Assembly (NCBI GenBank): GCA_017483465.1
Contig: JAFUWN010000039.1
Coordinates: 1 to 43,744, forward strand
From: Oscillospiraceae bacterium
GTDB taxonomy: Bacteria > Bacillota > Clostridia > Oscillospirales > Ruminococcaceae
Length of the DNA: 43,744 nt
Direction of reading: 5' to 3'
In this document: positions 1 through 43,744 of the stretch, one piece after another
Layout: every line of letters starts with the position of its first letter
Numbering within the stretch: the stretch's first letter is position 1
The notes under the pieces: model-generated
Told to the model about the DNA's origin: nothing
What the model saw: only the letters and a program-made list of their open reading frames with translations
The model's database searches: none
Position numbers and translations under genes: made by a program

Positions 1-36
1 AGCAGTTTGACATGAGAGAAAATTTTTCAGACTGCG

Positions 37-227
37 TTTGTCAATAGACCAGCGACAGGGTTACAAAGAGGCGGCTTTTAAGCCTCTTTGTTCCTGTTGC
101 TATTGACAGGGACAATATTTTTCTATATTATATATAGCCACTTGCGGCAATTTTTGCGGCTCGTGATCTGATAGAAATATTATTTTTTTAAATAGCTGAT
201 TCTGAACTCTGAACTTTTGATTTATCA
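37..227 (-). repeat. Left copy of ~190-bp inverted intergenic repeat
   Basis: This segment aligns without gaps to the reverse complement of 43554-43744. Positions 37-141 are identical in the two copies. Most differences fall in a short block at about 142-163, and the rest to 227 is nearly identical. Positions 40-107 form a long hairpin: GTCAATA with TATTGAC, GCGACAGG with CCTGTTGC (one G-U pair), and a perfect 10-bp inner stem ACAAAGAGGC/GCCTCTTTGT. Relative to gene direction it lies just downstream of the dnaJ terminator. Inference: a dispersed intergenic element. The contig probably ends here because assembly broke at a repeat. Confidence 0.9.
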
Positions 228-244
228 CATCAAGCAAACAATTT

Positions 245-282
245 AAAAAAAGCCTTTTCTGCCGGACGTGGGCAGAAAAGGC
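245..282 (-). terminator. Rho-independent terminator of the hrcA-grpE-dnaK-dnaJ operon
   Basis: A perfect 12-bp stem (252-263 with 271-282, GCCTTTTCTGCC type) with a 7-nt loop is followed on the minus strand by seven T residues. It starts 20 bp after the dnaJ stop codon. Confidence 0.93.
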
Positions 283-302
283 ATCCTGCATGTAATATTT
301 TA

Positions 303-1478
303 TTATTTCATATCACTGAAAAAATCTTTTAATTTATCTTTGAAACTTTTTTTCTTGGGATAATTTCTATCTTCAAGCGAATTTTCAAAAGCTTTCAGAA
401 GCTCTTTCTGTTTGGAAGTCAGATTTTTCGGCACTTCGACTTTCAGATTGACATACTGATCGCCCCTGCCATCATGCTGGAGACGTTTGATCCCCTTGCC
501 TTTGAGCCGCTGTTTAGTTCCCGACTGTGTGCCTTCCGGAACCGAGAGCTTGACATTGCCGTCAATGGTCGGCACTTCGATTGTATCGCCAAGCACGGCC
601 TGAGCGAATGTAATCATGACATCACATTCAACATCAAAGCCATTTCTCTTAAAGATCGGATGCGGACGGACATTGATTTCTACATTCAGATTACCGGCAG
701 GACCGCCGTTGATACCGCAGTCGCCTTCATTGGAAACACGGAGTGTCTGACCGTTATCAATACCGGCCGGAATATTCAGAGACACATGTTTCTGCACCCG
801 TACCCGCCCCACGCCCTTGCAGCTTGAGCAGGGATTTTTAATAATTGTTCCCTTACCGCCGCAGGTCGGACAAGGATTGGTAGTAGACATAGTACCAAGA
901 AAAGTCTGCTGTGTCACTCTGACCGTACCGCTTCCATGGCAGTTCGGACAGGTTTCTGCTGCCGAGCCTGCTGCCGAGCCGGAACCGTTACAGGAAGTAC
1001 ATTTTTCCTGATGGGTGATTGTCATATCCTGTGAGGTTCCCTTACAGGCATCCATAAAGCTGATATTGATACTTGTATTCACATCTCTGCCGCGTCTGGG
1101 AGCATTGGCAGAAGAACTGCCGCCGCTGCGGAACGAGCCGCCTCCGCCGCCGAAGATACCGCCGAACACGCTCTCAAAGATATCGCTCATATCGCCGCCG
1201 TAACTTCCGGTAAAGCCGCCGAAGCCGTCCATACCGCCCATGCCGCCGCCTTCCAGACCGCCGTGACCGAACTGATCATATCTCTGGCGTTTTTCGGAGT
1301 CGGACAGCACAGCATAAGCCTCGTTGATTTCCTTCATTTTTTCTTCGCAGTCTGTTCTGTCCGGGTGCAGGTCGGGAGAATATTCTCTTGCCATTTTTCG
1401 GTAAGCTTTTTTTATTTCGTCCTCGCTTGCCCCTTTCTGGATTCCCAGAACTTCATAATAATCACGTTTTTCAGCCAT
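303..1478 (-). CDS. dnaJ: Chaperone DnaJ (Hsp40) with altered HPD motif
   Basis: Co-chaperone that delivers unfolded proteins to DnaK and triggers its ATP hydrolysis. 391 aa, usual length. It has an N-terminal J domain (residues 5-70), a Gly/Phe-rich linker (about 73-125), four CxxCxGxG zinc motifs (CTSCNGSG, CPNCHGSG, CPTCGGKG, CSSCKGVG) and the C-terminal substrate-binding domains. It is the last gene of the heat-shock operon, 105 bp after dnaK, and is followed by a strong terminator. Odd point: the J-domain tripeptide His-Pro-Asp expected at residues 34-36 reads Ser-Pro-Asp (codons TCT CCC GAC), and an HPD occurs four residues later at 38-40. The family call is certain; whether the shifted HPD works is unknown. 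Confidence 0.97.
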   Translation of the reverse strand: MAEKRDYYEVLGIQKGASEDEIKKAYRKMAREYSPDLHPDRTDCEEKMKEINEAYAVLSDSEKRQRYDQFGHGGLEGGGMGGMDGFGGFTGSYGGDMSDIFESVFGGIFGGGGGSFRSGGSSSANAPRRGRDVNTSINISFMDACKGTSQDMTITHQEKCTSCNGSGSAAGSAAETCPNCHGSGTVRVTQQTFLGTMSTTNPCPTCGGKGTIIKNPCSSCKGVGRVRVQKHVSLNIPAGIDNGQTLRVSNEGDCGINGGPAGNLNVEINVRPHPIFKRNGFDVECDVMITFAQAVLGDTIEVPTIDGNVKLSVPEGTQSGTKQRLKGKGIKRLQHDGRGDQYVNLKVEVPKNLTSKQKELLKAFENSLEDRNYPKKKSFKDKLKDFFSDMK

Positions 1479-1535
1479 ACTTATCCGCCGCCGGATGCGG
1501 CACTCCTTTCAAACAAAGAATTCAGAACCCATTCA

Positions 1536-1558
1536 AGGGCAGAGAAAATTTCTGCCCT
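1536..1558 (-). other. Stem-loop in the dnaK-dnaJ intergenic spacer
   Basis: AGGGCAGA (1536-1543) pairs perfectly with TCTGCCCT (1551-1558) across a 7-nt loop. On the minus strand no T-tract follows, so it is unlikely to be a full terminator. It may be an mRNA processing or stability element that sets dnaJ levels relative to dnaK. Confidence 0.55.
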
Positions 1559-1583
1559 CAATGGTTAAAAATCATTTTAAAAA

Positions 1584-3431
1584 TCAGTTTTCTGTGAAAT
1601 CAGCATCAATTACATCATCGTCATTATCGGATGTCTGCTGTTCATTGAAATTCTGTGCACCGCCCATATTCGGGTCAAAACCTGCTGCACCTGCACCGGG
1701 CTGCTGATAGATCTTAGAGCCGGCTTCCATGAGAACTTTCTGGAGTTCATCCATTTTGGTCTTCATGGCAGCAGTATCATTGGCATCAATTGCAGACTGC
1801 AATTCGGCAGATTTTGCACGGACAGCACTCTGATCATCAGCAGACATTTTGTCGCCGAGTTCTTTGAGAGTACCCTCAGTCTGAAGAATCATATTTTCGG
1901 CACTGTTCTTGGTATCTACCTCGTCACGGCGTTTTTTGTCTTCTTCAGCGTACTGTTCTGCCTCTTTTACGGCTCTTTCAATATCGTCTTTGGACATGTT
2001 GGTAGAAGCAGTAATAGAGATATTCTGTTCTTTTCCGGTACCCTGGTCTTTTGCAGTGACATGCACGATACCGTTGGAGTCAATATCGAATGTCACTTCG
2101 ATTCTCGGAACACCTCTCATAGCCGGAGCGATACCGTCCAGTCTGAAAGTACCGAGCTGCTTGTTATCTCTTGCAAACTGACGTTCACCCTGAAGGACGT
2201 TAATATCAACAGCAGGCTGGTTATCGGCATACGTGGAGAACACTTCTGACTTCTTAGTCGGAATCGTAGTATTTCTGGGGATCATAACAGTGCAGACACC
2301 GCCTGCGGTTTCGATACCGAGAGACAGCGGAGTAACATCAAGCAGAAGCAGACCTTCCTTGACTTCGCCGCCGAGCACACCGCCCTGTAAAGCGGCACCG
2401 AGAGCAACACACTCATCCGGATTGATACCCTTGAACGGTTCTTTGCCGATCAGTTTCTTAACAGCTTCCTGTACAGCCGGAATTCTGGAAGAACCGCCGA
2501 CCATGAGGACTTTATCCAGTTCGGAAGTACTCAGACCGCTGTCAGAGAGAGCCTGACGAACCGGCTCCATAGTAGCCTGTACCAGATCGGAAGTCAGTTC
2601 ATTGAATTTTGCCTGAGTCAGAGTCAGATTCAGATGTTTCGGGCCTGTTGCATCGGCAGTAATAAACGGCAGATTAATATTGGTTGTCGGTGTAGCAGAC
2701 AGTTCGATCTTAGCAGCTTCTGCGGCATCTTTGAGTCTCTGCATTACCATTTTATCCTGAGAGAGATCAATTGCCTGTTCTTTCTTGAATTCCGCAACCA
2801 TCCAGTCAATAATTCTCTGGTCGAAGTCATCACCGCCGAGATGGTTATTTCCGGCAGTCGCAAGCACCTGCTGAACGCCGTCACCCATTTCGATGATAGA
2901 CACATCGAACGTACCGCCGCCGAGGTCATAAACCATAACTTTCTGATCTTCTTCTTTATCGATACCATAAGAGAGAGCAGCAGCAGTCGGTTCGTTGATA
3001 ATTCTCTTGACAACCAGACCGGCAATCTGACCGGCATCTTTAGTAGCCTGACGCTGAGCATCGGTAAAATATGCCGGAACAGTGATAACTGCTTCATTGA
3101 CAGTTTCACCGAGATAAGCTTCTGCATCGGCCTTGAGCTTCTGGAGAATCATAGCAGAAATTTCCTGCGGAGTATATTTCTTGCCGTCAATGTCTACTTT
3201 GTAGTTGGAACCCATATGACGCTTGATCGAAGAAATAGTTTTATCAGGATTGGTAATGGCCTGATTCTTGGCAACCTTGCCGACCAGACGTTCGCCTGTT
3301 TTGGAGAATGCGACAACAGACGGTGTGGTTCTTGCACCCTCTGCATTGGTGATGACAACAGCGTTGCCGCCTTCTACTACTGCAACACAAGAGTTAGTTG
3401 TACCTAAGTCGATACCGATAATTTTTCCCAT
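1584..3431 (-). CDS. dnaK: Chaperone DnaK (Hsp70)
   Basis: ATP-dependent cytoplasmic Hsp70 that binds exposed hydrophobic peptides and cycles with DnaJ and GrpE. 615 aa, normal for Firmicutes. The N-terminal ATPase domain shows the phosphate-binding motif [10 protein letters not shown] at residues 5-14, DLGGGTFD in the middle and VGGSSRIP near 330. The substrate-binding beta domain and a helical lid follow, ending in an acidic tail ([12 protein letters not shown]). An AAGGGAAG ribosome site precedes the ATG. Third gene of the operon, 38 bp after grpE. Regulation by HrcA at the CIRCE upstream of hrcA is expected. Confidence 0.98.
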
Positions 3432-3469
3432 AATAAACGCTTCCCTTCAAAAATGCTGAAATAAAAAAT

Positions 3470-4009
3470 TTAATTTGCTACGGCAACCATAGCCGGACGG
3501 ATTAAACGCTCACCGAGCATATATCCTTTCTGGAATACTTCACAGATCGTATTTTCCGGAAACTCTTCGCTTGCTTCTTCCCGCTTGATTGCCTGATGAA
3601 TATTCGGGTTAAAAGTTTCACCGAGCGGAACGATTGCCGTCACGCCCTGTTTTTCCAGAAAACTCTGGAACTGTTCCAGAATCATATTCATGCCTTTGTG
3701 ATATTCTTCATCGCTGCACGGTGCATCAATTGCTCTCTCGAAATTATCAATCACAGGGAGCAGCAGTTCAATGCATTTGGCAGTCGCATCACCGAACAAG
3801 GCAAGTTTTTCTTTTTCTGTTCTGCGGCGGAAATTTTCATAGTCAGCCAGCAGACGGAGATATCTGTCTTTTTCTGCCTCAAGCTCGTCAGAGCCTTCGA
3901 TTTCATCGAGTTCATTGGCAGCGTTTTCCAGTTCCTCCTGCTGTTCGGGCTGTAACTCTTCCGTAGTTTCGTCCAGAACTTCTTTTTCCTGCTTATCGCT
4001 TTCAGTCAT
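3470..4009 (-). CDS. grpE: Nucleotide exchange factor GrpE
   Basis: Releases ADP from DnaK to reset the chaperone cycle. 179 aa. The first 45 residues are Glu/Gln-rich and probably disordered. A long helix follows (about 45-90, with the conserved DYENFRRRTEKE stretch), then a C-terminal beta domain ending in GERLIRPAMVAVAN, the GrpE signature. The start codon lies inside the end of hrcA (8-bp overlap), which implies translational coupling. A GGGGGAG ribosome site precedes it. Confidence 0.97.
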   Translation of the reverse strand: MTESDKQEKEVLDETTEELQPEQQEELENAANELDEIEGSDELEAEKDRYLRLLADYENFRRRTEKEKLALFGDATAKCIELLLPVIDNFERAIDAPCSDEEYHKGMNMILEQFQSFLEKQGVTAIVPLGETFNPNIHQAIKREEASEEFPENTICEVFQKGYMLGERLIRPAMVAVAN

Positions 4010-5063
4010 GGGACTCCCCCTCTTTCTTTATGTGTCCTGTTTCCGGAGGAGATTCAGGATTCTCCGAAATCAGGTCAGTAATTTTTTGTGAAAAATACTC
4101 AATATAAGGAATTACTTTAGCGTAATCCAGCCGCATGGGGCCTATCACGCCAAGAGAACCGACATTTTTTCCGCCCTTGCGGTATTTGGAAACAATCATG
4201 CTGGAATTGCCGATCACAAAGCTGTTGTTATCCTCACGGAACAGCACCCGGATACCGCTGAACGAATCATCCAGCAAACGGGTCAGTTCGTCTTTGTGTT
4301 CGATCATTCTGACAATTTCCATTCTGTCCAGATCCTGATATGTGAACAGATTTTTTTCGCCTCTGAATGTCAGGGCATGCTGACGGAGATCTCTGGAGAG
4401 TTCATAAATTCCCTGCACCAGCGGCGACATTGCCATCATATAGGCACTCATGGCCGCTGTCAGATTTTCCATCAGTTCGTCAGAAAGATCTGCTACAGAG
4501 ATACCTTCCAGATTCTCAGACAGATAACCGGAGAACCAGTTCAGCTGTTCATTTGTCAGATCAAATTCCAGACGGCAGGCTTTGTTTTTAATACTGCCTG
4601 CGGAGGTAATCAGCAGAATCACATACACACGTTTTCCTGTCGGAATGACTTCGACTCTGGAAATCACGGAAAACTGCGGAGAAAAATCCGAAACCACAGC
4701 AGCGCACTGTGTGAGTTCGGCAAGGGCAGTCGTAGCATTTTGTATCACAAGTTCTTCTGTTGCCGAACCGTGAACCGCAAGCATAGTGTCAAGCCTTTGT
4801 TTTTCTTCTGCCGAGAGGACGGGCGGATGCATCAATTGTTCGATATACAGTCTGTAGCCGCTGATGGTGGGAATTCTTCCGGCGGAAGTATGGGGCTGTT
4901 CGAGATAGCCGAGCTGTTCAAGAGCGGCCATATCATTCCGGACGGTTGCGGCAGAAACATTAATTTCCGGCAGAGCGGCAAGTATCTTTGAGCCGACAGG
5001 CTCGCCGGTTCTGACATATTCCTCCACCACGGCAGCCAGTATTTTCAGCTTCCGTACATTCAT
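4002..5063 (-). CDS. hrcA: Heat-inducible transcription repressor HrcA
   Basis: Binds CIRCE to repress the chaperone operon; its folding depends on GroEL in species studied. 353 aa, typical. An N-terminal winged helix (about residues 1-75, including SAATVRNDMAALEQLGYL) precedes a GAF-like dimerisation domain, and a short charged C-terminal tail runs into grpE. First gene of the operon, with CIRCE and a strong promoter 48-107 bp upstream. The nearest Shine-Dalgarno-like AAGGTG is about 14 nt before the ATG, a long spacing that would fit weak translation, but the N-terminus matches the family at this start. Confidence 0.97.
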   Translation of the reverse strand: MNVRKLKILAAVVEEYVRTGEPVGSKILAALPEINVSAATVRNDMAALEQLGYLEQPHTSAGRIPTISGYRLYIEQLMHPPVLSAEEKQRLDTMLAVHGSATEELVIQNATTALAELTQCAAVVSDFSPQFSVISRVEVIPTGKRVYVILLITSAGSIKNKACRLEFDLTNEQLNWFSGYLSENLEGISVADLSDELMENLTAAMSAYMMAMSPLVQGIYELSRDLRQHALTFRGEKNLFTYQDLDRMEIVRMIEHKDELTRLLDDSFSGIRVLFREDNNSFVIGNSSMIVSKYRKGGKNVGSLGVIGPMRLDYAKVIPYIEYFSQKITDLISENPESPPETGHIKKEGESHD

Positions 5064-5110
5064 GTTCTTGACTCACGCACCTTAATAGCAGAATTGCTGT
5101 ATTCTGAAAC

Positions 5111-5137
5111 TTAGCACTCTCACTCTTTGAGTGCTAA
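5111..5137 (-). promoter_or_regulatory. CIRCE operator (HrcA binding site)
   Basis: Perfect TTAGCACTC-N9-GAGTGCTAA inverted repeat, the canonical HrcA site. It sits immediately downstream of the -10 box at 5142-5147, so bound HrcA would block initiation of hrcA-grpE-dnaK-dnaJ. Confidence 0.98.
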
Positions 5138-5141
5138 GTTT

Positions 5142-5170
5142 AGTGTACCACGATTTACATAAAAAGTCAA
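5142..5170 (-). promoter_or_regulatory. Sigma-A promoter of the heat-shock operon
   Basis: On the minus strand, -35 TTGACT (5165-5170), 17-bp spacer, -10 TACACT (5142-5147), directly upstream of CIRCE. Confidence 0.9.
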
Positions 5171-5232
5171 GCATCTTTCTGATTTTCAGCATTTTTGATA
5201 AATTTCTGATTTTTAATTTTTATATTTTATAC

Positions 5233-5267
5233 AAAAAATGTGCCCTGTACAAAGCGGACAGGGCACA
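5233..5267 (-). terminator. Terminator of the msmX-type gene
   Basis: A perfect 10-bp stem (TGTGCCCTGT 5239-5248 with ACAGGGCACA 5258-5267) is followed by six T residues on the minus strand, 15 bp after the stop codon. Confidence 0.92.
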
Positions 5268-5281
5268 TAGTAAAACCACAA

Positions 5282-6424
5282 TCAGTTGACAATTGTCTTT
5301 TCTGTCTCTTTATCGAACAGATGAATTCTGTTCGGATCGAGGCCGACTTTGATCGTATCGCCGGGACGTGCGGTAGAGCTGGGCTGTACTCTTGCAGTAA
5401 TGGAATTGCCTGCACACTTGAGATACAGATACGTTTCAGCACCCATCATTTCTGTAATTTCCACATCAGCATCAACAATACCTGTCTGGGCAGTTGCAAG
5501 ATAAGCGGGTTCGTCATGAACGCTTTCCGGACGGATACCGAGGCAGACTTCACGGTCAACATACTTGGCCAGATCGGGAACGAGCTTGGATTCCGGCATT
5601 AAGATTGTAAACTTGGTGCCTCTGGAATCCTTGGTATCATCAGAACCGAATTCTACATAATATCTGTTATATTCGTCTTTTCTGAGATATGCATCAATAA
5701 AGTTCATCTGCGGAGAGCCTAAGAATCCGGCAACGAACTTATTGCAGGGCTTCTCGTACAGCATCTGCGGTGTATCAACCTGCTGGATAAAGCCGTCTTT
5801 CATAACTACGATACGGTCACCCATAGTCATAGCTTCTGTCTGGTCATGTGTTACATAGATAAAAGTAGTACCGAGCTTTTTGTGCAGTTTGGAAATTTCT
5901 GTTCTCATCTGGGCACGGAGCTTTGCGTCAAGGTTAGACAGCGGCTCGTCAAGCAGGAACACTTTCGGGGAACGAACGATAGCACGGCCGAGGGCAACAC
6001 GCTGACGCTGACCGCCGGACATAGCCTTCGGCTTTCTGTCGAGCAGGTGGGAAAGGTCAAGAATCTTTGCAGCTTCTTCTACTTTTCTTGCAATTTCGTC
6101 TTTCGGAACTTTACGCAGTTTCAGGCCGAATGCCATATTGTCAAATACAGTCATATGCGGGTACAGAGCGTAGTTCTGGAACACCATTGCAATATCTCTG
6201 TCTTTCGGTGCAATATCGTTTACAAGTCTGTCGCCGATATACAGTTCTCCTTCGGAGATTTCCTCCAGACCTGCAATCATACGCAGTGTGGTAGACTTTC
6301 CGCATCCGGAAGGGCCTACCAGAATGATGAATTCTTTGTCTCTGATTTCGAGGTTTACGTCAGTTACGGCTACGAAACCGCCGGGATACTTCTTGTAGAT
6401 ACCTCTGAGTGATAAACCAGCCAT
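5282..6424 (-). CDS. msmX: Sugar ABC transporter ATPase, MsmX/UgpC type
   Basis: ATPase subunit of carbohydrate-uptake ABC importers (CUT1). 380 aa. Walker [10 protein letters not shown] at 37-45, Q-loop, ABC signature MSGGQRQR near 135, Walker [14 protein letters not shown], then H-loop THD. The C-terminal third is the MalK/TOBE regulatory region, with GIRPESV near 305. No permease or binding-protein genes lie nearby. Known relatives such as B. subtilis MsmX energise several importers encoded elsewhere, so the same is inferred here. It has its own promoter (6526-6554), a GGAGG ribosome site and its own terminator, so it is monocistronic. Confidence 0.93.
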
Positions 6425-6525
6425 TTATTCCAGTCCTCCATTTACAAAAATTTTTTCAGACCATGCTGTTATATGTAGTATTGAAAAAATACAGAATGAT
6501 ACCCTAGCAAAGTCTGTCTATTATT

Positions 6526-6554
6526 ATCATACCAAATTCTGAAAGATTTTTCAA
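6526..6554 (-). promoter_or_regulatory. Promoter of the msmX-type gene
   Basis: -35 TTGAAA (6549-6554), 17-bp spacer, -10 TATGAT (6526-6531). This implies a ~95-nt 5' leader before the start at 6424. Confidence 0.75.
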
Positions 6555-6572
6555 GTCGCTGATTGACTAAAC

Positions 6573-7352
6573 TTATGGTCTGTCATTTATCAAATATGAC
6601 GAAAATGCCAATATAATTTGTTTGCACAGAACCGAAAACGAATCAGCTTTCAACAATTTTTCGATATCTTTGGTGAAAATCTCCATACAACCTCCGGGGG
6701 GCAGTTCCGGAGGCAGGAGCAGACTTCCGACAGCCGCTCTGTGCAGATGGTTCACATGATTTCCAAGAGCAGCAAACATACGTTTGACTTCATGATATTT
6801 CCCTTCATGCAGACAGATGATACAGTGTGTGTCATCCAGTTTCTGCACCTGAGCAGAAAGGCATTCTGTCCCGTCAGCGAGCACCAGACCGTCAGAGAGT
6901 TTCTGAATATAATCTTCTTCAAATTTTTCAGCGAGCGTGACAAGATAATATTTCGGAACATGATGTCTGGGAGACAGCATCTGATGTGCCAGCTGTCCGT
7001 CATTCGTGAGCAGAACGAGGCCTGTTGTATCAATATCCAGCCGGCCGGCCGGGAAAAGGTCTTTATGCCGGAGTTCTTCCGGCAGAAGCTCCAGTACGGT
7101 CTTATGTTTTTTATCTTCCGTTGCACAGATACAGCCCTGCGGCTTGTTGACGATAATATATAACAGTGAACCGCCGTGAATTTTCTTTCCGTACAGTCTG
7201 ATTTCCTGTGTATCGGGATTGATTTTCTGCTTTGCCTCGGTGATAATTCTGCCGTCTGCGGAGACGGCACCGTTTTTGAGCAGGTTTCTGACATCGCTTC
7301 TGGAATAAGAAGTTCTGTCAGCTAAAAATTTATCCAATCTGATTTCCGCCAT
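6573..7352 (-). CDS. Ribosomal small-subunit pseudouridine synthase, RsuA/RluB family
   Basis: Converts a specific uridine of rRNA to pseudouridine. 259 aa from the chosen start MAEIRLDKF; a start three codons earlier also exists, but a GGATGTGAG ribosome site favours this one. N-terminal S4 RNA-binding domain (about 1-60), then the catalytic domain with PAGRLDIDTTGLVLLTNDG, where the first Asp of GRLDIDT is the family's catalytic residue. KYLV/KYHEVKRM motifs follow. RsuA (16S) and RluB/E/F (23S) are hard to tell apart by eye. It lies 16 bp after the HD-GYP gene and is probably co-transcribed with it. Confidence 0.9.
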   Translation of the reverse strand: MAEIRLDKFLADRTSYSRSDVRNLLKNGAVSADGRIITEAKQKINPDTQEIRLYGKKIHGGSLLYIIVNKPQGCICATEDKKHKTVLELLPEELRHKDLFPAGRLDIDTTGLVLLTNDGQLAHQMLSPRHHVPKYYLVTLAEKFEEDYIQKLSDGLVLADGTECLSAQVQKLDDTHCIICLHEGKYHEVKRMFAALGNHVNHLHRAAVGSLLLPPELPPGGCMEIFTKDIEKLLKADSFSVLCKQIILAFSSYLINDRP

Positions 7353-7368
7353 AGCACTCACATCCTGT

Positions 7369-8676
7369 TTATTTTTCTTTCATAGTATATTCCGTATCGT
7401 TATCCATCAGGGCGAGCATGATTTCTGCAAACTCAGGATCAAACTGTGTGCCTCTGCCTTTTACGATCTCATTCCTGACAACCTGCTGCGGCAGAGGGTC
7501 TCTGTAGCTTCTTTTTGAAGTCATGGCATCATAGGCATCTGCAACAGCGATAATACGGGCGATTTCCGGAATTTCTTCACCTTTGAGGCCTTCGGGGTAG
7601 CCTCTGCCGTCATAGCGTTCATGATGATAATGAGCACCAATGCTCAGATCAGGATTTTTCTTGATTTTCTGAAGAATCTGATTTCCGATGACAGGATGTG
7701 TTTTAATAATTCCGTATTCTTCATCCGTCAGTTTGCTGTCTTTATTGATAATATTTTCCGGAATGCCGATTTTTCCGACATCATGGAGCAGTCCGGCAAG
7801 ATAGATATTCTGTCGTTCTTTCTCGTCTTTTCCGGCACGTTCCGCAATCATTTCCGAATACCGGGCGACTCTGGAAGAATGGCCGTGTGTATATTTATCT
7901 TTAGCTTCAATTGCTTCTGCAAGAGCATAGGAAGTTTCCTCCATCATAGAACGCATGGTTTCCTGTTCTTCTTTGAGGAGTTCTTTTTCACGCTGATTTG
8001 CAAGCGTAATCTTCCGGTTAGTATTTCTGACTTCAAAAACACGCAGCATAATGACTAAACCGACAATTGTCAGATTGATCAGCGGTGTTCCCTGCATGAA
8101 AAGCTGTACACCGGCAGCGGCTGTCGGCAGAGTCGGCACTAACATCAATGCAACGGACAATTCTTTATCACATTTTTTACGATACTGAAAAATGACTGAA
8201 AACTGCAGCAGCCAGATCATCACAGGAATCAGATAACAAATTACATAAGGCTTTGATCTGTGATAATGATTGGCTTCATCAAACGTATAGTAAAGCCCTG
8301 TAAACTGCGAAACAATGACCAGTGTTTCCCCGATGAAAGAAAGAATTTCACCTGCTCTGAGCCGTTTCGGAACAGAAATCAGTTCTACTTCATGCAGATA
8401 GAAATTTATCAGATAGTGATTAAACACATGCACAATGAAAATTGACATGAAAAATACGATAAATTTACAGATTCTCAATATCCAGAAAGCCCGTTCGCCT
8501 TCCGTGTCCCTGAACAGATACACCTGATAATCTGACAGCAGCAACAATATAGAACTGATTTCCATGAAAAAAAGAATCCGTTTTTTGGTTTTCTCTATTT
8601 TCGAGAAACTCCCATAAAAAGTAATTGATGCACAAAAGCCGATTAATATCAGTTCATACTCCCGTAAAATTTCCAC
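7369..8676 (-). CDS. Seven-helix membrane HD-GYP phosphodiesterase
   Basis: Probable membrane receptor that hydrolyses cyclic di-GMP. 435 aa. About seven hydrophobic segments fill residues 7-213, then a coiled linker (about 215-250) and an HD-GYP domain: LLHDVGKIGIP near 296-305 supplies the metal-binding His-Asp, HYHHERYDG at 349-357 follows, and GRGYP at 357-361 is the GYP motif. Intact metal ligands suggest an active enzyme. GAGGTATCA precedes the ATG. No GGDEF cyclase is present in the window. The ligand of the membrane part cannot be inferred. Confidence 0.9.
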   Translation of the reverse strand: MEILREYELILIGFCASITFYGSFSKIEKTKKRILFFMEISSILLLLSDYQVYLFRDTEGERAFWILRICKFIVFFMSIFIVHVFNHYLINFYLHEVELISVPKRLRAGEILSFIGETLVIVSQFTGLYYTFDEANHYHRSKPYVICYLIPVMIWLLQFSVIFQYRKKCDKELSVALMLVPTLPTAAAGVQLFMQGTPLINLTIVGLVIMLRVFEVRNTNRKITLANQREKELLKEEQETMRSMMEETSYALAEAIEAKDKYTHGHSSRVARYSEMIAERAGKDEKERQNIYLAGLLHDVGKIGIPENIINKDSKLTDEEYGIIKTHPVIGNQILQKIKKNPDLSIGAHYHHERYDGRGYPEGLKGEEIPEIARIIAVADAYDAMTSKRSYRDPLPQQVVRNEIVKGRGTQFDPEFAEIMLALMDNDTEYTMKEK

Positions 8677-8723
8677 ATTGATACCTCGTTTATTTCATTT
8701 TGTATAAAGCATTCTAAAAGCAA

Positions 8724-8768
8724 CCTGTCCTGCATAGATTAGACTAAATCTGAAATACACCGGACAGG
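8724..8768 (+). promoter_or_regulatory. Possible ribosome-site-sequestering hairpin
   Basis: CCTGTCC (8724-8730) can pair with GGACAGG (8762-8768), whose 3' end overlaps the AGGAGGG ribosome site (8766-8772) of the gene at 8780. The loop holds a smaller imperfect stem around 8737-8752. Confidence 0.4.
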
Positions 8769-8779
8769 AGGGTCTTATC

Positions 8780-9199
8780 ATGAAAAATTTTTTAAAATAT
8801 CTGCTGATTCTGCCGCCTGCATTGTTATGCTGCATTGCCGTGATTCTGAGTCATCAGAAAAAACAGCCGGCAGCAGATCAGATACAGGCAGCCACAGAAT
8901 CCGACCGTAGTGCATGGCTGATGCTTCAGGGCTGGAACGGTGAACTTTTATATTCCCGTCCTGTCACTGTTCCGGAAGAATTTCCGGAAAGCTATGCAGA
9001 ATATGTCAATCTTCAGCTCCGGCTCCGGCTGCCTCTGGAGCAGTATGCCGGCAGGCACGGCGTTGTTTATACATATCAGCTGGAAAATTCTGATTTATAT
9101 GCCGAATTATTAACCGCTGACGGTATGCTGATCGGAGCACAGTGCTATTATCCGGAAGAACACATAACCCGCAATATGAAAGGGCATAAAATTACCTGA
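8780..9199 (+). CDS. DUF4830-like secreted or membrane-anchored protein
   Basis: Unknown function. 139 aa: one N-terminal hydrophobic helix (residues 3-25), then a small extracytoplasmic domain. The pattern WL-LQGW, VTVPEEFPESYAEYV, LEQYAGRHGVVYTYQLEN and MLIGAQCYYPE resembles the DUF4830 family of short Firmicute proteins, recalled from pattern only. A strong AGGAGGG site precedes the ATG. It is divergent from the HD-GYP gene and its last 8 bp overlap the end of the converging gene at 9192. Confidence 0.8.
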   Translation: MKNFLKYLLILPPALLCCIAVILSHQKKQPAADQIQAATESDRSAWLMLQGWNGELLYSRPVTVPEEFPESYAEYVNLQLRLRLPLEQYAGRHGVVYTYQLENSDLYAELLTADGMLIGAQCYYPEEHITRNMKGHKIT

Positions 9200-9596
9200 A
9201 TGCCTGAATCATGTCTCCTACAAGCGGAATTTTTCTCGCTCTCCCCTGACAGGCACTGATGATCAGAAGCAGAAAACACCCCATGCTGACTGCAAATACT
9301 GCCAGAGAAAGAATCCATTTGAGCAGACCGCCGACCAGCGGAATAATTCCCAGAATTCCTCCGACTACACTGCTGACAACACCAAGAACCGCATCCAGTG
9401 CAAGCAGAGTCAGCCCCTGATTGGCACAGAATTTTGCATAAGGCGACTGTCCTGCAATCACAAGCGGAATCCAGAACAGTACCGGAAAGCTTGCCAGTAC
9501 ACCGGAGGCCTGATTGGTCTGCATATCCTCCGGATAAAACTGATCTGTCACATCCTCCGGATGTGTAATCTTGTTAATTATTTCGTCTAAATTCAT
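9192..9596 (-). CDS. Small DUF4870/Tic20-like membrane protein
   Basis: 134 aa with three or four hydrophobic helices between residues 34 and 115. The motif AKFCANQGLTLL followed by IIPLVGGLLKWIL and a terminal KIPLVGDMIQAFR is the pattern of DUF4870-type membrane proteins, whose function is unknown. AAAGGAG lies 8 nt before the ATG. It lies 69 bp after nrdR on the same strand with no clear terminator between, so read-through from the nrdR promoter is likely. Confidence 0.82.
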   Translation of the reverse strand: MNLDEIINKITHPEDVTDQFYPEDMQTNQASGVLASFPVLFWIPLVIAGQSPYAKFCANQGLTLLALDAVLGVVSSVVGGILGIIPLVGGLLKWILSLAVFAVSMGCFLLLIISACQGRARKIPLVGDMIQAFR

Positions 9597-9665
9597 AAGA
9601 CATTCTCCTTTCAGAACTAAAAAATAAACACAGAATTCCGATTATGACCAGAACGGAAAGCATCA

Positions 9666-10127
9666 TCACAGCTCTTCGGAATTCTCTTCATTGAGAGCAG
9701 CAATGGCTGAAATAAAACTGGAAGCATCTTTGAAATCCTGATATACCGAAGCAAAGCGGATATAAGCGATCTCATCAATATGCCGGAGCTGTTCCAGCAC
9801 TACCGTACCGATCTGCACAGAGGTCATCTGACTATGCCATCCGCCAAGATAAGTTTCTTCTACTTTATCTGCAATGGCATTCACCTGTGTATACGAAACC
9901 GGCCGTTTCTTGACAGCATGATAAATTCCGGCAAGGAGTTTATTTCTGTCATAAGGTTCAAGAGAGCCGTCACGCTTGATGACAATTCTCATAGGCTGTT
10001 CAACGACTTCATAAGTTGTAAAACGCTTGCCGCATTTGAGACATTCTCTTCTTCTTCTTTTTTTATCATCTGACGGACGGGAATCAATTACTTTTGATTC
10101 TTCATACTGACAATACGGACACCGCAT
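9666..10127 (-). CDS. nrdR: Ribonucleotide reductase regulator NrdR
   Basis: Zinc-ribbon/ATP-cone repressor of ribonucleotide reductase genes. 153 aa, standard length. The zinc ribbon uses CPYC (residues 3-6) and CLKCGKRF (about 31-38). The ATP-cone domain spans about 46-136, starting with PMRIVIKRDGSLEPYDRNKLLAGI. No nrd genes are nearby, so it acts in trans. A near-perfect promoter at 10149-10177 drives it. The NrdR box recalled for this family was not seen here. Confidence 0.97.
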   Translation of the reverse strand: MRCPYCQYEESKVIDSRPSDDKKRRRRECLKCGKRFTTYEVVEQPMRIVIKRDGSLEPYDRNKLLAGIYHAVKKRPVSYTQVNAIADKVEETYLGGWHSQMTSVQIGTVVLEQLRHIDEIAYIRFASVYQDFKDASSFISAIAALNEENSEEL

Positions 10128-10148
10128 ATAGATTCACCTCTGCAATTT

Positions 10149-10177
10149 ATTATAACAGAATATAAAAATCCTGTCAA
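10149..10177 (-). promoter_or_regulatory. Consensus promoter of nrdR
   Basis: -35 TTGACA (10172-10177), 17-bp spacer, -10 TATAAT (10149-10154): full consensus. The -35 overlaps the stop codon of the upstream isomerase-like gene. Confidence 0.93.
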
Positions 10178-10989
10178 GAAGATGTTGATTTTCCGGCATT
10201 TTTCTCAATACCGGAAATCATTCTGTCAAGCATTCTGTAATTGCTGACCAAATCGGAAATCCCCCGGAAATTTTCTCTGTACAATTCCAGCATAACAGAG
10301 CAGTCCGGATTATAATTATATAAAATTTCCAGAAAGCTCCGGATTCTGAATTCTCCTGTTCCGAGCAGCAGACAGTCTCCTTTTTCGCTGTGATCGCTGA
10401 TATGTACATGAGCGATATGACTTCCTAGCATATGCAGGATATTTACCGGAGATTCATTCGCTCTGACGGCCTGTTTAATATCCAGAACAAATTTGACTTC
10501 GCTGCCGAGTATCTTGATCATCTCACGCATGAACCGGAGTGAACCCGCCTGACAGCGGCAGACATTTTCCTGAGCCACTGTGACATGATAAGGCTTTGCT
10601 TTTTCGGCAAGACGTGCGAAACGTTCGCAGTAGAGTTCCGGTTCGACGGCAAGACTCTGATAATTTCCATGCAGAACAAAAAATTCAGCCTCCAGTCTCT
10701 GGGCAGCTTCAAAAGTTTTCTGATAATACTCCAGCATATCATGTACACGGCGTTCATATCTGGAAAAGAGCATCATCGGCTCGATCGGACATGCAAACGG
10801 ATGGACACTCCGGCAGGTCATATCATAGCGATTCATAATATCTTTGAGATTGGCAACAAAAGCCGGATGCAGTTCGCAGTCAGAATTAAAAAATATCTCG
10901 ACATGGGAAATACTGTTGACGGCATAATTATATAATACTTCTTCGGTAAGTTCCGGATACATACATGCAGTCGAAACGCCGGCCAGCAT
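10174..10989 (-). CDS. Sugar phosphate isomerase/epimerase-like TIM-barrel protein
   Basis: 271 aa, xylose-isomerase-like (AP endonuclease 2) fold. Supporting motifs: start LAGVSTACMYPELTEE, FFVLHGN near 110, VAQENVCR near 145 (a probable metal-binding Glu), FVLDIKQAVR near 171 and HVHISDHSEKGDCLLLGTGEF near 195-215 (His and Asp metal ligands). Substrate unknown; it could be a sugar epimerase or a hydroxypyruvate-type isomerase. The ATG at 10989 is chosen because AAAGGAG lies 8 nt upstream; a GTG at 10998 would overlap that site. It follows the gene at 10995 by 5 bp and is probably co-transcribed. Confidence 0.85.
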   Translation of the reverse strand: MLAGVSTACMYPELTEEVLYNYAVNSISHVEIFFNSDCELHPAFVANLKDIMNRYDMTCRSVHPFACPIEPMMLFSRYERRVHDMLEYYQKTFEAAQRLEAEFFVLHGNYQSLAVEPELYCERFARLAEKAKPYHVTVAQENVCRCQAGSLRFMREMIKILGSEVKFVLDIKQAVRANESPVNILHMLGSHIAHVHISDHSEKGDCLLLGTGEFRIRSFLEILYNYNPDCSVMLELYRENFRGISDLVSNYRMLDRMISGIEKNAGKSTSS

Positions 10990-10994
10990 GGGGT

Positions 10995-11378
10995 TCACTC
11001 CTTTCCAGATGATGGATAAAAACAGATCTGCTGATTGGGGAGAAATTTCTGATAATAGGGAATTTTTTTGAGTTCATGAATCACTTTTTCTAAAGTCCTG
11101 CTTGTATCATCTACAGGCATATGCATGATAATATATCTGTATTGATTTAATGAATCATCACCCAGAATCACGGAACATTTTTTACTATTGCAGAGACTCA
11201 GAAGATAGAAATCAGAATGATCATCCATCCAGAAATCAATCTGCTGATTTTCAAGCCATTCGCCTTCCGGAAGAAGATGCACAGGATTTAAAATAATATT
11301 ATCTATGATAATATTATCTTCTCCGAAATGAGATTGATATTTTTTCTTTTTTAAAATATATCTGAGTTTTCTGAACAT
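10995..11378 (-). CDS. Hypothetical protein, 127 aa
   Basis: Not recognised. A basic N-terminus (RKLRYILKKKK) is followed by a probable mixed alpha/beta domain with no membrane helix or signal peptide. Segments such as DFWMDDHSDFYLLSL and YRYIIMHMPVDD suggest a small globular cytoplasmic fold. AGGTGA precedes the ATG, and a promoter lies at 11403-11432. It is the first gene of a two-gene unit with the isomerase-like gene. Base composition is more A+T-rich than the neighbours, which hints at accessory origin. Confidence 0.75.
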   Translation of the reverse strand: MFRKLRYILKKKKYQSHFGEDNIIIDNIILNPVHLLPEGEWLENQQIDFWMDDHSDFYLLSLCNSKKCSVILGDDSLNQYRYIIMHMPVDDTSRTLEKVIHELKKIPYYQKFLPNQQICFYPSSGKE

Positions 11379-11402
11379 AAAAATTCACCTGATTTTTTTA
11401 TT

Positions 11403-11432
11403 ATCATAGCATATTTGTCAGTATTTTGTCAA
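11403..11432 (-). promoter_or_regulatory. Promoter of the 127-aa gene and isomerase-like gene
   Basis: -35 TTGACA (11427-11432), 18-bp spacer, -10 TATGAT (11403-11408), upstream of the ATG at 11378. Confidence 0.8.
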
Positions 11433-11438
11433 GTGAAA

Positions 11439-11482
11439 ATTCAGTTTTCAACATTCCACAGTTTAATTGTTGAAAACTGAAT
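11439..11482 (-). terminator. Hairpin terminator after the 180-aa gene
   Basis: A perfect 14-bp stem (ATTCAGTTTTCAAC 11439-11452 with its complement 11469-11482) starts 2 bp after the stop codon at 11485. The T-tract is short (TTTT). Confidence 0.65.
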
Positions 11483-11484
11483 TA

Positions 11485-12027
11485 TCAAGCGAGTACTTTT
11501 ACAATATACTGTTCCATTGGTTCGGGCTGAATAATTTCCATTGAGAAACGAATAATTTTTGCTAATTTCACCCACTGCACAGGCATAATGCACCATGAAT
11601 AGTATTTCTGAACGGAATCACCATAAATTTTCACACGATAAGAAAAGCCGTCACAGCCTCTTGGAATATTTTCCACAGACGGAAGTTTTTCCTGATACAA
11701 ATTTCTGACAGCTTCCGCCTGTTTTTTGGTGAGTTTTTCAGATTTCAGCGGATAGATCTGATTCAGATAATCATAGAAATCTTTAGATTTCATCATTTCC
11801 GTATAAGAAATCGAATCTGTTTCACCGAAAAAATTTTTCTTTGCTTCAAGTATTTCATTCAGGTCAAGCGTATAATTCCAGTATAGAAAAATTTCATTTT
11901 CACGCTGAAAGAACTGACAGTACAGCGGACGATACTTCCAGAATGTATCTACAGAAAATTCGATTAATAAATCATCATCTGAAAATTTAAAATCAGAATC
12001 ATCAAAAAAATTATAAAACCACCGCAT
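11485..12027 (-). CDS. Hypothetical protein, 180 aa
   Basis: Not recognised. An aromatic- and acid-rich N-terminus (MRWFYNFFDDSDFKFSDDD) precedes a soluble alpha/beta protein with many Trp and Tyr. No signal peptide or membrane segment. The start is set by AGGAGAT 5 nt before the ATG at 12027; a longer reading frame to 12084 would run through the serA terminator and is rejected. No room exists for a separate promoter between that terminator and this start, so expression probably depends on read-through from serC-serA. The general look recalls immunity-type proteins, but this is only an impression. Confidence 0.78.
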   Translation of the reverse strand: MRWFYNFFDDSDFKFSDDDLLIEFSVDTFWKYRPLYCQFFQRENEIFLYWNYTLDLNEILEAKKNFFGETDSISYTEMMKSKDFYDYLNQIYPLKSEKLTKKQAEAVRNLYQEKLPSVENIPRGCDGFSYRVKIYGDSVQKYYSWCIMPVQWVKLAKIIRFSMEIIQPEPMEQYIVKVLA

Positions 12028-12041
12028 AATATCTCCTGTAC

Positions 12042-12073
12042 AAAAAGCCCCTATCTTCACAGACAGGGGCTTT
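12042..12073 (-). terminator. Terminator after serA
   Basis: AAAGCCCCT (12044-12052) pairs with AGGGGCTTT (12065-12073), 9 bp, followed by a T-run on the minus strand. It lies between the serA stop and the ribosome site of the 180-aa gene. Confidence 0.85.
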
Positions 12074-12101
12074 ATCATTTTCAAAAAACAGAGTATAGCA
12101 A

Positions 12102-13208
12102 TCAGCCGATCACTCTTACACGGATTACACCGTCAATAGCCTTGTTAGCTTCGGCATCCGCATCACCGGCAAGAATGGTATAAGCATAGCCTTTCTTTGC
12201 ACCTGTTGCGAGAACAGTGCCTTTCAGTTCCACGCCTTCTTTATGCAGAACGCAGACTTTCTTATCCGCATCAGCAGAAACATTCGGGAAGTTGACAGAA
12301 TTCTTGATATTACCGTTTTCGATATAATCAATTAATTCATTAGCGGCCATAATTGCACAGTTATCTTCGGATTCCGCAGTAGAAGCTCCCAGATGCGGAA
12401 TTGCTACGATACCATCCACATTGACTGTATCAGCATTCGGGAAGTCAGTTACATAAGCGGCAACTTTACCGGAAGTCAGAGCGGCTTTCAGATCAGCATC
12501 GTTCACGAGTTCTCCTCTTGCGAAGTTCAGGATTCTGACACCGTCTTTCATCTGATTGATGACATCTGCATTGACAAAGCCCTTAGTATCGTTATTGCAA
12601 GGAACATGCAGAGTAATATAATCAGAAACAGCATAGACTTCTTCTTTGGTTGCAACCACTTTGCAGTAAGAAGCCATTTCCTTAGCGGCTTCTTCGCTTA
12701 AAAACGGGTCTGTGCCGACTACTGTCATACCGAGAGCATTGGCAGCCTGAGCGACTTTCTTACCGATTGCACCAAGACCGATAATACCGAGGGTCTTACC
12801 CAGTGCTTCGATACCGCCGAACTGGCTCTTGCCTTTTTCTACCTGAGCAGCAACGTTTGTTTCACCGTCTTTGAGATCAGCAGCCCATGTCACTGCTTTA
12901 GTTACCTTACGGGATGCAAGGAAGATACCAGCGATTACGAGTTCTTTTACGGCATTGGCATTTGCTCCGGGGGAATTGAAGACTACAATACCCAGATCGG
13001 CACACTTGTCAACCGGAATATTATTGGTACCTGCACCGGCACGGCCGATCGCAAGCAGTTCAGAACCGAAATCGAAATCATGCATTTTCGCAGAACGTAC
13101 TAAAATACCGGTCGGATTTTCCACAGCATCGCCGACAGTATATCTGGATTTATCAAATAAATCCGTACCGCAGGCAGCAATTTTATTCAGAGTCAGAATA
13201 TTATACAT
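12102..13208 (-). CDS. serA: D-3-phosphoglycerate dehydrogenase
   Basis: First step of serine synthesis: oxidises 3-phosphoglycerate to 3-phosphohydroxypyruvate with NAD. 368 aa, the short class. NAD-binding GLGAIGKKVA near 147-156, VDKC/ARAG-type substrate region (GRAGAGTNNI), catalytic Arg/Glu region (NFARGELV) and His in PHLGASTAESE. The C-terminal ~65 residues resemble a shortened ACT domain, possibly for serine feedback. Start: ATG at 13208 with GGAGG 8 nt upstream; a TTG at 13223 overlaps that site. Second gene after serC. Confidence 0.95.
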   Translation of the reverse strand: MYNILTLNKIAACGTDLFDKSRYTVGDAVENPTGILVRSAKMHDFDFGSELLAIGRAGAGTNNIPVDKCADLGIVVFNSPGANANAVKELVIAGIFLASRKVTKAVTWAADLKDGETNVAAQVEKGKSQFGGIEALGKTLGIIGLGAIGKKVAQAANALGMTVVGTDPFLSEEAAKEMASYCKVVATKEEVYAVSDYITLHVPCNNDTKGFVNADVINQMKDGVRILNFARGELVNDADLKAALTSGKVAAYVTDFPNADTVNVDGIVAIPHLGASTAESEDNCAIMAANELIDYIENGNIKNSVNFPNVSADADKKVCVLHKEGVELKGTVLATGAKKGYAYTILAGDADAEANKAIDGVIRVRVIG

Positions 13209-13252
13209 GATAATTACCTCCAATAATAATATTATTCATAAAATATATCAGA

Positions 13253-13280
13253 ATTTCCCTGCCTGTTCAGACAGGGAAAT
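13253..13280 (-). other. Stem-loop between serC and serA
   Basis: ATTTCCCTG (13253-13261) pairs with CAGGGAAAT (13272-13280), 9 bp with a 10-nt loop. No clean T-tract follows on the minus strand, so it may be a weak attenuator or an mRNA stabiliser that lowers serA relative to serC. Confidence 0.5.
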
Positions 13281-13297
13281 CTGTAATATATCAAAAA

Positions 13298-14383
13298 TTA
13301 CTTGTTTTCAGCCTCGAATTTCTTCATGAATTCAACCAGCTTTTCAACGCCTTCAATCGGCATAGCATTATAGATAGAAGCTCTCATACCGCCGACAGTT
13401 CTGTGACCCTTGAGGTTCTCGAAACCGGCAGCCTTAGCTTCTGCAACGAATTTTGCATCCAGATCGGCATTGCCTGTTACAAACGGAACGTTCATGATAG
13501 AACGGTCTTTCTTTTCCACAGTACCCTTGAAAAGTTCGCTCTGATCTAAGAAATCATACAGAATCTTAGCTTTCTTTTCGTTATGAGCCTTCATGCCTTC
13601 GAGACCGCCCATCTTCTTGATCCACTTGAACACTTTTCCGCAGATATAGATACCATAGCACGGAGGTGTATTGTAGAGAGAAGCGTTATCAGCCTGAGTT
13701 TTCCAGTCCATCATAGTAGGAGTCTGCTTGAATGCAGGGCCGTCAGCGATGAGATCTTCACGGACAATGACAATCTGCACACCGGAAGGGCCTACGTTCT
13801 TCTGTACACCGCCGTATACAACACCGTATTTTGTGACATCAATCGGCTCGGACAGGAAGCAGGAAGACACATCAGATACTAAGATATGACCCTTAGTATT
13901 CGGCAGTTCCCAATATTTTGTGCCATAGATTGTATTATTCTCGCAGATATAAACATAGTCTGCATCTTCCGGAATATCCAGATCAGAGCAATCCGGAATG
14001 TAAGAGAAAGTCTTGTCAGCAGAAGAAGCAACACGAACAACTTCGCCGTATTTTTCAGCTTCGGCAGCGGCTTTCTTAGCCCACTGACCTGTAATGATAT
14101 AAGCAGCCTTGCCGTTCTTCATGAGGTTCATAGGCACTTCTGCGAATACCAGAGAAGCACCGCCCTGCTGGAAGATCACTTTGTAATTATCCGGAATATT
14201 CATCAGGTCTCTGAGATCCTGTTCAGCTTCCTTGATAATCTGATCGAACATTTTGGAGCGGTGGGACATTTCCATAACAGACATGCCGCAGCCTCTGTAA
14301 TCCATCATTTCTTCTGCTGCTTCTTTCAGCACTTCTTCGGGCAGAACAGCGGGGCCTGCACTGAAGTTGTAAACTCTTGCCAT
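13298..14383 (-). CDS. serC: Phosphoserine aminotransferase
   Basis: PLP enzyme that converts 3-phosphohydroxypyruvate and glutamate to phosphoserine; also used in some pyridoxal routes. 361 aa, normal. Starts with the family hallmark YNFSAGPAVLPEEVL. DYRGCGMSVMEMSHRS near 28-43, QGGASLVF near 75, and the PLP-binding lysine in YGGVQKNVGPSG near 190-201. First gene of a serC-serA unit with a strong promoter at 14453-14481. Confidence 0.98.
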   Translation of the reverse strand: MARVYNFSAGPAVLPEEVLKEAAEEMMDYRGCGMSVMEMSHRSKMFDQIIKEAEQDLRDLMNIPDNYKVIFQQGGASLVFAEVPMNLMKNGKAAYIITGQWAKKAAAEAEKYGEVVRVASSADKTFSYIPDCSDLDIPEDADYVYICENNTIYGTKYWELPNTKGHILVSDVSSCFLSEPIDVTKYGVVYGGVQKNVGPSGVQIVIVREDLIADGPAFKQTPTMMDWKTQADNASLYNTPPCYGIYICGKVFKWIKKMGGLEGMKAHNEKKAKILYDFLDQSELFKGTVEKKDRSIMNVPFVTGNADLDAKFVAEAKAAGFENLKGHRTVGGMRASIYNAMPIEGVEKLVEFMKKFEAENK

Positions 14384-14452
14384 TGCAAAAACTCCTTTTC
14401 ATGATTAAATTAAAAAAATAATGCTGTCTGGATTCCAGACTTAACAGTAATT

Positions 14453-14481
14453 ATTATACTATTTTTTACCGGATAAGTCAA
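14453..14481 (-). promoter_or_regulatory. Promoter of serC-serA
   Basis: -35 TTGACT (14476-14481), 17-bp spacer, -10 TATAAT (14453-14458). The leader to 14383 holds a small hairpin (GTCTGG/CCAGAC, ~14423-14437) near a run of T on the minus strand; no T-box was seen. Confidence 0.88.
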
Positions 14482-14597
14482 GCGATTTACAGCAATTATT
14501 TAATCACACAGATCTATTTTGTCACATCTGCAATAAAAAGACAATTGTATTTTGGTGAAATACACCATGATTTTTGTTATTTTTTTAACAATTCATT

Positions 14598-14861
14598 TTA
14601 TCCTGGTTTCGTCTTCTTACTTCCGGTTAAATACTCTTTTGCATTATACAAAAATATATTAATAAAATAAAAAGCGACTCTCAGAGCCTTTTTATTTCTC
14701 TTACAGATTCCCGAAACACCATACAGAAACTGATATATATAATACTCTGACAAAATTAAACATTTCCTGTATAGATCGAGCATACTTTTTCGCCCGTTCA
14801 AGTTCTTCACGATTTTTTCAAATTGTTCTCTGGTGATACTGCTTGAGCAGGCTTGTCTCAT
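14598..14861 (-). CDS. Doubtful small ORF, 87 aa
   Basis: Lys/Tyr/Phe-rich reading frame in the 640-bp gap between serC and spoVT. No family recognised. It contains REQFEKIVKNL and a hydrophobic stretch (AFYFINIFLYNA). The ATG is directly abutted by AAAGG, which leaves no normal ribosome-site spacing. A decayed fragment or chance frame is as likely as a gene. Apart from this the gap holds the serC promoter and two inverted repeats (14547-14565 and 14877-14905). Confidence 0.25.
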   Translation of the reverse strand: MRQACSSSITREQFEKIVKNLNGRKSMLDLYRKCLILSEYYIYQFLYGVSGICKRNKKALRVAFYFINIFLYNAKEYLTGSKKTKPG

Positions 14862-14876
14862 CCTTTGCTAACGAAA

Positions 14877-14905
14877 CTTTTACACTTGCTCAAATTGTGT
14901 AAAAA
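14877..14905. promoter_or_regulatory. 9-bp inverted repeat upstream of spoVT
   Basis: TTTTTACAC (14877-14885) and GTGTAAAAA (14897-14905) form a perfect palindrome with an 11-bp centre, 120 bp before the spoVT start. Possible operator or weak terminator. Confidence 0.45.
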
Positions 14906-15024
14906 TCAGGTGAAATTTACAAATTTATTAAAAAAGTATAATTTTCGTTTTCCGGCAAATACTAACAAAGCAGTCAGGTTATTTTAAAATCATCTGAATA
15001 TTATCTATCATAAGGAGAAAAATC

Positions 15025-15561
15025 ATGAAAGCAACAGGTATTGTCAGGAGAATTGACGACTTGGGCAGAGTCGTAATTCCAAAGGAAATCCGCCGGACAA
15101 TGAGAATCCATGAGGGCGACCCGTTAGAGATTTATACAAGCAGTGACGGCGAAGTGATCTTCAAGAAATATTCTGTCATTGGAGAAATGGGGCATAATGC
15201 CTCACAGGTAGCGGATATTATGTATAAATTAGCAGGCTGTCCGGTGGTAGTATTCGACCGTGATCATGTCGTAGCGACATCGGGAGTCACAAAAAAAGAA
15301 TTTCAGGAACGCAGAGTTTCTCCGGAATTGGAAGAACTGATGGAAAATCGAAAACAGTATTTTGCTGAGGATGATAACAGACAGTTCTTTGCAGTCGAAG
15401 GTGTGGAGCAGAGTTCCCTTGCGTGTCTGCCGATCTTGTCTTCCGGAGATGTGACCGGAGCAGTCGCATTTCTAAATAACGGGAAAAATAATAAAATTTC
15501 AGAATCGCAGAAGAGCCTTGTCAATGCGGCAGCACAGTTTCTGAGCAGTCAGATAGAATAA
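15025..15561 (+). CDS. spoVT: SpoVT-type AbrB transition/sporulation regulator
   Basis: DNA-binding regulator. 178 aa, the length of SpoVT and clearly longer than AbrB. The N-terminal swapped-hairpin AbrB domain (1-50) shows GIVRRIDDLGRVVIPKEIRRT. A GAF-like C-terminal domain follows (about 55-178), as in B. subtilis SpoVT, which tunes sigma-G genes late in sporulation. Many Ruminococci are not known to sporulate, so here it may serve another regulon. AAGGAG lies 8 nt before the ATG. Followed by its own terminator. Confidence 0.93.
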   Translation: MKATGIVRRIDDLGRVVIPKEIRRTMRIHEGDPLEIYTSSDGEVIFKKYSVIGEMGHNASQVADIMYKLAGCPVVVFDRDHVVATSGVTKKEFQERRVSPELEELMENRKQYFAEDDNRQFFAVEGVEQSSLACLPILSSGDVTGAVAFLNNGKNNKISESQKSLVNAAAQFLSSQIE

Positions 15562-15585
15562 AGCATTGATAAGTTATCTGTATAA

Positions 15586-15617
15586 AGTGAAGGGGGATAT
15601 CACTCCTTCACTTTTTA
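15586..15617 (+). terminator. Terminator of spoVT
   Basis: AGTGAAGG (15586-15593) pairs with CCTTCACT (15605-15612), followed by TTTTT. Confidence 0.88.
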
Positions 15618-15656
15618 TGATAGAATAAATTTTGATTTTCATGATTATTTGAAGAT

Positions 15657-15683
15657 AAAAAACAGCCGGAATTTTCTTCCGGC
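15657..15683 (-). terminator. Terminator of the dockerin gene
   Basis: GCCGGAA (15665-15671) pairs with TTCCGGC (15677-15683). Six T residues follow on the minus strand, and a T-run also occurs on the plus side, so it may work both ways. A further stem (TTGAAATAA/TTATTTCAA) lies between it and the gene, at about 15718-15741. Confidence 0.8.
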
Positions 15684-15772
15684 CGCTTTTTATCTGATTT
15701 TTTTCAGAATTGGTGTATTGAAATAATGGAGGTTTATTTCAAAGACAATTATCTCAGAAGACCAACAATCCA

Positions 15773-18262
15773 TTACTTTGTCAGAGGCAGCTGATCATCT
15801 GTAATAAGACCAACGATTAACTTCAGGATATTCAGAGAGTCAACCGAGTCAGGTACTTCATTCATATTCAGGTCACCGTTGGCAATGCCCTGCTCTGTAA
15901 TAGAATTATCTTTGCCCATGATTGTCTTATTCATCAGGATAACATCAACGATGTCTACCTTGCCGTTGCAGTCTGCATCGCCCCAGAGCTGAGCAACTGC
16001 TTTTTCTTTATAGAATACTTCTACGGATTTGAGTGTGATGGAATCAAGTTCGGTTTCGCCCTGACCGCCGTACCAATAACCGAACTGAATATTGCCGAAT
16101 GCTTCATTCAGGTCGATACTTGCCGGAGGCATCCAGGCAATTTCAATATCGCCGGCTTCTGTATTCGTAACAACGTAATTCCATTTTGCAGTTTCATCAG
16201 CCCACTGCATCCAGTCATCACCGACAGAAGCACCAATGCCATAAACGAGCTTATCCAGATCAGTGTCAGCAGATACGGTGAATACAACTGCATGAACATC
16301 TTCATTCGGAGCAAGACCCAGATCATCAGCAAAGCTGATTTCTCCGGACATATCGCTGGCTTTGATCTTCTTGTTGATGTCTACTTTCTTGCTTGTTGTA
16401 TACTTGAAAGTCTGAGTTTCTGTGTAAGTAATTACACCGCCGACCAGATCTACAGCAGGAATTTCTGTATATTCTTCGGCATCTTCCACACCGTACCAGT
16501 ACTGGAAGGAAATAGCACCGGCGGTTTCATAAGGCTTGACTTCTTCGGGAACATCCCAGAATACACTGAAATATTTACCGAGCTGATTATCTTCAGAGCT
16601 GAGATAATAGCCATAGTGCGGAGTAACGCCGAATTCTACGCCTGCGGCTTCAAATTCTTCGATTTTATCCTGACCCATGTCGTTATACCAGTAGCCGGCG
16701 AATTCAGAAGTAGCAACACCTTTTTCAGCCTTAGCAGATTCGGTATCAGCCGGAGACTTGTTTTCTACATTCAGGCCGCCGCCGTACATGAAATTTTTCA
16801 CGCTCTGCTGGCTCTGGATTGTGGCCATGATAGACTCTACCATGATATTGCCTTTTGCTCCGACATTGCTGAGGCCGAAATCAGAATAATTAAACTTATG
16901 GCTGTTGAGCGGATCTTCGCCCTCTACGGGGTTAATATCCAGGCTTGCATAATAGTCTTCATCATAGCCCTGTGTGAGAGTGAGCGGCTTTTCAAATTCG
17001 ATCTGACGAGCCTGTGTAGCAGTCATAGTACCGGTACCGTCACCATTGTCAGTAAATTCCCAGGAACCGCTCTTGCGGTTTGTTGTCTGACCGCTCTTGT
17101 TGGAGAGGGAATGTTCATCTTCTGTGGGTTCTTCTTCGGTAACAGGCGTTGCTTCTTTATTGCTGTTGACTTCGATAGACTTGATTGTGATGGTATTGCC
17201 GTCACTGTAATAGTTTCTGAACTCGAACTCGCCGTCATACTTGCTGTTATATTCGTCTTTATATTTCAGATCAAGCTTGGAAGTGTCGATCACAATGACA
17301 ATTTCACCGTCAATGGGCTTAATGCTTGTACCGGCAACTTCTGTTTTACCGTCGGAAGTATCTACCCAGCCGGAGCCGTCCCATTCCATCCAGTAAGGAG
17401 AATCTGCAATGCCGATACCGAAACCATAGGACACATTGCCTGTATAGTCGCCTGTATCCAGTGTGATAGTAATATTCTTGATACCTTTTTCAGCGAGATC
17501 AGCTGTCAGGCCTCTGTATTTGCTGTCAGAAGACTTGGTATCATCTGTCAGTTCGGCAACCGTACCGGAAACGGGTGCAGAAGATTCTGTTTCGGTTTCG
17601 GACTCTGTTTCAGTCGCTTCTGTTGTGCCGGATTCTTCTGTTGTATCGGTATCTTCTGTAGTATCGGTAGCCTTGGTATCATCAGTATCTTTTTCAGTTT
17701 CCGTCTCAGTTTCTGTTTCACTGGCCTCTGTAGCAGCCGGGGTTTCATTGGCAACAATCTTGTCAATTGTGATAGTGCCGCCTGTACCGCTGTAGTAGTT
17801 TCTGAACTGGAATGTGCCGTCATATTTGCTGTTATAAGCATCGGCATATTTCAGGCTGAGTTCAGAAGTATCAATTGTAATTGTCACTTCTTCGCCTTTT
17901 GTGACAGGTACGGAAATGCCTTCTACTTCCACAGTACCGCCCTTGGTATCCACCCATCCTTTTCCGTCCCATTCCATCCAGTAGGGGTCAGCATCAATGC
18001 CGATGCCGAAACCATAGGAGAAATTGCCGGTATAGTCAGCAGTAATATGGAGTGTAATGCTCTTGAGGCCGCTCTTGGCAATATCAGCGGTCATACCTTC
18101 ATAGACATCTTTTACAGAGAGTGTATCCACAGCAGCAGCGGAAACGGTCAGCATGGAGCTGAAAGAAGCCACTGACGGCAGTACGGCAGATGTTGCAGAA
18201 ATGCACATTACGGCAGCAACAGCAGCAGCTTTCATCCGATTAGTCATAGTTCTTGAATTCAT
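15773..18262 (-). CDS. Secreted multi-module protein with C-terminal type I dockerin
   Basis: 829 aa. Probable signal peptide (basic start, hydrophobic 11-32, cleavage around residue 44). Residues 48-171 and 241-366 are near duplicates (shared YGFGIGI, PYWMEWDG, GWVDT, NSKYDG and F-RNYYS) and look like beta-sandwich carbohydrate-binding modules. They are joined by a Thr/Glu/Ser linker (172-240). A distinct region spans 400-612, and a third related module spans 627-752 (YGIGASVGDDWMQW, FGYWYGG). The dockerin at 760-829 has two calcium loops, GDADCNGKVDIVD and GDLNMNEVPDSVD. No catalytic module is recognised. Inference: a cellulosomal binding or linking protein on the cell surface or substrate. 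Confidence 0.9.
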   Translation of the reverse strand: MNSRTMTNRMKAAAVAAVMCISATSAVLPSVASFSSMLTVSAAAVDTLSVKDVYEGMTADIAKSGLKSITLHITADYTGNFSYGFGIGIDADPYWMEWDGKGWVDTKGGTVEVEGISVPVTKGEEVTITIDTSELSLKYADAYNSKYDGTFQFRNYYSGTGGTITIDKIVANETPAATEASETETETETEKDTDDTKATDTTEDTDTTEESGTTEATETESETETESSAPVSGTVAELTDDTKSSDSKYRGLTADLAEKGIKNITITLDTGDYTGNVSYGFGIGIADSPYWMEWDGSGWVDTSDGKTEVAGTSIKPIDGEIVIVIDTSKLDLKYKDEYNSKYDGEFEFRNYYSDGNTITIKSIEVNSNKEATPVTEEEPTEDEHSLSNKSGQTTNRKSGSWEFTDNGDGTGTMTATQARQIEFEKPLTLTQGYDEDYYASLDINPVEGEDPLNSHKFNYSDFGLSNVGAKGNIMVESIMATIQSQQSVKNFMYGGGLNVENKSPADTESAKAEKGVATSEFAGYWYNDMGQDKIEEFEAAGVEFGVTPHYGYYLSSEDNQLGKYFSVFWDVPEEVKPYETAGAISFQYWYGVEDAEEYTEIPAVDLVGGVITYTETQTFKYTTSKKVDINKKIKASDMSGEISFADDLGLAPNEDVHAVVFTVSADTDLDKLVYGIGASVGDDWMQWADETAKWNYVVTNTEAGDIEIAWMPPASIDLNEAFGNIQFGYWYGGQGETELDSITLKSVEVFYKEKAVAQLWGDADCNGKVDIVDVILMNKTIMGKDNSITEQGIANGDLNMNEVPDSVDSLNILKLIVGLITDDQLPLTK

Positions 18263-18346
18263 ACTCTTTCTTCCTTTCTGAAATAACGCACAATTTTAAT
18301 TGCAAATGAGAAGAAAAACTATCTCAATTGCCTTTCTGATAATATT

Positions 18347-18355
18347 ATTATATCA
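18347..18355 (-). promoter_or_regulatory. Extended -10 promoter of the dockerin gene
   Basis: TGATATAAT on the minus strand (TG at 18354-18355, TATAAT at 18347-18352) without a clear -35. The leader of ~80 nt ends at an AAAGGA ribosome site 9 nt before the ATG. Confidence 0.6.
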
Positions 18356-18501
18356 CAAACGATTTCGGAATTTGTGAACAATTTATGAATTTTATGAATT
18401 TTTGGAAAATTTTATGTAGAATTTTTCTTTCAGAATTCGTACATTTTGACCAAACTATGAACAAACTAAAGCTAAAATTAAGAATCCATACAAAAATATG
18501 C

Positions 18502-18531
18502 AAAAAAATTCCCTTTTTCAAGGGAATTTTT
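18502..18531 (-). terminator. Terminator of dnaX-ybaB-recR
   Basis: AAAATTCCCTT (18505-18515) pairs with AAGGGAATTTT (18520-18530) and is flanked by T-runs on both strands, 22 bp after the recR stop. Confidence 0.9.
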
Positions 18532-18552
18532 CTGATATGTTATAAAATTCAT

Positions 18553-19155
18553 TTACATAGCGTTCCGGTTTTCCAGAGCCTTATAAAGTGTGACCTCATC
18601 CGCATATTCCAGCATAGCACCGACCGGCAGACCGAAAGCCAGTCTTGTGACTTTCACGCCGAGCGGTTTCAATAACTGAGAGATATAAGCCGCTGTCGCA
18701 TCGCCTTCTACTGTAGGATTTGTCGCCATAATGACTTCTTTGATACCGCCCTGACGGACCCGCTCTATTAAAGAACGGATTTTGAGATCATCCGGCAGAA
18801 CATTTTTCAGCGGCGAGATCAGCCCGTGCAGAACATGATAGACTCCGTTATATTCTCCGGTTCTCTCGAAAGCAGCAATATCTTTCGGGGTTTCCACGAC
18901 ACAGATCAGAGATTTGTCTCTTGCGGCATCCTCACAGACAGGACAGAGAGCCTGATCTGTCAGATTTTCACAGCACTGACAGAAATGCACGGTATTCCGT
19001 GCGTTCAGGAGAGCCTGTGCAAAAGTCTGGACATCAGCCGCATCCATCGACATGACATGATAGGCAAGCCGGGCAGCGGATTTCATTCCGATACCCGGCA
19101 GTTTTGCAAACTGTTCTGTCAGTACGACGAGCGGCAGTGCATCATGATTTGCCAT
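18553..19155 (-). CDS. recR: Recombination protein RecR
   Basis: Works with RecF and RecO to load RecA on gapped DNA. 200 aa, standard. Helix-hairpin-helix at the N-terminus (KLPGIGMKSAARLAYH), four-cysteine zinc finger (CQCCENL...CPVC near 57-72), then a Toprim domain with ICVVETPKDIAAFERTG and a Walker-like C-terminal region (LKPLGVKVTRLAFGLPVG). Two bp after ybaB and last in the SRP RNA-dnaX-ybaB-recR unit. Confidence 0.97.
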   Translation of the reverse strand: MANHDALPLVVLTEQFAKLPGIGMKSAARLAYHVMSMDAADVQTFAQALLNARNTVHFCQCCENLTDQALCPVCEDAARDKSLICVVETPKDIAAFERTGEYNGVYHVLHGLISPLKNVLPDDLKIRSLIERVRQGGIKEVIMATNPTVEGDATAAYISQLLKPLGVKVTRLAFGLPVGAMLEYADEVTLYKALENRNAM

Positions 19156-19157
19156 TA

Positions 19158-19505
19158 TTAGAACAAGCCCGGCAGAGAAACACCGCCTGTGATCTTGCTC
19201 ATTTCGTCTTCGGTTGTCTGTTCGATCTGAGCAACGGCTTCATTGACTGCACTGATGATTAAATCCTGAAGCATTTCGACATCTTCGGGGTCAACCGCTT
19301 CTTTCTTGATATTCAGGCTCTTGATGGTCTTCTTACCGGTCATCACGAGTTCGACTGCACCGCCGCCGGCAGTAGCAGTAAATTCACGTGCTTCAATATC
19401 GTCCTGCAATTCAGTAATCTGATCCTGCATTTTCTGTGCCTGACGAATCATAGAATTCATGTTCTGGGCGTTATTGCCTGCGCCCTTAGGTACTCTTGCT
19501 CTCAT
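19158..19505 (-). CDS. ybaB: YbaB/EbfC nucleoid-associated protein
   Basis: Small DNA-binding dimer found between dnaX and recR in most bacteria. 115 aa. Helical N-terminus (MIRQAQKMQDQITELQDDI), central beta sheet (FTATAGGGAVELVMTGKK) and helical C-terminus (DPEDVEMLQDLIISAVNEA), the full family pattern. AAGGAG lies about 12 nt before the ATG. Position in the operon supports the call. Confidence 0.96.
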   Translation of the reverse strand: MRARVPKGAGNNAQNMNSMIRQAQKMQDQITELQDDIEAREFTATAGGGAVELVMTGKKTIKSLNIKKEAVDPEDVEMLQDLIISAVNEAVAQIEQTTEDEMSKITGGVSLPGLF

Positions 19506-19553
19506 GTTGAAATTTCTCCTTTTGATTAAAATAATTTTTTAATAAAATGCAAT

Positions 19554-21143
19554 TTATTTTGCAGCGGTTTGAATTCCGCTGTTTTTAGCTCGTTCGATCA
19601 TTTCTTCCACAGGTCTTTGCTTCACGGCTTCGCTGGAGCACCGTGCATAGATGACATAGCGTTTTCCTGTAACATGAAATATCGCTGCATGAAGCGAATT
19701 GGAATTTTCTTTCTGCCGGAACAGTGTCAGGAATAATTCAGTTTCGGCAGTAATAATCAGGACATTGGCACAATAGACTGCACTTGATCCTCCGAGTGCA
19801 CCGCACAGAGCCGGATTACGTTTTTCGCATTCTTCCAGAACTTCGTTCCACTGCGGAAACGGCTGACAGTCCTCTTTCCGGAGCGTTTTGATATTGACTT
19901 CCGGTACAGGTTCGGGAACAGGGGAAGGCTGCGGCTTTGTAAGCGGATGTTCCGAAACAGGCTGGTGCTGTTCGAGCTGAGCGATTCTCTGCATCAGGCT
20001 CTGCAATTCTGCGGAGCTGACGGAAGACTGTACACCGGAAACAGGCTGATTCTGTGCCGGTACAGCCGGATTGCAGATTCTGACAATTGTCATTTCCAGT
20101 TCTGTCCGTTTGCTGACGGCTCTGCCCATACGTTCCCGGCAGGACTGGAACAGATTCAGATTCTGCATAATGGTCTGCATATCCTGTCCGGCGGCCAGTT
20201 TCTGCAAAGCAGGGATTTCATCCTGCATACAGTGCAGGAGCGAAATATCACCGGCGGCTTTAAGGAGCATAATATCTCTCTGCATTAAAATCAGTTCTTC
20301 ACAGAGTCTTTGCAGATCTTTGGACTGTTCATGCAGAGCCGCAATGATTTCCAGAGTACCGGAAATATCTTTTTGCTGAATTTTTTCAAGAATCTGAAGT
20401 AAATATTCCCGTCCGGCAGCACCGGCGGCCTCGGCCGTCATCTGAGCGGTAATGGTTTCCCCATAAGCGGCACATCTGTCAAGCAGAGAGATGGCATCTC
20501 TCATACCGCCGTCAGAAAGTCTTGCCATGAGTTCAGCGGCAGATTTCTCAACAGAAATATGCTCCTGTTCAGCGATATACAATAATCTGGCAACCAGATC
20601 TTTCTGCTGGATTCTGCGGAAATCATAACGCTGACATCTGGAAATAATCGTTGCCGGAACTTTATGAATTTCCGTTGTTGCAAGAATAAACTTGACATAC
20701 GGCGGAGGTTCTTCCATAATTTTCAGCAGAGCGTTAAACGCACTTGTCGAAAGCATATGCACTTCATCAATGATATAAATCCGGAATCTGCATTTTTCGG
20801 GAGTATAGACAGTCGCATCACGCAGATCACGAATATCCTCGACACTGTTATTGGAAGCGGCATCGATTTCTGTCAGGTCTGACAGAATGCCCTGTTCGGC
20901 GGCTTTGCAGATACTGCATTCCAGACAGGGATTGCCGTCCGGTCTTGGATGTTCGCAGTTGACAGCTTTTGCCAGAATTCTGGCACAGGTTGTCTTGCCT
21001 GTACCCCGTGAGCCTGTAAACAGATAGGCATGAGCGGTTGTGCCGGCTTTGAGCTGATTTTGCAGAGTTTCTGTCACCTGCGGCTGAGAAAGTACATCAG
21101 CGAAGGTCATCGGCCGCCATTTTCTATATAATGCCTGATACAT
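19554..21143 (-). CDS. dnaX: DNA polymerase III subunits gamma/tau
   Basis: ATPase of the clamp loader. 529 aa from the start MYQALYRKWRP, the conserved family N-terminus; AGGGGAATTCTG precedes this ATG, and a 25-residue upstream extension is rejected. Walker A GSRGTGKTT near 44-52, zinc-binding cysteines (NCEHPRPDGNPCLECSIC), Walker B IYIIDEVHML and SRC sensor motif TIISRCQRYDF. The C-terminal part beyond about residue 360 is Gln/Pro-rich and then tau-like. Follows the SRP RNA by 41 bp. Confidence 0.97.
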   Translation of the reverse strand: MYQALYRKWRPMTFADVLSQPQVTETLQNQLKAGTTAHAYLFTGSRGTGKTTCARILAKAVNCEHPRPDGNPCLECSICKAAEQGILSDLTEIDAASNNSVEDIRDLRDATVYTPEKCRFRIYIIDEVHMLSTSAFNALLKIMEEPPPYVKFILATTEIHKVPATIISRCQRYDFRRIQQKDLVARLLYIAEQEHISVEKSAAELMARLSDGGMRDAISLLDRCAAYGETITAQMTAEAAGAAGREYLLQILEKIQQKDISGTLEIIAALHEQSKDLQRLCEELILMQRDIMLLKAAGDISLLHCMQDEIPALQKLAAGQDMQTIMQNLNLFQSCRERMGRAVSKRTELEMTIVRICNPAVPAQNQPVSGVQSSVSSAELQSLMQRIAQLEQHQPVSEHPLTKPQPSPVPEPVPEVNIKTLRKEDCQPFPQWNEVLEECEKRNPALCGALGGSSAVYCANVLIITAETELFLTLFRQKENSNSLHAAIFHVTGKRYVIYARCSSEAVKQRPVEEMIERAKNSGIQTAAK

Positions 21144-21184
21144 CAGAATTCCCCTTTCCCATGTACTCAAAAAAATTCGGAACA

Positions 21185-21290
21185 TAGGTGTGCAGGCTTG
21201 CTGCGGCACATGAGACAATCCGCTTAATGCTGCTCAGTTCCCTGCCTGACATGGTTCACGGCGAATCATTGCACAGGGCCCGCACACCTA
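21185..21290 (-). ncRNA. ffs: SRP RNA (4.5S, small bacterial type)
   Basis: About 106 nt on the minus strand. The ends pair perfectly (UAGGUGUGCGGGC with GCCUGCACACCUA). The apical domain reads GAACCAUGUCAGG, then a GGAA tetraloop region, then GAGCAGCAUUAAGCGG, the conserved Ffh-binding internal loops of bacterial SRP RNA. Immediately upstream of dnaX, the usual Firmicute location. The RNA partners Ffh (encoded elsewhere) in membrane protein targeting. Confidence 0.93.
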
Positions 21291-21332
21291 TATTCCGAAG
21301 AAAAATCCAGACTTTTCTGAACTCTGGAATTT

Positions 21333-21361
21333 ATTATAACACATTTCAGAAAAAAAAGCAA
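21333..21361 (-). promoter_or_regulatory. Promoter of SRP RNA-dnaX operon
   Basis: -35 TTGCTT (21356-21361), 17-bp spacer, -10 TATAAT (21333-21338), ~43 bp upstream of the mature RNA. A small stem (CCAGA/TCTGG) lies in the precursor leader. Confidence 0.75.
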
Positions 21362-21469
21362 GAGTCAAAACAAATTTTTCTGAGTTCCGGCCTGTTTTTG
21401 TCTGTAACGTCAAAAACAGAGTCTGATTTTTGTGCATGTATACAAAAAAATTTATTTTTCAAAAAAGGC

Positions 21470-21498
21470 TTGTAAACGGCTGAAAATTCTGGTATAAT
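21470..21498 (+). promoter_or_regulatory. Promoter facing an intergenic region with no ORF
   Basis: -35 TTGTAA (21470-21475), 17-bp spacer, -10 TATAAT (21493-21498), predicted start near G21505. No plus-strand gene follows before a 13-bp hairpin at 21623-21658, which points to a small noncoding transcript. Confidence 0.7.
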
Positions 21499-21504
21499 GG
21501 AAAT

Positions 21505-21660
21505 GGAAAATGATTTCTAACCTCTTTCTCTTATTTTTTGCTGAAAAAGGCATGGCTCCGCTGTGTCTTTTTCACTTCTTTATTTTTTCGGCATTTTTAT
21601 ATTTTTCATTTTCCATACATTCAAAAGGCATTTCTTCAGAACCGGAGAAATGCCTTTTCG
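21505..21660 (+). ncRNA. Candidate small noncoding RNA (~155 nt)
   Basis: A consensus-like promoter, a predicted G start and a terminator hairpin bracket a transcript with no reading frame. The 5' end ATGGAAAATGA (21503-21513) pairs perfectly over 11 bp with TCATTTTCCAT (21606-21616). The apical part TGAAAAAG/CTTTTTCA forms an 8-bp stem, and pyrimidine-rich unpaired strands lie between the two stems. The rod-with-internal-bubble shape recalls 6S RNA, but the core is short (~110 nt) and no 6S consensus was matched, so identity is open. An alternative pairing TGCTGAAAAA/TTTTTCGGCA competes with the apical stem. Confidence 0.5.
21623..21658. terminator. Bidirectional hairpin between candidate RNA and SCP2-like gene
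   Basis: AAAAGGCATTTCT (21623-21635) pairs perfectly with AGAAATGCCTTTT (21646-21658), 13 bp, with TTTT on both strands. It could end both the plus-strand RNA and the minus-strand gene ending at 21703. Confidence 0.75.
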
Positions 21661-21702
21661 TGTTGTTTCTTAAAATAAAATAAACTCTGAAAACGAAGAA
21701 AA

Positions 21703-22284
21703 TTACTTATCTGTTGTTTTCTTTGTTGTTTTTTTAGTAGTTTTTTTGGTTTCTGTTTTCTTTGCAGCAGTTTCAGCCTTGGGCTTTCTGCCGCCTCTTT
21801 TCTTAGCAGGAGTTTCTTCGGCTTTTACTTCTTCCGCAGCAGCCTTTACTTCTTCTGCAGCGGGAGTTTCTTCAGCAAAAGCGAGCTGACCTTCAGCAGG
21901 TTCTTCAGCCTTTACTTCTTCTTCTTTTTCAGCTTTGGCTTTTCTGCCGCCTTTTTTTGCAGCCGGAATGATGCCGCTCAGAACGAGAGTTTTATCCCAG
22001 TTGCCTTCGTGAGCAATTGTGCCTTCTGTGACAGCAGCTTCCAGAGTTTTCTTGCCCTGAGCCACAGCGAGGATTTCTGCACCGTCAGCCGTCAGCAGGA
22101 AGTCACGGTCATTGTAAGTGAACGGTTCTACGCCAAGTACGCCGTCCTTGATTTCGATATAGAATGCACCTTCGGCTTCTCCTGTTACATTCACCTGTAC
22201 AGCGATATGCTCCTCGATTTTAGAAGCATCTGCCTTGACTACCAGTGCAGTTCTAACCTTTTCTACCAGTTCATGATAAGTCAT
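21703..22284 (-). CDS. SCP2-like domain protein with lysine/alanine-rich tail
   Basis: 193 aa. Residues 1-105 resemble the SCP2 (sterol carrier) fold: amphipathic first helix, AFYIEIKDGVLGV, a DRDFLLTADGAEILAVAQGKKTLEAAVTEG helix-sheet region and a GNWDKTL motif. Residues 106-193 are a low-complexity tail alternating Glu/Ala-rich and Lys/Thr-rich blocks, with two GGRK-type basic motifs (KKGGRKAK, KKRGGRKPK) and terminal KKTTKKTT repeats, like histone-H1-type bacterial tails. Function unknown. Start at 22284 chosen from an AAAGGTG site; a longer N-terminus is rejected. Own promoter at 22369-22397. Confidence 0.8.
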   Translation of the reverse strand: MTYHELVEKVRTALVVKADASKIEEHIAVQVNVTGEAEGAFYIEIKDGVLGVEPFTYNDRDFLLTADGAEILAVAQGKKTLEAAVTEGTIAHEGNWDKTLVLSGIIPAAKKGGRKAKAEKEEEVKAEEPAEGQLAFAEETPAAEEVKAAAEEVKAEETPAKKRGGRKPKAETAAKKTETKKTTKKTTKKTTDK

Positions 22285-22368
22285 TGCCTTTTCACCTTTC
22301 TTTTCTTCATTGCAGCAAGCGGAAAACACCCACATTGACCGCAGAAATTAATATTGGCTTATGGAATT

Positions 22369-22397
22369 ATTATACAAGATATTAGTCCATTCGTCAA
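22369..22397 (-). promoter_or_regulatory. Promoter of the SCP2-like gene
   Basis: -35 TTGACG (22392-22397), 17-bp spacer, -10 TATAAT (22369-22374). Confidence 0.85.
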
Positions 22398-22574
22398 TGA
22401 AAAAACGTGATTTTCTCTATTTAGCACAACTTTTTCATGATTTCGCCGTATTTTTTCGGATAAAAATTCAAAAAAGGCCGGAATACCGGAAACGCCGGAT
22501 TTTCGTGATTCATCTTTATTTATATAGTTTTTTGTCTTTTTATACAAAGAAACGAAAAAAATGTGAAATATCTC

Positions 22575-22603
22575 TTGACTATCTCTGAAAAAAAGAGTAT
22601 AAT
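22575..22603 (+). promoter_or_regulatory. Promoter of glgA
   Basis: -35 TTGACT (22575-22580), 17-bp spacer, -10 TATAAT (22598-22603). The 353-bp gap 22285-22637 holds only this, the divergent promoter at 22369-22397 and A/T-rich sequence with a CCGG-rich patch near 22477-22498. Confidence 0.9.
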
Positions 22604-22637
22604 ATAATTATATACTAATCATCAAGGAGGGATTTCT

Positions 22638-24092
22638 TTGACAAACATTCTTTTTGCAGCCTCTGAATGTGTACCGTTCGTCAAAACGGGGGGTCTTGCC
22701 GATGTTGTCGGTGCTCTGCCGAAAAATCTGGACAAGAACCGCTTTGATGTGCGTGTGATTATTCCCTACTATACCTGCATTCCCGGCAGATACAGAAATT
22801 TCTTTCACTATCGCCACCATTTCTTTATGGACTATGCAGGCCGGCAGGAACATGTCGGTATTATGGAATATGAATATCACGGCATTAAGTATTACTATGT
22901 CGACAACGAGTACTATTTCAACGGCGAAACACCTTACAGCAATGACCTGAAATGGGACATTGAAAGATTTACATTTTTCTGCAAGGCAGTACTGGCCATG
23001 ATGCCTGTCATCGGCTTCCGGCCGGATATCATCCACTGCCACGACTGGCAAACCGGTCTGATTCCTGTGCTGCTGCACTCTACTTTTGCAACCCATCCGT
23101 TCTATCAGGGCGTGAAGAGCATTATGACGATTCATAACCTGAAATTCCAGGGCGTATGGGATATTGAAGCATTCCAGTATAACACCCAGCTGCCGGACTA
23201 CATGTTCACACCGGACAAGCTGGAATTCCACAAAGATGCCAATATGCTCAAGGGCGGTCTGGTTTATGCCGATTATATCACCACCGTGAGCGAGACTTAT
23301 GCAGAAGAAATCAAAACCCGTGAATACGGCGAAGGCCTTGACGGTCTGCTGGCTTCCAGAAAAATGGATCTGCGTGGCATTGTCAACGGCATTGATTACA
23401 GCATTTTTGATCCTAAGAACGACAAGAAGATTTTCTATAATTATGATGTCAATGACGTTCTGACAGGCAAGGCAGAAAACAAGCGTCAGCTTCAGGCAGA
23501 ACTCGGACTCGAACAGGACGGCAGAAAAATGCTCATCGGCCTGATTTCCCGTCTGACAGATCAGAAAGGCCTGAATCTTCTGAGTGATGTCTTCGAGGGC
23601 AGATTCCTGGACGACAATACACAGTTTGTTCTGATCGGCACAGGCGAACCGGGGTATGAAAACGCATTCCGGTATTTTGCCGGCCGTTATCCGGGCAATG
23701 TTTCGGCTAATATCTGCTATAATGACGAACTGGCTCATAAACTCTATGCTGCGGCAGATATGATGCTCGTTCCGTCCAGATTTGAACCCTGCGGCCTGAC
23801 ACAGCTGATTTCTCTGCGTTATGGTTCTGTTCCGCTGGTACGTGAAACAGGCGGCCTGAAAGATACGGTTCAGCCTTACAACGAATTTGAACTGACCGGT
23901 ACAGGCTTTACTTTCAAAGAATTCTGGTCAGAAGCATTCTTAGGCTCTGTGAACTATGCAAAATCCGTATTCTTCAATTATCGTGACAACTGGAACGATA
24001 TGCTCCGCCGTGGTATGCAGCAGGACTGGAGCTGGAATACTTCTGCAAAGCAGTATGAAGGCATGTATGAATGGCTTCTGGGCAAAAATTAA
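22638..24092 (+). CDS. glgA: Glycogen synthase (ADP-glucose, GT5)
   Basis: Adds glucose from ADP-glucose to glycogen. 484 aa, typical. The ADP-glucose-binding motif KTGGLADVVGALP occupies residues 16-28. HCHDWQTGL lies near 134-142, and the C-terminal GT-B half has GLISRLTDQKG and the E-x7-E region FEPCGLTQLISLRYG near 388-402. It begins with TTG, set by AAGGAGGG 6 nt upstream. No other glg genes are adjacent; it has its own promoter and terminator. Marks the switch from mainly minus- to mainly plus-strand genes. Confidence 0.96.
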   Translation: MTNILFAASECVPFVKTGGLADVVGALPKNLDKNRFDVRVIIPYYTCIPGRYRNFFHYRHHFFMDYAGRQEHVGIMEYEYHGIKYYYVDNEYYFNGETPYSNDLKWDIERFTFFCKAVLAMMPVIGFRPDIIHCHDWQTGLIPVLLHSTFATHPFYQGVKSIMTIHNLKFQGVWDIEAFQYNTQLPDYMFTPDKLEFHKDANMLKGGLVYADYITTVSETYAEEIKTREYGEGLDGLLASRKMDLRGIVNGIDYSIFDPKNDKKIFYNYDVNDVLTGKAENKRQLQAELGLEQDGRKMLIGLISRLTDQKGLNLLSDVFEGRFLDDNTQFVLIGTGEPGYENAFRYFAGRYPGNVSANICYNDELAHKLYAAADMMLVPSRFEPCGLTQLISLRYGSVPLVRETGGLKDTVQPYNEFELTGTGFTFKEFWSEAFLGSVNYAKSVFFNYRDNWNDMLRRGMQQDWSWNTSAKQYEGMYEWLLGKN

Positions 24093-24150
24093 AATCTGAC
24101 TGCTGATTCACAATTCATTGTGGATTACTTCTCTTATCACTCCTTAAAAG

Positions 24151-24194
24151 CGAAAAGGGACTGCTGTAAGTTCGGCAGTCTCTTTTCGTTTTTT
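24151..24194 (+). terminator. Terminator of glgA
   Basis: A 14-bp stem with one G-T pair (24151-24164 with 24175-24188) is followed by six T residues. A smaller hairpin lies just before it (about 24108-24126). Confidence 0.93.
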
Positions 24195-24226
24195 CTGTTG
24201 CTATTTTACAAAAATTCGGGATTGTC

Positions 24227-24255
24227 TTGACTTTTCGGCATAATCGGGGTATAAT
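24227..24255 (+). promoter_or_regulatory. Promoter of the surface-polysaccharide operon
   Basis: -35 TTGACT (24227-24232), 17-bp spacer, -10 TATAAT (24250-24255). It overlaps the upstream part of the longest reading frame, which shows that translation starts later, at GTG 24293. Confidence 0.92.
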
Positions 24256-24292
24256 AAAACTGTTGTTATTTTTAAAAAGGGAGTTCCTGTCT

Positions 24293-25072
24293 GTGAAATT
24301 ATTCAAAGAATTATATGCTTATCGTGAGATGATTTTCAGTCTTGTCCGGAAAGATCTCAGAGGCCGTTATAAAGGCAGCGTATTGGGATTCTTATGGACG
24401 TTTATCAATCCATTGTTTCAGCTGATTGTCTATACAGTCGCTTTTTCTTTTATTCTGCCAAGTCCGATTGAAAAATATTATCTGCATTTGTTTGTTGCCC
24501 TGATTCCCTGGATTTTCTTTTCTTCCAGCTTACAGGGCGGAGCCAATTCGATTATGGCAGCAAAGAATTTAGTCTCTAAAATTTATTTTCCCCGTGAAGT
24601 GATTCCCATCTCGTATGTGACAAGCTGTTTTGTAAATATGCTTCTGACGTTTATTATTATCTTTTTTGTCGTGATCTTTTCAGGAGTTGGCCTGAATTTT
24701 TTAGCGATTGCCTGTCTGCCGGTGATTATGCTGGCAGAATATATTATGGCTCTGGGACTGGCTTTACTATTCTCGGCGATTACCGTCTTTTTCCGTGATA
24801 TGGAACATATTCTGAGCATTATCACAATGGCCTGGATTTATCTGACACCGGTATTATACCCGATTGATATGATTGCAGATCAGAATATCCAGAAATTATT
24901 TTATTTAAATCCTATGACTTCGGTAATTGTCGCTTACCGTGATGTATTATATTATGCGAAAATTCCGGATTTATCCACGCTGGTGATCGCATTCCTGTTC
25001 GGAATTGCAAGCCTGATTTTAGGAGAATTTGTCTTCTCAAAACTGAAAAAACGCTTTGCGGAGGTGCTGTGA
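24293..25072 (+). CDS. Polysaccharide ABC exporter permease (Wzm/TagG type)
   Basis: Membrane subunit of an ABC-2 exporter that moves a lipid-linked glycan across the membrane. 259 aa with six predicted helices. The N-terminal cytoplasmic stretch VRKDLRGRYKGSVLGFLWTFINPLFQLIVY is the classic ABC-2/Wzm signature, and the C-terminal part has NPMTSVIVAYRDVLYY. GTG start at 24293 with AAGGGAG 9 nt upstream. First gene of a nine-gene operon, 2 bp before its ATPase. Confidence 0.93.
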   Translation: MKLFKELYAYREMIFSLVRKDLRGRYKGSVLGFLWTFINPLFQLIVYTVAFSFILPSPIEKYYLHLFVALIPWIFFSSSLQGGANSIMAAKNLVSKIYFPREVIPISYVTSCFVNMLLTFIIIFFVVIFSGVGLNFLAIACLPVIMLAEYIMALGLALLFSAITVFFRDMEHILSIITMAWIYLTPVLYPIDMIADQNIQKLFYLNPMTSVIVAYRDVLYYAKIPDLSTLVIAFLFGIASLILGEFVFSKLKKRFAEVL

Positions 25073-25074
25073 TC

Positions 25075-26340
25075 ATGAATGCAGAAAATGCTATTGAAGT
25101 CCGCAGTGTGAAGAAAAAATTCAAAATTTTCTATGATAAGGGCAATGACCTGAAAGACCGGATTCTATTCCGGAATCGGAATCACTACGAAGACAGATGG
25201 GTTCTCAAAGGCATCAGTTTCGATGTCAGAAAAGGTGAAGCCATCGGCTTGATCGGCCATAACGGATGCGGAAAAAGTACGACTCTGAAATTACTGACAA
25301 AAATTCTGTATCCTGATGAGGGAACAATCGAAATGGCCGGCCGTGTTTCCAGTCTGATCGAACTCGGAGCCGGATTCCATCCCGATATGACCGGAAGAGA
25401 AAATATTTATACCAATGCTTCTATTTTTGGTCTGACTAAAAAAGAAATCGACAAGCGATTGCAGGAAATTATAGAATTTTCAGAACTCGAAGAATTTATT
25501 GATAATCCTGTCCGGACATATTCTTCCGGTATGTATATGCGATTAGCTTTCTCAGTGGCAATCAATGTCGATGCCAATATTTTATTGATAGACGAAATTT
25601 TAGCTGTCGGAGATGCCAATTTCCAGAAAAAATGCTTTGATAAGCTCAGAGAAATCAAAGCTCATGGAACAACAATTGTGATCGTTTCCCATGCCCTTGA
25701 ACAGATCGAGCAGATCTGCGAAACTTCCTACTGGATTGAAGACGGACTGATCAAAGAGTACGGCACTCCGAAAACCGTACATGATCATTATCTGAAAAAT
25801 ATGGAAGAAAAACGCAATCAGCAGCTGGAAAAGAAACATCAGCAGGAACATCAGGAAAAACAGGAACAGTCCGAACATTCCGAAACTGAAACCCTTCCTG
25901 CATTCTGCGAGAAAACCGCTGTCCGGATGGGAACAGGAGCAGTCCGTTTCACAAATGCGATGCTCTGCAATCTGGAAAATCAGAAACAGTTTATTTTCAA
26001 TACAGAAGATAAAATTAAAATTATTTTAGAATATCAGGCATTTGAAGAAAATCTGAAAGGCAATTTCGGCTATGGCATATTCCGGGAAGACAGTCTGCAC
26101 TGTTACGGAACGAATATTCTGATTGAAACAGGTTCCTGCATTCCCGTGCAGAAGCAGGGCAGACTGGAAATTATTTTTCAGAACAAACTGCTGCCTGCGA
26201 AATATTTTTTAGATATTGCCGTGCATTCCCATGACGGAATTATTTTTGATGACATCCGGCAGGTATTGTCTTTTGCTGTCTCATCAGAAAAATATGATAT
26301 TGGTGTCTGCCGGCTGGATTCTGAATTTATATGGAGGTGA
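25075..26340 (+). CDS. Polysaccharide ABC exporter ATPase with C-terminal glycan-binding domain (Wzt type)
   Basis: 421 aa. N-terminal ABC domain: Walker A GLIGHNGCGKST near 65-76, signature YSSGMYMRLAFSVA, Walker B ILLIDEILAVGD. The motif LGAGFHPDMTGRENIY is typical of Wzt/TagH ATPases. A Gln/Glu-rich linker (about 240-275) joins a beta-sandwich domain (about 285-421) with GNFGYGIFREDSLHCYGTNI, like the Wzt C-terminal domain that recognises the capped end of an O-antigen. ATG 25075 chosen with GGAGG 10 nt upstream. Inference: export is tied to a chain-end modification. Confidence 0.92.
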   Translation: MNAENAIEVRSVKKKFKIFYDKGNDLKDRILFRNRNHYEDRWVLKGISFDVRKGEAIGLIGHNGCGKSTTLKLLTKILYPDEGTIEMAGRVSSLIELGAGFHPDMTGRENIYTNASIFGLTKKEIDKRLQEIIEFSELEEFIDNPVRTYSSGMYMRLAFSVAINVDANILLIDEILAVGDANFQKKCFDKLREIKAHGTTIVIVSHALEQIEQICETSYWIEDGLIKEYGTPKTVHDHYLKNMEEKRNQQLEKKHQQEHQEKQEQSEHSETETLPAFCEKTAVRMGTGAVRFTNAMLCNLENQKQFIFNTEDKIKIILEYQAFEENLKGNFGYGIFREDSLHCYGTNILIETGSCIPVQKQGRLEIIFQNKLLPAKYFLDIAVHSHDGIIFDDIRQVLSFAVSSEKYDIGVCRLDSEFIWR

Positions 26341-26344
26341 ATTC

Positions 26345-27415
26345 ATGCGTTTCTATACGAAAATACTCCGGTTTCTGCTCCGTGATCTGTATGCCAGAAA
26401 TGAAGCGGCAAGAACAGAAACACAGAATCTTTCTGCACAACTGCACCAGAATAATCAGGAGCTGCAAGATCAGATCGAGCAGTTAAAAAATCAGAACCGT
26501 GAACTGATGCAGGAACTCATGCAGTCACAGAATTATTTTCAGGATATTATTGAACAATCCAATACGGCTCATGACGAACGTGCCGAACGTTCTGAAAAAC
26601 GTCTGGACTGTCTGGAACATTATCGTTCTGAAACAGAAAAGCGTATGCAGTCAGATGATGTAACTACTCTTGAAATTTCTCACAGAACCGAACAAATAGA
26701 ATCTGCTCTCCGGGAACATCAGATACTCCCTAATGCTCTGGAATTGTTCAATAAGAAAACTTATTCACAGGCCGGAGAAGATGCAATTATTCTGTATGCC
26801 TGTGCTATGCTGGGAATTCCTCTGAATCAATGCAGTTATCTTGATCTGGGAGCGAATCAGCCTGTTGCAATGAGCAATACCTGTTTTTTCTACGAACAGG
26901 GTGCAAGAGGCGTACTGCTGGAGGCCAATCCGCTGTTAATTCCGGATTTGAAACATCAGCGTTCCGGAGATGTGATTTTAAATCAGGCCGTTTCGGATGT
27001 CTCCGGAGAAACTGTGATTTTTAATATCCTGAATCTTGACGGACTCTCTAAAATCGGGGACGTTTCTGATATTCTTGCCAAAAATCCGGCGGCAAAACTT
27101 GAAAAATCAATCGAGATCAAGACAATTTCTTATAATGCTATTATCGAAAAATATTTTGATAAACAAGCTCCTGTGATTCTGAATCTGGATATTGAAGGTC
27201 TGGAAATGCAGATTCTCCGGAGTATGAATCTGAAAGCATATCGTCCGTTGTTTATTATCATAGAGATGATTCCTTATTCTCAGAAACTGTCAGCCGGAAT
27301 TAAAGATCAGGAGTTACTTGATTATCTTGTCTCAGAAAATTATATCGAATATGCCTTTACGGGCATTAATTCTATTTTTATTGATAAAATCCAGTATGAA
27401 AAATTCATTGCCTGA
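26345..27415 (+). CDS. FkbM-family methyltransferase with N-terminal coiled coil
   Basis: 356 aa. An amphipathic N-terminus (MRFYTKILRFLLRDLYA) could touch the membrane. Residues ~20-130 are a Gln/Glu-rich heptad coiled coil. Residues ~140-340 are an SAM-dependent FkbM domain: SQAGEDAII, YLDLGANQPV (SAM loop), GVLLEANP, and LNLDIEGLE typical of FkbM. Start at 26345 is fixed by GGAGG 7 nt upstream; a longer frame inside the Wzt gene is rejected. Inference: O-methylates a sugar, perhaps the chain end seen by the neighbouring Wzt domain. Confidence 0.88.
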   Translation: MRFYTKILRFLLRDLYARNEAARTETQNLSAQLHQNNQELQDQIEQLKNQNRELMQELMQSQNYFQDIIEQSNTAHDERAERSEKRLDCLEHYRSETEKRMQSDDVTTLEISHRTEQIESALREHQILPNALELFNKKTYSQAGEDAIILYACAMLGIPLNQCSYLDLGANQPVAMSNTCFFYEQGARGVLLEANPLLIPDLKHQRSGDVILNQAVSDVSGETVIFNILNLDGLSKIGDVSDILAKNPAAKLEKSIEIKTISYNAIIEKYFDKQAPVILNLDIEGLEMQILRSMNLKAYRPLFIIIEMIPYSQKLSAGIKDQELLDYLVSENYIEYAFTGINSIFIDKIQYEKFIA

Positions 27416-27432
27416 AAGGAGTGATCCTGTCT

Positions 27433-27942
27433 ATGCAGACGGTCAATACAGAAGAAATTATGAAACAAATCCGTGCGGAAATCAAAGAAAAAGGCCTGGA
27501 CAGTTCTATGCTGTCTTTTGAAGAAATTCCGTTCGCACAGGAAATCAGTCATGCAGATGTCAATTTTCAGCCCGCTGCTTTGCAGCAGAGTGCCGATTAT
27601 CTGAATATCCGGAATCAGATCGAGCCTTATAAGCCGATCGAAGGAAATTTTCTGGTTGTCTTTATCAAGAAAGTTATCCGGAAATTACTCAAGTTTTATA
27701 TCATGCCGATCATGACCGAACAAAATGCCCTGAATCTGCATACCGCAAATGCTGTCCAGCAAGTCAATAATTATATTCAGAGCAGAACAGAATCTGATCA
27801 GATTGCTATTTCTGCACTGGTTTCCAGACTCGATGCCCTCGAAGCAAAACAGGCCGCTAACAGACAGGAGATTGCAGCATTGAGAAGTCAGGTCAGAGCA
27901 TTACAGGCCGAAAATCAGGAACTGAAAGGACTGAAACTATGA
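27433..27942 (+). CDS. Free-standing coiled-coil protein of the polysaccharide operon
   Basis: 169 aa, no catalytic motif. An N-terminal helix NTEEIMKQIRAEIKEKGL is followed by DSSMLSFEEIPF, then a possible membrane-associating basic-hydrophobic segment (FLVVFIKKVIRKLLKFYIMP, about 72-91). The C-terminal half is a coiled coil (about 115-169). This pattern recalls an N-terminal module that precedes methyltransferase domains in some Gram-positive glycan clusters (recollection, unchecked); here it stands alone. Start taken at ATG 27433 (GGAG 11 nt upstream); a GTG at 27421 is possible. Its end overlaps the next gene by 4 bp. Confidence 0.75.
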   Translation: MQTVNTEEIMKQIRAEIKEKGLDSSMLSFEEIPFAQEISHADVNFQPAALQQSADYLNIRNQIEPYKPIEGNFLVVFIKKVIRKLLKFYIMPIMTEQNALNLHTANAVQQVNNYIQSRTESDQIAISALVSRLDALEAKQAANRQEIAALRSQVRALQAENQELKGLKL

Positions 27943-29021
27943 GAATCATTCAGTTTCTGCCGACACTGGCTTTCGGTGATGCAGTCGGAAATGATACAGT
28001 CGCCCTTCAGAATGCCATGAAAGAACTCGGCTATGAAACGGCCATCTATGCCGAAGCCGTAGATCAGCGGCTTCCCAAAGGAACAGCCTCTGATCTCTGT
28101 GCCGGAATGCCGGATTTAAATCCTGATGATGTGATTTTATATCATATGTCTACCGGCTCGAAATTAAATTATGAACTTGAAAAATATCCGTGCCGTAAGA
28201 TCATGATTTATCATAATATTACACCTCCGCATTTTTTTCACGGCTATAACGCTCAGGCCGAGTCCAATGCTCAGTATGGCCTTGACGGTCTGAAACATCT
28301 TGCTGATAAAATAGATTATTGCTTAGCCGATTCTGATTTCAATCAATCTGATCTCAGAAAAGCAGGCTTTACCTGTCCGATTGATGTCCGGCCGATTCTG
28401 ATTCCGTTTTCTGATTATGAGAAAAAACCGGATGCCAATATTATTAAAAAATATTCTGATCATTATAAAAATATTATCTTTGTCGGCAGAATCGCTCCGA
28501 ACAAGAAACAGCAGGATATTATTTCTGCATTCGCATTTTATAAAAAAAATATCAATCCGGATTCCAGACTGATCTTTGTCGGCAACTGGGGCGGAATGGA
28601 AAAATATCACGATCGTCTTGAAAATTATGTCAAGGCTCTGGAACTGGAAGATGTCATTTTTACAGGACATATTAAATTTCCGGAGATACTGGCTTATTAT
28701 AAAATTGCTGATCTGTTTTTATGCATGAGCGAACATGAGGGCTTCTGTGTGCCTCTTGTCGAAGCTATGTATTTTCAAGTGCCTGTTCTGGCTTATCAGA
28801 GCTGTGCTGTTCCGTGGACACTCGGCGGAAGCGGTTTCCTGACAGATTCTAAAAATCCGGCAGAAATCGCCCTGCTGATGCATCGCATTCTGACAGATGA
28901 TAATTTAAAAAATCAGATACTCTCGAATCAGAACGAGAGATTACAGGATTTTCAGTATGAAAAAATCAAGGCACTGTTTGCAGATCAGCTCAGTCATTTT
29001 TTACAGGAGAACGCAACATGA
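27939..29021 (+). CDS. Glycosyltransferase family 4 (first copy)
   Basis: Cytoplasmic GT-B enzyme, 360 aa, probably retaining. The N-terminal half has MRIIQFLPTLAFGDAVGNDT. The C-terminal half has FVGRIAPNKKQQDII (about 185-199) and the E-x7-E donor-binding motif SEHEGFCVPLVEA near 263-275. Overlaps neighbours by 4 bp on both sides (ATGA junctions), so tightly coupled. Donor sugar unknown. Confidence 0.9.
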   Translation: MRIIQFLPTLAFGDAVGNDTVALQNAMKELGYETAIYAEAVDQRLPKGTASDLCAGMPDLNPDDVILYHMSTGSKLNYELEKYPCRKIMIYHNITPPHFFHGYNAQAESNAQYGLDGLKHLADKIDYCLADSDFNQSDLRKAGFTCPIDVRPILIPFSDYEKKPDANIIKKYSDHYKNIIFVGRIAPNKKQQDIISAFAFYKKNINPDSRLIFVGNWGGMEKYHDRLENYVKALELEDVIFTGHIKFPEILAYYKIADLFLCMSEHEGFCVPLVEAMYFQVPVLAYQSCAVPWTLGGSGFLTDSKNPAEIALLMHRILTDDNLKNQILSNQNERLQDFQYEKIKALFADQLSHFLQENAT

Positions 29022-30220
29022 AGAAAATAGCATTTGTCATTCCGTGGTATGCTGAAAAAATTCCGGGCGGTGCCGAAATGGAAACCCGTGAAGTTACCAG
29101 ACATCTGCATCAAGCCGGTATGGATGTCGAAATTTTAACCACATGTGTCAGAGAATTCGTCAGCGACTGGAATGAAGATTATTATCCTGAAGGAATCGAG
29201 ATTATTCAGGATATTCCTGTCAGAAGATTCAAAGTCCGGAAACGGAATACAAAAGCCTTTGATGAAATTAATCTAAAGCTGATGAACCGGATTCAGCCAA
29301 CCCCGGAAGAAGAAAAAATTTTTATTCAGGAAATGATCAACAGTCCGGATTTATATCAGTATATCTCTGAGCATAAAGACGAATATACCGCATTTGTCTA
29401 TATTCCGTACATGTTCGGAACGACTTACTACGGAATTAAAGCATGTCCGGAAAAAGCTGTCATGATTCCCTGCTTTCATGATGAAGCATATTTATATATG
29501 CAGATTTATAAAAATTTATATTCTCAGGTCGCCGGAATGATTTTCAATGCCCGTCCGGAACTGGAATTAACAGAGAAAGTCTATGATATATCCGGAGTCG
29601 AAAAAATTGTTATGGGCATCGGCATGGATGTCGATTTAAAAACCGATCCGGAGGCATTCCGGAAAAAGTTTAAGCTTCCTGAAAAATTTATCCTCTATGC
29701 CGGAAGAAAAGATTCGGGCAAGAATGTGCATACACTTCTGAATTATTTCGGAGAATATAAGAAACGCAATCCGTCAGATCTGAAACTGGTTCTGATCGGC
29801 GGCGGAGAAATTCATATTCCGGAAAGTGCTGCAAAAGATACGATTGATTTAGGCTTTGTTGAGATTCAGGATAAATACAATGCCTATGGAGCGGCCGAAA
29901 TTCTATGTCAGCCCTCTAAGAACGAGAGTTTTTCTCTGGTCATCATGGAAAGCTGGCTATGTCACAGGCCTGTGCTGGTACATGACAAGTGTGCCGTCAC
30001 GAAAAATTTTGTTCAGGAATCCAACGGCGGTTTATATTTTGATAATTATTTTGAATTTGAAGGCTGTCTGAATTATTTTCTGCATCATCCGGAAGAATCC
30101 AGTATCATGGGCGATAACGGCAGAAATTATGTATTAGAGCATTTCGACTGGAATGTCATCACGGAAAAATATAAATCCTTCTTTGAAAAGATAGAACTAA
30201 GACAAGGGGAATGTCCATGA
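29018..30220 (+). CDS. Glycosyltransferase family 4 (second copy)
   Basis: 400 aa GT-B enzyme. N-terminal KIAFVIPWYAEKIPGGAEMETREV shows the acceptor-side glycine loop. The C-terminal half has LYAGRKDSGKNVHTLL (about 227) and the E-x7-E-like CQPSKNESFSLVIMESW near 302-318. Different in sequence from the upstream GT4, so it probably adds another linkage. Overlaps the next gene by 4 bp. Confidence 0.9.
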   Translation: MKKIAFVIPWYAEKIPGGAEMETREVTRHLHQAGMDVEILTTCVREFVSDWNEDYYPEGIEIIQDIPVRRFKVRKRNTKAFDEINLKLMNRIQPTPEEEKIFIQEMINSPDLYQYISEHKDEYTAFVYIPYMFGTTYYGIKACPEKAVMIPCFHDEAYLYMQIYKNLYSQVAGMIFNARPELELTEKVYDISGVEKIVMGIGMDVDLKTDPEAFRKKFKLPEKFILYAGRKDSGKNVHTLLNYFGEYKKRNPSDLKLVLIGGGEIHIPESAAKDTIDLGFVEIQDKYNAYGAAEILCQPSKNESFSLVIMESWLCHRPVLVHDKCAVTKNFVQESNGGLYFDNYFEFEGCLNYFLHHPEESSIMGDNGRNYVLEHFDWNVITEKYKSFFEKIELRQGECP

Positions 30221-32694
30221 ATATCGTTTTGATTTTTTTATATGTTGATCTTCTGCTTTGTTTAGGGACATCCTGTATTCTATTCCGGAAACGGCATATT
30301 GCAGAAATACTTGCAATCGGCACTGCATGGTTTTTCTGTTCGTATATTTTCAGTACCATGATTTTATTTTTACTGAATGTCTATACGCTGGAGAGAGGCA
30401 TTAAAATCACCTGTCTGACAGATGCAATTTTCTTTCTGACTTCTGTACTGACCTGTGAGAAAGTTCCCTTAGAAAAAATCAAAGCCGGATTCAGTCCCGA
30501 AAAAGAACTGAGAGTCTTTGTCGTTCCCTTGTTGATCGCCCTGATCGGTATGCCGTTTGTGAGTCAGAAAAATGAACTGTTCGGCATGGGTCAGGATGAA
30601 GGTGTCTATCAATGCGAGGCAATTAATTTTATCTATGGCCATGACAGCAGACAGCAGAATTTTGAAGAATATCAGCTGCTGACTTCTGACGAATCCAGAG
30701 AAAATTTTCAGATTGCCGTGCATAACAAGCTTGTCGGCTATGATATTCCGTCAGAGGATTATCCGGATACGGTCTATGATCGTGAAGTCAGTCCGGTATC
30801 AGGAATTTATCACGGCATTCCGACCTATCCGGCGATACTCGCCTTATGGGGGAAAATCGCCGGTATTGAGCATATGGCAGATATTCAGACGATATTTTAT
30901 ATTCTGATGATATTTTTCATCTGCTTTATCTGCGATAATCTGAAATTAAAGCCCGTTTCCAGACTGATGGCAGCGATCCTGTCGGCATTATCTCCGGTTG
31001 TGATCTGGGTAGCGAAATCATCTCTGACAGAAATGTTTCTCGCTGTGCTGATTGCGATGTTTCTGTATTTTCTGACCGGTCAGGAACATCCGGAACATTA
31101 TGGATTTTCTTTGATTCCGATTGCTGTATTCAGCTGTTATCATGTTTCGATCTATACGCTTCTGCCGTATGTACTGATTATCTATGCAGGGATGTATTTC
31201 TTTACCAGAAAAAGTATTTTTGCGGCTTCGATGTTATTTTCTGTATTAGGATATTTATTGAGTTATCTGATGATGCGGCATGTTCAGCCGTTCTATACAA
31301 TGAATAATTACCGTTTTGTATTTAATAAATATATCAGTTTAACTAACATCACAGAAACGGTATTAATCATCAGCGGCGTTCTGATTTTATTCTGCATGAT
31401 TTATATTCTGCTCGTCTGGAAGCTGAAAAAAACAGTTTCACTTGAAGTCTTTTTAACCAGACATGAAAATCTGGTGCTGATGCAGTGGCTTCTGATCTGT
31501 CTGACGGCTCTGCCCCTGATTTATATGCTGTATAAAGCATTCAGCAAACTGAATTCGATCGAAACCATTTCTTCTCTGACAATAGCAGGCTTTACAGAGA
31601 ATGCCGGACTGTTTCTGCTTCCTGCCGGAGTACTGATATTATTTTTCAATCCGAAACGATTTCTGGAATCAGAAAGCACACTTGTGATTTATATCTCATT
31701 TTTCTATTGTGTCTTAATTTATTCTGCGTTTTTGCGGTTTCAGACGGAATATTATTATTATTATGCAAGATATTTAGTACCGTTTATCCCGGCAGCAGTG
31801 ATATTCAGCGTATCGGCTCTGGATAAGATGGATAAAAAATTTCTGCTCACTGTCTCTTTGGCGAGTCTTTGTTTTTCTCTGCCGTATTCCGGTTTTCTCA
31901 TGAATCACAAGGATGATACCCGTATGGAATGGAGCGTGCTTGAAGATACGGCCGAACTGATTCCCGAAAAATCCTGTGTAGTCATTCAGACAGAAACACT
32001 CCCGACACTCTGGCTGCCAATCCGTGCCATCACCGGAGCAGCTGTCTATCCGTCTGAAAAAGATACAGCCGCTCAGTTCCGGACACTCTCTGAGCAATAT
32101 GAAGAAATCTATTTTATCAGCACAGAAAATTATACCTATCATCTGGATGATAATCTTGAAGTTCTGTACCGGAATGTTGTCCACTGTTCAGAAGATATGA
32201 ATCTCGGTAAAAATACCGGCCTGCCGATGCAGTTTGCAGAAACTTCTGAAAATTTATATATCTATCAGTATCTGAAATATCAGACACTCTACACAGCCGA
32301 AGATATTGCAAAATCCAAATTATACGGCATTGATGAATATGATAAGGATTTCTGCTGGACGATCAAGTCGTCTTCTGCACTTCGCTGTACACTGAAAAAG
32401 AAACCCTGTACGCTGACACTGGCACTGGGGAGCAATCTGCCCCTGAAAGAAATGGGAAGAGAACGCTTTACTATCCGGCTTTCCGTCAACGGAGCAATGG
32501 CCGATCTGAAAGTTCTGACAAGACAAAATAATCCCCGTACACTGGTTTTCGAGATTCCGGAGGAATTTTTAACAGACGGCTCGAATATTATCGGCTTTCA
32601 GACGGATATGTGGCAGGCTTCGGCAGTTAATCCGAAAGATACCAGAACTATCGGCATTCCCGTCAAGTCATTAACATTTCAGGAAAGGAGCTGA
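30217..32694 (+). CDS. Large polytopic GT-C-type glycosyltransferase
   Basis: 825 aa. About 12 predicted membrane helices over residues 1-570, and a ~240-residue extracytoplasmic C-terminal domain. An acidic segment in the first large loop (GMGQDEGVYQCEA, ~residues 126-138) has the Asp/Glu pattern expected for the catalytic base region of GT-C (GT39/GT83-like) enzymes that use polyprenyl-phosphate sugars. ATG 30217 overlaps the upstream stop (ATGA), with AGGGGA 6 nt before. Inference: transfers a sugar outside the membrane from the lipid carrier made by the next gene. Confidence 0.75.
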   Translation: MNIVLIFLYVDLLLCLGTSCILFRKRHIAEILAIGTAWFFCSYIFSTMILFLLNVYTLERGIKITCLTDAIFFLTSVLTCEKVPLEKIKAGFSPEKELRVFVVPLLIALIGMPFVSQKNELFGMGQDEGVYQCEAINFIYGHDSRQQNFEEYQLLTSDESRENFQIAVHNKLVGYDIPSEDYPDTVYDREVSPVSGIYHGIPTYPAILALWGKIAGIEHMADIQTIFYILMIFFICFICDNLKLKPVSRLMAAILSALSPVVIWVAKSSLTEMFLAVLIAMFLYFLTGQEHPEHYGFSLIPIAVFSCYHVSIYTLLPYVLIIYAGMYFFTRKSIFAASMLFSVLGYLLSYLMMRHVQPFYTMNNYRFVFNKYISLTNITETVLIISGVLILFCMIYILLVWKLKKTVSLEVFLTRHENLVLMQWLLICLTALPLIYMLYKAFSKLNSIETISSLTIAGFTENAGLFLLPAGVLILFFNPKRFLESESTLVIYISFFYCVLIYSAFLRFQTEYYYYYARYLVPFIPAAVIFSVSALDKMDKKFLLTVSLASLCFSLPYSGFLMNHKDDTRMEWSVLEDTAELIPEKSCVVIQTETLPTLWLPIRAITGAAVYPSEKDTAAQFRTLSEQYEEIYFISTENYTYHLDDNLEVLYRNVVHCSEDMNLGKNTGLPMQFAETSENLYIYQYLKYQTLYTAEDIAKSKLYGIDEYDKDFCWTIKSSSALRCTLKKKPCTLTLALGSNLPLKEMGRERFTIRLSVNGAMADLKVLTRQNNPRTLVFEIPEEFLTDGSNIIGFQTDMWQASAVNPKDTRTIGIPVKSLTFQERS

Positions 32695-32697
32695 ATC

Positions 32698-33687
32698 ATG
32701 AAATTAATTATTCAGATTCCATGCTATAACGAGGAAGAAACACTTGAACTTGCTTATCGTGATCTGCCCCGGCAGATCAAGGGCATTGATGAAATTGAAT
32801 ATTTAATCATCAATGACGGAAGTCAGGATCACACAGTACAGAAAGCCCGTGAGCTGGGTTTTCATCATATTGTATCTTTTAAACAGAACAAAGGCCTTGC
32901 TCACGGCTTTATGGCCGGTCTGGATGCCTGTCTGCACCTGGGAGCAGATATTATTGTCAATACAGATGCCGATAATCAGTACTGCGGAGCAGATATTAAA
33001 AAATTAGTCAGGCCGATTCTCGAAAACAAGGCCGATATTGTCATTGGTGAACGGCCGATTGATCAGACGGAACATTTCTCATGGCAGAAGAAAAAATTCC
33101 AGCATTTGGGAAGCTGGGTCGTCCGTGTCGCCTCCGGAACCGATATTCCGGATGCACCGAGCGGATTCCGTGCGTATTCCAGAGATGCGGCATTAAGAAT
33201 CAATGTTGTGAATGAATACACCTATACGCTGGAAACGATCATACAGGCAGGGCATAATAAAATAGCCATGACATCCGTACCCATCCGGACGAACGGAGAA
33301 ACAAGGCCTTCCAGACTATTCACAAGCATGTGGAAATATATGAAACGTTCCGCAACGGTGATTACAAGATCATTTGTAATGTACCGGCCTTTGAAATTTT
33401 TCAGCGTTGTCGGAGGAATTTTATTTTTACTTGGTGCCGTACTGGGCATCAGATTTCTGATTTTTATGGCAATGGGTGACGGAAAAGGACATATTCAATC
33501 ATTGATTCTGACAGCAATTTTAATTATGATGGGATTCCAGACGATCACAATCGGCTTGCTTGGCGATACGATCGCAGCAAACCGGAAAATTCTCGAAGAT
33601 GTTCAGTACAGAGTCCGTAAAATCGAATGCGATCCGAACCGCAAGAGGATAAAAAGTCATGAAAAAAAAGCTGATTCAGGGAATTAA
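32698..33687 (+). CDS. GT2 polyprenyl-phosphate glycosyltransferase (DPM1/GtrB-like)
   Basis: 329 aa. N-terminal GT-A domain with IQIPCYNEEET (5-15), LIINDGSQDHT (37-47) and NTDADNQY (the DxD metal motif, near 87-94). IVIGERPI and PSGFRAYSRDAA follow. Two C-terminal membrane helices (about 235-258 and 265-290) and a basic tail match GtrB-like enzymes that charge undecaprenyl phosphate with a sugar. AAAGGAG precedes the ATG. Confidence 0.9.
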   Translation: MKLIIQIPCYNEEETLELAYRDLPRQIKGIDEIEYLIINDGSQDHTVQKARELGFHHIVSFKQNKGLAHGFMAGLDACLHLGADIIVNTDADNQYCGADIKKLVRPILENKADIVIGERPIDQTEHFSWQKKKFQHLGSWVVRVASGTDIPDAPSGFRAYSRDAALRINVVNEYTYTLETIIQAGHNKIAMTSVPIRTNGETRPSRLFTSMWKYMKRSATVITRSFVMYRPLKFFSVVGGILFLLGAVLGIRFLIFMAMGDGKGHIQSLILTAILIMMGFQTITIGLLGDTIAANRKILEDVQYRVRKIECDPNRKRIKSHEKKADSGN

Positions 33688-34585
33688 GATAATATTTTTC
33701 TTATTAGTCATTTATTTTCTCGGAAGATATTTCATAGCGAACTGGGAGGATATTAAAAATATCGACTGGCATATTGACAGTTTCAGTCTGATTACTTCGT
33801 TTTTACTATATTTTGCCTATATTATCACGCTTGCTTCACTGTGGCATTTTATTACAAAATTAAATAACTGTCATATCGGGCATTTTGATGCTGTGATTGC
33901 CTATTTATATTCAATTCCGGGGAAATATATTCCGGGGAAAGTTTTCATGTTAGCGGCTCGCTGTCCGGCTTATGAGAAAGAAAATAAACCCATCCGGAAG
34001 ATCACAGTCTGTTTTCTGCTGGAAAATGCCTGTACGCTCTTAGGGGCAGCGTTTTTATTCCTGATTTCTCTGTTTTTCTTTCCGAATGATCTGCTTGAAA
34101 AATATAAATACTGGACGATCTTACTCATGATTGCATTTTTCATCTGCATCAATCCGAAGATTATCAATTTTTTTCTGGGAATGATCGGAAAAATCGCTAA
34201 AAAAGATATGCTGATTCCTGTGACATATCCTGACATGCTCAAAACCGTGCTGTTATTTATTTTAAACTGGCTTGTTGCCGGTTCAGGGTTCTATATGTTA
34301 GTACATGCAATTTATCCGGTTCCGGTCTCACAGTGGCTGTATGTCGGCGGAATCTACGGATTATCGACCATTATCGGCATTTTAGCATTATTCGCTCCGA
34401 GCGGATTAGGTGTCCGTGAAGGAATCCTGACTGCCGGCTTATGTCTGATTATGCCCGAAGAATATGCAATTTCAATTTCGTTAATCTCCAGACTCTGGCA
34501 GACCGCTGCGGAAATTATCTTAGTCGCCGGAGCGTTTGCAGTCAATCAGATTGTAAAATTAAAAAATCAAAAAGCGGCTGAATAA
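33659..34585 (+). CDS. LPG-synthase-TM/UPF0104-like membrane protein, possible flippase
   Basis: 308 aa, about eight membrane helices. The motif IPGKYIPGKVFMLAARCPAYE near 79-99 and LFAPSGLGVREGILTAGL near 243-260 are hallmarks of the lysylphosphatidylglycerol-synthase transmembrane family (AglD/UPF0104), whose members often sit with lipid-linked sugar genes. It overlaps the GT2 gene by 29 bp. Inference: moves the polyprenyl-phosphate sugar outward for the GT-C enzyme. Last gene of the operon. Confidence 0.82.
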   Translation: MKKKLIQGIKIIFFLLVIYFLGRYFIANWEDIKNIDWHIDSFSLITSFLLYFAYIITLASLWHFITKLNNCHIGHFDAVIAYLYSIPGKYIPGKVFMLAARCPAYEKENKPIRKITVCFLLENACTLLGAAFLFLISLFFFPNDLLEKYKYWTILLMIAFFICINPKIINFFLGMIGKIAKKDMLIPVTYPDMLKTVLLFILNWLVAGSGFYMLVHAIYPVPVSQWLYVGGIYGLSTIIGILALFAPSGLGVREGILTAGLCLIMPEEYAISISLISRLWQTAAEIILVAGAFAVNQIVKLKNQKAAE

Positions 34586-34592
34586 AAAATAA

Positions 34593-34628
34593 AATCCGGA
34601 AGCAAGTTTTATGAACTGCTTCCGGATT
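34593..34628 (+). terminator. Terminator of the polysaccharide operon
   Basis: A perfect 12-bp stem AATCCGGAAGCA (34593-34604) with TGCTTCCGGATT (34617-34628), followed by a T-rich stretch. It lies between convergent genes and may serve the aspartate kinase too. Confidence 0.85.
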
Positions 34629-34645
34629 CGCTTTATTATAATTTA

Positions 34646-35974
34646 TTATACCAGAGTGGAAGATACAAACGCATCATAAATGCATCTGATTGCCTGATGC
34701 AGATCATGTTCGTTCACGCCGACAATGACATTCAATTCGCTTGAGCCTTGGTCAATCATCTTGACATTGATTCTTGCATGTGCCAGAGAAGCAAAAATTC
34801 TTGCTGCTGTACCTCTGGTCTTTCTCATGCCTCTGCCGACAACTGCCAGCAATGCAATATCCGGTTCGATTTCCAATGCATCCGGATTGACAGCTTTTCT
34901 TAATTCAGAAAGCAGCTGTTCTTCCTTGCCTTTGAGTGCATCGGCATCCGCAATAACACTCAGGGTATCAATACCGGAGGGCATATGCTCTACTAAGATT
35001 CCCATATCTGCAAAGACATTCAGAACATCACGGACAAAGCCAACTTCGCTGTTCATCATCGCTTTTTCCATATTGACGGCACAGAAGCCTTTCTTGCCTG
35101 CGATCCCGGTAATTGTCCGGAGGCTGACTTCTTCGGCATCGTTGTCAGCTACGATCAGAGTGCCGGCATCTTCGGGCTTGTTGGTATTCTTGATATTGAT
35201 CGGAATGCCCACTGTTCTGACCGGGAAAATTGCATCTTCATGCAGAACCGAAAAGCCCATATAAGATAATTCTCTTAATTCTTTATAAGTGATCACCGGA
35301 ATGACAACCGGACTGTCAACGACTCTGGGGTCAGCAACCAGAACGCCGGAAACATCTGTCCAGTTTTCATATACAGAAGCATGCAATGCTCTTGCTACCA
35401 AAGAACCTGTGACATCAGAACCGCCTCTTGAAAAGGTTCTGACAACACCGCTCAGAGATTTTCCATAGAAACCGGGGATAACAGCGGATTCGACATCTTT
35501 GAGACGTTCACGGAGTTTAGCTCTGGTTTCTTTCCGGAGCATAACACCCTCATCACTGAAAACAATCACATCAGCGGCATCGATAAATTCAAATCCCAGA
35601 TATGCAGCGATAATTTTACCGTTCAGAAATTCACCACGGCTTGCGGCATATTCTTTTCCGGCAGTTGCAAGATGGCTTTTGATGTCTTCAAATTCTTTAT
35701 CAAGAGAGAAATCCAGACCCAGACCGGCGATAATATCATTATAGCGATTCTTGATATTCTGAAAATCCTGTTCAAAATTTTCACCGAGGCTTGCTTTTTC
35801 ATAGCAGGCATAGAGCATATCTGTGACTTTAATATCCTCAGAGAAACGCTTTCCGGGAGCAGAGGGCACAACGAAACGGCGTTCAGGGTCTGACTTTATA
35901 ATATCGGCAGCTTTCTTGATCTGATTGGCATCTGCAAGGCTGCTGCCGCCGAATTTAACAACTTTCACACTCAT
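34646..35974 (-). CDS. Aspartate kinase (monofunctional)
   Basis: Phosphorylates aspartate, the first step toward lysine, threonine and methionine. 442 aa. N-terminal VVKFGGSSLADANQI (4-18), FSRGGSDVTGSLVARAL near 207-223, and two C-terminal ACT domains (about 300-440, with VGRGMRKTRGTAARI and VKMIDQGSSELNVIVGV) for allosteric feedback. Class is lysC/thrA-like; which end product inhibits it cannot be read. AAAGGA lies 10 nt before the ATG. Confidence 0.95.
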   Translation of the reverse strand: MSVKVVKFGGSSLADANQIKKAADIIKSDPERRFVVPSAPGKRFSEDIKVTDMLYACYEKASLGENFEQDFQNIKNRYNDIIAGLGLDFSLDKEFEDIKSHLATAGKEYAASRGEFLNGKIIAAYLGFEFIDAADVIVFSDEGVMLRKETRAKLRERLKDVESAVIPGFYGKSLSGVVRTFSRGGSDVTGSLVARALHASVYENWTDVSGVLVADPRVVDSPVVIPVITYKELRELSYMGFSVLHEDAIFPVRTVGIPINIKNTNKPEDAGTLIVADNDAEEVSLRTITGIAGKKGFCAVNMEKAMMNSEVGFVRDVLNVFADMGILVEHMPSGIDTLSVIADADALKGKEEQLLSELRKAVNPDALEIEPDIALLAVVGRGMRKTRGTAARIFASLAHARINVKMIDQGSSELNVIVGVNEHDLHQAIRCIYDAFVSSTLV

Positions 35975-36017
35975 GATAAAAAATCCTTTCTCACATGTAT
36001 ATTATTTCATATATTTA

Positions 36018-36046
36018 ATTATATGCGATCTGACTAAAAAAATCAA
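36018..36046 (-). promoter_or_regulatory. Promoter of aspartate kinase
   Basis: -35 TTGATT (36041-36046), 17-bp spacer, -10 TATAAT (36018-36023). Confidence 0.8.
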
Positions 36047-36091
36047 TTGGAAATCAACACAAATTTTACAGATGAAAAAGTGATTTTTTGT

Positions 36092-36109
36092 CGAATACGA
36101 CTGTATTCG
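36092..36109. other. 7-bp inverted repeat after the Xre gene
   Basis: CGAATAC (36092-36098) and GTATTCG (36103-36109) with a 4-bp centre, between the end of the Xre gene and the aspartate kinase promoter. No T-tract follows on the minus strand; could be a weak terminator or an operator. Confidence 0.4.
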
Positions 36110-36124
36110 CTACAAGGACAATTT

Positions 36125-36349
36125 TTATTTCAATTCTTTATAATAAGTCATAGTATTTGTCAAACCGAGAATATAATCTACATTTGTTTTATGATATTCC
36201 GCAAGAGCAATCAAAATTCCAATAGGAACTTCATGACGGCCTGTTTCATAGTCGCTATAAGCTTGCTGAGTGCAATTTAATAAATATGCCATCTGCCATT
36301 GTTTCATATCAGCATCTTTTCGTAATTCTTTGATTCTGGGGTACGCCAT
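36125..36349 (-). CDS. Small Xre-family (Cro/CI) DNA-binding protein
   Basis: 74 aa, a single helix-turn-helix domain. RIKELRKDADMKQWQMAYLL and TQQAYSDYETGRHEVPIGILIALAEYHKTNVDYILGLT give the HTH_3 pattern with the usual QxxxSxYE-like turn. Start MAYPRIKEL at 36349 chosen from an AGGCAGGT site; an upstream start at 36391 lacks one. A likely stand-alone repressor; target unknown. Neighbours do not suggest a toxin partner. Confidence 0.85.
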   Translation of the reverse strand: MAYPRIKELRKDADMKQWQMAYLLNCTQQAYSDYETGRHEVPIGILIALAEYHKTNVDYILGLTNTMTYYKELK

Positions 36350-36546
36350 AATTAAACCTGCCTTTCTTGTATTAATTATAATATACTCCAATTTGTTACA
36401 ATAAAATACATATTTTCAGCGTAAAAAATGCGATAATTATAAATAAAAATACAATTAAAACTTACTGCATTTTATAGTAAAATAATAATATAGAGACGAA
36501 AATCTACCGGACACCCGCCCAAATTGAAAAAAGAAGCGGAATGCGT

Positions 36547-38747
<2,201 letters not shown>

Positions 38748-38757
38748 ATGCTGTTTC

Positions 38758-38792
38758 AGCCCCCCTTGTGCAAACAGGGGGGCTTTTTATTA
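38758..38792 (+). terminator. Terminator of guaB
   Basis: AGCCCCCC pairs with GGGGGGCT across an 11-nt loop, followed by TTTTATT, 10 bp after the stop codon. Confidence 0.93.
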
Positions 38793-38818
38793 CTTGATCA
38801 AAACAGGGTGATATGCTC

Positions 38819-40300
38819 ATGAACAGACCTGTCAATTTTTATCAGATCACACGCTGTACAGAGCCGAAAGCGTTTACTGCCATGCTTCGTTATCAGAGCG
38901 GAAATTTTACTGTCAAAGCCAAGACAAAAGAAATTCTTTCTATGAAAATTCTGGCAGATATGCTCTATTCTCACGGCGTTGCCGTATCAGAAACTGACGG
39001 CTTTTTTCTCTCTGTCAATTTCCGGTTCGGAAAGGAATTTGATCTGCTCAAAATCAATGCTTCTGCCTGTCTGAATATTGAATTAAAAAGTTCGCTGAAA
39101 GACTTCCCTCCGGATAAGGCAAGAGAAAAAATCCGGAATCAGCTCCGGAAAAACAGGCATTATCTTTCTGTACTTGACAGAAAATTATATCTCTATACTG
39201 TTGTCACTGATACGATGAAATGTTATCATATGTCTGAAAATCTGGAATTTCAGGAAATTGATTTTTCTGAAATCGTCAGAGCCGTGAAGCATTTTTTCGG
39301 AGATTATATTTCTGATATAGAAACGCTGTTCCGACCCTCGGAATATCTGGTCTCGCCTCTGAATCATTCTCAGAAATTTCTGGAACATGCCTATTTCCTG
39401 ACCCAGAATCAGGAAGACAAGAAAAAAGAAATTCTCGAAAAACTGCATTCTGAATCTGTGATTTTAGGCTTAACCGGTGAGGCAGGCACGGGAAAAAGTC
39501 TTATGCTTTATGATATTGCCAGAGAACTTGCTCAGACTTCTCCTGTTTTAATCATTCACTGTGCTTCTGAACTGCCTGTCGGACTCTCAGCGATCAGCCG
39601 GAATATTAAAAATCTTACGATTCTCCGGCCGAAAGATCTCCAGATTCAGAATCTTTCTGATTTCCTGAATGCCTATCAATATATTCTCACAGATGAAACA
39701 CAGCGTGTTTATTCCGGTCTGATGACTCAGATTCATGATCATGTCAGGAAAAGTCAGAAATCTGCATTTCTCTCATTCGATTCCAGACAGACCCTCAGCA
39801 TTCAGGAGGAACATCAAAATATTGCAGAATGGGCTTTCCGGCACTGTGATAAAATCTATATGCTGAAAAATACCATCCGGACAAATGCCGAGATTATGCA
39901 TTTTATCCGGAAACTGCATAATCTGCATTATCACATTCCTACACAGATTCAGGCCGATCTGCCGGAGCATGTCCGTATCTGCTATGCCGGAAACGGTCTC
40001 GAAACGGATAATTTCTTAGATTACTATCAGCTTCCCAGAAACGGCGGCTATAAATTAATCCGGCTTGATTCCTGCAATGCCGTGATTGGTCAGGAATTTG
40101 ATCATGTCATGACCGTGCTGGATCATACTTTTTATTATGACGAAACTCAAAAACTCTGTGCTCATGATATGCAGAATCAATTATCTATGCATATGCTCTA
40201 TCAGGTTCTGACCCGTGCCCGTGACAGGCTTGTCCTGATTATCACGGATGAAACTTTATTTACGCAGATCATATCTGCCTCAGGAGATGAAATTTTATGA
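38819..40300 (+). CDS. PD-(D/E)xK-like nuclease fused to SF1/DUF2075-type ATPase
   Basis: 493 aa. N-terminal part (about 30-130) has EFDLL (Asp ~75) and NIELKSS (Glu ~88, Lys ~90), the spacing of a PD-(D/E)xK or NERD-type nuclease. The middle and end are a P-loop ATPase: Walker A LTGEAGTGKS near 218-227, Walker B YILTDETQ near 288-295, VIGQEFDHVM near 420, and LYQVLTRARDRLVLII near 465-480, which matches SF1 helicase motif VI. This is the layout of DUF2075-type proteins. ATG 38819 chosen (AGGGTG 8 nt upstream). Role unknown; DNA repair or phage defence are candidates. Ends 4 bp inside the next gene. Confidence 0.82.
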   Translation: MNRPVNFYQITRCTEPKAFTAMLRYQSGNFTVKAKTKEILSMKILADMLYSHGVAVSETDGFFLSVNFRFGKEFDLLKINASACLNIELKSSLKDFPPDKAREKIRNQLRKNRHYLSVLDRKLYLYTVVTDTMKCYHMSENLEFQEIDFSEIVRAVKHFFGDYISDIETLFRPSEYLVSPLNHSQKFLEHAYFLTQNQEDKKKEILEKLHSESVILGLTGEAGTGKSLMLYDIARELAQTSPVLIIHCASELPVGLSAISRNIKNLTILRPKDLQIQNLSDFLNAYQYILTDETQRVYSGLMTQIHDHVRKSQKSAFLSFDSRQTLSIQEEHQNIAEWAFRHCDKIYMLKNTIRTNAEIMHFIRKLHNLHYHIPTQIQADLPEHVRICYAGNGLETDNFLDYYQLPRNGGYKLIRLDSCNAVIGQEFDHVMTVLDHTFYYDETQKLCAHDMQNQLSMHMLYQVLTRARDRLVLIITDETLFTQIISASGDEIL

Positions 40301-40707
40301 TTCAATGGCTCAATAAACAGCCCGAAGCCTGGGAAGGCATTTTCAAAAGCGAATTTTTCCGGAATGAGGATAATCAGAATGAATTATTTCTCTGTGCCGA
40401 ATGCCCTGTTGATGATAATTATATTAATCATTCTGTCAATAATTTCAATGCTATATCAGAAAACAGGATTCAGGAAATCTGTCAGGAAATTATCAGACTC
40501 GCTCAGGAGGGCGGAGAAAATGAAGAATTTATACTGCCGGAACTTGAAAACCCGGAAGAAATTCTGGAATACTGCTGGTTTACCACTTTATATATCAATC
40601 AGGATAAGACTGTCATTCTCGAAGGCGAGGGAGACTGGGGCGAAGTGATCGGCATTGTATTTAAAAATAATAAAATAATCTATATCGGAACAGAGTATTT
40701 TAATTAA
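40297..40707 (+). CDS. Hypothetical 136-aa partner of the nuclease-ATPase
   Basis: Not recognised. An acidic soluble protein: WLNKQPEAWEGIFKSEFF at the start, CAECPVDDNYINHSV in the middle and a C-terminal beta-rich part (WFTTLYINQDKTVILEGEGDWGEVIG). No signal peptide or membrane segment. The start overlaps the upstream stop (ATGA), so translation is coupled and the stoichiometry probably fixed. It resembles small immunity- or DUF-type proteins in general shape only. Confidence 0.8.
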   Translation: MIQWLNKQPEAWEGIFKSEFFRNEDNQNELFLCAECPVDDNYINHSVNNFNAISENRIQEICQEIIRLAQEGGENEEFILPELENPEEILEYCWFTTLYINQDKTVILEGEGDWGEVIGIVFKNNKIIYIGTEYFN

Positions 40708-40710
40708 TCG

Positions 40711-40739
40711 TTGACAAAAATCTAAAAATATGTTATCAT
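40711..40739 (+). promoter_or_regulatory. Distal promoter of cellobiose phosphorylase
   Basis: -35 TTGACA (40711-40716), 17-bp spacer, -10 TATCAT (40734-40739). It would give a ~280-nt leader. Confidence 0.85.
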
Positions 40740-40745
40740 ATAAAA

Positions 40746-41028
40746 ATTCGCATCTTGATAAAAGTAAAAATTGTTGGTTGTGCTGACAAAACATTCAGCA
40801 TGTAAAATTTTTAGTGTGCCATTAAGTTTGTGAAAATGACAAAATTCGTTACATTTGAAAGACAGAATAGGGTGTAACGTGGATTGAAATGTCGTGACGG
40901 AAGATATTGTCACTTATGTCGGAAAAAATTATCTCCCGAATCCGTAAAATTTTCCGAAAACCCCTTGCCAAAATCAGAATATTATGATAAAATAAAAATA
41001 TAAAAATATTTCCCTAAGGAGGAAAACT
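40746..41028 (+). other. Long structured 5' leader of cellobiose phosphorylase
   Basis: The 321-bp gap 40708-41028 has no convincing gene. Four candidate hairpins lie in series: TGCTGA/TCAGCA (40781-40800), CGTTACA/TGTAACG (40847-40879), GTGAC/GTCAC (40894-40913) and CGGAAAAAATT/AAATTTTCCG (40920-40956). No known riboswitch was recognised. A 13-codon frame at 40836 has no ribosome site. Possible carbon-responsive leader. Confidence 0.45.
40965..40993 (+). promoter_or_regulatory. Proximal promoter of cellobiose phosphorylase
   Basis: -35 TTGCCA (40965-40970), 17-bp spacer, -10 TAAAAT (40988-40993). It would start transcription ~30 nt before the AAGGAGG site. Confidence 0.65.
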
Positions 41029-43425
41029 ATGCAGTACGGACATTTTGATCTGAAAAACAAAGAATATGTGATTACTCGTCCCGATACCCCTGCACCGTGG
41101 GTAAACTATCTGGGTTCTCCCGAATATGGTGCAATTATCTCTAACAATGCCGCCGGCTACAGCTTCGTGCAGTCCGGTGCCAACGGCAGAATTGCAAGAT
41201 TCAGATTTAATTCCATGATGGCTCTGCCCGGAAGATATATCTATCTGCGTGATATGGATTCCCATGATTATTGGTCTGCAACCTGGCAGCCGGTCGGAAA
41301 ATCTCTTGATGATTATAAAACTGTATGCCGTCACGGTACAGCATATTCTGTCATGACAAGCGATTATTCTGCCATCAATACCGAAACGACTTACTATGTT
41401 CCCATGAATCAGACCTATGAAGTATGGAGAACAAAAATTACCAACAACGATACAAAAGCAAGAAAGCTTTCTGTCTTTGGTTTTATCGAATTCACAAACG
41501 ATAATAACTACGAACAGGATCAGGTGAATCTGCAATATACGCTCTTCATCACCAGAACCGAACGCAAGGGCAATAAGATTCTCCAGCATATCAATGAAAA
41601 TTCGGGCAAATGGGCTGACGGCTCCAATCACAGAGAAAGATTTTTCGGCATGGTCGGTGCGGATGTCCTTGACGGCTGCGGAAGCCTTGAAAAATTCATT
41701 GGCCCTTACCGGACATATTCCAATCCGATTATGGTCGAAGACGGCAAGTGCGATGAGTCGATGAATTTCAATTCCAATGCCTGCGGTGCACTCAGAACGG
41801 AAATTACACTCCAGCCCGGCGAAACAAAAGAGTTAATCTATTTCTTAGGCCAGAAAAATGATGCAGAATCTGCCGGGATTCTCAAAGCTTACGAACAGGC
41901 CGGAAAAGTCGATGCCGAACTTGAAGAATTAAAATCCTACTGGCACGGCAAGCTTGCTAATTTTGAAGTAGAAACGCCTTCCGAAGAATTCAATAATATG
42001 ATGAATGTCTGGAATGCATACCAGTGCTTTATTACGTTCATCTGGTCGAGAGCGGCTTCTTTCATCTACTGCGGATTAAGAAACGGCTACGGCTACAGAG
42101 ATACTGTTCAGGATATTCAAGGTATTATTCATCTTGACCCGGAAATGGCTGCCGAAAAAATCAGATTCATGCTTTCTGCTCAGGTGGATAACGGCGGCGG
42201 TCTGCCTCTGGTAAAATTCAATCATAATGCAGGTCATGAAAATACTCCGGATGATCCCGAATATGTCAAAGAAACCGGACATCCTTCCTATCGTGCGGAT
42301 GACGCTCTGTGGCTCTTCCCGACTATCGTAAAATATATCGGTGAAAGCGGCAATGCGGCTTTTCTGGACGAAGTGATTGTCTATGCCAACGGCGGCGAAG
42401 ATACTGTTTATGAACATCTCAAGAGAGCCATCAAATTCTCTATGGAACACATGGGCGATCATGATATGCCTGCCGGACTTCATGCCGACTGGAATGACTG
42501 TCTGCGTCTTGGTGCTAAGGGCGAATCTACTTTCGTTGCATTCCAGCTCTACTATGCAATGAGTGTCATCAGAGATATGGCAGAATCCAAAAACGATACC
42601 GAGTATATCAAATATATTGATGATGTACAGAAAAAGCTCGGTGATTCTCTCGAAAAATGCTGGGATGAAGACAGATTCATCAGAGGTATCAGAGAAGACG
42701 GCGTGATTGTCGGTGCCAAGAAAGACCCGGAAGCGAACATGTGGCTTAATCCGCAGAGCTGGTCTGTGATCTCCAAATTTGCAAGCGACGAACAGGCTGA
42801 TAAAGCAATGAACAGTGTTCATGATATTCTGAATACCCCCTATGGTGCAAAGCTTCTTGAACCGCCTTATAAAGAACATTATTTTGACGGTGCTTTAATG
42901 CATATCTTCAATGCCGATACCAAAGAAAACGGCGGTATCTTCTCTCAGTCTCAGGGCTGGCTGATTCTTGCAGAAGGTCTGCTCGGTCATGGTGACAGGG
43001 CATTTGAATATTTCCTGGAAAGCTCTCCGGCTACTCTGAATGATAAAGCAGAAATCAGAGTGCTCGAACCCTATGTTCACGGTCAGTTCACAGAAGCAAA
43101 GCATTCACCGTTTGCAGGACGTTCGCACGTTCACTGGCTGACGGGTACGGCTTCTACGGTAATGGTCGGCTGTACGGAGGGTATCTGCGGTATTCGTCCG
43201 GATGCTGACGGCATTACGATTTCTCCCTCGATTCCGTCCGCATGGGATGGCTTCAAGATGAAGAAGAATTTCAGGGGCAAGCAGCTCAATATTGATGTAC
43301 AGAATCCGAGTCATGTCCAGAGCGGTGTAAAATCCGTATCTGTCAACGGCAAGGTTCAGGAAAGTGCTTATATCAAGGCTTCTGATCTGAATGAGACAAA
43401 CGAAATTGTAATCACTTTAGGTTAA
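41029..43425 (+). CDS. Cellobiose phosphorylase (GH94)
   Basis: Phosphorolyses cellobiose to glucose 1-phosphate and glucose in the cytoplasm, saving ATP. 798 aa, close to known cellobiose phosphorylases and shorter than cellodextrin phosphorylases. N-terminal beta sandwich (about 1-290), linker helices, (alpha/alpha)6 barrel with GYGYRDTVQDIQG near 345-357 and the catalytic acid in HADWNDCLRLG near 485-495, then C-terminal SGVKSVSVNGK. No signal peptide. AAGGAGG lies 8 nt before the ATG. Laminaribiose or chitobiose specificity is less likely but not excluded. No transporter is adjacent; the MsmX-type ATPase in this window could energise uptake. Confidence 0.93.
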   Translation: MQYGHFDLKNKEYVITRPDTPAPWVNYLGSPEYGAIISNNAAGYSFVQSGANGRIARFRFNSMMALPGRYIYLRDMDSHDYWSATWQPVGKSLDDYKTVCRHGTAYSVMTSDYSAINTETTYYVPMNQTYEVWRTKITNNDTKARKLSVFGFIEFTNDNNYEQDQVNLQYTLFITRTERKGNKILQHINENSGKWADGSNHRERFFGMVGADVLDGCGSLEKFIGPYRTYSNPIMVEDGKCDESMNFNSNACGALRTEITLQPGETKELIYFLGQKNDAESAGILKAYEQAGKVDAELEELKSYWHGKLANFEVETPSEEFNNMMNVWNAYQCFITFIWSRAASFIYCGLRNGYGYRDTVQDIQGIIHLDPEMAAEKIRFMLSAQVDNGGGLPLVKFNHNAGHENTPDDPEYVKETGHPSYRADDALWLFPTIVKYIGESGNAAFLDEVIVYANGGEDTVYEHLKRAIKFSMEHMGDHDMPAGLHADWNDCLRLGAKGESTFVAFQLYYAMSVIRDMAESKNDTEYIKYIDDVQKKLGDSLEKCWDEDRFIRGIREDGVIVGAKKDPEANMWLNPQSWSVISKFASDEQADKAMNSVHDILNTPYGAKLLEPPYKEHYFDGALMHIFNADTKENGGIFSQSQGWLILAEGLLGHGDRAFEYFLESSPATLNDKAEIRVLEPYVHGQFTEAKHSPFAGRSHVHWLTGTASTVMVGCTEGICGIRPDADGITISPSIPSAWDGFKMKKNFRGKQLNIDVQNPSHVQSGVKSVSVNGKVQESAYIKASDLNETNEIVITLG

Positions 43426-43430
43426 AAAAT

Positions 43431-43506
43431 CCGTCCTCATGAAGGGCGGCACTGATATAGAAGTATTTGTCATAGTATTTCTGATATTCCTGTCAGAAAT
43501 ACTATG
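43431..43506 (+). terminator. Hairpins after cellobiose phosphorylase
   Basis: A 7-bp stem CCGTCCT/AGGGCGG (43431-43449) directly follows the stop. Then comes a perfect 14-bp stem CATAGTATTTCTGA (43471-43484) with TCAGAAATACTATG (43493-43506). Neither has a strong T-tract. They probably end or stabilise the phosphorylase mRNA. Confidence 0.55.
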
Positions 43507-43515
43507 ATGTTTCTA

Positions 43516-43554
43516 TTGACAAGGATAGTAACATTATGATATAATTGTTACTAT
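43516..43554 (+). promoter_or_regulatory. Promoter with overlapping palindromic operator
   Basis: -35 TTGACA (43516-43521), 18-bp spacer, -10 TATAAT (43540-43545). A perfect 9-bp inverted repeat, ATAGTAACA (43525-43533) and TGTTACTAT (43546-43554), has the -10 box inside it. A repressor bound there would shut the promoter. It reads into the right repeat copy. Confidence 0.7.
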
Positions 43555-43744
43555 GATAAATCGAAAGTTCAGAGTTCAGAATCAGCTATTTAAAAAAATA
43601 ATGCTTCTATCAGATCAGGAGTGACAAAAACAGGGACAGGTGGCTATATATAATATAGAAAAATATTGTCCCTGTCAATAGCAACAGGAACAAAGAGGCT
43701 TAAAAGCCGCCTCTTTGTAACCCTGTCGCTGGTCTATTGACAAA
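43554..43744 (+). repeat. Right copy of ~190-bp inverted intergenic repeat
   Basis: Reverse complement of 37-227 without gaps; the last 105 bp (43640-43744) are identical to the left copy. It holds the same long hairpin (43674-43741). Unlike the left copy it also has CAGGGACA (43631-43638), which can pair with TGTCCCTG (43667-43674). A 23-codon frame starting at ATG 43553 ends at TGA within the divergent block; the left copy stays open there. The unit begins right after the palindromic operator. Confidence 0.9.

Follow-up and report, generated by a model that had tools for sequence, protein, structure and literature searches.

An inverted element at both ends of a contig

The window (the whole stretch of DNA analyzed, 43,744 nucleotides) comprises all of contig C6 of a 2.91 Mb genome in 118 contigs, and both of its ends lie in one element of about 190 bp, present in inverted orientation. 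Positions 37-227 align without gaps to the reverse complement of 43554-43744, with a leading identical run of 105, as the sequence-only reading had described; in total 178 of 191 bases are identical, and the repeat includes a hairpin (computed RNA folding energy -38.1 kcal/mol). NCBIfam confirms dnaJ as the gene beside the first copy. For the 798-aa ORF next to the second, which had been called cellobiose phosphorylase, the translation does read like one, but NCBIfam returns only a weak glycosyl-hydrolase match far below the cut-off. Elsewhere on the minus strand lie two tRNA genes and a small SRP RNA, at 36850-37022 and 21187-21285, and these are the only Rfam matches in the window at the gathering threshold, with none to the element. 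The features are listed here, phage sense being the minus strand at 37-227:

1..36, plus strand: left end of the element, truncated where the contig begins; in C95 and C115 it extends to GATAAATCAGAATTC
37..110, minus strand: long imperfect hairpin of the predicted phage-origin unit
107..115, minus strand: inverted iteron, allele CAGGGACA (TTGTCCCTG in phage sense)
116..137, minus strand: AT-rich core, a candidate unwinding element, with CTATATATAATATA at 124-137 in phage sense
143..150, minus strand: iteron R2, TTGCCGCA in phage sense; its allele differs from that of the inverted iteron
155..162, minus strand: iteron R1, GAGCCGCA in phage sense, separated from R2 by 4 bp, with the 12-bp period found in phages
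161..226, plus strand: right end of the element, terminating in GATTTATC (219-226), which may form a terminal inverted repeat with GATAAATC
303..1478, minus strand: dnaJ (NCBIfam); the element behind it is absent in relatives
41029..43425, plus strand: ORF beside the second copy, cellobiose-phosphorylase-like by translation (weak family match)
43555..43620, minus strand: second copy, right end with GATTTATC (43555-43562)
43619..43626, plus strand: second copy, iteron R1, degenerate (GAGTGACA)
43631..43638, plus strand: second copy, iteron R2, CAGGGACA
43644..43665, plus strand: second copy, AT-rich core
43666..43674, plus strand: second copy, inverted iteron, TTGTCCCTG
43671..43744, plus strand: second copy, hairpin up to the contig end

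Read in phage sense, the unit opens with a repeat R, followed after four bases by a second R (12-bp period); a short spacer leads to an AT-rich core (TATATAATATATAG or a variant of it, as in alignment A1 of 26 sequences), and an inverted R and the long hairpin come last. The sequence of R varies among copies, with alleles that include TTGCGACA, CAGGGACA and TTGCCGCA, and the two direct iterons of a unit are maintained as a matched pair: in the 25 units compared, which come from 15 chromosomal loci, an average of 7.0 of 8 positions are identical between R1 and R2, compared with a mean of 3.83 and a maximum of 5.32 for shuffled partners under the same choice of offset (2000 shuffles). This count leaves out C1 and the right-hand copy of C6, since both are repeats of C26, and retains the weak units C9a and C108b. 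By the same measure, degraded units are C9a (1/8), C108b (4/8) and the C26 type (6/8), and the units on C37 and C108a have no hairpin of their own, each adjoining a full unit. In several units the inverted R is of a differing allele; the first window copy is such a mosaic, because its R2 allele differs from its inverted iteron. Mosaic origins, in which the iteron pair belongs to one allele and the inverted iteron to another (window 143-162; L010 1538-1661), suggest exchange at the AT core. The GATAAATC/GATTTATC ends, possible terminal inverted repeats, occur in a subset of copies.

The repeat contains not only both ends of C6 but also ends of C9, C26, C1, C95 and C115, and an identical 126/127-mer is common to the starts of C6, C95 and C115 and the end of C9. 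This shared stretch looks like an assembly k-mer overlap, so that the contig ends are to be regarded as stopping points of the assembler. In the same genome blastn returned 22 matches to the repeat, and a covariance model built from the 26 units of A1, whose E-values are rough, returned 21, of which 17 are full length (including a prophage-linked origin on C25) and four are pieces at contig ends. These counts refute a restriction to two copies, and the earlier description of a dispersed multi-copy repeat stands; all genomes compared, here and below, are drafts.

Kinship with a phage replication origin

Two copies of the element identify its source: on their reverse strand a gene ends exactly at the unit, and this gene encodes a phage primase-helicase (PriCT_2, AAA_25, phrog_2597). 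A phrog_2597 primase is present in 10 of 38 genomes of the same genus, and at nine of these ten loci the unit follows the primase, a few to about thirty bases behind the stop codon, the tenth locus (L065) being open-ended. In G018, the primase and unit are followed by RusA, a sigma-r4/ArpU-like regulator and the terminase small subunit, and in G013 a RusA-like ORF (by translation) follows the primase-adjacent unit. Matches to the covariance model occur in 13 of the 38 genomes, eight of which hold a prophage origin only, with one match each (G043, G040, G041, G013, G036, G018, G046, and G037). A pattern for the hairpin and core matched, in the named collection, three Ruminococcus MAGs and one unrelated Saprospiraceae. 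Some chromosomal copies retain about 27 nt from the 3' end of the primase gene, and at least these are therefore phage-derived. The chromosomal element is thus the same unit that adjoins the phage primase, and the comparisons strongly support reading it as the replication origin of temperate phrog_2597 phages, copied into the chromosome.

The prophage origin of the genome itself, on C25, is joined to a truncated ORF that by translation resembles a radical-SAM protein. This junction may be a misjoin, because C99, which matches C25:1979-10910 at 99.99% identity, has its start within the unit. Beside the prophage primase remnant, CRISPR-like tandem repeats are followed by type III-A cas10/csm1 and csm3 (L041 on C25, ~3179-7550; L042 on C99).

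The primase ends in a helix-turn-helix (HTH) whose sequence covaries with the iterons behind the gene. We compared 90 primase loci, comprising ten from the genomes and the best 80 of 112 from IMG/VR (L067-L146), and dropped two that were open-ended, leaving 88. A regular expression for the helix matched 61 loci, five of them at the wrong place, and in 41 the first tabulated position is Arg. Among these Arg-first loci, with near-duplicates kept, RN, RS or RT helices accompany GGGAAA in 16 of 21 cases, RR helices GGGACA in 9 of 11 and RD helices GGGGAA in 7 of 8, and the one RA helix has none of the tabulated iterons. For 78 loci with different C-termini, a partial Mantel test on the 160 bases behind the primase related this iteron region to the C-terminal HTH given the protein body (r=0.53; none of 2000 permutations reached this value, maximum 0.165), and related it to the protein body given the HTH at only -0.02, with some phylogenetic dependence left in tests of this kind. 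In the viral contigs scanned, neither GAGTTGCA nor TTGCCGCA was found with the element core, and a CAAGAC pattern gave only two matches, attributable to chance. On this evidence, the unit is best read as a predicted origin whose iterons would be recognized directly by the primase HTH, and the correspondence may be usable for predicting origin specificity.

An RNA element, which the earlier proposal of a repeated small RNA would imply, was considered and rejected. It has no Rfam match, and both arms of the apparently covarying stem track the HTH allele of the phage protein, while the third copy is a direct repeat; protein binding consequently explains the pairing of the arms better than an RNA stem does. 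A site-specific recombination site or integron attC was likewise set aside, by eye only, with no supporting consensus seen.

Chromosomal settings and a second phage site

In the genome of the window, copies lie beside or between uvrC, metA, the RNase Z gene, rseP, a ROK gene, dnaJ, and spoIIIAA/spoIIIAB, and the nearest ORFs, which are what the neighbor survey covered, are not phage genes, C25 apart. Placement relative to genes varies: copies are found 3' of dnaJ and metA, 5' of uvrC, and between spoIIIAA and spoIIIAB, and such positions upstream of genes or within operons do not fit the 3'-end regulatory unit that had been suggested. Among relatives, G010 has copies between galK and glgB, and G032 and G033 have them at two loci, one within the spoIIIA operon (AE/AG) and the other next to a DUF4340 gene. 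The names SpoIIIA, galactokinase and MetA are best matches, because their scores fall below curated cut-offs. The spoIIIA operon has been struck at two places, spoIIIAA/AB in the genome of the window (L047 5560-5790) and spoIIIAE/AG in G032 and G033 (L191 2948-3480; L192 3150-3350). The array of G039:C24 is flanked by sigma-70-like and HIRAN genes, which are not housekeeping genes, and for this reason may lie in a mobile element.

Comparison with sister species indicates insertion. The element core was absent at the dnaJ position, with at most one substitution allowed, in all 13 fetched loci (from 34 other matching genomes), at the C82 position in 11 of 11 (part of 31 matching genomes), and at the C108a position in 11 of 11 (part of 29), the fetched loci measuring 2.4-4 kb; in six of nine relatives' dnaJ loci compared, the same next gene is kept without the element. 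The insertion at C108a is close to clean relative to G044, and at C82 a duplicated stretch flanks it. In a test for target-site duplication at eight loci, with element limits set by the analyst, only C82 exceeded the shuffled 95% value. The search for a longer element with the same ends, in the genome's own incomplete assembly, returned none, and both ends occur only at elements. MITEs are short, gene-less, dispersed elements with inverted ends. The MITE-like nature proposed for the repeat consequently stands in part, as it is short, gene-less and dispersed, with several near-identical copies and a subset with matching GATAAATC ends, but it differs in that seven of eight loci have no flanking duplication, no parental element was found in that assembly, and its core corresponds to the predicted phage origin.

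Two or three units are present at nine of the 15 loci, and the R alleles are unlike in all nine, which speaks against tandem duplication. Stacking of unlike alleles was also considered as evidence of selection and rejected, because random allotment of the same allele labels gives all-unlike stacks in 24% of 20,000 trials. The spoIIIA and DUF4340 loci are common to G032 and G033 by descent, with flanks 81-88% identical, which reduces the 15 loci to 13 independent ones. At the spoIIIA locus, the two genomes have one origin unit in common, whereas the adjacent stretch (~387 vs. 85 bp), its palindromes and the second unit are wholly different (L191 2939-3325 vs. L192 3109-3193), so the place is kept while the sites turn over.

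The palindromes are a second kind of phage site. They measure 14-28 bp, most of them at least 18 bp, and adjoin origin arrays in G010, G039, G032:C84, and G033:C206. As G032 and G033 have one place in common, these four relatives represent three independent ones. Matches to the pattern TGTNNANTCGANTNNACA number 25 and are spread over 13 of the 38 same-genus genomes, compared with one for the backward control, and seven of these sites lie in DUF3102-like genes, 14 lie outside such genes (in arrays and as single sites), and four are imperfect and unplaced. Family-wide, the pattern matches 7 of 197 genomes, and two of the seven matches are perfect palindromes. The DUF3102-like genes themselves (phrog_15609) number 25, in 19 of the 38 genomes, with Pfam scores below the cut-off and, for L228, no DUF3102 match; six of them share a contig with a phrog_2597 primase. 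Behind the HTH codons of 24 of these 25 genes lies a palindrome in which 8 or more of 9 pairs match (codon-shuffled controls, 85 of 5000), the exception being G040:C147. At L225, L224, L219, L038 (8784-10031) and others, the 18-bp palindrome lies within the coding sequence, as a self-encoded parS-like site.

As with the primase, arm and HTH vary together: RRQAY occurs with TGTGCAC (four genes), KHSQA with TTTCCAC (three), KRH[QM]A with TGTTGA (three), GRRHAY with TGTGACAT (two), KKVQAY with TGTTCA (two), and RRHG/REHG with TGTGACCCC (two). The partial Mantel correlation between palindrome and DUF3102 HTH is 0.49 (0/2000 permutations, n=24), a test weakened by the linkage of site and HTH codons. 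The operators of parS/ParB and KorB are palindromes to which a ParB/KorB-like HTH protein binds, and they lie within or close to the gene for that protein. The DUF3102 palindrome resembles them in being a palindrome in the gene of a ParB/KorB-like HTH protein that probably binds it, and differs in its position within coding sequence, immediately after the codons for the HTH, and in having arms that are not the same from gene to gene.

Outside the gene the palindromes are almost bare, in that matches to DUF3102 proteins at E<0.01 cover 14-17 residues at the site, longer ones being weak; some palindromes carry up to 17 DUF3102 codons. At G003:C48 (L218 3737-4225), four different palindromes occur within ~490 bp with no origin, next to a Toprim/DnaB helicase, a PD-(D/E)XK transposase-family gene and an integrase-like ORF, and given these neighbors the array probably belongs to a mobile element. 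Other origin-free palindromes stand beside housekeeping-type genes (G032:C82, G032:C100, and G010:C11). The genome of the window has no site by the strict pattern, its own DUF3102-like gene on C39 carrying a near-palindrome, and the argument from two proteins therefore rests on the relatives; a search for related loci with one DUF3102 protein gave no match.

Possible roles of the dispersed origins

We propose that the scattered origins act as decoys against infection by several phages, a reading that we regard as evenly poised. The C-terminal HTH of the primase would most likely bind R-N4-R and the inverted R behind its gene, the AT-rich core would open, and phage replication would be loaded there. 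The host holds copies of such origins with several specificities, scattered and stacked, mostly beside housekeeping genes, joined in relatives by a palindrome matching a second phage DNA-binding protein (DUF3102, ParB/KorB-like). The initiator of an infecting phage, and in relatives its DUF3102 protein too, could then be captured by chromosomal sites, and phage replication would be starved or misdirected. The sequences themselves show the match to the phage unit, its position at the primase, the covariation of HTH with iteron and with palindrome, the preserved iteron pairs and the insertions relative to sister species. We infer binding, origin activity, titration and host benefit, and a decoy role explains best why two unrelated kinds of phage site have been removed from their genes, gathered and kept, mostly by housekeeping genes.

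There is a precedent: phage origins supplied in trans give a phenotype of phage-encoded resistance, PER (PMC8965321; PMC6356513), examples being a 302-bp element of phiSfi21 and the origins of TP901-1 and Tuc2009 (PMC6356513; PMC8965321), whose replisome organizers bind direct repeats at their own gene, which form the origin (PMC8965321). PER as described there resembles the present case in a short noncoding phage origin, a cognate initiator adjacent to it, and extra copies that hinder replication (PMC6356513; PMC8965321), and the genome of the window has such extra copies (the 21 model matches, 17 full length and one prophage-linked). The PER origins of those papers are cloned or prophage-borne, whereas those described here are chromosomal, dispersed, of many alleles and often stacked, with resistance only proposed, and in relatives the arrays are combined with sites of a second phage protein. 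The TP901-1 and Tuc2009 systems also share repeats in or beside the initiator gene; here, the initiator differs in being a PriCT_2/AAA_25 primase (phrog_2597) with a C-terminal HTH, and the predicted origin in combining a third, inverted iteron with an AT core and a hairpin. A literature search, with most subscription journals outside its reach, found neither dispersed chromosomal phage-origin decoys nor the DUF3102 site.

The main rival, which we consider rather unlikely, is that the element is selfish, a hitchhiker or a component of a satellite. It would be a mobile repeat that has no genes or that formerly belonged to something larger; infecting phages would amplify or partition it through its origins (and DUF3102 sites), amplified copies would re-insert elsewhere, and several unlike origins would let more kinds of phage serve as helpers. 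Near-identical copies that share GATAAATC ends at different places, empty sites in relatives, and palindromes in the mobile-looking surroundings of G003:C48 (helicase-primase, integrase-like ORF) and G039:C24 are all consistent with it, but it accounts less readily for the failure to find a longer element with the same ends in the incomplete assembly, the seven of eight loci without flanking duplication, the housekeeping genes nearest to the named loci of the genome, and the origin-free palindromes by housekeeping-type genes, for which a replication hitchhiker has no need. Phage-inducible chromosomal islands and satellites are chromosomal DNA that interacts with phage replication. The element may do likewise, but at its own loci only cis-acting sites are seen among the nearest ORFs, with G003:C48 and G039:C24 as possible exceptions. 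The decoy and selfish readings could both be true together.

Less probable still is that the copies are neutral debris of former prophages and of recombination between them. The primase 3' ends and DUF3102 codons that some copies retain, the degraded or mosaic units, and the stacking of unlike alleles at no more than chance all point this way; debris explains the matched iterons and bare palindromes less well, however, and it must also accommodate nearest ORFs that are not phage genes at the genome's own loci (C25 apart), the meeting of two unrelated phage sites at three independent places, and the persistence of two origin loci in two species. A host regulatory element (terminator, promoter or small RNA for neighbor genes) is very improbable, as the strong hairpin and a promoter-like stretch seen by eye on the strand opposite the phage sense (TTGAC / TATATT) stand against the lack of an Rfam match, mixed placement relative to genes, absence at the same places in fetched relatives, and arms that follow the phage HTH allele.

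Taking the decoy reading further, we tentatively suggest that Ruminococcus chromosomes collect, stack and recombine sites of many specificities for essential phage proteins (initiator iterons and DUF3102 palindromes) as a gene-less innate immunity, a cis-only sponge array that is directed at several phages and would diversify as the specificity of their HTHs drifts. If true, this would constitute a protein-free bacterial defense made of decoy sites alone, lying beyond the reach of gene-based defense searches, and it would account for a set of intergenic repeats that otherwise seem to lack meaning. Function aside, the comparisons offer two readable recognition codes, one between primase HTH and iteron and one between the DUF3102 HTH and the palindrome inside its own gene.
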